Source: Malania oleifera (lineage: Eukaryota > Streptophyta > Magnoliopsida > Santalales > Ximeniaceae). From it: 64,000 nucleotides of DNA. The position numbers were made by a program, and so were the translations under genes. The DNA is taken from the NCBI RefSeq assembly GCF_029873635.1, contig NC_080426.1, positions 50,358,093 through 50,422,092 of the forward strand. The letters are read 5' to 3'. Positions 1-64,000 of this stretch are shown in pieces (position 1 is the stretch's first letter; each line of letters begins with the position of its first letter). The notes beneath the pieces were generated by a model that was not told where the DNA came from, made no database searches, and was given only the letters and a program-made list of their open reading frames with translations.

Positions 1-433
1 TACGTCCCCGCCTTTAGCTCGCAAGCTAAAGGATTCCACTAAAGGCTCACTTAAGGGTGGAGCGACACTGTTTACAACCAAGTCAAATTAACACAGGGCT
101 GACCTCAACCTACACCAGGTCAATTAGCGGGGCTGACCTCAACCTACACGCCTTAACAGGACGACGCACCTAACTTTCCTAACCGGGTCTAAGCAAATCC
201 GAGACTATTCCAGGGCTAATCTCCCTCTTCAGACTCGTGCTTGGAAATACAACCAAAGTGTATTACAATCAAATGGTACAGTGATTGTGCTTTCTTGTAA
301 AGCAGATATGTACCTAGATGCGCGCAATAACATACACCACAATATGATTCAATATGTAAGCTCAATGTGGTCTAGATGGTTCAACTCTCAAAGTATTTTC
401 TATCAGTGTAATGCGTACGTGAGAGTGTTAAAC
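1..433. repeat. Left arm of long inverted repeat
   Basis: Reverse-complementing this segment gives the sequence at 2338-2770 with scattered substitutions and small indels. Shared blocks include a tract ending in GGGGACGTA, a GTGTCGCTCCACCC block, and a stretch around AGGTGCGTCGTCCTG. Scattered similarity (for example GATCTTTGTTGC) continues further inward on both sides, so the fold-back may once have been longer. Confidence 0.85.
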
Positions 434-1159
434 AAACAATCTTTGTATCACAAGAAATGTTCAATAAATAAGCTTACACAAAGATGTCTAGTCTCAAGCA
501 TTTCAATTAGCAGAATAGTTCAAGCATGTGAGTATCAAATGAAGTATAAGCTCGGTTTGCAAAAGATGCGTAATCTTTGTATTCAGCAAATAATATATGA
601 GTGAAAGAATATTGCAACAAAGATCGCTATCACACAAACAAATATCTCTTCGAATATTTTACGGGATAAAAGCGCAATAGATATTTGGAAGTGTTTGAAA
701 GGTTTTTGCAACCAAAAACAAATATGATCTTCTTAAGATCTTGCAATAAAAATGCAAGCTCAAAAGATCAAACAAGGTCTTCTTAGGATAGGCTTATTAG
801 CAAAACCCCCCTAAGAATCCTTAGGTTTAGCTCTCAATGAAAATAAATCAATCAAATATGAATGGGAGAGCAAACCTATTAAAGTAAAAACACTCAATCA
901 ACTTACAAGTGATGTAGGCAACAATAGAAGGCAAGTATAAGTGATTTTTGTAAGAAAATGAGTAGTATAGGGTTTTTATTTTTCAGAGAATTCTTCCCTA
1001 ATCAAGGTGGCTAATCACCCCTAATTTTCTCAAATGATCTCATATATATAGACATGAGAGAAAATATGACCGTTGGGGACCAATTGGGTATTATTAGAAA
1101 AGTTTAATGATGTTTAAAATATTTTAACCCTGTTTAAAAAATATTAACTGCTGTAAAAA

Positions 1160-1625
1160 TCAGGGCAACCCGAGAGGTCCGGTCGACCAGAACAAGTTCG
1201 GTCAACCAAGTTTCAAATGGTTCGGTCGACTAGGGGAATATTGAACTGAGGTCTTGGTCGACCAGGAGAGGTGATTTCCCAATTTTTTGAGTTTCAGTCG
1301 ACCAGGGCATTTTGAACTGCTTGGTTCGGTCGACTAGATCGCTGGGAATTCTCCCGAGGACCCTTCGGTCGACCAAGTAGTTGGAGAACAAATATTCTCG
1401 GTCGACCAGATGGTCAACTATTGACCCAGGAGGGTTTCGGTCGACCAGGGCCTTTTGAACTACCAGTTTCGGTCGACCAGTTGGTCAAACTTTTGACCCT
1501 AGGGAGTTTCGGTCGACCAGGGCCTTTTGAACTACCTTCGCTGGTCGACCAGGTGGTCAAAATTTGACCCAAGGTGTCTCGGTCGACTAGGCCAAAATGA
1601 ACTGGATTGGCTGGTCGACCGAAAG
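1160..1625. repeat. Array of about 14 GGTCGACC-type palindromes
   Basis: Fourteen copies of a CGGTCGACCAG-like unit occur in about 450 bp at irregular 17-45 bp spacing. Some are decayed (GGTCAACC, GGTCGACT). Between several of them are looser inverted pairs of GGTCAA and TTGACC. Part of the array is also a longer repeat containing GGGCCTTTTGAACTACC (near 1450 and 1520). Read on the minus strand, the array lies about 110-570 bp upstream of a TATATATA run at 1043-1050. CG-to-TG/CA variants are what decay of methylated CpG would leave. Confidence 0.9.
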
Positions 1626-2337
1626 TGCATTGTGTGTGCATTTTGATTCTGTATTGATGCAAACAAGCCCTATTCAAGTCCCTAACAAATATATGTGAAA
1701 GTGTGTGTGTCCTAGGGTCACTTGGGGTCCAATTTTAAGACACCGAAAAAGTCCGGTGTTACACCCTAGGGTCTTTCTAAGGTCCTTTCTCATTCATGGT
1801 TTGGTTTAAGCTTACGTAGTAAATCATACATGTGATGTGTGTGAGCTTATTACAAACCAAATACCTACTTACTATTACAAACCAATATAAATATATTACA
1901 ATGCTGAATTATAAATTGGTCTTCAAGCTTTTCTTGCTTTGTACACATCTTGATCTTACTACCCTTAGTTCCTGCACAAAACCTCAAACGCTCATTAGAT
2001 ACAATGAGTATTTGTCATCATCAAAACCGGGAGTGACCAATAAGGTCAACAATTATCTTGACACAAAGATCAAATATTTTACAAACAAATTTCAAATATC
2101 TCTTGTGATTTATCTTGAGAAAAATATTTTGAGATATTTGTTAGCATATTGAAGATCTTTGTTGCTATATCTTTTTATCTTGATACAAAGATCAAATAAA
2201 GTTTTGCAAATCATTTTTAAATATCTCTTGTGGTTTATATTGAGAAATATTATTTGTTGAGATATTTGAAGTGTGCTTGTGATCTTTGTTGGTGCATTGT
2301 GATTAAAATATTATTTTGACACAAAGATCCTATCATT

Positions 2338-2770
2338 TACACTCTCATGCACTGATTGCTATATTTGCATAAATATTTGAGAGTAGACACTTAGACTACA
2401 TCGAGCTTATCAAATCCTATCTTTTGGTAGTGTATTGATTATACTGTGCGTAACTGGGTACATATCTGCTTTACACGAAAGCACAATCACTGTACCATTT
2501 ATTGTATTTCAAATCTATTGTATATCCAGGCACGGGCCTGAAGAAGGAGACTAGCCCTGGAATAGTCCCGGATTGGCTTAGACCCGGTTAGGAAAGTTAG
2601 GTGCGTCGTCCTGTTAAGGCATGTAGGTTGAGGTCAGCCCTACTAATTAACCTGGTTAAGGTTGAGGTCAACCCTGTGTTAATTTGACTTGGTTGTTTAG
2701 GTGTCGCTCCACCCGTTAAGTGAGCCTATAGTGGTAATCCTTGTGCTTGTTGGCCAAGGTGGGGACGTAG
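2338..2770. repeat. Right arm of long inverted repeat
   Basis: This is the partner of the arm at 1-433. The spacer of about 1.9 kb holds the palindrome array and AT-rich sequence. Confidence 0.85.
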
Positions 2771-3009
2771 GCAATTTGGCCGAACCTCGATAACATTTCT
2801 AGGTGTCGTCTCTTTTATTGCTTTATTGTGCATGTCTGGTTAAACGTTTATTGCAGTTTAAATTCCATTGTATATTTACATTGATTTATTTTACATACAC
2901 TAGATTGACCTTAAGCTTGTGTAATACTGTTGTTAGTGGTTTGACCTAAGGCAATAAATTTTAAAATACCAATTCACCCCCCCCCCTCTTGGGATTGCAC
3001 CAAAGCTAA

Positions 3010-3095
3010 CAGTACAACATCTAGGTCTCCTCCGCCCATACTGGATGGCCCTGCATCATCACCTCCAGCCTGTGCACTACTACTCCCTGAATCCA
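3010..3095 (-). pseudogene. Ty3-gypsy gag start, truncated
   Basis: Read on the minus strand from the ATG at about 3095, the first 28 codons are rich in Ser, Gly and Asp (MDSGSSSAQAGG...). This resembles the opening of gag in plant gypsy elements and the gag start at 60748 in this window (MDAGGDND...). The reading frame is cut at 3010 by the neighbouring fold-back element. Only the N-terminus remains. Confidence 0.5.
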
Positions 3096-3450
3096 TCCTG
3101 CAAAGGATATAAAACTAGTTTAGAACTCTATCATCATAACTCACTATCACACCCAGCATACCAAAATCCACAAAATATTCTGCTATACACATTTCTCTAT
3201 CCCCATTTAAAATTCAATCCTACCACACAGAAACACTATCCGACGATAGTATCTATGGTTTTCGGAAGTCGTCACCCTAGGAAAAATACAAAAACAACCA
3301 CGGAACTCTTGCCTCCAAGTCGCAAGACAGAACCCTAAATTTTAATCTCATCCTCTAACAACATCTTACTCAAACCTCATCTATATCCATTCATATACTT
3401 CGGTATTGTATTCCACTGTTTACTAAAGTCTACAGAACCTAGCAAACCTA
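3096..3450 (-). mobile_element. Ty3-gypsy 5' leader
   Basis: This is untranslated leader between the primer site and the gag ATG of a minus-strand element. It shares a block around 3260-3310 (GTCACCCTAGGAAAAA and the AACAACCACG stretch) with the leader of a second minus-strand element at about 51270-51310. That supports one family. Confidence 0.6.
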
Positions 3451-3463
3451 GGCTCTGATACCA
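3451..3463 (-). other. Primer-binding site (tRNA-iMet type)
   Basis: On the minus strand this reads TGGTATCAGAGCC, the usual plant LTR-retrotransposon site complementary to the 3' end of initiator tRNA-Met. It lies three bases inside the LTR edge at 3467, which fixes the element's orientation as minus. Confidence 0.85.
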
Positions 3464-5648
3464 AATTATAACGCCCCGATTTTGAAATCGATTTTTTTTA
3501 CATTACATATATCCACATATCGGCCACGTCAAACACTGATATCAAAGTACATGCTCGACCTGCAAGTGGGTACCGGGTGTATATCATACACACATACATA
3601 ATCCTTATAGCGGAAGTCATTTCATATTCATATATACATCCCATAGCAAATACATATACTAAAGTACAAAACCATCCATAAATACAAGTCTAATACAAAA
3701 TCTCTAGGGAAACCAAACCTCCCTAGCTCAAAATGCTCACCCTGACTACTCAGGGTATCTGCTCCCCTCTATCTCAGAGCTTTATCACTAGATCTATCTT
3801 AGTTTCCTAAAATATTTAATTGATTAGGTGAGACACATATCAGTAACACGGAATAAATTATCTACAGTGTGTGGCAATATGAGATTTATTATATCATAAC
3901 ATATATGCATACTAGTGTTAGTGTTTTCTGGGAAAATATACCTTTTCACATTTATTATCATATAGATATACAAGAAAAGCTTTTAAAAGCTTTTACTTTC
4001 ATTTCCAAAATCATTCAATATAACCCAAATTTACCAGCAAAACTCCTGAGAATAGGAAAGCTTACCCACCCATACAAGCAACTTCCCTCTGCCTTGATAT
4101 CATTTGCAGCCTAGCCTGATTAACTTGGGTTCAACTACAATTGATACTTATCAAAGCACTCACCTTACTCAGCAAGCCCTCAGGCAGTGTGTTTTACTTT
4201 GCTTTAATTATTTATTAACTCACGCTATTCGTTTATCATTTCATTATTGTTCACATTTTCATGTTCATTTCCATTTCCATATCTAGCTCATGAGTGTCGT
4301 CATATTGAAGTATCTATGTCTGTACTCATAGCTGCCCTGAGAATCACACTCCACGTCATGCTTCCCCCCATGAATAGGATTATGCAGCCCGAAGGCTGGA
4401 CCTAACTGCTGCTGGCCGACCCGATTAGGTCAAATGTCACCATATATCTTATGTCTGTAGTACGACTGGCTGGCCAAAGCCCTGATCCAAACTCAAGGGG
4501 CAAACAACGCTGCTATACAGCTCAACCTACTGTCAAGCTACATGCTCCACGAGCTACATGCTCCAAGAGCCCGTATGGTTGCACTGCTCCACTAGCAACG
4601 GTACCATGCTCTCAATATCATAACTCATCATTAGGGTTTCCATATTCATTCATCAAGGTTTTCACTACCACATACCAACAATCATTATGTGGTATTTCAT
4701 CCATCACATGTCTGTATTCCCCATGCGGAATTCCACATTGCATTTCTCACAATTTAGTATTCATATTGCAGAATTAATGGTGCAATATTCATATTTCACA
4801 TACTTACATTTCCCATAATCATATTTCACATTTCATATTGCAGAATTTTCAAAATCAGTATTCTCAACATATTTTATCATTTCAATGATACTTCCTCAGT
4901 TCATGATTCATTTCACCACATTCTATCATATAAATATCTCTTCTCACAAATATTCAGTATTTCTCAAAACACGTTCACATATTTCACATTTCTTCATTTT
5001 CTCAGAAAATATATTTCCCGCATATTTCACTTTCATCATTTCTCCACAATTCAATTCTCATATCATAACACATTTCAATATTACATATTTCATAGGGTAA
5101 TTCGTTTAACCCAGTTTAAACATTTTTCAACATAATTCATATGCCACAAAAATTTCATCTAATATTTATATCATAAATAAATTTCAGGTAAAATATCATA
5201 TACCATTTTCACGTATTTCTTAATCCATAATTTATGTAAAAATACTGATATAATTTATTCCCCTTACCTGACTTACTGAAATGCTCACAATTTAATCCAA
5301 ACCTACGCTCATAGTGTTCGCAGCTCAACACCCTGAAATTTATATTTTCCCCACAAAACACCAGCATTATTCCATCTAGTACTTTTCTTCAGTTCAGAAA
5401 TACCCAATAACCTATAAAACTTAAAATAACCAACTTACCCTAATTTTGGGATGGTTCCCAAATGCTCCAAATCAAAATTTTGATCTAGCAATATTGTAGA
5501 GAATCTTCCCAATAGTAACATAGCAGTTTTTGATCGTCAAACCGGTGAGAATCGAAGTCGAAATCGAAGAGAGAAGATGAGGGAGACGAATTTTTAGAGA
5601 GAGAGGGAGTTTGCATGCATTTTGTTCACCAGAAATGTGATTTGGGCA

Positions 5649-5657
5649 TATTTATAG
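5649..5657 (-). promoter_or_regulatory. Likely TATA box of gypsy LTR
   Basis: The minus strand reads CTATAAATA, just downstream of the TCGTCGACGA array and upstream of a CT-rich tract. This is the arrangement expected of a U3 promoter. There are no transcript data. Confidence 0.5.
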
Positions 5658-5674
5658 AGCATTGTCCATGTGGC

Positions 5675-5845
5675 CTCGTCGACGAGCCACAACCCCTCAT
5701 CGACGAGTCTAAGAAGGGAGTTCGTCGACGAACTCATACCTTTCGTCGACGAACTTTAGGTCCTAAAATCACCCTCTTAGTATCTCTTCGTCGACGAGAC
5801 ATATGTCCTCGTCGACGTGCTTAAGGAGGATACTCGTCGATGAAT
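5675..5845. repeat. Array of seven TCGTCGACGA-type palindromes
   Basis: Cores lie at about 5675, 5696, 5720, 5742, 5786, 5808 and 5833. The longest perfect palindrome is GTTCGTCGACGAAC at 5720-5733. Variants (CTCATCGACGAG, TCGTCGATGA) fit CpG decay. The array begins about 20 bp upstream of the minus-strand TATA box. Confidence 0.9.
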
Positions 5846-5947
5846 ATTCTGCACCCATCAATGAGACCCCGCTGAGCTCCCCTTGAGAAATCTTTTTTCT
5901 CTCTTTTCCTTTATTATTTAATTGCAATAATTCTCCGGGTCTCTACG

Positions 5948-6346
5948 GAACCGGCAAGCCGAGAGGAGGGAGAGAGGACCGGAGAGCGAGAGAGAGAGAG
6001 AGAGACCTGGGGAAGCTTAGGAGAGAGAGAGACACGTGAGGGTGTGATAAAGAAAATCCTAGGAGAGAGAAAATGTGAGTTAAAATGAAAAAATATAATA
6101 AGATTCTAACTTATAAGCCTTAGCCCCGCAAGAAACCATTGACCGTTTGGTCACTTACCAAACCATATTTCCCGTGATCACACATAGAAACTCTCAGTAG
6201 TTTAAAACCGTCGATGGTTTTCTTGAGCTCCCTGAAACCGTCGACAATTTGGTCCTATGCCAAACCTTTCTCCCTCCTTTATTTTTCTTTCTCTTTTTAT
6301 TTTATTTTATTTTCTTTTTCTTTTCTTGGTTCGGGTTCCTACCAAA
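5948..6346 (-). mobile_element. Fragment of a second gypsy-type LTR
   Basis: Right of the LTR edge at 5947 is a purine-rich tract (GAGA repeats, 5958-6070), then a possible minus-strand TATA element near 6091-6101. Next come AAAACCGTCGATGGTTTT at 6204 and GAAACCGTCGAC at 6234. A pyrimidine-rich end GGGTTCCTACCA follows. This matches the terminal organisation of the LTR piece at 53552-54712. Its other end is missing. Confidence 0.45.
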
Positions 6347-6570
6347 TAATCACACAAAAATATTTATAAATCTACAGTGGAAAATAAATAAAATAAATGT
6401 TTTCATATTTTATTACAAGAATATATATATATATATATATATATTGCAATAAAGAAAACAATATAAACTTGTTTACAAGCATAGTCTTACTAAATTATTA
6501 TATTTTTAACACAAATTTTATTACGCTTGGAATTTCTACTTATGATGCCCCATTTAATTACGAAAACATG
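6343..6570 (+). repeat. Direct repeat bracketing the AT-rich region, left copy
   Basis: This stretch runs from CAAATAATC, through AAAATATTTATAAATCTA and a run of AT repeats, to CATTTAATTACG. It recurs at 10543-10720 in the same order, with indels. The pair could be decayed ends of one 4.3 kb element or an old segmental duplication. Confidence 0.6.
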
Positions 6571-7039
6571 GTTAGCTGTGCTTAGTATAAGGTAGTTGAT
6601 CTCCTACCGTATACATTTTTCATTCCTCTTAAAATTCAAACTTTGAGACTTTCAAGCTAAGGACTTGTTCTCGGTTGTTAAAAAAATGCGTAGCTTTAAA
6701 AAGAACTTTTCATTAAGACAAATAGAAAATATGTAGTTTCATGAAATTTTTTAGAAAGAAAAAACTTCTTACCTAAATTATGGCAAACTAAAATCTTGTT
6801 TAATTGTTGAAGAAAATATTTTATGTTTTCAAAATTTTGAAATAATTATAGAAATGTACTTTGTTTTTCCTTTTTTTTTTTCCTAAGGTTTATGAAGGAA
6901 ATTTGTAAAACAATAAAAAAAAAAAAGAAAATAACTTGCTACACAAGTTTGAAGACTAAATAATGTGACAATTTATAATTATTTTAAAAGCCAAAAGTTA
7001 AAATTAAAAATTAAAAGTAAAGCTTCTTTTGTAATGACC

Positions 7040-7600
7040 ACGAAACATTTTATTTAGAATTACAATTAATGAATAGCATAGTATAAAGATGAATGAAATC
7101 ATAAGTTAGTGTTGAAATCATTTTAGTTCATTTATTTTTAATTGGTGCAATTGAAGATCCGAACTTACTAATTTTAAATAATTACATTTATCATTCAAAT
7201 TAAGTTCAATCAATTAATGAAACTTGTCAAAATATACATAAAAATTGACCTAACATTACCCTTTAATATATTTCTTTAATAATTTTATTTCACTTCTAAC
7301 ATGATCCATTCTATTGTATAAATATTGGGTTAATTATTATAAGTCTGCCTTAAATTTTTTTTTAAATAATAAGAAAAAGAATTTTCAATCATGAAGTGAT
7401 AATTTAAAATATGTAAATTTAATAAATATAATTTTAAATTAATTGTACTACCTAAAAGCATAAGGCTTAAAGTGATTTTTATTATTTCACTCTTTTAAAA
7501 TTAAGAAAATATATTTTCAAATTCTAACTAAACCCACAGTTGAGATTAGTTCTTAAGATTTTGAAATGACGTAAATCATGACTGTACTACTTAAAAGTGG
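7040..7600 (+). repeat. Direct repeat A1 (~0.5 kb)
   Basis: Similar to 8990-9535 throughout. Shared blocks include GGTGCAATTGAAGATC, TTGACCTAACATTACCC and AATATTGGGTTAATTA. There is no coding potential. Confidence 0.75.
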
Positions 7601-8179
7601 GAGACTTATAACTAAACTATGGTTGACGTGTGACGTTAGATTTTTAAAATTTTTAATCTAAGTTTTAATTTTTGTTTTCTTTGCTTTTGCCCTTTCTATC
7701 TTGTTCACTCTCATAGAGGCCTCATGTAGGCTCTACTATTTTTAAAAATTCAATTTTATTTTTCTAGGGGAGGGTTCACATGGACCCATTAATTTTTTAA
7801 AATTCAAACTTCCTTTTTTCACTCACTCCCCAACAAAGGCAAGGGGCCCACACAAGCCCTACTAAATTTATTTAATCATTTCTAATTTATTTTTTAAATC
7901 CCTCTCTCTCTTTAGCACTCTATTGAAATTTTTAAATTTATTTGTTAAACTCTCTCTCTCTCTCCATTAATTCCATTAATTTTTTTTTAAAAAATTCTTT
8001 TATTGAATTAACTTTAAAAATCCCAACATGAATGAATTCTACTAAAATATTTTTTTTTTAAATGGTTCCAACTCAATAATTTTCCATCACTTTCTTTCTC
8101 AATATTTTTATATTGTAAAATTAATATAAATTATTAGTTCATACTTTCTTTGTCTTTAGTTTATATTTACGTCTTTTAA

Positions 8180-8222
8180 AATTATAGAATTAATTTTCAT
8201 TTATATTATTTGAAAATATAGA

Positions 8223-8259
<37 letters not shown>

Positions 8260-8560
8260 TGTCACCTTTTTGTTTATATACATTACATATATTAAAATTA
8301 GTGGAAATGATTGGAATTATTTTTAAAATATTCAATATAATATATACAATACAGTATGATTTTTTTTCTCCACTAAGATTATGAAATTAATTTTAATTTA
8401 TATTATTCAAAAATATATAAATATATATACCTACCGTCTTACATTTTTGTTTACATATTATTATATACATTAAAATTAGAATAAGTGATTATAATTATTT
8501 TTAAAATATTCAATTCAATATATACAATAAAATACAATTTTCTTATCTACCTTCCACCAA
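8180..8560 (+). repeat. Tandem duplication of ~190 bp
   Basis: Two adjacent diverged copies (about 8180-8370 and 8380-8560). Each contains a run like TTTTTGTTTACATATTA followed by TATTTTTAAAATATTCAAT. The first has gained a long TA microsatellite. Confidence 0.65.
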
Positions 8561-8952
8561 AAAGTTCTAATAACAAAATATTACAATTATATATAAATGC
8601 ATAAATACATATTATTTACTAAGTGTTCAAATTTCTATATATTATAAAATAAAGTATTTAAATTTTTCTCAAATTTTACATTTTAAATCCTCATTCAACA
8701 TTATTATGGTTTACATCTGTATTTTATTTTTTTCAATTAATTTACATTTAAATTGGTCCACCGTAAATAAATTTATATCATAGGTACATGTCTATAATTT
8801 TTTTAAAGTTTTATGTATTACATGCAATTTTTATAAAATGTTTATTATTCATATAAATTTTTTAATATTTGTCAATTATGTTGAAAAAATGATATAAATA
8901 ATACATTAAATTATGACATTGTTGTTAAACTTAATTATCAAAACACATATGT

Positions 8953-8985
8953 ATGCCTCGTGCAAAGTGCGGTCAGTTTTACTAG
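8953..8985 (+). mobile_element. Possible Helitron 3' terminus
   Basis: CTCGTGCAAAGTGCGG is followed about 10 bases later by CTAG before a T. Plant Helitrons end in a short hairpin of CCCGTGC..GCACGGG type and CTRR, inserted before T. The stem here is imperfect, and no 5' TC end or Rep/helicase coding sequence was found. Confidence 0.4.
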
Positions 8986-8989
8986 TTGA

Positions 8990-9535
8990 AGTTACAATTG
9001 AGGATAATACAATATAAAGATGAGTGAAATCATAAGCATTATTTATACTATTAATCTAAAATCATTTTAGTCCATATACTTTCAATTGGTGCAATTGAAG
9101 ATCTGTACTTACGAATTTTGAATAAGTGCAGTTATCGTTCAGATTAAATTCAATGCAATTAATGAAACTTGTCAAAATATACACAAAAAATTGACCTAAC
9201 ATTACCCTTTAATATATTTCTTTTAATAAGTCTATTCCACTTCTAATTGTACAAATATTGGGTTAATTACTATGAGCCTACCTTTGAATTTAAAAAAAGA
9301 AAAAAAAAACAAGAAGAAGAATTTTCCATCATAATTTAAATTATATAAATTTAATAAATATAATTTTAAACCAATTGTACAACCCAAAAGTATGAGACTT
9401 AAAATAATTTTTATTATTTCACTCTATTAAAATTAAAGAAATATATTTTAAAATTTTAATTAAACCCACAATTGAGATTGACACTTGAAATTATGAAACG
9501 ACATCAAATCATAACTATATGTGACAACAGATTAA
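8990..9535 (+). repeat. Direct repeat A2 (~0.5 kb)
   Basis: Second copy of 7040-7600. It starts directly after the possible Helitron terminus at 8985. Confidence 0.75.
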
Positions 9536-10542
9536 TTTGTTAACAATGAATTGATTTGTTATCCACCTCATAATTTAAAAATAAAAAACTTTGTGACAAG
9601 TACCCAACATGTATGATGTATTAAATTTAATATGAATATCTACTCGTTTATATTTTGTAATTTATATTTCTATGGAAAGATTATAATCAAGGAGGATTGT
9701 GACATTTATTAATTTACTGAATCAACGATTCATTAAGTAATTATTTTATTTTCACAAATTTCTTTATATATTTTTTAGAATATATTTGGGGAAATATTGA
9801 CGGGACTTTCAATTTTAGTTAACAAAAAATTGTATGTGGTGATCTATCATGATAATAGTTATTTAAAATAATAATGCTTCTAGCTTGTATTTCATAGGCA
9901 AAAGATTGTTAGGAACAATTCTTTTAAATAAAAAATAAATTAATTTCTCTTGATAAATTATTTATATTTTAAAAAGGTAGTCAAGTGGTGATCTATCATG
10001 ATAATAGTTTTTTAAAAGGAAATTAAATAAAAAAATATTAACATAAAACAATTTAAAATTAGTACAAATATTTTTAAATAATTATTTTTTAAAAATATTT
10101 GCATTTTTTAGAAATAATTACGTAACTTTCTTATGTTAGTTATTAACTTATTATAAAACCACATTACGTTTCTTTGAAAATAAATTAGAGCAACGTTTAT
10201 TTGAAAAATATCTTATATGTTTTTCATCCTTTATATATAAATACTAGAAATTGTAATATTTAATTATTTGAGAAAAATTAAAAATATTTTTTCCAAGTAA
10301 AAAAAGTCAGTTTATGGAATATTTTATTTTCTATTTATACAGTTCATTTAATTTTCAAATAAAATTATTTAAATTAATTGTTTATATTTTTAAAAAAGGT
10401 CAAGTGGCCTATCATAATAATAGTTGTTTAGGTATATTTTTGTAGTTACATTTATTATTTTTATAAAATATTTATTTCTAAGAATAAAATACTGTAATAG
10501 AAAAGTTTGATAATTTATTAAAAAAATTTCATTACCATAAAG

Positions 10543-10720
10543 CAAATAATCGTACAAAAATATTTATAAATCTATGATGAAAAATAAATAAAATAATTAT
10601 TTTAAAATTTTATAACAAGAATATTTTTTTTATACAGTAAATAAAATAACATAAAGTTTTATACAAGTGATGGCAAATTGGAGAATATCTACTCATGATG
10701 TACCATTTAATTACGGAAAC
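10543..10720 (+). repeat. Direct repeat bracketing the AT-rich region, right copy
   Basis: Partner of 6343-6570. It ends about 700 bp before the glycosyltransferase start codon. Confidence 0.6.
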
Positions 10721-10740
10721 ACCGGGACTTGTGGGGCATA

Positions 10741-11399
10741 GTAGGGCCCACTTACAAGGGCATTTCAGTAATTACGGTAAATGAACAACGAAGGGTAAAG
10801 TTGGTAGGCCTTCGGAGTTCAGACAAACCCTTCTACAAACAAGGGAAGCGGCAGCATTCCCGGATAGAGAGCAGCGCTAGCTAGCTCTGGCAATGGCGGC
10901 GTTGGATTTCTCATCTCTTCTTTCTCTTTCTCGCCCTTAAGATCCCAACGTGAAAAAGAGAAAAGGAAAGTCTTTTATTCTTTTGGTTTGCCCAGGCAAC
11001 ATTGCTCTATATATCTGCAAAAATAGCGCTCTCTGTCTACTGTTTGACGATTCGAGGCGACCATTATATAGCCACGTGAATAGCCTCCATGTGAACTTGA
11101 TATTTTCTCTCTCCTCCATTGCTGCTGCTGCTGCTGCTGCTCTCTCTCTCTCTCTCTCTCTCCAGTTTCCCCCTACTGCAATTCTTTATTACCCAACTGA
11201 GAGACGTTTTCTATCCTTCAATGTCAGAAAGATAATGAAATCCGTGCCTTCATTGCTATTTGTAGTAGTGTTGCGTCATGCTGCGTCTGAATACCCACAG
11301 GGCCACAGAGCACTGTGTTTGGTAATCGTCTTCCTCTGTTTTTTCGGTTCTGTGGCTGTGTATCTGAAGTCTTTCGACTCAAATTTGATGGGGTTGTAG
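10741..11399 (+). promoter_or_regulatory. Upstream region and 5' leader of glycosyltransferase gene
   Basis: The composition becomes less AT-rich here. The leader holds a GCT repeat (about 11120-11141) and a CT repeat (about 11142-11162), both common in plant 5' UTRs. Two upstream ATGs in the main frame (10950 and 11235) and a minimal ATG-GGG-TTG-TAG (11388) all end at the TAG immediately before the main ATG. No clear TATA box was chosen. Confidence 0.5.
11235..11399 (+). other. Upstream ORF abutting the main start codon
   Basis: A 54-residue frame starts at 11235 (a longer version starts at 10950) and stops with TAG at 11397-11399, directly followed by the main ATG at 11400 in the same frame. 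The C-terminal part is hydrophobic (LCLVIVFLCFFG). It is not an N-terminal extension because of the stop. It could affect translation by termination and re-initiation if it is in the mRNA, which is not known. Confidence 0.45.
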
Positions 11400-14300
11400 A
11401 TGGGTTCTTTAGAAAGTGCTGCGCCGTTGAAACGAGACCACTTTCATCGTTCTTCTTCAGTTGGTAGAAGCGAGAGACACCCTTTTCTGCAGAGACACAG
11501 ATCGAGATTTTCGCGGGTTTTGCTGTTTAAGAAGCTAGATTACCTACAATGGATTTGCACAGTGGCCGTGTTCTTCTTCTTTGTGGTGCTTTTCCAGATG
11601 TTTCTGCCTGCTTCTGTGGTGGAGAAATCGGGGAATTCAACCGGAGAAATCGAGATTGTTTCTGGGGATTTCAAAATTTTGAAGGAGATGGGTGGGTTGG
11701 ATTTTGGGGAAGATATTAGATTTGAGCCTTCAAGGCTCCTGGCGAAATTTCAGAGAGAAGCTATGGTGGTGAATCAGTCATCTGCTTCTTACAGGACACG
11801 GCACCGTTTTGGGTACAGAAAACCCCAGCTTGCTTTGGTCAGTTTTCATTTTTTGTTTTTGATTTATGTTTGCCCTTCTGTCAGTTCTGTATTAGTCGTG
11901 GTTTGCTGTTTGCTTGTTTCTTAAGTAATAGTGCGACAGGGAGCTGCTCTTATTTTTATTTCAATATGCTGCAAGTTGTTTGACATTGGTATCTATATGT
12001 AGGTTTTTACGGATCTATTGGTAGATCCACAGCAGATATTGATGGTCACTGTTGCAGCTGCTTTGCAAGACATTGGATACACAATTCAGGTATTACATTG
12101 TTTAATATACGTTTTATAATTTTTTTTTTGAATTTTGGGTGCCTGGTACCTGGAAGTATAATTTGACTACTTTAAGTTAATCTTGATGCCATTCTGGTCC
12201 TCCTCCTGCTATTTTAGTTAATCATTCTAGATCATATTTTGCTGCATTCAGATCAACCTTGCTTTCAAATTTTCTGCAGGACTGACAAATTGCTAGGATG
12301 TTGGGCTATAGTCATTTGTACTCGTGTGGCACAAGTTTTGCATTTAGTGGGAAATAAGTTTTAAATATCGACTTCTTCTTGTGGCAGTATATTTATTCAA
12401 TGCTGATATTTTCATTAAAACGAGTTGGGATCAATTGATGTTTGGAGATGCTTAAACTTGGTACCTTGTGGGAGAAGAATAGAAATATTGAAATTATGGC
12501 TGACACAAGGGGATTCTGCATCTAGGATGCAGTGAGGTGCAGAGTTACTTCTTTATTTCATGATCCCTTGGCTTAAACTTTGAATAGTCCGCTTCTCTAA
12601 ACGTCTTACCTCAATATATCTGAATTTTATGCATTTATGGCTTTATGTTGGCCATGTTCAGCCAACTTTTAATACTTATTTTTAGAGATACCACCAATTT
12701 TTAGACTTTGTCCAATTTATAGCAAAGTCAATTTCTCACTGATGTTTTGTTGATGCAAGAAAACGACAATGTTGACAAATTGCTTCTTTGAACCCATATC
12801 TTTTAGTTCTAGTGATTGATGAACTTATTAGGAGTAGCCAAAATGAGGCCCCATTGTGTATGTTCTTTGCAAATGATATTGTGTTGATTGATGAAACTAG
12901 GGGTGGAATAGCATCGAAGTTATAATTATGTAGAGTAGATTCAAAATCTAGAGGTTTTAGGATAAGTAGAAATAAGATAGAATATATGAAATGTAGTTCT
13001 AGTCACGGTAGGAGGAATATCGAAGCAAAGATTAAACTTGATGGTCAAAATTAATAGCACTAGTAGATTTCAATACCTTCATCTAATATGTAAGATGATG
13101 GGGAAATAAAATAAGATGTAATACATAAAGTAATAGTAGGTTGGGTAACATGGAGAAGTGCTTGCAATGTGTGTTATAATCGTAGAATACCCTTAAAATT
13201 AAAAAGAGAAGTTCCATAGAATAGCTATAAGACTAGCCATGCTATATGGATAAGAATGTTAGGCAACTAAGAGACAACATATCTGAAAAATAGAAGTTTT
13301 TGAAATGCGAATGCTGAGTTGGATAAGTGGTAAAATATTAACAAATAAATAAGGAATGAACATATTCGTGATAAGTTTAGCTTAACACTTGTAGAAGATA
13401 AGAAAGGTAGGGGCAATTTAGATGGTTTGGACTTTGGACATCTACAATACATGCCAGATAGTGCACTAGTGAAGAGGAGTGACTAAGTGAGCTAATTACT
13501 GTTGGTGGCTGCAGAAGAAGTAAGGGTAGGCCTAAATAACTTGGAATGAGATAGTGAAGAAAGATTTAATAGTTCTTAAGTTGTCCAAGGAAGATGTCCT
13601 CAATCATGTGAATAGGCACAAAATGATTCATGTAGCCGACCCTACTTAGTGGGACTTAAGGCTCGGTTTTGTTGTTGTTGTTGTACTAGTGTGTGACAAA
13701 TGGCAATTAAAGGACTTGATTCTTCAATTTCCATCTTAATGACATTGTCTTTTACCTATGGTACTAGTGTACACCCACATTCATTCCCTTGTGGAGATTA
13801 CAAATTTATAAGCATTTTAGTCTTAAACCATAAACTTACCAATTCATAATACTTTCTTTCTTTAGAGTGAAGAGAATGAAGTGATTTTCAAACATTGTTG
13901 CCATAATTTTAGTTCAGATATGACAATTGCTTGCTAAAACATCCTCATCGAAAGTCTCAATCATGTGTAAATGTTTCAACCTAACTTTGGCGACGTATTG
14001 CCCATTTTAGCTCATTAGGCATCATGGTTTTGCCCCATAAAAAGCGCCAGTAAGGGTTGAAGGCTGAGCCATCCTCCTATGGCCACGATCTACCTAGTAT
14101 GTGCCCAATGTGGAATCTTAACACCTTAACAAATGATCTGCAAAAAATATTTGTTTCCTTATCTTCAGGATCAATTATTATTTTTAATATATTTTATTAA
14201 TGTGTTTTTTGGAATTTTGTAAACTAAAATTTTATTTATGACATCATGCTTATTGTTGTGAAATCAGTTCAACTGTAGAGCAGCTGAACAAGCCAAATGA

Positions 14301-17300
14301 ATAACAGCACAAAACAAACACTAGGATTTATGTGGTTTGTTTTTGAAGCCTATATTTATGCACGAGGAGAGAATTTCAATATGAATTAGATGTAGTTACA
14401 GTGAAGATTAGAATCACACAATGCTCAATGCAAGCCTAGATAGACCCAACTTCATAGAGATGAAAGAAAATGTCCAAACCCTATAAACATAACAAATATA
14501 TATGATCTGCTATTTAGAAGATGGATGGGCAAATCGGATATGTAATGAGAATGTTTTAAAAGGTACAAGTGTAAGGCAAGGCGTTTTAATTCCTGAGAGG
14601 CAAGGCATAAGCCTTAAGGTGTTGAGTATCTTGACATGTAAGTTCTTTTGATAATTTTATTTTTAGACAATGTGCAAATAAATTACTTATTTTTAAAAAT
14701 GTAGAAACAAATTAAAATAAAATTACAAATAAAATGTAAATAGAATCAAATATAACTTGTAAACTACTTGTTGGCCATCCCAAAAAGTACTAACTTGAAT
14801 TCATTAAAATAAATCATGCCAAGAAATAGCTATCTCATTGCAAAGTTCAAATTATTTTCTAGATCTAAGATGCAAATCCATATTATTTTTGAAAGATTAA
14901 GGTTCAAGAGGTTTAGAAATCAACTCATATTACGACGTTCCTTTTATATAAACAAGCAGTTAAAATTTTCTAGCCAAATTTAACTTGAGATTCTCGCACT
15001 CAAAATGCGTAAGCCTCAACTGAAAAAGGTGTGCCTTTTGTACAAATGCATAAGCCTCATTATGTAATGCGATAGCCTTTTTGGGATTTGATATTTTATA
15101 TTGAGCCTCAATGCATTTTAGGAATGCCTTATCTTGAGGTGAGCCTCGATTGAGCCTTTTAAAACATTGGTCAAACTGGTATAGTCAAGACGATTGGATT
15201 GGATGAACCAAAAACTGAGCAAGTCACCAGTTCAATTCCCAGTCTGGCTTCAAAACATTGCTTTCTCTAGCATTTTTTTCATTTGTACTACTTAGTCTCA
15301 ATCACATTAAATATCTTTGTTCAATTACTCTTCTGTTGTTCTCAAATTATTTTCTGTATCCTTCCCCATTATTGCTTTTTGGGTTATTAATGTAATTTGA
15401 GAGTGAAACTTGCTAGGTATGTACTTCAGTATTAGCCTTCAAAATGAGGAGTTGATCCAAGGAAATGGACAAAAGATGATAGATACCGAAACGTTTAATT
15501 TGATTTGATGCATTAACTCTGTGTGCGCGCTAAATAAACAATCATTTGGATTGCTTTTTGCAACACAATAATCTGTTGGGATAACAAATTCCAGCCTGAA
15601 AACTACAGAGTTTGGAGATTGCTTGCAAGTTGCATCATGCATAGTTGTCAAATTGGATTTGGATCACGAAGCAAAATAATTTTGTGAATCAAGAATTGAG
15701 GATTCAATCAAATTGTAAGATTCAACGCAATTTCTAAAAATATTTTGCACGATAAATGTATAAATATAAAGCAAAAAAAATTAAAAATGAAATATATTAA
15801 TGATAAATGATTGTGTACCCTAATATATAGACATAAACATTTATGTATGGATGAAAATGTATACTATTTATTGTGAAGTTGAAGAAGTAAAAGTAACTCA
15901 CTTTTGAAATGTCAAAACAGTACAATTTCTCCATATCTAAACACTTTTAGCTTCAAAATAAACTATTCTTGAGGAGAATCAAACAAACAGAGACTTAATG
16001 GAATTGTCAAACCCTATAGGAAAAAAATTAGGAAACTAGGTAGGGTCCTGTTTACTTGTGGAAATTTTTTTCCATTTTTTGATTTTAGTTTTCCAAGGAA
16101 TTATAAAAATTTCAGCTCATTTTTTTGTTTTCCATGATTCATATTAAAAAGTGAAAAAATAAAGATTTTTCTAGTTGTGCAAAACAATTTTCCGTTTTTT
16201 ATTTTTAGATTTCAAAATGATTGCAAAAAAGATAAATAGGTTTTCAATTTTCCAAAAATTATGTTTGGTAGTATTTGGGATAATGGATTTTGGGGCTTGG
16301 ATTTGGATTTGCTTGGATTTTGAAGAATCTCAATACAGTTGTATGCCATTTTGAGTCATTATCCAGGAAATCAAAGTTCATTCCATGTTCCAAAATGCTA
16401 AGAAATAAAAAATCTAAAAAATAATTAAAAAATGTTTTCCAACTTTGCTATTTAACTTTAGGGAATTGGAAAACAAATAGGAAAGTTGGAAAACAAGGTG
16501 ACATTTTTGTTATTATTTGAAAAATTAGAAATGGAAAAAAAAAACTATTTTCTCAAGTAAATAGTGACAAAAGTTTTTTTTTTTAATACAAATGTTGTGA
16601 AACTGAAAATTTAACTAAATTTTTTTGTAAATGGAAAACTAAAATAGACATGAGAACTGATTTCAATAACTAAATGGGCCCAAAAATTTTGTAAGTTTAA
16701 AAGAGAGAGAAAAGTAGAAAGATTGTCTATTTTAAGATTTTGAAGGCCACCGGAACAGTTTTTGAAGACTTTTTATAATAGTAAGTGGTGAATTTTGGGC
16801 TTTTAAATAGTTGGACTTGATTGTAAAGTGGAAACCAACTGGATATGTTGGATTTGGGTTGTATGTGAATGCTTGCAGAACTGCAAATCATAAAATTCAA
16901 ACTGTGAGTTGTAAGAATCATAAGATTTGAATGGTGAACTGTGAGAATCGTAAGATTTGAATCAAGAACTGTGAGATTAAAGGTCCATTCTTGCTTATTT
17001 CAGTTCACCTACTAGATTCAAATTGGTAGGCTAGTGAATTGAATCATATTGTATGATTTGAATCAAGAATCTTACAATTTGACAACTATGGTGTCCAGAA
17101 ATAAATTAGTAAAGATGGAATTGCATATTGAACTGTCAAAGTTGAAAATCTAGACAAATGTGTGTCTGAAATAGAAAATGATTAAAGCATTACACATGAT
17201 TTTTTTGAATTGAATTTATTTATTTTTATTTTTTATTTCTTGAAGTCATCTGGCCCTCCTTTAGCCTGTAATTTTTTTTTCTTCTCTCTTTATACACTTT

Positions 17301-17906
17301 TTTTTTGTTATTTAAGAAAATAATATTGAATCTAGTGGTATTTAATCTCTCTCTCTTTCTCTCTCTCTATCTATATGTGTGTGTGTGCGCATGTGTGTGT
17401 TGCTGATATTAAATCTGGCCAATGGAGGACACTTTTTATTATAGTTAATAGGATGAAAGGAATATAATGAGAACTGTTAATCATATTTGGTGATCCTGAT
17501 CTTAATTGAGTTGTGAATGTGGTTGTGCGATCCAGATTGTGTTTCTGTGAGGTGACATTGGTACATTACAAAGTTGTGAGGTGGCCTTCACAGATTTTTA
17601 TATAATGTCCAAATGAACAATATAATAATCTTGTTGCTATTTTACTTTTCCTGTTTTATTTTTTTGGAGCTTCCAATTAGTAAAGATGGAATTGCATATT
17701 GAACTGTCAAAGTTGAAAATCTAGACAAATGTGTCTGAAATAGAAAATGATTAAAGCATTACACATGATTTTTTTGAATTGAATTTTTTTTTTTTTAATT
17801 TCTTGAAGTCATCTGGCCCTCCTTTAGCTTGTAATTTTTTTTTCTTCTCTCTTTATACACTTTTTTTGTTATTGAAGAAAATAATATTGAATCTAATGGT
17901 ATTTAA

Positions 17907-17937
<31 letters not shown>

Positions 17938-20900
17938 TTATATGCGTGTGCGTGTGTGTGTGTATTGCTGATATTAAATCTGGCCAGTGGAGGACAATTT
18001 TTATTATAGTTAATAGGATGAAAGGAATATAATGAGAACTGTCAATCATATTTGGTGATCCTGATCTTAATTGAGTTGTGAATGAGGTTGTGCGATCCAG
18101 ATTATGTTTCTGTGAGGTGACATTGGTGCATTACAAAGTCGTGAGGTGGCCTTCACAGATTTTTAGATAATGTCCAAATGAACAATATAATAATCTTGTT
18201 GCTGTTTTACTTTTCCTTTTTTTTTTTTTTTTAGAGCTTCCAATTAGTTTTGTACTTGTTGCTTTTACTCATCCTTTGGTGTCCAGCTGTTAAATGCAAT
18301 TTCACATTACTTGTATTATCAAATAGCATCATCCTTCTTGCTTAAGCTGTGGGATGGCCTCCCTTTTTTTTAATAAAAAAGAAGATATATTAAGAGAGGA
18401 AGAGAATACAAACAGTACAGGACAAGAAATCCTCAGAAATGTGAACTTAAAAATAGAGATTGAAAATAAAACAAACCAAATGTACTGTCCACCATCCCAA
18501 AAAAGACCTTACAAATGCTACCTAAGAAACCCCTTTTCATTCCCTTCCTATCATAGTTATAAAGCACTGAAAATTAGCTAATTTCGCTGCCCCTTTAGCC
18601 TTACTTCTACCACAATCCAAACAGGCTTCCTTTCCCTCTGGGTCAGCTAACCACAAACCCTTTTCATCTAGCAACTGTTGAAAAAGACCCAGGGGCAACT
18701 CCCTCCATTTTGCTCTCTGTTTTCCAGCACCCTTTTTTGGGGCCCCGTACATGACAACCTTTCTAGTCAGACGGTTAAACTGCTAAGAGCCATCACATGT
18801 AGTGAAATGTTTCAGTTAGTTTTTCTGGTGAATATGCTTAAGATGTTGAGGGAGACAAATACAACCATTGTAGCACCATATGGGTTCTAATTTTAATTTT
18901 TTTTGCAGGTTTATTCACTTGAAGATGGTCCTGTTCATGCTGTTTGGAGAAATATGGGAATTCCAGTCACGGTTATTCAAACCATTGAAAACGGGAATGC
19001 TACTGTAGATTGGCTAAGGTGTGTACTATGTATGCTATGTTAATTTTGCAAGATTATGAAACCTCATGATTAAAATTTTTCTGATAGTATAAAAAAAGAG
19101 TTACAAAAAACAACCTATTAGTTTAGCAAGATCCGACAAGTGACAACAGGTTTGTTCCATCATTTTGGGAATTACATCTTATGTTCTTGTGGTCCTCTCA
19201 TGACACATCAGCTGCCATCTGTGGTCTCCCTCATCTCAATCAAGGCTCACTTCTCTCAAGTGAACTGTTTGGTTTTAAGCCTACGATTTTTAAATTTTCA
19301 GGATTTATGTTGCATACAAAGTTCTTAATTTGTCATGCTACTTAGTTTATGGTTCAATTATTTCTTCTGAATTGGTTTTCCATGCAATATGCCACCCAAA
19401 TGATGTCAATGGCTGTATTGTTTATGCATAGTTTATATGTACAAACAAATTAAGTGCTTTAAGCTATTTGATATGTGCGTGGTACCTACAGCTGCTCTCT
19501 TTGGCTTATAATGAATGGGCTTTATTTTGTTTATAGAAATCAACATGTTGTGATTATCTCTAATTAAGGTATGTACTTTGGCAGCTATGATGGCATACTT
19601 GTAAACTCTCTTGAAGCCCGGGGTGTCTGTTTTCGGTAAGCTTTACCAATTTGTCTATTTATTACTTTAAATTAACTGTGCTTGCAACTGTTCTCATTTT
19701 CCTTTACTTTGCATTCTGTCTTTCACATTAACTGATCTCTGAAGAGAGGTTTCAAGACTTCTGGTATGTACTCTTGGATGGCAGTGTAGTTGACTTCTTG
19801 ATTAAATCCTTGCACCTTTTCATGCAACAGTTTGAATTTGGTGTACTACAGAACTAGTGGTTTTCTTCGTAGTTGGCATGAATTTAGTTATCTTCTTGTC
19901 TATGGTTTCTGTGAAGCTTATCTCTTTGACCATTTATCTTTATTCTAACATATTATTCTGTCTCCCAAATATATGGCAAGTTATTTTAGATGATATATAC
20001 ATTAAAGTATCAAATGTTTTATATATTTATATGCAACTTTCTCCATAAACATGTAGTGGGGAGCCAGGAGGTAGTGCAGGTGACATGGGCACACATCAGA
20101 AACAACAACAAACCAAGCCCTATGTCCCACTTGGTGGGCTTGGCCACATGACTCCTTTCTGCCAAATTACCCAACCATGGGAAATTTCTTTTGACAATTT
20201 GAGGGCTATTAAATCCTTACTCATTATATTATTCCAAGTTATTTTAGGTTTACCCATACCTTTCTATTGCCACTAACAATAACTAGCTCATTCCTCCTTA
20301 CTAGTACACTATTTGGCCTGCATTGCAAATGCTCAAATGACGCACCTTCCTTGTCTTCTATAAGTGTTATGCATAACTTGCTGAAAACATGGACACCCAT
20401 ATTGTAGCTAAATGAAAATATTATTGAAAAAATATTGTAGATGGTAAATTTACAATAAAAACTTTTATGGAGGAGTTGTTGGTCGAACGACTCAATAAAA
20501 TTATGTAAAAGTAGAAAAGGCATGGACCAATCTTTTAAAATTGATTTATTATGCTTTATGTCGGAGAAAATGAAAATAAAAATAGAAAATTAAATATGAT
20601 GATAAAATAATCTAATAGCAAATAAATAAAATACTCTTAATGGACTAATTGTGATTGTGGACCAGTTGTTGATCTCACTTCCTTAGGGCAATTCGTGACG
20701 CATAGGGGAGTTATCTACTCAAATACTACAAAACTTCAATAGTACATTGCTCAACTATTCACATCTGCGCTCTTGCACAAAGGAGACAAGAGTCCTAGCA
20801 CCCAACACCTTTCTTTGCCATATTGTAGTAAAGCATGTCATACCCTTGGCAATATATTATCAAACTAACATGTAAAAAAAAAATGAGTAGAAGACAATCT

Positions 20901-23900
20901 GTCGTACGTGATCTCCTATGAACTAATATATGTAAGAAAAATATGCAGCACACAATTAACATAAATTAAAATACATAGTATTAAGTAAAATGCAACCATC
21001 AAATTGGTTTGCATGAATATGAAGAATATGTATATGGAGGCCCTACTCTTGGTGCCATGAAAACATATTTCTAAGTCTCATTAACAGGACTCGTGCACTA
21101 TATATATATATATTGATGAACAAAATACCATTATGGCCTAATGGCTAGAAAATAAACACCCACACTCTTTTTAACTGATATAAACTATATATTGTATGTG
21201 TAATTCATGGTCTTACTTTAGAATGAAATTTTAATAAATGTGGAGGGAGACACTTGGGCTGAATGAATCTACAACGGCTTGAAAGTCAGCAACTTTTGGC
21301 CAGGGCATTAATATGCCTATGGCTATGAGTACTTAAAAGGTAGTGAAACCACCATGGATAAATAGAATATTTTACTGAAATATTTTAACAGCATTTATCA
21401 GCATGATTCAGCCCTCTAGAAGAGATTACACTCTGTAAAATATGAATACTCTCTTTTGAATGCACGAGCCAAATAACATCTCCGGGGGTGTTACTGATTG
21501 TTCTATCTGTTGCAGTATATGTGTGCTTATTGGGAGACAGTTTGCTTTGAATTTTTTGTTCCTGATCTCAGTGATAATAGTTCATGCCATTGACATTCTT
21601 CTTAGCACTAGAAATGAATTATTTTACTTGTTACAGTCTTGTGCAGGAACCTTTCAAGTCTTTACCTCTTATATGGACCATCCATGAAAAAACACTAGCC
21701 ACTCGTTTAAGACTATACAATTCAAGTGGGCTGTTTGATCTCATCAATGATTGGAAAAAAATCTTCAACCGTGCAACAGTGGTTGTCTTCCCAAGTTATG
21801 TGCTGCCGGTAATGTTTGTAAGAAATTGTTTTGGTCATATAGGCTGTGGTTACCATCTAATTAGTACTTCAGTTTATGTCCACAAGAGGGTAAAAGGTGT
21901 AGATGCATCCAAGTTGATGATATTCTTTACAAAGATCAGCATTATTTGATATTCTTTACAAAGATCAACACGACTGGAGGATTATTATTTTCTTATATGT
22001 CAGACTCTTCTTCAATTAGGGTACCAAGGCCCAACCACAAAAAATAAAATAAAATAAAATAAAATAATAAAAACAAAAAATGTGGATTGCATGTGACTAT
22101 TCTATGATGCTGATCTTTTGCCAAAGAAATTTCCCTGATATAAATTCTTAGCTTTTTGCCACTCTTCATTAAACTTTCTTATCTCCATACTCTTGATGTG
22201 GTGAGTTTGGACCTTATATCTAGCTTTTGGACATCTTTCTGTGCTTCTCCAGATGATTTACTCCACATTTGATGCTGGGAATTATTTTGTAATTCCGGGT
22301 TCTCCTGCTGAAGCATGGGAAGCAGATAATTTTGTGGCTTTGCAGAAAGATCTACATGTCAAGATGAGTTCTGGGCCTGATGACTTTGTTATCGCCATTG
22401 TAGGGAGCCAATTTTTGTACAGAGGTTTGTGGCTGGAGCATGCCCTCATTTTACAGGCTTTAATGCCACTATTATCGGACTTGTCATCTGATAATAATTC
22501 GAATTATCACCTCAAAATCATTATTTTAAGTGGGGATTCAACCAGTAACTACAGCATGGCTGTGGAGGTATTACCGTATTATTAGTTATATCTTTGCAAA
22601 CTGTGGTTAAACTAAATTATTTCTAAGTTTTCATTTGTTAAAAATATTATCTTTTTCACAGGCCATTACTCTTAGTTTAGGATATCCAAGGGGCATTGTG
22701 AAGCATTTCTCTGTAGATGGGGATGCAGACAGTATATTGAGCATGGTTGATCTTGTGATATATGGATCATTCCTTGAAGAGCAATCTTTTCCTAAAGTTC
22801 TGTTAAAAGCCATGTGCTTTGGGAAACTAATCATTGCTCCAGATCTCTCGGTGATCGGGAAATATGTAAGCTTCCGAATGCTGTTTCTTTGTCTCACATT
22901 GTACAAAGATGTGTTAATTAGTAGAAAATTATTTTTGTTTCAAGGATGTGAAATAGTTCAAATTCGAGGCCAACATAGCCTTGTCAGAACCATAGTCTTA
23001 AATTTCCACGAAATTGTTGAAATTTCTGTCGAAATTTCCGATTTCCGTCACCCTCGAAATCGAAATGGCATTCGATTTCTGTCTTGTATAATTTCGGTCA
23101 AAATCTCAATGAATCATCTGAAATTTATCGAAATCTCGAAATTTTAGCGAAACTTGCCGAAATTTTAACTATACAATAAAATTTCCTTAGAATTCAAATG
23201 AGAAATTTAGGAGTGAAGTGAAATTCTATCATTATTTATTTTATTTATTTTGTCAGAACAAAAGATTATTACAAGTGCTTTTGAAATTATATGAAAAAAT
23301 AAACTTACGGTAACATTTTATTTAACCATTCATGTCTAAATTATCATTATTTGTATAATAAATAATATTTAAATGATCTATGAATTTCATTTGTATTAAC
23401 TGAATATTTTTAATGTATATTTTATTAAATATATTTGATACACACACTATTTTACAACTTTTCCACCTCATACAAAACATAGATGCATATAATTTGTAAT
23501 ATATTAGTCCTAAAACTTATATTATTATGTTTGTTAATCATTTTTAAAGCTTCACAAAGAATTCCATGCTTTATTACTGAATTCCGTTACTTTTTCAAAT
23601 CGAAATCGAAATTTCCGTCGAAATTTCCGTACTTTTGGAGCTTCGAAGTTTGAGTCAAAATCGAAATTTAAGACCTTGGTCAGAACTGCCTAGGGCTGGC
23701 TACCCATGTCCTTCTCATTAACTGTTGGGTTGTCTGTGGGTCATCATGTGTTGGATGTTATGCCATAATGTTTACTCTTGCAGTTTTAACTGCATTGTTG
23801 GCCACCTTCTTCTTGTTGCATTAGTGTCTTACACCAAAACAAATTGCTCTTTACCACTGTAATGGTTTCTTACAGAATGCATTCATGCCATAGTCCATCA

Positions 23901-26395
23901 TCCCTTCCAATGTTATCTTTTCAGCAATGTTTATTTTATGCATGCATTTGTTCTTGATTGCTCAGCATTTGGCATTATAAATAATTGTTGATCTTGTGTC
24001 ATGTAAAACAGTATCTTTATCATCTTGGAGACCTTAGAAAAGTAACTGTCAGATACTGAGATCCCATTTTTGCCTAAAAATTAAAATTATACTTCTTTAA
24101 AATGGTTTTCTAATTGACTCTGAAATGTCGTTATTCTCAAATTTACTTGAATAGGGAACTACCTTGAATGAACTTTCTGCTGCTCAAATGGCTAGAACTG
24201 GTATATGCATTTGGCTAAAGGGATCTATTCTACAGGAACTAATATAAATTGGTCTGAAATTTAAAGGCATTCTCTATCCTTGTCTATTTTAATATTTCCA
24301 GGATAATATATATCATTATGCACTTGTTGAATTGCTAATAGATTGCATAATTATGTCTCAGTCAAACTACTGACTGCATTCCCATTTCAATAGGTTGATA
24401 ACAGGGTGAATGGTTATCTTTTCCCAAAAGAGAATGTCAGTGCTCTGACACAAATTGTTTTGCAAGTGATCTCAAAAGGAACTTTATCGCCTCTGGCTCG
24501 CAATATAGCTTCAATTGGAAAAAGTACTGCTAAAAACCTGATGGTTTTGGAAACTGTTGAAGGTTATGCTTTACTACTTGAAAATGTCCTCAAGTTCCCA
24601 TCAGAAGTCGCTCCTCCCAAGGCTGCTTCAGAGATCCATCCCAAACTGAAAAAGGAATGGCAATGGCATCTCTTTGAAGAATTTACAGTTTCAAATGTGA
24701 ATAGAACCTTACAAACTATTAGATTTTTGGACAAGGTCGAGAAGCAGTGGAATGGAAGTAGAGCAAAAAGTTCTGGTGATTTAACTACTAAAGATGAAAC
24801 GTTCTTTTATAGCATATGGGAGGAAGAAAATTTTATTGAGATGGCCAAAGCTAGAAAGAGAAGAGAGGAAGAGCTGGTAATAGCTTCAGAATATTTTAAA
24901 GTTTTTGTCATACAGTTCATGATTCCTCTTTATTTGTCTTGTCCTTTTCAGAAAATCATGTTCTTTGAAATTTAATGCAGTTAAAGGATAGAACTGATCA
25001 ACCGCATGGAACATGGGACGATGTATATCGAAATGCCCGAAGGGCTGTTCGGTTGAAGAATGATTTGCATGAGAGGGATGATGGGGAGCTTGAAAGGACA
25101 GGCCAACCATTGTGCATCTATGAACCTTATTTTGGGGAAGGAGTCTGGCCATTTTTACACCATACTTCGCTTTATCGTGGAATTGGACTGGTGAGTTGCA
25201 AACCAACTGTCAATTTTCTGTCTTGTTTTTTGCAATGTTTTTTTTTTATAAATGATAGGTAAAGAACCCAAAAAAAAATCATTGAAAGGCACCAAGAGGG
25301 CACCAACCCATCTACATGAATCACTTATTTGTGAGGTTGCAATTCAATGAAGCCTGTTATAGCCCGCAACTCTGTTTATCCAAAGAGTTATATCCAGTAA
25401 ACCAAAATCTTGAAATTTGAACTCCATCTATCTTCAAGAACCGGAGATGCTTTGTCTTAAAAATTATACTATAGTATTTTCCACTGCTATCTTCCTATTT
25501 TACTGTGAGTTCTGTGCTGTAAACTGAACCAAAACTAAAGTTACATTTCACCTTTGAGGTCAAAGCATAAGCTGGTTATTTTAATGTTTGTTCTGTGTCT
25601 TTTCCTTTCCTATGAAAAAAAATACAAATTTCTAATAGCCACATATTTTAGTTCTGATATTTGTATTTATAAAGGTTCATGTTGTAGACATTGCCTGCTG
25701 AACATGCCTCATTTCTCTATTAGTAGATGTTTATTTGCTTTATATAAATTTGGAACTTCCTAAAATAAGCAATCCTGAGTCTGAAGTGGTTATATGGACT
25801 GAATGAATGTAGTCCACAAAAGGTCGAAGGCCTGGGGCAGACGATATTGATGCACCTTCTCGTCTTCCCATTCTCAACAACCCCTACTACAGAGATGCCC
25901 TTGATGAATATGGAGCCTTTTTTGCTATGGCCAATCGGACAGACCGTGTACACAAGAATGCTTGGATAGGGTTTCAGTCTTGGAGGGCAACAGCAAGGAA
26001 GGTATGTGGTTGCTCTAGGTTTATTCTCCAAATTAGCAATATATTTCTAGCCGTACTGAAAATGTGTTCTTATTTGAAGACCAACAAGTAGTCTTTCCTG
26101 CATTTTTTGAGTCGGTCAGATTAATAATGTATGTATAAATGGGATAAGATAGAACTTCAAATTTCTGGAGGATTGATGAGCTTTTGAAACTAAGAATTGA
26201 AAGAAGCCAATCAAGTTTTTTTTCCCCATAACCAATGATTTTGAAGGCCTGACTAATCCATGGGGCTGAGGGGCTTTCCTTAATTCCCACATTTCTCTAG
26301 GTAAGTAAATGGAAGATTTGAACCTGTGACCAACAATAGACATTGTCCATGCCTTTGCCAATATAGTCACTCAAGGGGGTTTGAAATAAATCAAA

Positions 26396-26432
<37 letters not shown>

Positions 26433-28108
26433 TTTCGTGATATCCTTTTCAAAAACTGGAAAAATAAATCCAGCAAACTTATAGAGGCTTGTGTTATTCC
26501 TAATTTTTTGGACCACAAATTAAGTATATTGTGGCTTGAATGCATGGAAGTCCAACTCAAAATAGATAAATATACGTTTATGTTTTTACTTGCTGGGAAT
26601 TGGCGTAGCATCTAATATGGTGACTTAACAGGCATCTTTGTCTAAGATTGCTGAATATGCACTGTTAGAGGATATCCAGGCACGGAGGCATGGAGATACA
26701 CTTTATTTTTGGGTTCGCATGGACATGGATCCTAGAAACCCTTTGCAACAGGATTTTTGGTCATTCTGTGATGCTATAAATTCTGGAAACTGCAAGTAAG
26801 AACCCTGCGCCCATTTTTCATTAATATTATTATTTTACTCTAGCTACTCTTGTCAACTTTGTGCATTTATCTGTATTTTATTGACATGGTTCTAGCCTTA
26901 CTTTTTCCCCTTTTCATCGATTGAAGATTTGCTTTTTCCAAGGCTCTTAGAAAAACTTATGGCATAGCACATGATCGAGAATATTTACCACCTATGCCTG
27001 TAGATGGTGGCACATGGTCTGTCATGCACAGTTGGGTTTTGCCTACAAGATCATTTCTCGAGTTTGTAATGTTTTCGAGGTATGAAAGACTGGAATTATA
27101 TTTCCTATGTTTGAAAATTGATGTTTATTTTGTTGTGCAAGAGGTATTAATATTTAAGATTACCTTTACTCATGATGCCATCCTATTTCAGGATGTTTGT
27201 GGATGCATTGGATGCAGAGTTTTATGATGAGCATCATGGAAATGGGCACTGCTATTTGAGTATATCGAAAGTAACTTCCGTTTACTTTTTTACAAGATAA
27301 CAATTTCTGTTTGTCTTTTTTGTTGTCCTAGTCAATGCAAATGAAAAATAACCCCTAATCCCAACTACAGTTGGATACATGTCTTTTGTGGATCTCATTG
27401 TTCATCTGAAGATTTTTTCTATACACATCATGCCTAATGATGTCCTCAGTGATGTTTCTGGATTTAATTTAGCTCTATTGATATTTGTAACTTATTAATA
27501 AGTAAACTCCCCTCGAAACATTTATTTTTCTGTGCAGCCTTTTTCCCTATTCTGTTTTTCTCGTCTCCCAAGTTTAAATAATTTTTCCAAGGAGGTGATT
27601 GGGCTATCATTTTGTTTGATGGGAATTGCAATGATGTTATGCTACTGTGCAGGACAAGCATTGCTACTCTCGATTGCTAGAGTTGCTGATAAACGTCTGG
27701 GCATACCATAGTGCAAGGCGGATGATATATGTGAACCCTGAGACTGGTGTTATGCAGGAACAGCACAGGTTAAATGATCGGAGAGGTAAAATGTGGGCCA
27801 AATGGTTTTCATACATCACCCTTAAGAGCATGGATGAGGAGCTGGCTGAGGAATCAGACACCGATCATCCCTCAAGACGGCGGTTATGGCCCTCAACAGG
27901 TGAGGTGTTTTGGCAAGGGGTATATGAAAGGGAGAGGAATCTACGGTACAAGCAGAAGGAGAAGAGGCGGCAAAAAAGCAAGGATAAGATTGCCAGGATA
28001 AGAAACCGCCCACACCAAAAGGTAATAGGAAAGTATGTGAAGCCCCCGCAAGAAGAGATGGAAAATTTGAACTCAACGATGGTTAAGGCAAGAAGGCTTT
28101 CAAGATAG
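11400..28108 (+). CDS. GT4-type glycosyltransferase, 14 exons, 1036 aa (At4g01210/At5g04480-like)
   Basis: Exons: 11400-11837, 12003-12089, 18909-19018, 19585-19635, 21637-21808, 22253-22567, 22662-22865, 24394-24876, 24981-25190, 25813-26001, 26632-26795, 26927-27079, 27192-27270, 27653-28108. All introns are GT-AG and all phases close. The N-terminus (MGSLES..., basic, with RSRFSR near 35) leads into a membrane segment at about residues 49-70, giving a type II signal anchor, so a Golgi site is inferred. Residues 147-300 hold the N-terminal glycosyltransferase fold (VFTDLLVDPQQ..). The donor-site region is at about 425-475 (GSFLEEQSFP, then NGYLFP). The usual second Glu of the EX7E motif is Lys at about 440. 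The C-terminus (from about 960) is very basic (KEKRRQKSKDK). The length fits the Arabidopsis family members as I recall them. Substrate unknown. Introns 2, 4 and 7 carry transposons. Which family member this is rests on recalled similarity. Confidence 0.93.
12830..13690 (+). mobile_element. LINE (L1-type) 3' remnant in intron 2
   Basis: Broken plus-strand frames read like the end of a plant LINE reverse transcriptase. FANDIVLIDET matches the FADDIVL box with Asp changed to Asn. Further on are SKSRGFRISRNK, a RWFGH-like stretch (FRWFGLWT-type, decayed), and TWNEIVKKDL near 13540. It ends in a GTT repeat (about 13668-13683), a common LINE tail. Many stops; inactive. Confidence 0.75.
14553..15166. 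mobile_element. MITE-like element with ATGTTTTAAAAGG ends (intron 2)
   Basis: The left end AATGTTTTAAAAGG and right end CCTTTTAAAACATT are inverted. Inside are inverted, decayed AAGGCAAGGCG / GCCTTATCTTGAGG tracts like those of the hAT-type element at 32786. No clean TSD is visible. The class is inferred from the ends and the internal AGGCG repeats. Confidence 0.5.
15640..17090. mobile_element. Fold-back hAT-like element with CATAGTTGTCAAATTG ends (intron 2)
   Basis: The terminal inverted repeats are CATAGTTGTCAAATTG at 15640 and its reverse complement ending at 17090. Inward from both ends are related inverted phrases such as TTTGAATCAAGAA and GTAAGATT. The flanking 8-mers do not match, so the hAT assignment rests on resemblance to the other CATAG-ended elements here. 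A second MITE seems nested inside. Confidence 0.6.
16044..16682. mobile_element. Possible nested MITE (GGGTCC / GGGCCC ends)
   Basis: The left edge GGGTCCTGTTTACTTGTGG and the reverse complement of the right edge, GGGCCCATTTAGTTATTG, are similar. Inside, inverted GGAAAAC / TTTTCC motifs are common. The TSD is unclear and the edges are approximate. Confidence 0.4.
17105..18247 (+). repeat. Recent tandem duplication, 571 bp unit (intron 2)
   Basis: Copies 17105-17675 and 17676-18247 are nearly identical apart from microsatellite lengths (TC and GT runs) and a few substitutions. Both start ATTAGTAAAGATGGAATTGC. Each ends next to CTTCCAATTAG, so the junction could come from slippage or unequal exchange at a short ATTAG homology. 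Confidence 0.95.
18354..18755 (-). mobile_element. LINE-like 3' fragment (intron 2)
   Basis: It begins with a T run and TTAATAAAAAAG, then an A/G-rich tract, very like the left end of the clearer LINE fragment at 36011. It could be a reversed poly(A) end. The minus-strand frame beyond (KQRAKWRELPLGLFQQ) is not recognised. Moderate guess only. Confidence 0.35.
20085..20345 (-). mobile_element. LINE 3' remnant in intron 4
   Basis: Reverse-complemented, this ends in a GTGGCCAAGCCCACCAAGTG-type stretch followed by GTTGTTGTT. It is the same terminal motif as the plus-strand remnant ending at 13690 (CCGACCCTACTTAGTGGGAC). Further in, broken frames recall the KTWN(E)VVKKD region. Opposite orientation to the intron 2 copy. 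Confidence 0.65.
22040..22070 (+). repeat. AAAAT microsatellite (intron 5)
   Basis: About six AAAAT/AAATA units within intron 5 of the glycosyltransferase gene. Confidence 0.8.
22991..23678. mobile_element. hAT-type MITE with 8-bp TSD (intron 7)
   Basis: A 688-bp element is flanked by an exact GTCAGAAC duplication (22983-22990 and 23679-23686). Its ends are CATAGTCTTAAATTTC and, inverted, CAAGGTCTTAAATTTC. Sub-terminal sequence is packed with TCGAAATTTC / GAAATTTCCG phrases in both orientations. An 8-bp TSD and CA..TG ends are hAT features. No transposase. Confidence 0.85.
26398..26432. repeat. TA microsatellite (intron 10)
   Basis: About 15 TA units followed by a T run in intron 10 of the glycosyltransferase gene. 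Confidence 0.9.
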
Positions 28109-30056
28109 ATTTAGTCTTAGCACAGTGTAATTCGATGATTCTTTTTTAGTTTTCTTTACTTATATTCTTTTTGTTCTTTGTATTTGCGAGAAAAGGTGCG
28201 TAGGTTTGTATACTATTAATGAGGGTTCTGTATGTAAAACAGTTGACGCTGGTGACTAGTGCAATTGTATTGTAGTTTTCTTTTCATCTTTTAAGGTGAA
28301 GAAAAAGGAGGAAAAGAGAGGGCTTTGGATTGGCGTTTCTTAACTTTTGGCTTGCCTCTTACCCGACATCTTCACTCAACACTATCTCCTTGGATGAATT
28401 GAGGGACTTGCCTGTCGAGAAACATGCTGAGCATTGCTTAGTCCGCTTTCCCTTGCGATTGCTGTGAGACGTTGACCCTCCTCACTGGCTTCAACTTCCT
28501 TTTCTTCCCTTTCCTCTTCAAGGCTCTGGAGGCCGAAATGAAGACGTTTAATAAGAAAAATCTTATAGCTAGGATTAAATTCTCTTGGGAGGCTTTTATT
28601 TTTTTAGGGTGAAAACATCTCACTGCATGCTTATTTTATAATTAATTTTAGTAACAAAATTTGCAACATATTGACCATAAATAAATTAGTTACGATAGAT
28701 TTGCTACTTTTAGTTGCACATGAAACTTTTTATGAGTTCATAATAAGGAATAATTATTTTCAAATTTTAGCATTCATTTTTTTCATTCCATGTTGAATGG
28801 AACATAAAAGGATAGTCATTGCTTCTATTTTAATTTTACGTTATGCTCTTTTATTTCAAGAGTAGCTATTCTTTTGAACCAAACGTAACACAACATAAAT
28901 TGTTAAAACTTTATATGCATTGTTGGCTCACAACTTAACAGCTTAAGCCTTTAGGTAAAGTGGTAATCTAACATAATATTAGAACTTTGGTTATCAGGAG
29001 GTCTTGGGTTTTAATCTTGTCGTCCTTCTTTATTCTATGACATTATTTGTCATTTGTTCACGTGCGGGAGAGTATTAAAACTTGATATACATTGTTGACC
29101 CATAACCTAACAACTTAAACTTTTAGGTAAAGTGGTAATCTAACATAAATATTGAGTGTGGTTTGTAAAGGTTCATTTAGAGGTTAATAAACAATGGGTT
29201 TGTAACGAATAATTATCATTCAAGTACAAAAGAAAATTGAATATATGGAAGATACTAAAATGAGTACCTAAAATACAAAACCTAAGCAAACTCTTCAAAA
29301 GAAAATGGGCATACACCAAGAAGATCAAATCATTACAAAATTAGTTTTATACTCTTCTCCCATATTTCACTATGTTATGTTCTCTTATTAATGCGTGCTT
29401 AAATCATTTTCTTTGCACTCAGGTTGTTAATTTCATAAAGCACAATTTTATAGTATCACCCAAATTTCCGTCCATAGTAATTTAGTATCCCAACCAACTA
29501 ATCTTGTCAAATGGTACAAATTACACGTTGCTAGTCGCATCTCTTGTTGCCAATCATGCACCAAGATTGTGGACGCTAAGAAAAGCATCCAAGTAGGAAA
29601 AAAATAGAACAAAATGTCACAAGTGAATGCAAAAAGCAATGTATTTGTATGATTGCGCTTCTGATTTTATTAAATTTGATAGAAGTTTTCATTACAAATC
29701 TGAAAAGGAAATTTTGAACAAACTGGAGATTACACAACTTATGCCACACAAATGATGCCAAAAATTGTCTTGTATAGTTAAAAAGCAATTAAACATCCCC
29801 TACAGTTCATTTCCCCAAATGTGTACTGCAAGAAAAAGAAAATTCAAACTCATCCCAAACCCTTCCCCTCCCAGGGAAGAAAATAAAATACAATAAAATT
29901 AGCATATGTTACACACTAGTGAGCTTACACGCATGCCTACAAAATTTCATCAATCCCCACTGGAGAATGTACTGCACTGGCACCAAGCCTCCCGGATCTC
30001 CATTATCTAGCTCTAGAGCACCATCATGGATCAGATCCCACCTCCTTCCCATGGTA
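28109..30056. other. Spacer between convergent genes, including both 3' UTRs
   Basis: No gene is seen. The 3' UTR of the glycosyltransferase gene probably ends near 28250-28300, and that of FCF1 extends left from 30056 for an unknown distance. The middle holds LTR-type repeats (28905-29165). Confidence 0.6.
28905..29165 (+). repeat. Repeated LTR-type fragment
   Basis: Two related blocks about 180 bp apart share a CATTGTTGRCYCAYAAC start and TAGGTAAAGTGGTAATCTAA. Between them are TTAGAACTTTGGTTATCAGG and a CTTGGGTTTTAATCTTG tract. This resembles a decayed tRNA-related box or LTR junction common in plants. Class not settled. Confidence 0.45.
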
Positions 30057-33000
30057 TCAAAATCTTGGAGCTGCATCAATACATATTAAAGAGTTGTATC
30101 AGCAAAATAGATGGAAAATATGCAGACAAATGAATGATCCCTGCAGCCACAGCCGCTAGCCTACCTCCACCAATTGTCGCTTCAGGCAAGCGCTCAATTG
30201 AATATTTGTGCTGAGTAATGTACATGATTGGCACACCTGGGATCTGTTTGTCAACATCATATATCATGTGTCGCAATCTAATTTCAAATTTTATAAATCA
30301 ATGTCAACCATACTAAACCATTTTACCTTGCGGATCCTCCGCTTTAAGTCTCGATCACATGTAGCAACAATGTAGCATTTATGCTGTTTCCACAATAGTT
30401 CACATATTATCAACATAGTCAAAGATACAACAAAGCAATTTCAGCAATAACAATGACATTTCATCTTGATATAAGGGACAAACATGGATAGGATGATGGA
30501 GAACATGCATACAGCAGCTAGGATGCAAAGTACACCAACATAAATCCAGATGTATGCTACTGTGTAATTACAATGCAACACCACCAGAGCCTAATAACGC
30601 ATTATGCATGTTAATCAAAAGCATCCACGAGAGACCCAAACTCTAATAATCTCAATTCCATTGTCATAATAACAATGAAAAATTGGGGCTGGACAAAAGG
30701 GGCATAACATACAGCCCCCAAAAAGATGAAAAATGAAAATTAATTAGGAACTTCTCGAGGATACTATATTTGTGAAATTTCCAACATTTAAAAATAAATA
30801 AAATTTTGAATATTGGTTTGTTTTAGTCAAAATAGTCAACAGCACAGAAAATAAAACATTATAACAAATGGTTGAATTTAAAGAATACCTGTGTAACTCT
30901 ATCAACAATACAGTCATCAGCATAGGTTCCTTTATGAGTACAGAGTAGCCTTTCAAATCGAGGATCCTTGGCAATCCTGTCAAAAAAGAACATAAACGGA
31001 GAAAAGGGGACAGGGCCCGAGGGTGGAGGGAGAAGGAAGAGATAACCTTAGATACTAATCTGAGACTGAAATTTAAAATAAAAAAAATTACAATCTCAGT
31101 GTACAAAGAAGATATTAATTGGCCAAAATCCTAATGATGCGCATCGAGTAAGAAGAAATATTTAATAATCAATCAAGCAAAATGCAAAACCATAATAGAA
31201 TTATACAATGATTTTAGCATAAAGTTTCTACAGTATAAACATACATATTAGACGATTTTTTAATTAGCTGACTAAAAAAACACTGATCACCACAAAAGCT
31301 TTGCCATCTGTACATCCGCATAGATCAAACCAAATAGAATCCATGCTTTATATGATGAAATGCGGCGTTGCAAACTAAATTTGTTCCAAAACATATACTT
31401 ATTTCTAATCCTTGTTAAACCATCCTCCTTTCTTCCTCTTTTCTGTGCTGCCTTTATTTTATGCATAGGGATCAGATAATTTTGATTCTAAAATATGCTC
31501 GACTAAAAAAAAAAAAACAAAAAACTTACTTGAGTGTATATTATTGGAAAATAGGAGATTCACAAAGCAAAAACATAACTGACAACATACCTGAGAGCTA
31601 CACGGTATTTCTGACCCAACTTCTCAAGCTCTGCCATCACACAATCCGTGATACAAGGAGTGCCTTAAGAACCAAAAACACCAGTAAACATTACAAATAC
31701 AAATAAGGGAATGTAATTTTAAAGGGAAAAAAAATTGTGGACCAGAAGTGATTAAGCATGACAGCTTACGCCAACAAGAGCAGATGCGTAGGCTTCATCT
31801 AATTAAAACCTTTAGAATCAAAATCATGCACGTGATTGAAACTTTATACTACATGCTCCAAACTCTCATGCATCAAACACATGCAATTAAATGACTGTCC
31901 GTGTCAAGCTTGTAATAAACTCAACACAATGTTTGTGACAGAATTCTTTCGGAACCATGAGTTGTGGAAACATTTTACAAAACATCTTCTTATTGTTTTC
32001 TAAATTTCTGAATTCTTACCTTAAGTTTGGCAGCATGAACAGGTCTTGGATTCGAATTATTGCAGCTTTAGACAAAATATAGGTATAAAACTGTATCGAG
32101 TTTCTTCCAAATCCACACATTCAAATCCAAGCCCCAAAATCCATGCTCCCAAACTACCTCATATAATTTTTAGGAAATTTAAAAACAAGTTGTCTTTTTT
32201 TTTTGCACAACTTAACAAACACTTTACCTTCTACCTTCTTAATACGAATCGTGAAAAACTAAAAAAATAAGTTGGAAGTTCCATAATTCTTTGAAAACCA
32301 AAAATGGAATATGGAAACTGTTTTCCACAACTAAACGAACCCTTCATATCTCATAGAAAATGATGCAGGAGCATTCAAGTCCAAATGGAAGGGCAAATAC
32401 AGCAGATTCATCGCCCAGTTACCGACTTACTGTGGCAATTCGGTTCACACAACCGTAGCAGCATTGTTTCTGATGCTCAGGCAGTTCAGTCATTTTAGGG
32501 ACCTTTATGCCTTTTGAGACTTGTAGTTTGGACTCTTTCTGTCCCAAGCTTCCATAAATAAATAGAGGGCTGAGATTAAAAATCTTATAGAAGATTCAAT
32601 GGCTGGGATTTTAAGCTTTGTGTAAGTTTGCATAAAACCCTCTTCAAAAGGCTGTAGTTTCTGTTTTTTCTCAGCATTTAGTAATAAAATTTTAGATACA
32701 ATTTACTCTTGTGGTTACGAACCAGACTGGTCTATTCGTCTTCAATTTTCCAGTGTTCTTTGGCTATTTTTCTGTTTGTGGGAACCATAGCAGTTAAAAG
32801 CACGCCCCCCAAGGTGCAAGGCGCAGTGAGGCGAAGAGGCTTGCACCACAAACCAGGTGGGGCGAGACGACCTGCAAGAGGCGATGCTAGGTGTCACGGG
32901 CTAAGCTTGTTCAGGGCATTATGCTTGCCTATGACCGCTTATCTCGTGTGTTTGGGATGGGTTTCCATCATGTAAATACTAGTGTAGGGTTATTTTCTAG

Positions 33001-36000
33001 TATTTATTTCATTGTAAGCCAAATAAGGCAGTATGACTCCTCGGTCACTTTGATGTTTCCTAGTGCTAGAGTGAGAATGGCCTAGAAAGCTCTTTAGGGG
33101 AGGGTGAGTGTTCATCAATCATTGTAAAACTCACTAGCAATTGTCAACGTGCTTAACCTACTTGCCTCCCTCGCTAAGTACAACATGTCAACGGAGGATT
33201 TGTTAATGAATTACGTTTGCTTCAATATTTACTGCTTGGTTGCCACGGCTTTCATGAATTGATTATTATTTCCGCTGCTATCTGATTGAATGTTAATGAA
33301 AGTGCTTCGTGGATGAATGTTGGTAAACAAAAAGGCTGGCTAGTTAAGCAAGAGTGCTTTAGCTAGCGCCGCACGGCCCTTCACAACGGTGTGAAAAAGG
33401 CGGACCGTGACACTAGGCGAGACTAGGCACAGTGGGGCGACAAGCGCAGTGAGTCGTGCCTTGTGAATTTTTAGTCATTTAAAGGAGAGAAATAACCATA
33501 GCCAGACCCGTAGCCCTCATTCAACTCGAACGAACATAGCCCTAGCCCCTTTCGGCCCTTCAAAGCCCTTCATGAGTTCGCCTTGCACATTTGAACCAGC
33601 AGGAGCCTTCGCGATCCTTTGAACCAGCAGCGTGAGCTCGTCTGCAAGCCTTCGAACCAGCCGGAAGCCTTCGCGACTTCGTCTTCAAGCTTCGAACCAG
33701 GATCGTGAGTTCGTCTTGGACATTTTGAAGAAGCACGACCCTTCGCAACTTCATTTCGAACCAGCAAGAGCCCTTGCGAGTTCATCTGCCTACCTTCGAA
33801 CCTTCGTAAGTCTTCTTCTTCTTCTTCTTGCGTCCTGCTGCCTGCTGCCTGCTGCTTCTTCTGCTTCTTCCTGCTGCTTGCTTGTTGCGTGCTGCCTGCT
33901 GCTTCTCTTTTTCTTCTTTTTCTTTATATGTAAGCTTATAAATTAAATATTTTGTTTAATTCATGTAAGCTTATAAATTATAACTAATATATAATATTTA
34001 TTCTTTTTGCTGAAATTTAGCTACTGTTTATTAATTTGTAATATTTAGTTTAATTAATGTAAGTTTATAAATTATAACTAATACATAATATTTATTCTTT
34101 TTATTGAAATTTAGCTACTCTTTTTCTTCTTCTTACTTATATGTAATTACTAATTAAATATTTAGTTTAATTAATGTAAGTTTATAAATTATAACTGATA
34201 CATAATATTTATTCCTTTTACTGAAATTTAGCTACTGTTTTTTAATTTTTAATATTTAGTTTAATTAATGTAAGTTTATAAATTATAACTAATACATAAT
34301 ATTTATTCTTTTTATTGAAATTTAGCTACTATTTTTTTATTTGCACTCTTTTCTTTTGATGTTGAACTATGTTGAATTGTTGATGCTTTTGGGCTTTGTA
34401 CCGGCAATTTTATTAAATTTTCAATTTTGTTATTGAATGTTTTGGCTTTTAAATTCTAAATAGGTATTCATATGTTCATATATGAATTACCCCAAATAGA
34501 CATTTTACACCATTTTAATAATTGTGCGCCTCACCTTCATGAGGCACGCGCCTTCGCCTCGCGTCTCGGCTTCAAAGACCCTTTGCGCCTCAGCACGCCT
34601 TGCACCTTTGACTACTATGGTGGGAACACAGTTCAGCTGCAAAAAGCAGCTTCAAACAGCCCAACTCTGCATTAATTGTGAGATGGTTGATTGTGCAAGA
34701 GGTCACATAATAAGAGGAAATTCAAACCAACAAGCAGATGTACAAGATGTGATGTATGATGGAAGATTTATCACAAGCAATACTGGTGCTCCAGCAAAGG
34801 GAATGTACAGAAACCTGTATGGAGATTCCGGAGGGTGATTGCAAATCCTTGGACATACCTGAAGGTAGTCTTGATGATGAAGATTTTTAGGCAGAGGAAA
34901 ATCCCTATCATAATCCTGTTCATCAAGAAATGAGCAAAAGCAACAGCCAGCTTATTAGCTTTTTGCTTGATTGAATCAATCCGTTAGATATGAGACAGGA
35001 GTGGTCCATTTGTTCAGCATAAAAGATACTTGACTATCGTGCCTTAATGGTGGAGAAGTAGGTTGTGTGGCATTATGAAGCAAGGAGACCACCTTCCCAA
35101 TGTTCCCCAGGTGCATGGAAGCAAAGTTCAGCAGCTGTTTGGGGGTGATTAGAGGATAGAAACAGCCCTAAAAGTGATTGAGAAGCTGTTAGTAATGCTC
35201 AGACAGGTAATCTAACAAGAGTAAGAATGGGAAAGAAACATTGGTCATTAAATAATTCTAGTGCAAGTCATTCAAAGAAGGCAGTGGGTTTCTTACTAGA
35301 TGTTTCACTTCTGCAGAGAGGGACACATCGTATGTTTGCCTGAAGGGCTGAACCTTGTAGAAATTGAAGGTAAAGATAAAGAGCTATAAGGGCACAAGTA
35401 CAATAACTACCATGACAAGGAAGACTGTGAGTTCTTTGTGATGGTAATAATTCTAGGTGGGGGTAGCAGCAACAGCATTATCTCACCCTTGACAAGCTAA
35501 ATTGAAAACGGAGAAGCATCCTCACCCATACAAGGTTGCTTGGTTTTAAGAGGGAAATGAGGTACGTATCACATCCCGTAGCCCAGAGAAAATTGAAGAT
35601 GAGGCTTCTTGTAGTGTCGTCCCTGTAGTTGCTCATCATATTCTACCATGAGGACTGTGACTGTATAGGCATTTAGCCACTGGGAAGGAGGGTAATGGTT
35701 TACACACAATACAATTGGTGCTAAACAACTATGACAAACAAAGTTGGTGCCGCTTCAAACGACAAGAAATAAACTGGGAATTTCATCCCAAATTTCACCA
35801 TGGGAATGCCTATTTTTAAGTTATTCCATTAGAGTATCACACCAACCATTGGGTGGGCATTTGCTCTAGTCGCCTTTTTTTCGTAATATTAGATTCCCAT
35901 ACAATTTTAATTCCATTCCACCAACAAAGGATAGCTGTACTCTTTCTGGAAGGATGGCAAAAGATTTGGTTTCACAGCCACTTGACCTCAGCATTAGGAA

Positions 36001-39000
36001 GGCAAACAATTTCCTTTTTTTTAATAACAAAAGAAATTTCATTAAAAGGGAAAGAATTCACAAGGAGGGAGAACAAGATATCTCTGGAAGAAAATATGGG
36101 TCAAGCCAGAAAAAACTAAAATAACAAGAAGTGAAAGACATAAACCAACCTATTCCTCCAATCCCTATGTAAATCCTGAAAGCTAATTTCCCTACAAATT
36201 CAAGATACGATACACCATTAAGAAGCCATATACTGAATCTTATCCCACACCAATGACCAACTAAGCTTCTTCCCAGAAATATTTGTGCATTACACTCCAT
36301 CCATATACCCCATAAGATTGCAAATATACCACTCTTCCACAGAGCTGCCCTATCCTTTCTTCTACCAAAGACAATGAATGAAATGGCTAATAAGTCTTCC
36401 ACTGAACAGGGGCAAACCCAACTTTCTTCCATAATACCAAACAGATTGCTCCATATCCTCCATGCAAAATCACAATCCAAAAAGAAGTGAGATGCTGTCT
36501 AGGAATTCCTAGACCAAAGCATGCCAACATCTGGAGAGAGTGATGTCTGACACGAAACAAGGCCTTGGGAAGATCCTTGTTGGTGAATACTTAAGAAGAA
36601 TTTGATTGAGGATTGTTGGGTTTAATTAGTAGTATATTATGCAGTTAGTATTAATAGCATAGGATAAAGAGTATTTGGGGGTTGTTTGTAATATTTGTGT
36701 AATGTAGGGCCTTGTTTGTAATTCATATTGTTTCAAGGGTATGCATAATTTCATGTGTAGTGAGTTTCCCCCTGGTATCTCCTCTCTCCTATTTTTACAT
36801 TTACAATTTAGAAAAAATAGAAAAAATAAAAATATAATAATTTATTCGTTTTTTTTTTATTTAAATCAAAAACAAAAAATACAAAATAAATAATGTGGAT
36901 GTAGATATGGTTGAATTGTAAAATTTCTCTTTGCCAAGGAGAAGACGCAGGTTCGAACCCGCTAACCACCCAGGGTGAAGTAATTCCTCTCTTCAATTTC
37001 TTCATATTTCTCCCAACCCCTGCATCATTTGGCATTAGAGCCCAAACATGATCTCCATTCTTCCATTTCAATCCACTATTCCCCCCTCGCTCTTTTCCTG
37101 TTCTATCCTTTCCCCTCTCTTCATCTCCTCTTCTTCTTCTCTGATCTGTTTCTGATTCTGTCTTCCTCTCAGTTCTTATTCTCTTCATGCTGTTCTCCAA
37201 TTGCTGCCTTTTCTACTGGCAGCAATTTTCTCACTTCTAAATTCTTCTTCTCTTCCTTCTCAGTTTCTCAATTCTTCTCTGATTTCTTATTTCTTCCACT
37301 CCAGGTCTTGTCCCTTCTCCCTTACTCTTCCTTCTTCTTCTTCTTCTTCTTCTTATCTCTATTTCTCTTCTTTCATTCTTAGTCTCCGACTCTAATTCCT
37401 GGTTCCCTGTTCTGAAGGTTTTCAGTATTCAAAAAAAAAAATACTGAAAATGCAGCTCTGGGCAAATTCAAAAAATTTCAGTTATATCGCCATTTTTCAA
37501 AAACCACCTTCCTGCAACACCACCCATCCCAATGAAAACAAAAATGATTTAGGGGCAGCATCAAGGTTCTGCAGCCATGGAGAAATTAGAAGAGAGGAAG
37601 GGGAAGGGAGGAGAGAGGAGATACCGGGGGAAAATTCACGTTCAATTCAATTCACATTCAACAATAACTACCTACATCATGGGATTCACACACTAATTAT
37701 AAGAAAGCTTCTAAACACATGGAATTACACACATACCCTTAAAACTATATTACATTAATAACATATCCCTAGAATAAACAATTACTACAAACAAGCCCCC
37801 AACATATATAATCCTAATACAAGCAAACTACACACATAAAAAACTAAATAACAAAGCATAGCTGGATTTCAGACCCAATAAACCATTCACCCTATTCTTT
37901 GACATAGGCCTCCTAATTGGATCAAAATGATCCATCCAAATAGCCGCTTCTCGTCCTACATCAGTTCCCTCTTTCCGGAAAGAACTCGACTGGGGAAAGT
38001 ACCAAGGTGTCCATCACCATGAATAGAGTCATCTTGTTTCATAAGAAAGAAACCAGCAGTACGCTTCAACTTGGTGAGTGGAAAAATTTGTGATGGCATC
38101 AACTTATACTTCTTTTTGTCAATGGAGAGTAAGAATTCCCATATCCAAAATGCTTCACCTTCCTATCAAATTACCATGGTCGGCCCAAAATAATGTGACA
38201 AATTTAGAGAGGAAGAATATCACATTGCACTCTCCATAATGGAACCAATCTTGAAGGTAAGTAAGCAGCAATCATGAACCTTCAACTTGGTATTATTCAC
38301 CCAAGAAATTTTGTGTGGTTCAGGATAAGGCTCAACTTCCAAATTTAACTTCTTCACAGCTTCTTCAGAAACTACATTTGTGCAACTGCTAGGATCAATA
38401 ACCTAAGTACAAAGATGTTTTTGGCACATCACTTGAGTTTGAAAGACGTTGGTCCGCCTCCAATCCTCTGTCTCTTTAACCTTGTGGGAAGAGAGCACAT
38501 GTTGAAGCACCAAACAGGTTCTCAAATTGCCAACATCATCCAAGTCACTTGGAATTTCTGTTTCAGCTTCAACTACTCGAGTATCATCATCCTCTTCTTC
38601 TTCCTTTTCTGCAACAGCCATGAATTGGTTAGGACATTGTGCAGCTCAATGTCCAAAACCTTGACAATTAAAGCATTTGAGTGATGATTGGCTCTTAGAA
38701 GTTGTTCCAAAATGCTCAACAGTCTTCCAAGAGGTATTAGTCTGAACAACTTTACCCAATTGCTCAACTGTCCTCTCATACCATTCCACTAGTACTCTTC
38801 TCAAACCGAACGGCTGATGTAGCAGTACAGGCTGCAAGATGGTTACCTATTTAAAGGCAACCAGCATTTCAATGAGTTCCTTGATATTGCAAATTTTGTG
38901 AGGGAAATGGCTTGGGCAATCATTTTGGATGGGAGAATACATTGGCAATGATGTGCATAAAGATGCGCACGAATGTAGACATAATTGTGAAAAGGTGCCA

Positions 39001-41325
39001 AAAATGTCAGTTTGGTAAAAGAAGATCTCAAAACACCAGCTTCTAAACCCCACTACCAATTCCAGCGATGCCTTGGATCCATCTTACTAGGGATTTCCTG
39101 TTGGGTCTACCACAAGCAGCAAAGGAGCATGATTTTTCTGTTATCGAACTATTTTTCCAAAATGACCCACTTTCTTGTTCCAAGGTAGCAAAAGCTACAC
39201 ATATTGGCGAAGTTATTTTCCAGAAGGTGGTAAGGCTGCATGGTGTTCTGAATTCCAGTGTTTATAAATGAAGATGAAAAATTTATGGCCCATTTTTCAG
39301 AGGACCTGCAGACAGATGGTCAAATGGAAGTAGTTAATCACGTGTGTGGGCAACATGTTGTGGGCAACACATTGAGATGCCTTTTTGGCAATCTCAACTT
39401 GGGATGCTAGTTCGGTGACAACAAACAGAATACCCTAACTGTTGCAGCCTATGACTAAAACCATGACATATGATTGACTAGTCTAGTAGTCCCATAATCA
39501 GATGAAAATCAACACAGGCGAGCTAAAGAAATTGAGGGAGAAATGGTTTTAGGGCCACTTGAAGTGAGCCAAATTTCCTAAAGGCACCTACCACAAGCTG
39601 AAGTCAAAAAAAAGTTAGGTCCTTGTAGGGAGCTCAAGAAAATCAGCTCAAATGCTTACTTAATTGAGCTATGGTTATTATTCAGATTTGTGTTACATTT
39701 AAGGGAACTGATGGGAAGAAGGCGTGGATGAATTACAAGTTGAACAACCAAGGGAGCACGGGGATGTGATTGAGGATGTGTAAGACATCAAGTGAAGTCT
39801 AGAAATTTTAATTGATAAAAGGGCACTCTAGTGAAGTGGATGGGCAAACCAGTCTGTGAAAGTACTATGCCTGCAGAAGAAGAGTTGAAGAATAATATGG
39901 AAATCCATGGTGAGTTTATGAAGATATTGCTCCTGAATTGGGCTCTTTCCTACTAGGGAGGATTGATGCACGAGCATCCAAGGCGAAACAGGCCAGATTT
40001 TATTGACCAGTTATTGTAGCAATAACCTGTTGCATCCCTGTAGCAGCAGTGCTAATGCTACTGTAATAGTCCATTCTTTTAGGGGCTTCTATGTCTTTTG
40101 AATCTTTTATTTGGGGTTATTTTTGTCTTAATCTTTCATAAATCAATAAAGGAGCAAGATTAAAAGCTCTCTTAGGGCAATAGAAGATTAAGTGCAAGGA
40201 TCAGGGTTTTCTTAGTATAAACTGACTCTTAAAGGTGGTTCATTCAGTTTTTTCTCATAATTTTGAAATAAAATTTCATACATCCTGTCTCGTACTCATA
40301 AACTCACAAATCTAAGGATTCATTTATTTCTGTTCCCTGTTCAACTTCCTAGCAATCTTTGGTTAATATTCTGTCTATATTGCTGCTAGAACTCTGCATT
40401 TAACCACAGGAAAACAACTTCCACAGTCCAACACAACATCAGAAAAGGCTATGAGAATGCATAGAAAGCAATGTGAACATTGATTCATCATGCAGAAAAA
40501 GGCAAGGCAAGGAAACACATGAAGATTTCAGGACTCACATTTTGCGTATAAGCAATCCATCATTGCTTTCTCCAGGTCCAACTACATCAGAGTTTAAAAT
40601 AAAAAAGAATTCAATTACAATAGTCAACATTTAATCCTTAGTTATCGGTTACCCAATGGAGGAAAAACAATAAAGCAAGTATGAATGGTAAGTATATATA
40701 AACCAGCAAGAATAGTAATTGCAACATAGAGATTACAATTAATATTTTGCTTCCAACAAAAAATGAATGTAAATGTGTCTCACGGGGCAGCTATATATAA
40801 AGATTAAAGAAGCCTTTCAGATAAAACAATTATGCTTTTATGAATCTACTTATCTCCATGACACATGCATCAAAATGAAAATACAAAACACTCACTTTGT
40901 TCTGTATTGAGAAATTGATAAAGTTGGTATCCACCAAAACCCGGTATGGTGGTCCCAATGCAGTGTTGTATTTGAAGAAAAGTGCAGGTGATACATTAGG
41001 CCTGCATCACAAATATTATTAAATAAAACATATGATTATACAGCTTTATGAGAAACAGACCCAGATAAATTGTAGTAACCATATATACAAAAAACTTACA
41101 CGTTTCTTGGGAGTTTTTCCTTGTGGAGATCTTTCTTGTTTGGGTTCAAAACCTCTTGTTTGTGCCTAAAATGCAACAAAAGTCATAGAGACATAAGAAA
41201 TCATAGATATGCATAGAAAAAGAATATAAGATATCGTGAGAGAGACTGGCTCACTTTTTAAGTGTTTTTGAGGTCACAAGTTTCTTCATGACGGCAAATT
41301 TAGGTCCTTTCTTTGCTTTCCCCAT
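30057..41325 (-). CDS. FCF1: FCF1/UTP24, PIN-domain rRNA-processing nuclease, 9 exons, 198 aa
   Basis: Exons on the minus strand: 41325-41255, 41165-41100, 41001-40896, 40581-40539, 31663-31591, 30976-30889, 30383-30327, 30243-30165, 30070-30057. All introns are GT-AG, phases close, and the stop is TGA at 30059-30057. The product is 198 residues, the same as human FCF1. It starts [15 protein letters not shown] and ends EATIGGAPRF. The PIN domain shows LVDTN (Asp70), [12 protein letters not shown] (Glu107), YADDC (Asp140/141) and CDRDLKRR (Asp159/161), so the acidic metal site looks intact. In yeast and human this protein acts in the nucleolar small-subunit processome in pre-18S cleavage at A1/A2; the same role is inferred here. 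Intron 4 (31664-40538, about 8.9 kb) is almost wholly transposon debris. One family-conserved Pro is Leu at about 131 (ERLLC). Confidence 0.96.
32360..32777 (+). mobile_element. Left LTR-like end of a broken gypsy element (FCF1 intron 4)
   Basis: This is similar to 39960-40400 in order and orientation. Shared blocks are TGATGCA.GAGCAT, TTTTAGGG..CTTTATGCCTTTTGA, CATAAATAAATAGAG, and a TTTTTTCTCA..TAATAAAATTT stretch. It is interrupted at 32778 by the hAT-type element. Edges are approximate. Confidence 0.55.
32892..33412. mobile_element. Solo LTR, 521 bp, 5-bp TSD CTAGG, nested in hAT element
   Basis: It starts TGTCACGGGCTAAG and ends GGACCGTGACA, flanked by CTAGG at 32887-32891 and 33413-33417. 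TG..CA ends and a 5-bp duplication without internal sequence are typical of a solo LTR. A related LTR start occurs at about 43009 (TGTCATAAGCCATGCTTG). Its parent family is unknown. Confidence 0.9.
33930..34340 (+). repeat. AT-rich tandem repeat, 4 copies of ~85-110 bp
   Basis: Each copy has TTTAGTTTAATTAATGTAAG, TTATAAATTATAACTAAT, and a TAATATTTATTC..TGAAATTTAGCTACT end. The repeat is inside the hAT-type element. Confidence 0.85.
34628..36010 (+). mobile_element. Degraded retroelement interior (FCF1 intron 4)
   Basis: No intact frame. One plus-strand stretch near 35310 reads [15 protein letters not shown], suggestive of a gag zinc knuckle. Lying between two LTR-like ends (32360 and 39960), it is most simply the interior of that gypsy element, but I could not align pol domains here. 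Confidence 0.35.
36011..36510 (-). mobile_element. LINE 3' fragment, ORF2 C-terminus (FCF1 intron 4)
   Basis: The minus strand encodes a run recognisable as the end of plant LINE ORF2 (zf-RVT region): a [11 protein letters not shown] start, then [24 protein letters not shown] and [12 protein letters not shown]. It ends in a reversed poly(A) (T run at 36014-36022). It is 5' truncated. Confidence 0.75.
36660..36795. repeat. Inverted repeat, left arm
   Basis: Reverse complement of about 37612-37830. Shared phrases include GGGGGTTGTTTGTAAT, CAAGGGTATGCATAATTTCATGTG (with changes) and CCCCTGGTATCTCCTCTCTCC. The arms enclose the plastid tRNA relic and a CT-rich tract. Confidence 0.65.
36901..36970 (+). 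pseudogene. trnG-GCC: Plastid-derived tRNA-Gly(GCC) relic
   Basis: The sequence from TAAAATTTCTC through TTTGCCAAGGAGAAGACGC (anticodon GCC, read TTTGCCAAG) matches what I recall of the chloroplast trnG-GCC gene. The T-arm reads AGGTTCGAACCCGCT, one base shorter than expected. The acceptor stem is mutated (GTAGATA against CTAACCA), so folding is impaired. Nuclear DNA from plastids (NUPT) is the simplest origin. No other plastid gene was recognised beside it. Confidence 0.7.
37080..37400. repeat. CT/TTC-rich low-complexity tract
   Basis: A strongly pyrimidine-rich run with a (TTC)n block at about 37328-37355. It lies between the two inverted arms and has no credible gene. Confidence 0.7.
37612..37830. 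repeat. Inverted repeat, right arm
   Basis: Partner of 36660-36795. It starts with GGAGAGAGGAGATACCGGGGG, matching the end of the left arm. Confidence 0.65.
38000..38870 (-). pseudogene. Ty3-gypsy gag-protease remnant
   Basis: The minus strand shows a CCHC zinc knuckle broken by a stop (CFNCQGFGH, stop, AAQCPNQ, 38681-38622) and an acidic linker (KEEEEDDD). After another stop comes [19 protein letters not shown], like the start of retropepsin-type sequence in gypsy elements, then [16 protein letters not shown]. Inactive, and opposite in strand to the integrase piece immediately right. Confidence 0.7.
39050..39960 (+). pseudogene. Ty3-gypsy integrase and C-terminal remnant
   Basis: The frame from 39068 reads like an integrase core: [15 protein letters not shown], then [18 protein letters not shown]. 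It continues with frameshifts to [12 protein letters not shown] near 39305. Past about 39850 a frame with [12 protein letters not shown] leads into the right LTR-like end. The catalytic Asp before FLLGLP is present in this piece, but the core is broken by stops. Confidence 0.7.
39960..40400 (+). mobile_element. Right LTR-like end of gypsy element (FCF1 intron 4)
   Basis: Partner of 32360-32777, same orientation, more than 20% diverged by eye. Together they imply an old plus-strand gypsy insertion of about 8 kb, antisense to FCF1. Confidence 0.5.
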
Positions 41326-41760
41326 CTCTTTTATTGGCGACCCAAAGGAAGTTCAAGCAATTAGGATTTATAAAATCCTAAAAATCCCTAAAACAAGATT
41401 TCCCCTGAGCCAAGCCAACAAGTCCTTGCACCAGTTAATTGGCGTTTCCACAGAAATCATGCATGCAAACTACATAAAGAGAGAAGGTGGGATAGAGAGA
41501 CATTGTAGAGATGCAAACAGATTTGGGCTGACGGATATCCCACCATGAACCACCCCTATGGGGGCGAATTTGGAATTTCCCTAGACAGATTAGGGGCAGC
41601 AATTGGGATGCATTTTGTTATCCGAGGCAGATTTGGACAACAAGAAGGAAATGTATTCTGCAGCCCCAAATAAAAATAAATAAACAAACAAATTATCCAT
41701 GCCCATGTGTGTATAGATGTAAAATTTTCATTCAATTGTCCATAGCTTTCCAATGTGTTA
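41326..41760 (-). promoter_or_regulatory. FCF1 upstream region
   Basis: Sequence upstream of the FCF1 ATG contains AAAATCCTAAAAATCCCTAA-like phrases. No clear TATA box or defined leader was identified. Transposon-like sequence begins within about 600 bp. Confidence 0.4.
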
Positions 41761-43990
41761 CGGTCATTTAATTTTATATTACTCTACTAGTAAGGTTAGG
41801 ATTTATCAACAACATAATTATATTAAAGTAGGATAATTTATTATATTTCAATGATGTAAAGACATATTTTTTTTAAAAAATTTCATATGATTTTTTTGGT
41901 AGTTGGCAGGGCAGATTATTATTACTGGCAGGAGCCAGATCCCCTAACGAGGCAAGGATTGGGACATACAATGATCCAGGCAAGTTCAGGGCAGTAGATA
42001 AGGCATATCATTTTTGGCAAGGCAAGTCAGGGTTATGCCCTTCCCCTCCAAATCTGCACCTCCACATCCCAGAGAAAGGGAGATAAGCAGCACAAGAAGT
42101 ACGGTGGCCGGAGGAACAGCAGGCTATTCAAGTTGGCAAGAGAAATTGAGTAAGATAGATTCCTCCGTGTCATGAGCTGTACTAATCTCACCGCCCAACA
42201 TGACTTCTATGTCTACATGACTTCTATGTCTCTTTTAATCTTAAGAAGCTTCTACTAATTTGTCACTCCCAAGCCTCACAACTTTGTGGGGTTCAATATT
42301 GTCACACCCTTAATTGAGTTAAAGGTCAAATTACGAGTTAAATATAACATTGTGTTTGGGAATATAAAGTTTGACTCTTAGTTTGATGATAGATGGAATT
42401 ACAAATTTATCACAATTGTTCTTTCAATTCTAAAAAAAAATTCTGTTTTATTAAAAAGAAAATGTATACACAAATATGTATCACATTTAGGCGTATCACA
42501 TTTTGTCCAAATCCACACAACTCCAAATCCAAGTGTCAAACTCCATGGGAAAATCAAATATCTATCGAAGAGAAACAAATGAAATGCTTTCATAAAATTC
42601 TCGTAGAATTGAAAATGAAGTTTTCATTCTATACATACTAGATCATGAATTAGCAACTGCACCCAATCTCCAAAAAAAAATCCCAATTGTTTCAAATTTT
42701 CTATTTTTGGAATGGAATATTAATGGAATCTCCATGAATAGGATCAAACCTTATTCCACGTTTTTACAAAAGATTCCTCTTGACTTATTCTTAAGCAAGT
42801 TCCTGGGAGGGCTTAGTTGATCCATGATTTATGTTTCATCACTCTACATTTAGAAGCATGGACATTATACTATGGAATGAGCATTAGTAATCTCATGAAA
42901 GATCTCCAAATCCAGGTCCATGATGTCTAGATCACCAAATCCTGGTCCATGATGTCTTAGCTGTATTAGTTATTCTTAGCACTGGCTTCCAACAATACAT
43001 AGTGTCATAAGCCATGCTTGTTTAGGGTGTTATGACTGCCTATAAAAGCTTTTGTGCAATTCGGAAGCAAACTGATTCCACTTCCAACAAGGAGGGGATC
43101 CCAATATAATCCCAACAATTTTTTTGAGAGAAGCAACCTTTTTCTTTTTAATTAGGGAGCAATATTGATGGTTTGAACCCAAATGTGGGTCATCCCACAC
43201 AAAAAATTCGGTGTTTGTTAGAAAAAAGATAAAACTTACAGCTGTTCTGAAGGGTGGTAGTGTGGTACCTTAGGTCCTCAGCTGCTTGAGAGTTGAGAAT
43301 TGAGACGAGAGGACAGGGGAGGGAGGCAGAGCCGCAGAGGTGGTGCAGCAAAGCTGCACTGCGTGCGCAGATCGAGCAGAGGCGAGAACTGAGAAGGTGA
43401 CCGGTAAGCTTCTCGGCTTCTCGCGAGTCGCGAAGACTGAGAGAGCGAGAGTCGAGAGACGGAGAGTCCGAGAGAGACTGAGAGCCTGAGAGAGGCAGTC
43501 TGCCAGTGACGAGTGATGAGGGAGAGACCTAGATCGGATCCGAGAGTCTGATCTGAGGGAGAGGGCCGAGAGGCAGAGACTCAGCGTGGCGTGACTGGCG
43601 TCGGCAACTCGCAGAGTCGCAGTGCAGAGGAAAGAATTCGAGTGAAAGTGTGAAACCCTACTCCCCCGGGACTCGGCCACTCCCCAGCCCATATATATGT
43701 TATATAAATTCCTCGCCCACATATATATTAAGTAGTTATATTAATTTATGCATTTAATTTTTATTTTTTTCAATTTTTCAGTTTTTCAGGTCAATTATAT
43801 TTTGAAACCGAAATCGAAATTGAAACCAACAGTTTATGTTTTTGGAAACCAAAACTAGAAATCGAAAAACTGAATTGCTTGTGCTTTCAGTGTGATTTTG
43901 ATCCAATTTTTGATTTTTTGGTAATTTTTGTACACTCTTACCATAGACAACTCCCCATTTTAGAGATTATCTACTGACACTAGGTACTCT
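41761..43990. other. Non-coding stretch with repeat fragments
   Basis: No gene recognised. It includes a GGCAGGGCAG / GGCAAGGCAAG-type tract (41900-42030), a fragment like the solo LTR start at 43009-43060, a GAGAGA/CGAGAG-rich tract (43400-43560), and an AACCGAAATCGAAATTG phrase set (43800-43870) resembling the interior of the hAT MITE at 22991. Confidence 0.5.
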
Positions 43991-44259
43991 CTAGCATTTT
44001 TTCCTGATGAGATTTCAAATCTCTTTGACAATGATTGTAACTCCTATGGAAAACCGTCAACGGTTTTCATTAGGCCACCTTCTTAGTTTTATTCAGTCTA
44101 CTTTCTTTGTACATGTGTTCCACTCGATATGAGTCATATATTAGAACAATATCCACCTTGACAAATATTCACTTCTTAGGAGAAAAAAAAAAAAAAAAAA
44201 ACATAACGTGAAACTCTGCCCAGGACAATAGGTTGGGATGCCTCCCATTTAATATCTGG

Positions 44260-45675
44260 AGACGTTAATCAAGTCCAAGTAGTGCTTGAACTTATATGTG
44301 GTACATGTTTTGTTAACATGTCTACTGCATCCTCAAAAATGTGAAATTTCTCAAGCAATAGTTCACCAAAAGAAACCAATTCCCTAATCCTATGAAGCCT
44401 CATTTTTATGTGCTTGGTCCTCGCATGGTACAACTCGTTCTTTGCCAAATAAATGGCACTCTGATTTTTACGATGCAACTGAACTCCACCTTATTGAATA
44501 CCCAACTCCTTGACCAACCTTGTAAGCTACAAAACTTCCTCGGTAGCCTCAACCGCAGTCATATCTCTTACTCAGTAGTAGATAGTGCAATTAGAGACTA
44601 AACCATGGATCTCCAACAAATAGCCCCCCCCCCCCCCCAAAAGAGTGAATACATAACCTGTGGTAGAACTCTTGTCATCCAAGTCCCCTGCATAGTCCGC
44701 ATCCACATATCCCACAACTGAAGGATCACCATGTTTTCTACCAAACACGAAGCCATAGTTTGTAGTACCCCTCAAGTAAATGAAAATTCACTTGACTGCA
44801 TTCCAATACTATCATCCTGGGTTTGATAGAAACTTGTTCACCATACTGATAGCTTGTGCCAAATCTAGTATTGTACAAACCATAGCATATATCAAGCACC
44901 CCACTGCACCGACATATGGGACCTTTGACATGTCTCGAACTCCATCATCTATCTTCGAACACTGGGCAGTAGACAATCTAAAATGATTCGCCAAAGGTAT
45001 ACTCACTGGTTTTACATTATCCATGTTGAACATCTCCAACACCCTCTCAACATAGCTACGTTAAGATAACCATAATCTCCTAGAAGCTCTATCCCTGCGA
45101 ATCTTCATTCGAAGAATCTTCTTGGCCACACCTAAATCATTAATGTCAAATTCTTTGCTCACCAAAGTTTTTAACTTGTTGACCTCACTTATACTCTTTG
45201 CAGCAATCAACATATCATCCACATAAAGTAACAGGAAAAATAAATGAATCATCATCAAAACTCTTCACATAAACACAACAATCATACTCACATCTCTTGT
45301 AGCCAATCTGGATCATGTAGGAGTCAAATCGTTTGTACCACTGCCTTAGAGATTGCTTCAACTCATAAAGTGATTTCCTCAATTCATAGAGCAAGTGTTC
45401 CCGTCCAAGCTAACTGAACCCTTCTGATTATACCATATAAATCAACTCCTCCAAATCACCATGAAGAAAAGATGTCTTTACATCCATCTGCTCCAAGTGC
45501 ATATCAAAATGCGCTACCGAACCCAACACTGCCCTGATGGAAGTGTATTGGACCACAGGGGATAAGATCTCATCATAGTCAACCCCTTTCCTCTATGAGT
45601 AACCCTTTGCTACTAGACGAGCCTTTAATTTTTTCTCCCTATTTTTCCGATACTGCTTCTTTCTTCTTATACACC
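44260..45675 (-). pseudogene. Ty1-copia reverse transcriptase-RNase H remnant
   Basis: Read on the minus strand from right to left: RT pieces (KSLYELKQSLRQWYKRF near 45340), the active-site box YVDDML (about 45215), and connection sequence (PYVGAVGCLIYAM). RNase H follows: GYVDADYAGDLDDKSSTTGYVF near 44690, then HARTKHIKMRLHRIRE and ADMLTK-like DAVDMLTKHV near 44300. Stops and frameshifts break it. A run of 14 C (about 44623) sits inside. The 5' part is cut off at 45675 by the gypsy LTR. Confidence 0.85.
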
Positions 45676-47572
45676 TGTAACAACCCCAAAAAAGATAATA
45701 TGCATGGAAGTGTAAAGAAAAGAAAAAAATATTATTATTAAAAAAATTGAGTAATAAATTAATTAAATAATATAATATAAGAATATTATATATATATATA
45801 ATAAAGGATATATGAGAATGAAATCATCCTCATCATTCAATCTGAAATTTCATATTGAATCAAAGCAGATTAAAGCAACGCCCCCCCCCCCCTTTTCGTC
45901 TCTCTCTCTCTCCTCAAGTTCTCTCTCTTCAATTTCTCTCTATCTCTCCGTCGAATTAAAAAACAAACACCATTTATGGGTCCCAGCTCCGCTCCTGAAC
46001 ATTTTAACCGAAGTGGATTCGTCGTTGGGATGTCATAGGCACCACTCAACGACTAAGGTAAGGGGAATAGATTATGTCAGGTTTTATATTAAAAAAAATA
46101 TTCCTAATTAAATTTGAGTATGTGAATTTAATTAGATTTGTATTATTTAAAATATGCCTGATTTAAATTGAGTATGTGAAATTAATTATATCTATGTTTA
46201 GATTTTATTTTATAATATGTCTGAGTTAAATTAAACTGCAAGGATTTGGTTATATCAGATTTTTGTGAATATTTTGGAATTAAATTAAACTGTAGGGATT
46301 TGGCTATATCAGATTTTTGTGAATATTTTGGAATTAAGTTAAACTGCAAGGATTTGATTATACCAGATATTGGGGAATAATTTGGAATTAAATTAAACTG
46401 TAGGGATTTGAGTATAAAGGGTTTTCTTGGAATATAATGGAATTAAATTAAACAAGTGAAATTAATCATATTCTTGTTTTCAGCAAAATATATTTTTCCA
46501 GGATAATTATTATATTATGATTTATCAATCAAATTGTGTGGCATGAGGATAATTATTATTGTATGATTAAACATGATGGTTTTTATATAGTTATGAAATG
46601 ACAGTTTAGATGACTTTATGCCGAGTTCAGACAACTTTATGTTAAGTTCAGACGAATTATGCCGAGTTATGAAATGACAGTTTTATATAGAGATATGATA
46701 TGACAAATTTTATATAGAATTGTGAACATGTCAGATTTTATACAGACTTGTGAAAATGAGATCATGTTACAAATTTATTATATGAATTGTATTATATGGT
46801 AGTAGAACCCTGATGGACTAGTTATGATTGAGAACACAATACCGTAGCTAGTATTACATGTAGTGCGGCCACACTATCAGGAAAGTGTAGGAATATGGCA
46901 GTCTATTGGCCCTTGAAGTGATGTATTGCAAGAGTGGGTTACCCACTGGATCTGAACCAGCTTGGGTGGGCAATCGTACTTTAGACATAACAGTTTCGAC
47001 TTAGCCTAATAGGTCAGTCATGGCTAAGTCCAGCCTTTGGGTCGCACAACCCAATCATGGGGGATTATACATGATGTTATATGATAGTTCCATCAGGAAA
47101 ATTCTTTTATGTATATATACGTAAATTTATGAAAACATGATTATCTATTAAGTTAAAGTATGTTTGAGTAGAAAATATGTATTTAAAATTATATAAGTGT
47201 GAGTTATAGTATATAAATGCCTTTTTCAATTAAAGTTAAATTAATGGTTATGTTTTACTTATATAAAAACTCATCTGCCACACACTAATGATAATTTATT
47301 CCATCTTACTGAGAGGTATCTCACCCTATTATTATCTAATATTTTTAAAATGTCATGAGGAGCATAATAGTAATCAGAGTAGCGCAATGGAAGCGTGAGT
47401 GGGATAGAAGGTTTTATTTAGAATAGATTTTTATTAAATTATGTTTTATGTAATTAGAATTTTAGGGGTGCTAATTGTGATATTAGAAATGATATTGTTA
47501 TATTGGGATTATTAGTACTCTAGTAATTTGTATTGGAGGTCTTCCCCTGTATGAAATATTCAGGTCACTACA
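45676..47572 (+). mobile_element. Ty3-gypsy 5' LTR (plus strand)
   Basis: An LTR of about 1.9 kb starts TGTAACAACCCC and ends GGTCACTACA, followed by a primer-site-like stretch (TGGTATTAGAG) and a second, better one at 47621 (TTGGTATCAAAGCC). A TATA-rich run at about 45787-45806 and a CT-rich leader (45885-45945) follow the short U3. It also contains the block around 46960-47070 (GGCTAAGTCCAGCC and the GTCGCACAACCCAATCATGG run) that is conserved in inverted form in the minus-strand LTRs. It interrupts the copia remnant. Confidence 0.75.
46227..46440 (+). repeat. 54-bp minisatellite, 4 copies, inside LTR
   Basis: AAACTG anchors lie at 46233, 46287, 46341 and 46395, exactly 54 bp apart. Each unit reads like AAACTGYARGGATTTG followed by TATATCAGATTTTTGTGAAT. 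Confidence 0.9.
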
Positions 47573-50155
47573 GGTGGTATTAGAGAATTTTAAATGAAAT
47601 TTTATGGGTCGCTATAGTTGGTATCAAAGCCTAGGAAATAGGTTCTGTAGGCTCTAGGGATGATTATTACTAGAGTATAGGTATGAAGTAGGATGAGGAT
47701 AGGAATGGGTAGGCTATGTGTTGTAAGAGTGATCGGGTATAGGATGCATAATGGAGTAAAATACAACATGTAAATTGGAATTTTGGAGTTTTGTCTCGTA
47801 GCTGAAAGCAAAAATTCATCGAGGGTTTTCTATGATTTTTCTGAAACAGTCAACAGTTCCAAAAAAGTCACGGTAAACTATTGACATTTTTCTCTTAGAA
47901 TGTTGCACTATGATCTTGTCTTGTGTAAATAGTCACTACAAGGGATGAGCTACCATTTGCAATATTGGAATATGTGAAATAGAATTTTGTACATTTTTTG
48001 AATGTGCACCCCTTTGCACATTAGAGTGTACTTCTAGTTCTCTGTGGTTTCTTATGATTTAGTGCACGTGGATTTGAGAGCAACTGAAAGAATGTTACTT
48101 ATCCTCGGATTTAGATGCTTAGAAATCCTAGGGGATTCTTTAATGGTGAAATCCTTGGGGATATTGATTATCTTAAGGTTTTATGAAGAGTTAGAGTTCT
48201 TTGGTATATGTTATTCTCTCTCGTGTTCCTTGTGCTTAAAGAAAATATTCAATCTTTCTATATTTCCATAACTTAGTCATGGGTCTTTAGATCACTTTCT
48301 AAGGAGAGCATAGGGTCAAAATTCAATTTCGATCTGCAATAAAAATGTCACGAAAGTAAAGTGTAGATTTTGTTCGAACAAAATAGGAAAAGACAATATT
48401 TGTACAGCCCATGAGTCAAGCATCCAATGAATTTAGAATTTCAAAGAGTGAGTATCTTTTTAATTGGTTAAAGAAAATGAGGCAAAAATAATGGGATAAA
48501 TTCAAATTAAATGGGGCCACACACAAAAGGATATGAGAATAATTAATTCAGGTGAGTGTGAGAAGTTCTTGCAATAATAAATCATATTACTAGCCCCTAT
48601 AAATGCATGCAACACCCAAGGGAATATCAACATGTAAAAGAGACTGCGATGCATAAGGTGTCTTAAGACTCCTCCTATGATTAGTCGGACAGTCATCTCA
48701 AATTTGGAAGTTACAATTCTTATATTTGTTTAATAAGATAATCTAGTATATTAAGTTGATAAGCTAAGGACAAATTTAGTTGGAAACCATCAAAGTTCTT
48801 TAATGTATGGAATTAGAATTCAAATAAACTAGCGCATATATATAGTATGGAAGCGAAACTTCCACAAAATAGTGTCAGATTGAAAGAGAACCCTTCAATT
48901 TGCAAGTGAAAAAGTTTGGATAGGGTATTTTGTTTGCTTGGAGGAGAAAACCCAGATTTGCAGCTAATGAAGTTAGATTCCCTTATTTGGTGGTTAGATG
49001 GATTTGGGAATGGTTGTCTTTGCTTTTGAAAATTTAAGAAAAGTACTCATTACAAAAAGTTAGCGAGATAAAGATTTGGTTGGGAATAAAAGAAAATTAG
49101 AATGGTAAGCTTATAGAGTTGGGTTTACAAATGAATAACAAACGTTCTTACAAGAGTCGTAGGTGATTTTGGGTTTGGATAAGAGGTGTGTAGTTGTGGC
49201 TTAATTTGCAAACGGTCATCCTGAGGTTGGAAGGAGGTCATATCCGGTTGTTCAAGATTTGGTGAGCAATGTGGAAAATTCAGTGGTTCTAAATGGGTAT
49301 CGTTTTATACTGAAGCATTGCTAGTTAGAAGGGAAGCCTTCCTTTTGGGTTCATTCAAAAAAGGTTAATCAGTGAGAAAAGGTGGTTGAGGAAGTTGCTA
49401 TTGAAATTGTTGCACCACTGCATTTTCAACCCACAACATGTTGAGTTAGTTGAAGAAGAAAAATAGTTGTGGTCTTTGTTATTCATCTCTTATGTTTGAG
49501 GTTGAATTCTTTCTGATAGTAGAAAAATAATGCAGTTTGTTATCAAGAGATTATTATTAACTTCCTAATGTTAATGGTATATTCAGTTATTTATTTATGG
49601 TGATTTCATTGGGGGCAAATCTTCAGAATTCTAGGATACCTTTGCTTAGGAAGCAAGTTTTAGGTTATTTAGGAAATTGATATTTTTGTTTAATTGAGTT
49701 TCTTAATTTAGTTTCCTATCTTCCAAGTATAGGTCTATGAAGGTCCGCATACATTAGTTTCGAGGGATGGTAATTGAGAATCAAAGTTGTTGGATATTGA
49801 TCTTGTATCATTGTATGTAGGAATATTGCCCTGTCTTGCAGTTATGTTTTTGTACTTGGGGTTTCCACAAATTTTGTGGAGGTGATGTAGCATAAAGGAA
49901 GTCTAGGATGCACTAGTCTTGGTAAGTTTTCTCATATTTCTTTAAATCCATAGTTTTGAAATGAAGCAATTATTATGGAGGTTATGGAGGTTCATCATTT
50001 CCTTTTGTTTCATAAGTTGAATTGGAAGTCGATGATAAGGTCTCGGTTAAGAGTCATTTTGCAGATCAACCAATTGTACTAGGAAAATATTTGACAACTT
50101 TTGTTTAAGTTTTGGAGGTCACTTAACTTGGGTTTGGCCTATTGTATAAGGCTTC
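47573..50155 (+). mobile_element. Gypsy leader and unrecognised interior
   Basis: The leader from 47621 matches in layout the one at 60341: primer site, then AGCCTAGG..GGTTCTGTAGGCT, then GGGTAGGCT and a TTTTCTATGATTTTTCTGA block with a decayed AACAGTCAACAGTT palindrome. Beyond about 48300 I could not read gag or pol, only broken frames, so the element may be non-autonomous or heavily decayed. Confidence 0.45.
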
Positions 50156-51255
50156 TATAATGCCCCAAACCCGAAACTAGGGTCCAGAGTGTTATTTGAA
50201 AAACACCTCTCATACCACCTCATGACACCCCGAACCTGCTAAGTGGGGCACAGGTGCCACGTGTTCCATTTACCTGAACCTGGCTCTATATCAATTACGC
50301 AGTGAAAATAACAACATATTCTCAATAAAATATACTAGAATTTCTATACCTACATATATCTTAAAAACATAATCCAACATCTAGTATTCCCAAATATTCA
50401 CAACACTGAAAACATAAATATATTATAACCCCAAAATTAAAACCGTAGTTTATACCCTCTATTTCAATAGTGCTAACACACCCTTGAGCTCTCTAAGCTC
50501 AATCCCACGAAGGTCCTAAAAAGATGAAATTCAACTATCGGGTGGGACACATCTCAGTAAGGATGGAATACATTAAGCAGTGTGTGGCCAACATGAGATT
50601 TGTGTACAATATACATACATATTCATTATTCTCAAATGAAACCATAATTATAAAATCATTCTCTATTCCTAGTCAAACACATGTAAGGTATTTTACCAAT
50701 GAGACTTACCAAGGATTGGGGTGATTACTTGCCCATACAAGTAACACCCTTCTGCTATGATACTTTAAGCAACCTATGGTCACATTTGAAGCATATTAGG
50801 GCACTTACCTTACTCAGCAAGCCCTCAAGTGATTAGTTTATCTTGTACTCACACATTCATACAAAATTTTACCAGCAGAAGTTCCCGAGAATAGGGAAGA
50901 TTACCTGCTATACAAGTAGCTTTCCTCTACCCTAATACGTTATGCAGTCCATAGTTACATCTAATATCTATCAAGGCATTCGCCTTTCTCAGCAAGCCCT
51001 CGGGCGAAGAGTATACCCTGTCCTAAATACATGTAATAATACCATATATAATACATTTCTTTCTTTACTCTGTATCCGTTATTTCCGTATCATTTATTAC
51101 ATTCATATTCATATTCCATATTTCTTATAATCTGTTTCCATATCATTCTTGTCCATATCATGTTCTGTGATCTCCATATCATTCTTGTCCATATCATTTC
51201 TATTTGCCAATTTCCTTATAATCCATTTCCATGTTTCCATATCTTTCTTTACTAT
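50156..51255 (-). mobile_element. Gypsy LTR, first part (split by insertion)
   Basis: It starts TATAATGCCCC (mutated TG) and carries the blocks of this LTR group: GGGTGGGACACATCTCAGTAA, AGTGTGTGGCCAACATGAG, CTCAGCAAGCCCTC (twice) and CCCGAGAATAGGGAA. It resumes at 53552 after the inserted gypsy end. The inner break near 51255 is approximate. Confidence 0.6.
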
Positions 51256-51424
51256 GATTTTCTTGAAATAGTCACCCCAGGAAAAACACAGAAACAACCA
51301 CGAAATCCTGTATCTAGATCACAAAACAAAACTTCAAATATTTTTTTTTTCCTATATTCTGGTATTGTTTCCCGTTGCACTCTAGAGTCTACAGAACCTA
51401 GCAACCTAGACTCTGATACCAAAT
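51256..51424 (-). mobile_element. Gypsy leader and primer-binding site
   Basis: The minus strand from 51424 shows TGGTATCAGAG (51421-51411) and then a leader sharing GTCACCCCAGGAAAAA and AACAACCACG with 3260-3310. The element is truncated soon after, with no gag start left. Confidence 0.65.
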
Positions 51425-53211
51425 TGTAACGATCTCAAAAATTATATCATTTTTCATTTTTTTTATATATCAATATATATATTACTTAAATATCCCTACT
51501 ATAGACTCTCAGGCCTCAAATAGGCACTGAAGTATTTCTCTAGATAGTGGGCACACCAATGCAACGGAAAACATAAATCACATAACCACAAATGTATATA
51601 CAATACCAGAATCCAGTAATTTTCCATGTTATATTTACATATACTAGTATCGTTTTCCCAAAACTCACCAACTTACCCTAAGCACAGAGCAACCAAGGGA
51701 CTCTCTAACCACGAGCCTGATCTGCTCGCCTAGTTGGCTCACCTGAAAAATGTTAAAATGATGGGATAAGTCGACGCTCAATAAGTGGAAATATGCTATT
51801 ACTAGTGTGTGACGACCAAGTTGCATATTGATAATAATAACATTTGAAACTGTAAAGCTGGTAAATCGGTATAAATAAATTTTACATTAATCATAGCTTA
51901 AAATATAACTATATCATCTGAACTTTCTATCTTTTGTACTGCTAATATCATACTATATACATTAAATGCTATAAAACTGTATACACATATATAACTATGC
52001 TTTTCCTTGGAAATCTGTATGTCATGATTTGACCCCTCATGACAGGGTTGTGTGGCCCGTAGGAGAGACTTAACGCTAGTCGACCCTCCAGGTAAGTCAC
52101 TATACTCTACACTACCTCAGTCCGGCCAAACTACAACCACTCCTAAGCACGGAACTAGAACTACTACCTCGTCAAACCAGGCCCCTCAACCCAACTAGGG
52201 AGCGCCATCCTCTCCGAGCATGGTTTGACTGTACCCACACACTATCTGAGATATGTGGTTGCACTCTATTCTGTATGTAGCAACGGTACCGTGCTCTCTA
52301 GACTGTCAAGTCTATAATATCTCATAAGGGATTTGATACTATATAAATATATATACTATAATTATCTTTGCTGTTTTATCATGTTTCCAAATTAACCATA
52401 ACATTATAATTCTGTACTGTAAATACTGTAATATCTAAACAACATGTCTGTAGCATCTTGATGCTATAACTATATATTATGTCTGTATAAACTGTCTGTA
52501 TAAACTGAGTGTTATGGCATTAGGAAAACATGACATTTTGTAAATACTGTATATACTGATTTGAGTAAACATCTGTGTACATGTATATACATCTGTCTGT
52601 GTAAATATTTGAATATATACTGATATGAATAAAATTGTAGATGTACATATGCTCGTATATACTATATAACATGATATTTTGAGAAAAAACTACATAAGAT
52701 TCTATATCAGATAATATCTACTCAAGCCACACATTCTTTAATACTCTTATTCTATAAAACTACATAATAACTGGTATACATGCATATAAAATCTCTAATA
52801 ATATAAGTAAAATCTCCTAACATAGCATATTTCTCTTACATAGTTTATGAAAAGCCCTCACTGAAATCTGACACTACATCCGCAGGGTTCTTCATTCAAC
52901 ACCCTGAAAACGACATCCCCCAGAACAAAACATCAATGTTTTCCTACATACAACATTTCCTATAACTATAGGGAAAACATATTGTGAATAAAACACCTTA
53001 CCCTGAATTTGGGATGAATTTCAAACCAGTTCCACCGATGATCTGATTCGGCAGACTTGCAGAGAACTTCGCCAGGAGCGTCGTGGTGGTTCTAGATCGT
53101 CGATCCGATGAGAGACGGGGCCAGGATCGAAGAGAGAAGGAGAGGGGTGCATTTTAGAGAGAGAGAAAGGAAAGATTTGCGCTAAATTTCTATCAAAAAT
53201 ACGAGTTTTAG

Positions 53212-53221
53212 AAATTTATAG
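53212..53221 (-). promoter_or_regulatory. Likely TATA box of gypsy LTR
   Basis: Minus strand CTATAAATTT, with the palindrome array beginning 9 bp upstream and a CT-rich leader downstream. Confidence 0.5.
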
Positions 53222-53229
53222 AGCTAGAT

Positions 53230-53470
53230 TCGTCGACGAGACATGTCATCTCATCGACGAGTCCTTAAGGAATTTTGTCAACGAACTTCCTTCCTCATCA
53301 ATGAATTTCAGACTGCTCCAAGAACCTCTCTTGGTACTTTCTCGTTGACAAAACCTGTCCTCGTCGATGAGCTCCTCTTATATCCTCGTCGACGAATCCC
53401 TTGTGTTCGTCGACGAGGACCCTTCTAATTTTTTCGAGTTATTACATCCAAAATGCAATGTCGTCGATGA
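53230..53470. repeat. Array of nine TCGTCGACGA-type palindromes
   Basis: Cores lie at about 53230, 53250, 53275, 53294, 53341, 53360, 53385, 53406 and 53461. They range from perfect (TCGTCGACGA) to decayed (CATCAATGAA, GTCAACGAA, CGTTGACAAA). The decay is mainly CG to CA/TG. Confidence 0.9.
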
Positions 53471-53551
53471 AGTCTGCTACCTCCTTCTATTTCGCTTTCC
53501 ATTTCCCTCCCTCTTTATTATTTAAATACCATTATTTTTCGGGTCATTACA

Positions 53552-54712
53552 ACCCTTTCCAGCACAATCAACCTTCCCATCTCCACACTATATCTAAGAC
53601 GTGTGGGTGCACTAGTTCCACCAAATATATCCGCAACAGTATTGTGCCCATTTTCCAATTTGCCAGTTTCTAGTTTACCAGAGTTCTCAAACCATACATT
53701 GTCATTTAACAATCCCAAACACATGCATAATAAACCATATCCCATTTTGATTATCAATACATTTCCAGTATTTCTTGCATCACGTACATATATCATAGTT
53801 CAACACAGAAATTTCCTTTTACTTATGCCACACAATTTAACAACATATAATCATACGTTTACTGAAAATAAGTCAACCATAATCATCGTTAATACACTAA
53901 AAATATACATTTAATTTCTTACATAATTAACTAGAAATTTTTCCATTTTATCTTTCCTTTTTCGCAAATATAACTAGTAATACAGCCCTAAGCTCAGAAA
54001 TTTACCATTTAAACAGTTGGCTTTTCATAACTCACATAAAAATCATATACATATATCAATAAATTTTCCATTTTTACTGATTAATTTCATAAAACCCTGA
54101 TTTAATATATTCCCCTTACCTTCTTGAACTACGCCGGTAGGGACCCCGAAACGATACCTGTGGCACCCACCCAAATCCTAATTAAAAAACCCTAATTTAT
54201 CAACTTAAATCCCCAAACAACACTCATTAAATACTTCCTAAGCTTCATATACCTCAATCTAACAATAAACTCTAAAATAACTCACTTACCCTGATTTTGG
54301 GATGGTACCCCAAAATCTCAAATCAACGATCTGCTCTAGTAACCTTACAGAGAATGATCTCATGAACCTCATGGTGGTTCTGGATTATCAAAATAGACCT
54401 TAATGGAGTAAGGATCGAAGAAATACGAGGGAAGAACCGTAGGGTTTCGTGAGAGGGAGAGAAAGAAAGAAAATTTTGATTTCATATAAGAAACACTTGC
54501 AGGACTTTTCTTTATATCACCTCTGCAAAGGTTTTCTTAGCCTTTCAGAAAATCGTCGCCGATTTTCTCTTTGACTGACCCTATTTTTACCGTTTAACCC
54601 ATTACTGACTCGTGGTAACTCCACAAAACCGTCGCTGGTCTTCTCTTCATTCCAGAAAATCGCCGTCGATTTTCTTTTCTCTCTCTCTCTCTCTTTTTCC
54701 CGAGTCTCTACA
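53552..54712 (-). mobile_element. Gypsy LTR, second part
   Basis: Continuation of the LTR begun at 50156, ending GAGTCTCTACA. It has a purine-rich tract (54415-54475), a minus-strand GATATAAA at 54518-54511, and three palindromes of a different type: GAAAATCGTCGCCGATTTTC (54548), AAAACCGTCGCTGGTC (54625) and GAAAATCGCCGTCGATTTTC (54655). Confidence 0.6.
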
Positions 54713-55040
54713 GCTTCCACCCATAACAGGGTCAAGAAAAGTGGATGTACAGAGCTTATGGATGTTTGAGGTTTGGACTAATGTAGTGGGTGTAATGAGA
54801 TTTTGGTGATGTATTTCAGTGAGTAGTAGAGTCAAGGATGCATGTGCGTAGAATAAATGAAAACGTCCATGTTAGGTAGTGAATTAAATTTTAATAAACT
54901 TATGTTTGGATCTATAGGCGTGTGTGCACACAGGAATATAATATCTCGGTATAGGACAATAATAAATTAAGTTTGAGTGCTGCTTATGATGATGAGTTTC
55001 CTATTGTCTTCATGGATAATACAAGAGTTTTTCAAGATTG
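54713..55040. other. Short unassigned stretch left of LINE
   Basis: Nothing recognised. Together with 59543 onward it was one continuous sequence before the LINE inserted. Confidence 0.5.
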
Positions 55041-55053
55041 GTACCCACCTTTG

Positions 55054-55796
55054 TTTTTTTTTTTTTTTTTATATGAAAATTATAATTATATAGATCAAAA
55101 TGGATATGTACATCAACACTGGGCATACCCAGGATTAAGAAGCATACAGCTCCATCCACAGCATTGACCAATTACATCAAACCTGGGCATATCCAGGGGC
55201 CTTTAGGCCATAATCAAATTTCTCTTCCCTTACATTAAGTAACTACCACTCAATGATACATCAAACAACCTCTCAAGGGCAAAGGAAGGGAAATTTATCA
55301 TATATTACTCTAAACATGTGTGATTTGATCACTTTTATAATGGCATACAGATGAGTGATAATCCCCTCAAATCTCCTTTTGTTCCAAAAATGCCAAATCC
55401 AATACAGTGTAATGGCGAGACATGCTTTCTTTGCTGTAGCTTGCACACTTGTGCCTCTATTGTCCTTTTGGATCCACTTAAGACTGGCTTGAATGGTTGT
55501 CATAGCTCTAGTGAAACCCATCCAACCCTTTATCATACATCAGAGGATACTTTACATTTAAAAAATAGATGATCTAAATTCTCCTCTATCACACCACACA
55601 AACCACACACTCCATCATATGCCCCTTCTTTGAGTTTATCGCTGATCAATAACTTGCCCTTTGTAGCTAACTAGAGAATAAAAACATATTTAGGATCACA
55701 AATATTCTTCCAGATTATTTGATGCCATGGTACATTGCAGTTCTTCACTCTCCAGAAATTGTAGGCTTTAAAGCATTGAAATTTTCCCTCCACTAC
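55054..55796 (-). pseudogene. LINE ORF2 C-terminal segment
   Basis: This is the continuation of ORF2 across the solo LTR. It has a Cys-rich zf-RVT-like stretch (GVCGLCGVIEENLDHLFFKC, about 55617-55558), a stop, then SLKWIQKDNRGTSVQ and ITLYWIWHFWNKRRFEG, ending near 55273. Confidence 0.8.
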
Positions 55797-58378
55797 TATA
55801 ACAACTCAACCCTCTATGTGGGCCCGGAGTGCTACTAATCCATTCATTTACTTGATAATCCACATTCTAATATCATGTACGCAGCAGAAAACATAAATAT
55901 AATCTCCACAAATATAGTCTATTTCTATCTATAATCCAAAATAACAATTCATCATTTGTATTCTCATATATACACATGTCTCCAAAAACATTCAGTATTC
56001 ACAAACACCAGTATATTTCACAACCATCCATATCTTAAAAGACTTAACACTTTAAACATAAAACATAACTTACATACAACCCAAAATATCAGCTAAGTAT
56101 ATGCCCTTTCTTTTCTATATCCCAAAAATGCTATATCCAACTCGAACTCTCTAAACTCAACCTCGTGGAGGTCCTGAAAAAGATTAGTTCATATTCGGGT
56201 GAGACACATCTCAATAAGTGAAGAAACATTATATTAAAACAATGTGTGGCTGACATGAAGTTTGTAAATAACATAAGTATACATTTTCATCATTTGCAAA
56301 TCATTAGCATAATTTCCGAAAGCATTTCCTGTTCCTAATCAAACACATGCAAGACATTTTACCCACGAGATACCCAAGGATAGGGGTGATTACCCACCCA
56401 TACAAGTAGCACCCATTTGCTCTGATACTTTAGGTAACCCAAATGTCACAACTGAAGCATACCAGAGCACTCACCTTACTCAGTAAGCCCCTAGGTAGTG
56501 ATGTAAGCTCGTACTCACATAATTCATACAAAGGTTTACCGGCAAAGACCCCGAGAATAAGGAAATCTACCCGCCCATACAAATAGTTTCCCTCTACCCT
56601 AGCACGTTATGCAACCTAGTGCCACACTTGATACTTACCAGAGCACTCGCCTTTCTCAACAAGCCCTCGGGCGAAGAGTTTGCCCCAACCAAACGTAACA
56701 TGCTCTACTAGCATACATACAGATAATACCATAATACATTATTCTGCTTGTCGTTATCCTATAATTCTTGAATGTTCATGTTCTTAGCTTAAACATTTCA
56801 TAGCATTTCACTTTACGTGGCTCATTCCATTTCACATTGTTCACATTTCATATTTCCTTATCATTCTCATTGTCTTTTAATTACAACAACTCCCTTTTGG
56901 CTATTATTTCTACAGCTCCCTTTTGGCTGTCATTAACATGATCTACAGTTCCCTTTTGGCTGTCATTAGCATAATCCACAACACCCTTTTGGCTGTCATA
57001 AGTATAATCCACAACACCCTTTTGGTTATCATAAATGTGATCCACAGCTCTCTTTTGGCTGGCGTAAACATGATTTACATTAACAAACACATGCGTCATA
57101 TTCCATATAACATTCATTTCAGTGCATTTTCTATATAACATGCATCTCATACATATAAAATAGTCCCATACAAGGTTCAATTTACTCATGCCACACTATT
57201 CAGCAGTAAAACTCATTTATATGTATTCCCCGTAAAATAAGCCAACTTGCATTTAACATTGATATACTCAAAATATACCTTTATTATCTTACATAATTAT
57301 CTTGAAAATATCTTTCACTTTTATCAGTTCATTTTCGCATATACGTATCTAATAAACAGCCATAAATTCGGAAAACATAATTTAAAAGGTTGACATTTTA
57401 AACCCATACCAAAACATATACACGTATATATAGCACAATTCAATTTTCATTAAATTTATAAAAATTTTAATTTAATATATATTTTCCCCCTTACCTAGTT
57501 TCTTGAACTACACCAACAGGGACCCCAAAAAGATGCCTGCAGCGCTCATCTAGACCCTAAAATAAAAATCCTAGTTCCATTAAATAAACTTTAAATAAAA
57601 TACTATTTTAATATTTCCTAAGCCCATAAATTTCAAATAAATAATTATACCCTCAAATATAACCAATTTACTTAATTTCCCAAATCCCACTCTCGCTTTG
57701 GAGTGAGGTTTAGGAAACCCAAATTGGAAATTTACTCCAACCAAAATGACGACGATCGCGACAAGGACCCCGTGGTGGTGTTTGATCGTTGATTTAATAG
57801 AAAATTTAAGGAGAAATTGAGAAAATAGGGAAAAGTTAGTGGTGCCGAAGCCATTCCTACGACAAATATGCTCTGGTAGAAATGTCGGTGGTGGAGCTAG
57901 GAACCCAATAGTACCTTCTGTTTCCCAATCGACCGAATATCCATCGATAAATAGAGGAGAAAGAGGAGGAAGATGAAGGAGAGAGACGAAGAGTGAGAGA
58001 CTGAAGAGAGGCGCAGGGGCGAGAGTTCTAGAGAAACAGAAAGATGAAATTGAAATTTCAGTTGCAATCTGACTTTGGATTGCATTAGGATTGCATTTAA
58101 TACACTTTAAATATTATATTCGTATTATATTATTACATTAGTATTATATATCCCATCTTCTAATTCACATATCTTAATTGAACTATTACTTCATTATCTT
58201 ATTTAATTAATTTAGTTTAACGATATATAATTAATTAATTAATTAATTTTTTTTCATACTATTCCTTTTTATTTGTTTAATTAATTAATTAATTCAATAT
58301 TGTTTAATTAATTAATTTATTAATAGAATTATTGTTTTCCTAATTATTTAAATCATTTTAATTTTCCAAGTCTTTACA
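55797..58378 (-). mobile_element. Gypsy solo LTR, 2.58 kb, TSD ACTAC, inside LINE
   Basis: The flanks ACTAC (55792-55796 and 58379-58383) are identical. Plus-strand ends are TATAACAACTC (mutated TG) and TCTTTACA. Internal blocks match the minus-strand gypsy LTRs: GGTGAGACACATCTCAATAAG, AATGTGTGGCTGACATGA, CTCAGTAAGCCC and CTCGGGCGAAGAG. The CT-rich leader on the minus strand (about 58030-57950) is present, but no GTCGAC array is seen upstream. No internal region, hence solo. Confidence 0.88.
56892..57060. repeat. 33-bp minisatellite inside solo LTR
   Basis: CTTTTGGC anchors fall at about 56892, 56918, 56951, 56984, 57017 and 57050; the last five are exactly 33 bp apart. On the minus strand the unit reads as an 11-residue DSQKGxVDxxN repeat, but it lies in the upstream half of an LTR with no start context, so coding is unlikely. 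Confidence 0.9.
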
Positions 58379-58383
58379 ACTAC

Positions 58384-59529
58384 CCATTTATTAAGCTGGA
58401 TTTCTATCAAGCTTTTACCACCAATTTGATCCAGCAGTTTGTCCTTGATCTCGATCAGTTTCTTGATTAATGGGGAGTCTTCATGCTTGGCCGAAGCATC
58501 CTAGAAGCAGCCCCCTCTAAGACAAACATGATTTATCCATTTGGACCACAAAGAGTCCTTTTTGTCCTGTAGATTCCATAAAGTTCTGGTGAGCAGTGCA
58601 GCATTCCAGCTTTTAATGTCCATAACTCCAAGCCCTCCTTCCTTCTTTGGTAAACAAACCTCCCTCCAGGCAACAAGGGGTCTTCTCCTACCAACCCAAA
58701 GAGAGGCTCTACATAGTTTAACCACTTGATTGATCACTGCTTTATGGATGGGAAAGATAAACAGCCAGAAACACTCTACTCCCTGAACTAGTGAATTTAG
58801 TAGCTCCAATTTCCCAGCATATGACAGAGTCTATCTTGGCCAAGAGCTAATCATATTACCAATCTTACAAATAAGGGGAGAAAAATGTGCTACATTCAAC
58901 CTTGTCAAGGCCAATGGAATGCCCAGGCAATGGAAAGGAAGGTCCCCACATGGAAAACTAAACAACCTCAAAATCTCATCACGATCACTGTCTGTTATAC
59001 CTGCACACTAAATATTAGACTTCAACATACTAGCCTTCAGCCTAGAGCACTCTAAAAATAAATCAATGCACTTCATTATCTTATTAACAGATAAGACGTC
59101 TCCCTTGGAAAATAGAATCAGATCATCTGCAAATGCTAGATGGGAAATCTTTAGTTCAACACATTTCAGGTGGAATTTGAAATTAGGATTGTTTTTCAGA
59201 GATTTCAGAATTATAGATAGGTACTCCATACATATTACAAACAAAAGTGGAGATAAAGGGTCCCCCTGTCTAAGACCCTCCCTACCCTCAAAGAAACCAT
59301 ACAACCCTCCATTGATGGATATAGAATATAATGTGGTGCCAATACATTGCATGATCCATCTTATCATAATCTTTGGGAATTTCAACTGTTCTAGCATATC
59401 CCTAAGGAAATCCCATGACACTGAATTGTAGGCCTTCTTTAAATCAATCTTGATCATACATTTAGGGGAAATCCTCTTCCTCGTATATTTCCTCACCAGT
59501 TACTGGACTAGGAAGATGTTTTCAATCAT
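58384..59529 (-). pseudogene. LINE ORF2 reverse transcriptase segment
   Basis: The minus-strand frame 59496-59008 holds the RT core: CMIKIDLKKAYNSVSWDFL, GLRQGDPLSPLLF and the active-site box LAFADDLILFS (Asp-Asp kept). After a stop, 58809-58501 holds the downstream thumb-like region (RRRPLVAWREVCLPKKEGG, LGVMDIKSWNAALL). Stops outside the RT core make it inactive. Confidence 0.85.
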
Positions 59530-59542
59530 GTACCCACCTTCG

Positions 59543-60336
59543 TTTTTATTGTAGGATAAGATTGTTGCCGAGGTTTCCTTGTGGAGTTCTATGTTGGGAG
59601 GTTTTAAAAGCGATCACAAAGGTATTGGGGATTTAGGCTTAACAAATATGTCAAGAATTATTGGATTCTTAGTTGTCGTGGTATTGCTAATATAATTCCC
59701 TACTGTGAAGTCTAATGTACTGCTTGAGCATTCCTTTCTTTTAAAGTTTATAGTTACATTCTAGATGAAGGACCTTATTTAATTGGCCAAAATGCAAAAC
59801 TGAGTATGCGTTTATTGTGAGTACTCAGTAGGAATATGTTCTGTGGTGATTCCAATAAATAAATAATGATAATTATTAGTTAAATAATATAATATAATAT
59901 AATAATATAATATTATAATAATAATATATTTCGTCTTACTGAAAGGTGTCTCACCCCATCGAAATATCAACTTTTTAGGGCCTTTAGAGAGTTGAGCCTA
60001 GGAGCTCTAGGGCGGGACTTAGACAATCTCGCCAAGGGTGAGTGTGGGCAGGATAATGTTTTGTTTATGTTAGATGTTTTTTGGACATTTTGGGGTGGAC
60101 ACATGTTTATTTTGGGACTTGTTGATGCCAAGGTTGGGTTAGCTCTCTGGTAGTTATGGCTGTAGAAAAATACTTTGCTTCCGTTGTTTATCAATTAAAT
60201 TATAGACAATGATATTTTGGACCCCATTGGGTCCTTAATAATTTTACAAATAAGTTTTAAGGGCATGTGTTTGTGAATGATGTGGATATGATATAGGATT
60301 TTATGAATCTTATGTATTTGTTTTCGGAGCATTACA
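59543..60336 (+). mobile_element. Truncated gypsy LTR, 3' part
   Basis: The right portion carries the group's TCTTACTGAAAGGTGTCTCACC block (59933-59954), matching TCTTACTGAGAGGTATCTCACC at 47309 in the plus-strand LTR. It ends GGAGCATTACA at 60336, next to the primer site. No clear TG start was found, and the boundary with the unrelated left part (before about 59830) is uncertain. Confidence 0.55.
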
Positions 60337-60340
60337 ATTC

Positions 60341-60353
60341 TAGTATTAGAGCC
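60341..60353 (+). other. Primer-binding site (decayed)
   Basis: TAGTATTAGAGCC, a mutated form of TGGTATCAGAGCC, sits four bases after the LTR end. Confidence 0.65.
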
Positions 60354-60747
60354 TAGGTTGCTAGGTTCTACAGACTATAGTAGAATATACTACCAGAGTA
60401 TAGGCATGGGTTAAGGAAAGGATAGGAAAGGGGTATTAGGTTTTGTCTTACAGTCTGGAGGCAAGAATTTCATGACGATTTTTTGTGATTTTCCTAAGGC
60501 GACGGTTTCACGAAAATTATGACATACCATCAATGGTTCTATTTCTGACCAGTAAGATTGAAACCTGAGATTGGGAATTTGGAGGGTTATTAGTTTATTA
60601 TTTGGAGAAAGTCTAAGTATTTTAGTATGAGAGTGTAGTGAATTTTATGATTGTAGTGAATTGATGGTATGGGTCTTGTTCCAGTAGTAGGGTTCTAATA
60701 AAAGTATTTATTGTACTATTTTTAGAATGGATCACTGAGATAAGAAC

Positions 60748-61870
60748 ATGGACGCTGGAGGGGATAATGACTTAGGGGCTTCTAGTGAGGATGACATTGA
60801 TACCTCCACATTGCTGTGAGGTTTAACTCGATAGGTTAGAGCAGAGATGAGGTGAGACTTTAGAGGTCAAGATGGGCCACCCGCAGACCAGGGCTACTCT
60901 ATTGAGCAGTTTATTTGGATAAATCCCCCGACATTTGCGGGATGAGCTGACCCGATAGCTATAGAGGACTAGGAGCAGGAGTTGGAGGAGATATTGATTG
61001 TCCTACGCTGCACAGAGGAACAGAGGGTACAGTATGCCACTTTTAAGTTAGTTGAAGAGGCTAAGCGATGGTAGCGAGTCGTAAAGCTAGTCGAGAAATA
61101 GAGGCTAGGACATGTAGCTCTGACTTGGGGTCATTTTAAAGAAATATTCTTTGATAGATACTTCCCCACTTCCGCCGGGGATGCGAAATCAGAGGAGTTC
61201 ATGAATTTGACTCAGGGTCACTTGATCGTACAACAGTACGCAGCCAAGTTCGTGGAGTTGTCTTGCTTTGCCCCCTACATGGTCCTAGATAAGCCAAAGA
61301 AAGCACAGAGGTTTGAGATAAGGGATCTACAAGCATATAGTGGCATTCCAAGTTCAGGTTTTCTCAAAGCTGGTGGATAAAGCCACGGTTTTGGAGACCA
61401 GTCTGTAGGGGAGTGTGGGGATGGCAAATTAGAGGAAGAGGCCCATGCCTCCAGGTTTTCAAGCCGGTCTAAGTCAGGGTCCGTGGAGGAAGAACAATAA
61501 TAGTGTGGGCTAGAGACCAGCAATGGGGAATTAAGTGGGACCAGGTGATCTGTCATGCCCTCCATGCCCCAAGTGTAACAGAAGGCATGAGGGGAGATGC
61601 CAAAGGGAAATGAGGACTTGCTATTTGTGTAGCAAACCCGGCCACCTTGCACAGGAATGTCGGGCACCGCCAATCAATGCTATCCCCATTAGCCAGTTTT
61701 GGGGAGATGGTCAAGCATCCCGAGGCGGGCAGCAGAGGAACATTGCCCCGGCACGGGTCTATTCTCTGACGTTGGGAGAGGCAGAAAAGGCAAATGACGT
61801 GGTGATAGGTAATATTTCAATTATGTCAAATAAAGTCGTTGTTTTGTTTGATTCAGGGGTACACATTCCT
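60748..61870 (+). pseudogene. Ty3-gypsy gag, broken
   Basis: It starts near 60748 (MDAGGDND). The retrotransposon gag domain follows in pieces with stops (RCTEEQRVQYATFKL.EEAKRW, then [19 protein letters not shown] and [18 protein letters not shown], about 61005-61255). The frame 61535-61876 has CPKCNRRHEGRC and a classic CCHC knuckle CYLCSKPGHLAQEC. It runs into the protease start LFDSG at about 61847, where a one-base shift breaks the frame. Inactive. It would encode the capsid and RNA-binding parts. Confidence 0.88.
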
Positions 61871-62960
61871 TCATAGCACGAGAGTTTATCAAAATATGTG
61901 GGATGGAAACACATCCTTTGGATGTTGATCTATCGGTGGCCATAGCGAAGAGGACCGTGGTAGTGTGTATAAGGATTCTTAAAGGTTATCTAATCAATAT
62001 ACTGGGGAGAACACTGCTGGCCAATCTAGTGGTTTTTGACATGCACAATTTTGATATAATTCTAGGGATGGACTGGATAACATCCAACTATGCCAATTTT
62101 GATTGTTATAAGAAAAAAGTAGTGTTCAAACCTCCCGAGGAGGTGGAGTACATATTCGTAGGGATGTATGTGCATGCTTCGCCACCAATTCTATTAGCTA
62201 TACAAGCTAAAAGGCTACTCCTGGATGGATATCAGGGGTACCTAGCTTGTGTAAAAGAAGCACTAGAGAGAGAATCAAGATTTGAGGATATCCCGATAGT
62301 AAGGGAATTTCCTTATGTGTTTTTGGAGGATTTGCCGGGGTTACCTCCCGAGCATGAGGTGGAGTTTGCTATCGACTTATCCCAGAGGACAACGCCGATT
62401 TCTAAGGCTTCATACAAAATGACTCTAGTAGAGTTGAAAGAATTAAAAGAACAGTTACAAAAGTTGTTGAACAAGGGGTTTATCAGGCCAAGTGTATCAC
62501 CCTGGGGCGCATCAGTGTTGTTCGTTAAAAAGAAGGACGGGTCGATGAGGATGTGCATTGACTATCAAGAAATAAATAAAGTAACAGTTATGAACAAGTA
62601 TCCACTTCCTCGTATAGATGATATGTTTGACCAACTTCAGGGATCACAGGTGTTCTCTAAGATTGATCTTTGATCCAGGTACCATCAGGTGAGAGTTAAG
62701 GCAGAGGATGTACCTAAACTGCGTTCTGAACTCGGTATGGCCATTATAAATTTTTAGTTATGCCCTTTGGATTGACTAATGCCCCTGTTGCATTTATGGA
62801 CCTCATGGACAGAGTATTTCATGAATATTTGGATCAGTTCGTAGTGGTGTTTATTGACAATATTCTAGTATATTCAAAGAGTCATGAGAAGCACGAGGAT
62901 AATTTGAGGGATGGTACTTTAGGTGTTGAGAGAAAGGAGGTTGTACTCTAAATTCAAGAA
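61840..62960 (+). pseudogene. Ty3-gypsy protease and reverse transcriptase, broken
   Basis: LFDSG (protease active-site type) is followed after a frameshift by the frame 61903-62673. That frame contains the protease C-terminal part ([15 protein letters not shown]) and RT up to [42 protein letters not shown] and the [14 protein letters not shown] motif. A stop and a frameshift follow. The frame at 62760 resumes with [16 protein letters not shown] and [10 protein letters not shown]; the expected FIDDILVYS has Asp changed to Asn, removing a catalytic metal ligand. Confidence 0.92.
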
Positions 62961-63199
62961 GTGTGAGTTGTAGTTAGAGCAAGTTGCATTCCTCTAGCAC
63001 ATGATATCTAGGGGTGGTATTTCTATGGACCTGAGTAAGATAAAGGTAGTGGTGGACTGGGTAAGATGTCCACAAGATCATGAGTTTCTTGGGATTGACA
63101 GGATATTACGTAGAGGGTTTTTCCAAGTTGTCTGGCCCTATGACAAAGTTGACCAGGAAGAATATAAGATATGAGTGGATAGATGAATGCGAGTAAAGT

Positions 63200-63640
63200 T
63201 TTCAGGAATTAAAGCAGCGACTCGTCACTGCACCGGTATTGACCATTCCTTTAGGAGAAGGGGGTTTTGTTACTTATAGTGATGCGTCCAGGAAAGGGCT
63301 TGGGTCCGTGCTAATGCAACGAGAGAAAGTAATTGCGTATGCTTCTCGGCAACTCAAGGAGTACGAGCAGAATTACCCAATGCATGATTCAAAGTTAGCA
63401 ACGATGGTTTTTGCATTAAAAATTTGGAGACATTATTTATATAAGGAAAGATGTAAAATATTCACAGACCACAAAAGCCTGAAATACTTCTTCACCCAAA
63501 AGGAATTGAATATGAGACAAAGGAGATGACTTGAATTAATTAAATACTATGACTGCACCATTAATTACCACCCAGGAAAAGCTAATGTGGTAGCTGATGC
63601 TTTGAGTCGGAAGTTAGGGAACACGTTAGTCTCGGTGATA
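63200..63640 (+). pseudogene. Ty3-gypsy RNase H domain
   Basis: The frame 63239-63529 has [34 protein letters not shown] and [11 protein letters not shown]. After a stop (TGA at about 63528) come a YYDCTINYHPGKANVVADAL-type end and SRK. It is the normal continuation after RT; the gap 62960-63200 is a frameshifted connection region. Confidence 0.9.
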
Positions 63641-64000
63641 GTAGCTCAATATCAAATCAGAATGGATTTGGAAATATTTGGTGTGGAGATAGTAGAAGGA
63701 AATCACCAGGTGATCATTTTTAGTTTGGTAATCCAACTGACCCTACTGGAATAGATTAAAGTGGCACAAATGACAGATGCAGAACTAGTGAAAATTAAGG
63801 GTAAGGTATAGAGGGGATCGGAAACAGATTTTAATATCTCAGATGATGTGATTCTCATATTTCAAACCAAGCTTTGTGTACCAAATGACGTGACTCACTC
63901 TAAAAATGAGCAGCTCGGAAGCTATCCCAAGTATAGGAGTTCTATCATGTAATATTTAGCCCAAAGGCTAGATTGTCTCCTTAGGGAATGCAATTTAATC
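63641..64000 (+). pseudogene. Start of gypsy integrase, broken, runs off window
   Basis: Decayed frames with DFNISDDVILIFQTKLCVPN correspond to the stretch before the integrase zinc domain. The HHCC motif itself is not readable before the window ends. Confidence 0.6.

Follow-up and report, generated by a model that had tools for sequence, protein, structure and literature searches.

Are the arrays of short palindromes that precede the TATA boxes of several LTRs in the Malania oleifera genome separate inventions, or copies of one module? The question arises from a stretch of 64,000 nucleotides (the window), in which a first-pass annotation had described five such places on the minus strand and had read them as repeated evolution of one kind of promoter module. 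All five places exist as described (Table 1). The copy totals of 14, 7, 2, 9 and 3 perfect palindromes were too high, exact copies being fewer and the remainder near-copies. Counted by the shorter word CGTCGACG, locus 2 has five copies, its remaining sites being near-copies, and the only palindromes of locus 3 are ACCGTCGATGGT and ACCGTCGACAAT; judged from the window by itself, loci 3 and 5 are weak as arrays. The TATA boxes proposed for loci 1, 2, 4 and 5 were confirmed, whereas the proposal near 6091-6101 for locus 3 is weak. The outer bases of the palindromes do differ by family, as had been noted. Enrichment of GTCGAC centres was found in the window (17 such 8-bp palindromes, against a first-order Markov expectation of 0.64), and all 17 lie inside loci 1, 2 and 4.

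Table 1. Features of the five loci in the window, with the gypsy integrase domains of L015 and L070.
Feature	Position	Strand	Details
Locus 1 LTR	1..2051	-	Sirevirus-like Ty1/copia; start ~2051 with TGTTGACC...TTTTGATGATGACAAA; end outside window
Locus 1 array	1180..1621	-	14 GGTCGACC/CGGTCGACCG-type sites, 9 exact GGTCGACC
Locus 1 TATA box	1043..1050	-	TATATATA
Locus 2 LTR	3452..5947	-	start ~5947; presumed end at primer-binding-site word TGGTATCAGAGC, 3452-3463
Locus 2 array	5676..5843	-	TCGTCGACGA sites; steps 25-21-45-21-25-21 from far end to TATA; 4 exact
Locus 2 TATA box	5649..5656	-	TATAAATA; 19 bp past last palindrome
Locus 3	5949..6342	-	truncated U3 fragment of related LTR, split by locus 2 LTR
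Locus 3 sites	6207-6248	-	two ACCGTCGAYGGT-type, 30 bp apart
Locus 4 LTR	51410..53551	-	start 53551, TGTAATGACCCG; inserted into locus 5 sequence
Primer-binding-site-like word	51410-51421	-	downstream of locus 4 start; could be that of locus 4 or of locus 5
Locus 4 array	53230..53470	-	TCGTCGACGA lattice 21-25-19-47-20-24-21 and one site further upstream; 3 exact
Locus 4 TATA box	53214..53220	-	TATAAAT; 9 bp past last palindrome
Locus 5 array	54548..54674	-	GAAAATCGNCGNCGATTTTC-type near-palindromes, core TCGNCGNCGA; related LTR starting ~54712
Locus 5 TATA box	54511..54516	-	TATAAA
Gypsy integrase SH3, PF24626	L015:9611-9970	-	1.3e-22; about 0.5 kb before array
Gypsy integrase SH3, PF24626	L070:1739-2128	+	2.8e-20; about 0.5 kb before array

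Loci 2, 4 and 5 show mutual matches, and a further LTR, L033, joins locus 3 to locus 2. By these matches, loci 2-5 are therefore one group of related Ty3/gypsy-type LTRs, and locus 1 belongs to a separate superfamily, Ty1/copia. Alignment as one ancestral sequence, which the annotation itself had named as speaking against its reading, thus applies to loci 2-5, with locus 1 standing apart; five independent origins are rejected, and repeated evolution in five cases is not supported in that form.

Assignment of locus 1 to Ty1/copia is supported by a related LTR, L020, where a PBS-like word at 491(-) is followed by a copia gag domain (PF14223, E 2.2e-6; 27.7 bits, for a Pfam cut-off of 27); one piece of another LTR, L022, gave no Pfam match. 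We call locus 1 Sirevirus-like from its motif and from its LTR-end signatures, which we take to be of the Sirevirus type. The locus is a ~72-bp tandem repeat in which the sites are spaced by 19, 24, then ~32 alternating with ~40 bp. An inverted match (1-456 / 2311-2769) had made a terminal-inverted-repeat element a candidate here. This was rejected: L020, L022 and L026 bear one arm only, so a piece of some other LTR copy is the likelier source of the second arm.

The array type of locus 1 is already known. Palindromic repeated motifs upstream of a conserved TATA box were described in Sirevirus LTRs by Bousios et al. 2010 (PMC2829016), in passages that set as criteria at least 8 copies, a CpG island and a mean distance of 37 bp from the motif cluster to the TATA box beyond it, give a CGG-CCG core in 12 of 13 motifs, and list CGGTCGACCG as the repeated motif of the Vitis Sirevirus (their Table 3). 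Locus 1 likewise has clustered, high-copy LTR palindromes, fairly dense in CpG, upstream of a TATA box; its motif type is this same CGGTCGACCG, with the CGG-CCG core, in 14 sites. The earlier remark that no description was known was thus mistaken for this locus. The TATA box lies farther away than the Sirevirus average, 129 bp past the last site, and at 130, 130 and 137 bp in L020, L022 and L026. When equal-length stretches of the window were ranked by CpG density, locus 1 (CpG o/e 0.93) and locus 3 stood at the 93.4 and 91.7 percentiles and loci 2, 4 and 5 at 98.4-99.1, and several other stretches exceeded the five loci.

The palindromes are abundant far beyond the window. All genome-wide counts come from the one 1.49-Gb genome of M. 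oleifera, with the same word written backwards and counted likewise as control. Exact matches numbered 132,361 for TCGTCGACGA (control 1,383) and 128,541 for GGTCGACC (6,493); for the motifs of loci 3 and 5, which prove genuine at this scale, they were 2,868 for ACCGTCGACGGT (43) and 456 for AAAATCGNCGNCGATTTT (0). The observation of palindrome arrays extends to the whole genome. One hundred exact TCGTCGACGA sites examined fell into 44 clusters, and together with the total number of exact sites this means that TCGTCGACGA arrays probably number tens of thousands.

These arrays follow a constant plan, with up to eight sites at steps of about 21-25-21-46-20-25-20 bp. Exact pairs occurred 28,616 times in the whole genome and never for the control; when spacings of 15-45 bp were permitted, the 100 exact pairs among the matches listed showed solely 19-21, 24-26 and 43-45 bp. 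Across families, the short steps measure 19-22 and 24-25 bp and the central gap 44-51. The position of the TATA box, like the spacing, is a direct observation: TATAAA commonly lies 9 or 19-21 bp past the last site, in fetched arrays at these offsets or with one or two lattice steps added, and in a further 11 of the first 100 TATA matches listed at 11-12 bp. Genome-wide, the palindrome is followed by TATAAA within 30 bp in 21,029 matches (27 for the backwards control), and the reverse arrangement, with TATAAA pointing at the palindrome, gave 3,304 (83). No TATA box was found at the usual distance in 16 of 58 array regions, in a survey where orientation was picked partly by CT content. The CT-rich leader that had been proposed was examined in 30 regions picked, blind to CT, for an exact TATAAA lying 9 or 19-21 bp away, and was borne out: mean C+T was 0.65 against a background of 0.50, with 21 of the 30 above the background 95th percentile. 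A module of dyad-symmetric, CpG-rich sites positioned upstream of the TATA box is likewise supported.

The same array is found in both LTR superfamilies. Gypsy-type pol in the orientation of the array LTR was shown for two members of the TCGTCGACGA main group of 48, and PF24626 adjoins array LTRs L015 and L060; we presume that this group belongs to the Tekay/Del lineage. A second family, typified by L058, is assigned to copia because the upstream piece adjoining the array LTR bears RVT_2 (PF07727, 1.6e-61); Pfam matched none of the short RNase H-like segments in L058 and L043. All 20 fetched copies of this copia family carry the array, 12 of them with the full eight-site lattice. A third TCGTCGACGA family comprises L023, L030 and L059, and L028 and L049 are single array LTRs. 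In the site survey and in the family and pairwise comparisons, a site was recognised by its similarity to the motif, which sets a floor of about 0.7 under the identity of 0.80 (0.97 at non-CpG columns) between gypsy and copia sites; their short spacers are directly seen to have diverged to 0.33, near chance, L035, a relative of locus 2, being left out of this comparison.

Within the central gap of both gypsy and copia arrays, beside the fourth site, lies a GAAAATACCGAGAG-like 14-bp motif. Between copia and gypsy, the identity of the first 14 gap bases is 0.77, compared with 0.295 after shuffling (maximum of 30 shuffles 0.338), in a comparison of gypsy gaps selected by motif match with 19 copia gaps not so selected. 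Lattice positions predicted from the 14-bp motif alone matched TCGTCGACGA at 8.0-8.7 of 10 bases, versus 3.0-4.7 at positions 11 bp off. Because spacing and 14-bp motif are shared by gypsy and copia, the sequences point to a common or exchanged module and not to reinvention. They suggest an on-switch common to two unrelated kinds of element, probably exchanged.

That one TCGTCGACGA array, alike in its spacing and carrying a shared 14-bp motif, occurs in both Ty3/gypsy and Ty1/copia LTRs appears to be new. No published report of such sharing was found in the open-licence literature, including the passages concerned of PMC2829016, PMC5311732, PMC10760457, PMC10794571 and PMC8282616. The bare 10-mer retrieved nothing on LTR promoters among the matches listed, as far as titles and the starts of abstracts tell, and GTCGAC with LTR terms gave no match. 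Repeated motifs were reported as Sirevirus-specific and absent from 30 other Ty1/copia elements, from comparison sets that hold no gypsy elements in the sections concerned (PMC2829016). In contrast, TCGTCGACGA arrays have a TCG...CGA core without CGG-CCG, keep a constant lattice, and occur in Ty3/gypsy and in another type of Ty1/copia LTR. Maize work of 2016 described palindrome clusters in the LTR cis-region and linked them to small RNAs (according to PMC5311732 and PMC10760457). The motif there is different, the maize copia palindrome also occurs in Helitrons (PMC10760457), and the passages of both papers mention no gypsy-copia sharing.

We consider it rather probable, from sequence evidence, that the arrays serve LTR promoters as cis-regulatory enhancers, the gypsy and copia versions being one homologous module bound by a predicted dimeric host factor; a cooperative enhancer is the most likely role. 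On this view each palindrome would be occupied by a DNA-binding protein of two-fold symmetry, a dimer; the most likely candidate is a transcription factor of the host that recognises a GTCGAC-centred core. Several dimers may sit side by side on the fixed lattice, in pairs separated by ~21 bp, roughly two turns of the helix; steps of 25 and 46 bp do not amount to whole turns. Bound dimers would act on the TATA box at a set distance so that element RNA starts, activation being favoured over repression. The TCGTCGACGA block of Ty3/gypsy and of one Ty1/copia family would have crossed superfamilies, with recombination or template switching as the most likely route; afterwards the spacers would have drifted, whereas the sites would have been preserved by selection. 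CpG transitions, seen directly in the alignments, make up 344 of 429 TCGTCGACGA site mismatches (for the copia family taken by itself, 167 of 204), which suggests that array copies are methylated; they are probably CG-methylated and decaying. Against this reading stands that only 128 of 436 sites are exact, although the regions were seeded by exact sites, so that activity today is at most presumed. We are evenly divided on a bolder proposal: a single transferable enhancer cassette of eight dyad sites, fixed lattice and central motif may have moved, within a single plant lineage, between the two retrotransposon superfamilies, Ty3/gypsy and Ty1/copia, and multiplied until its exact sites exceeded 130,000, with otherwise unrelated elements depending on or competing for the same DNA-binding protein.

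Tnt1 box I is a dyad-symmetric element in the U3 promoter of a plant LTR, and is like the arrays in this respect, by description alone. It is named as a symmetric regulatory sequence in section 19 of PMC2829016.

The arrays might instead serve mainly as silencing targets, seen by the host and not used by the element, with self-complementary U3 RNA hairpins giving rise to siRNA and DNA methylation. The decay of the sites by CpG transitions would fit, being the pattern that CG methylation would give. Maize Sirevirus palindrome clusters have also been reported with an excess of small RNAs (PMC10760457). In the three window arrays tested, RNA folding is much stronger than in shuffled sequence (z -7.4, -6.8 and -7.7), which would suit a hairpin or siRNA role as well as an enhancer, but such folding is expected of any palindrome array because shuffling destroys the palindromes. 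Silencing leaves unexplained a lattice kept despite spacer divergence, the set TATA distances and the copia copies that retain the lattice. We regard it as unlikely to be the main role, and it can hold alongside the enhancer.

A sequence-specific factor encoded by an element, as with VANC of VANDAL transposons, might keep the promoter open, other families carrying the site to exploit it. VANC targets are likewise short non-coding motif arrays that differ by family (PMC10398659; PMC5735166), as the outer bases of the palindromes do here; the string 'palindrom' is absent from the main text of PMC10398659. In the VANC systems, however, the binding protein is element-encoded and its targets family-specific, whereas one TCGTCGACGA motif and lattice serve two superfamilies, and we judge this explanation improbable. 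Equally doubtful are passive arrays, made by tandem duplication from CpG-rich sequence and carried without function by LTR amplification, for which the tandem repeat of locus 1 and the inheritance of layout by descent in related copies would speak, but not the survival of sites between diverged gypsy-copia spacers, the constancy of steps and central gap across families, or the prevalence of CpG transitions among mismatches; CpG composition alone is ruled out by the lattice and spacer results.

So far, palindromic LTR repeats have been described as a trait of Sireviruses. Should one array prove to work in both gypsy and copia elements, much of a plant's mobile DNA may be under the control of a single host factor, and retrotransposon promoters would be swappable as modules. 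Exact sites and spacing offer a direct handle on the binding protein and on the effect of methylation, and the arrays form a large ready-made supply of putative binding sites for the host genome.

In a random 200-kb genome sample, AT-rich words aside, the most enriched 8-bp palindromes were CGTCGACG (188x) and GGTCGACC (57x), followed by CGGTACCG (26x, 6 copies) and CCGATCGG (13x, 5 copies). The palindrome ACGGTACCGT was enriched yet formed no array, 5 of 7 checked copies lying singly in one similar context.

All five palindrome places that the first-pass annotation claimed on the minus strand are present in the window. At locus 1, for which 14 copies had been claimed, we found 14 GGTCGACC-type sites, nine of them exact. 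The TCGTCGACGA arrays of loci 2 and 4 were recovered as such, with four and three exact copies instead of the seven and nine reported, and loci 3 and 5 do hold sites, which are few and imperfect. GTCGAC-centred 8-bp palindromes number 17 in the window, versus 0.64 expected, all within loci 1, 2 and 4.

Palindrome arrays and other features of the window
Feature	Position	Strand	Remark
Locus 1	~1160-1625	-	GGTCGACC type
Locus 2	5675-5845	-	TCGTCGACGA
Locus 3	6204-6250	-	ACCGTCGACGGT
Locus 4	53230-53470	-	TCGTCGACGA
Locus 5	54548-54674	-	AAAATCGNCGNCGATTTT
Inverted fragment	2311-2769	+	same LTR family as 1-456, 81%
Tandem duplication	17104-18248		~580 bp, 93% identical
Open frame	59008-59499	-	presumably LINE reverse transcriptase-like
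Gypsy gag-pol pieces	61535-63529	+	separate frames: zinc knuckle, RVP_2, RT_RNaseH

Between loci 2 and 4, identity is 65% over 305 bp, array included, and 82% over 33 bp where the LTRs begin; between loci 4 and 5 it is 87% over 30 bp. Downstream of the leader, loci 2 and 5 share a conserved block with 79% identity over 90 bp (5417-5504 and 54267-54355, minus strand). At locus 5 this block contains an inverted repeat of the form TTTGGG...CCCAAA; the block also contains AGGGTAAG, which resembles a 5' splice site within the LTR. The C-type LTR L033 ties locus 3 to locus 2: it aligns with locus 3 at 73% over 106 bp and, where the LTRs begin, with locus 2 at 84% over 51 bp. Two LTRs that blastn places in the same group lie next to a gypsy integrase SH3 domain, PF24626: L015 (1.3e-22) and L060, where the domain is on the adjacent L070 (2.8e-20). 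Locus 1 gave no match to loci 2-5 in this comparison; in its relative L020, a PBS-like word is followed by a copia gag domain (PF14223, 2.2e-6, barely above the cut-off). Tekay, Tork and Sirevirus are putative lineage labels.

According to PMC2829016, Sirevirus LTRs carry palindromic repeated motifs upstream of a TATA box; the paper regards these motifs as Sirevirus-specific, since none of its 30 other Ty1/copia elements has them, and gives CGGTCGACCG for an element from Vitis. Locus 1 is therefore of a known kind, and the earlier remark that no description was known does not hold for it. In the openly licensed literature, covered mostly at listing level, we found no report of gypsy-type arrays or of a lattice common to gypsy and copia. 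Two CGGTCGACCG-type arrays (L012:4059-4398 and L014:4296-4629) include non-palindromic sites, CGGGCGACCG or CAGGCGACCG, possibly a variant that has lost its symmetry.

Exact words were counted over the 1.494-Gb assembly, in which the window spans C10:50358093-50422092, with the same word read backwards as control: TCGTCGACGA occurs 132,361 times (control 1,383), GGTCGACC 128,541 (6,493), ACCGTCGACGGT 2,868 (43) and AAAATCGNCGNCGATTTT 456 (0). Part of this contrast is compositional, because the backwards words lack CpG. A Markov comparison of palindromes allowing for composition, made on a random 200-kb sample (20 stretches of 10 kb each, drawn from C1-C8 and C10), was led, AT-rich words aside, by CGTCGACG (188-fold) and GGTCGACC (57-fold), followed by CGGTACCG (26-fold, 6 copies) and CCGATCGG (13-fold, 5 copies).

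The spacing of TCGTCGACGA sites, called at up to two mismatches, was analyzed in 57 regions drawn from the 44 clusters formed by the first 100 exact matches listed (C1:93,412-1,168,708), all with sequence, and 14 arrays from the window and the random sample. The 436 sites (128 exact) are spaced by 19-22 bp (n=179), 24-25 bp (n=88), 44-48 bp (n=56) or other distances up to 80 bp (n=37), and never by 23 or 26-30 bp. The full layout comprises two blocks of four sites on either side of a 44-51-bp gap, with steps of about 21-25-21-46-20-25-20, and is complete in 21 of the 37 gypsy-group regions having the 14-bp central motif that begins the gap. Genome-wide, 28,616 exact pairs lie 15-45 bp apart (control 0); among the first 100 listed, the only steps are 19-21 (n=52), 24-26 (n=22) and 43-45 bp (n=26), the search range truncating the long step at 45 bp.

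With palindromes masked, single linkage of 58 regions gave one main group (48 regions), two small groups with three regions each, and four singles. One of the small groups (L043, L057, L058) is Ty1/copia, as RVT_2 (1.6e-61) is encoded on the same strand as the L058 array, some 0.7 kb ahead of it. An LTR search with this group gave at least 41 matches (40 of 3,624 first-look candidates scored), and all 20 copies fetched, among the best-scoring of the 41, carry the array, with 6-9 called sites each. The eight-site lattice is full in 12 of the 20; sites are lost or shifted in the other eight. Comparison of 19 copia with 37 gypsy gaps, the latter but not the former having been picked for the central motif, gave an identity of 0.774 for the 14 bases that follow the fourth site (shuffled control 0.295, highest of 30 0.338), whereas the middle (0.212) and right end (0.283) of the gap are at chance. 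Gaps of a third family (L030, L059) reach 0.68 and three singles 0.75, one (L035) being gypsy-like. A blind test used only the 14-bp motif as anchor, which could be placed in 38 of 47 gypsy-group regions and in all 20 copia copies. At the predicted lattice positions (four for gypsy, eight for copia), the best TCGTCGACGA match within a tolerance of 2 bp had a mean of 8.0-8.7 of 10, against 3.0-4.7 for positions shifted by 11 bp. Without this tolerance only the neighbouring site is sharply distinct, because steps vary by 1-2 bp.

Between gypsy and copia, sites are 0.80 identical (0.97 in non-CpG columns) and short spacers 0.33 (0.78 and 0.31 in a looser earlier grouping); since site calling puts a floor near 0.7, we place the weight on the blind test and the spacing. 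Corresponding values are 0.82 and 0.55 within gypsy, and 0.78 and 0.81 within copia, where spacers are kept as well as sites, so that the contrast holds only over the longer distance. CpG transitions make up 344 of 429 site mismatches in the 57 regions and 167 of 204 in the 20 copia copies, as expected if the sites were methylated in the germ line.

The claimed order of array and TATA box was borne out. Exact TATAAA, scored after each site in both directions (926 site-orientations), is most frequent at 9 bp (20) and at 19-21 bp (10); further peaks lie one or two lattice steps beyond these offsets (30, 40-41 and 54-55 bp). This count is cleaner than orientation by best TATA, which places a TATA (up to one mismatch) at 9 or 19-21 bp in 42 of 58 regions, because the best-TATA score gave preference to these offsets and to CT-rich leaders. 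Genome-wide, TATAAA follows TCGTCGACGA within 30 bp 21,029 times (control 27), at 9 (n=38), 11-12 (n=11), 19-22 (n=18) and 30 bp (n=24) among the first 100 listed; the opposite orientation gives 3,304 (control 83), some being dyads such as TTTATAAA. Four copies of the GGTCGACC family have TATA at 129, 130, 130 and 137 bp. The CT-rich leader also held: in 30 leaders chosen blind to CT content, mean C+T is 0.65 versus 0.50 in background, and 21 exceed the background 95th percentile.

The simplest reading of the arrays would be a cooperative enhancer, in which dimers would sit on sites about 21 bp apart and work on the TATA box at set distances. Strong folding was also seen for RNA of the three tested arrays (z -7.4, -6.8 and -7.7). 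A hairpin/siRNA role, which PMC10760457 cites as reported for maize Sireviruses, may therefore coexist with such an enhancer.

GTCAAAGG stands between the last palindrome and TATA in many arrays whose TATA lies at 19-21 bp. In many TCGTCGACGA arrays, ACGTGTC/ACGTGGC words, which we take to be ABRE/G-box-like, recur in the spacer of palindromes one and two. Inverted TTGACC/GGTCAA pairs, presumably W-box-like, stand between the locus 1 palindromes (1180-1621, minus strand). Another palindrome, ACGGTACCGT, occurs in one similar context, one copy each, at L014:6271, L019:1856 and 4240, and L021:6428 in fetched regions, and at 52283 in the window.
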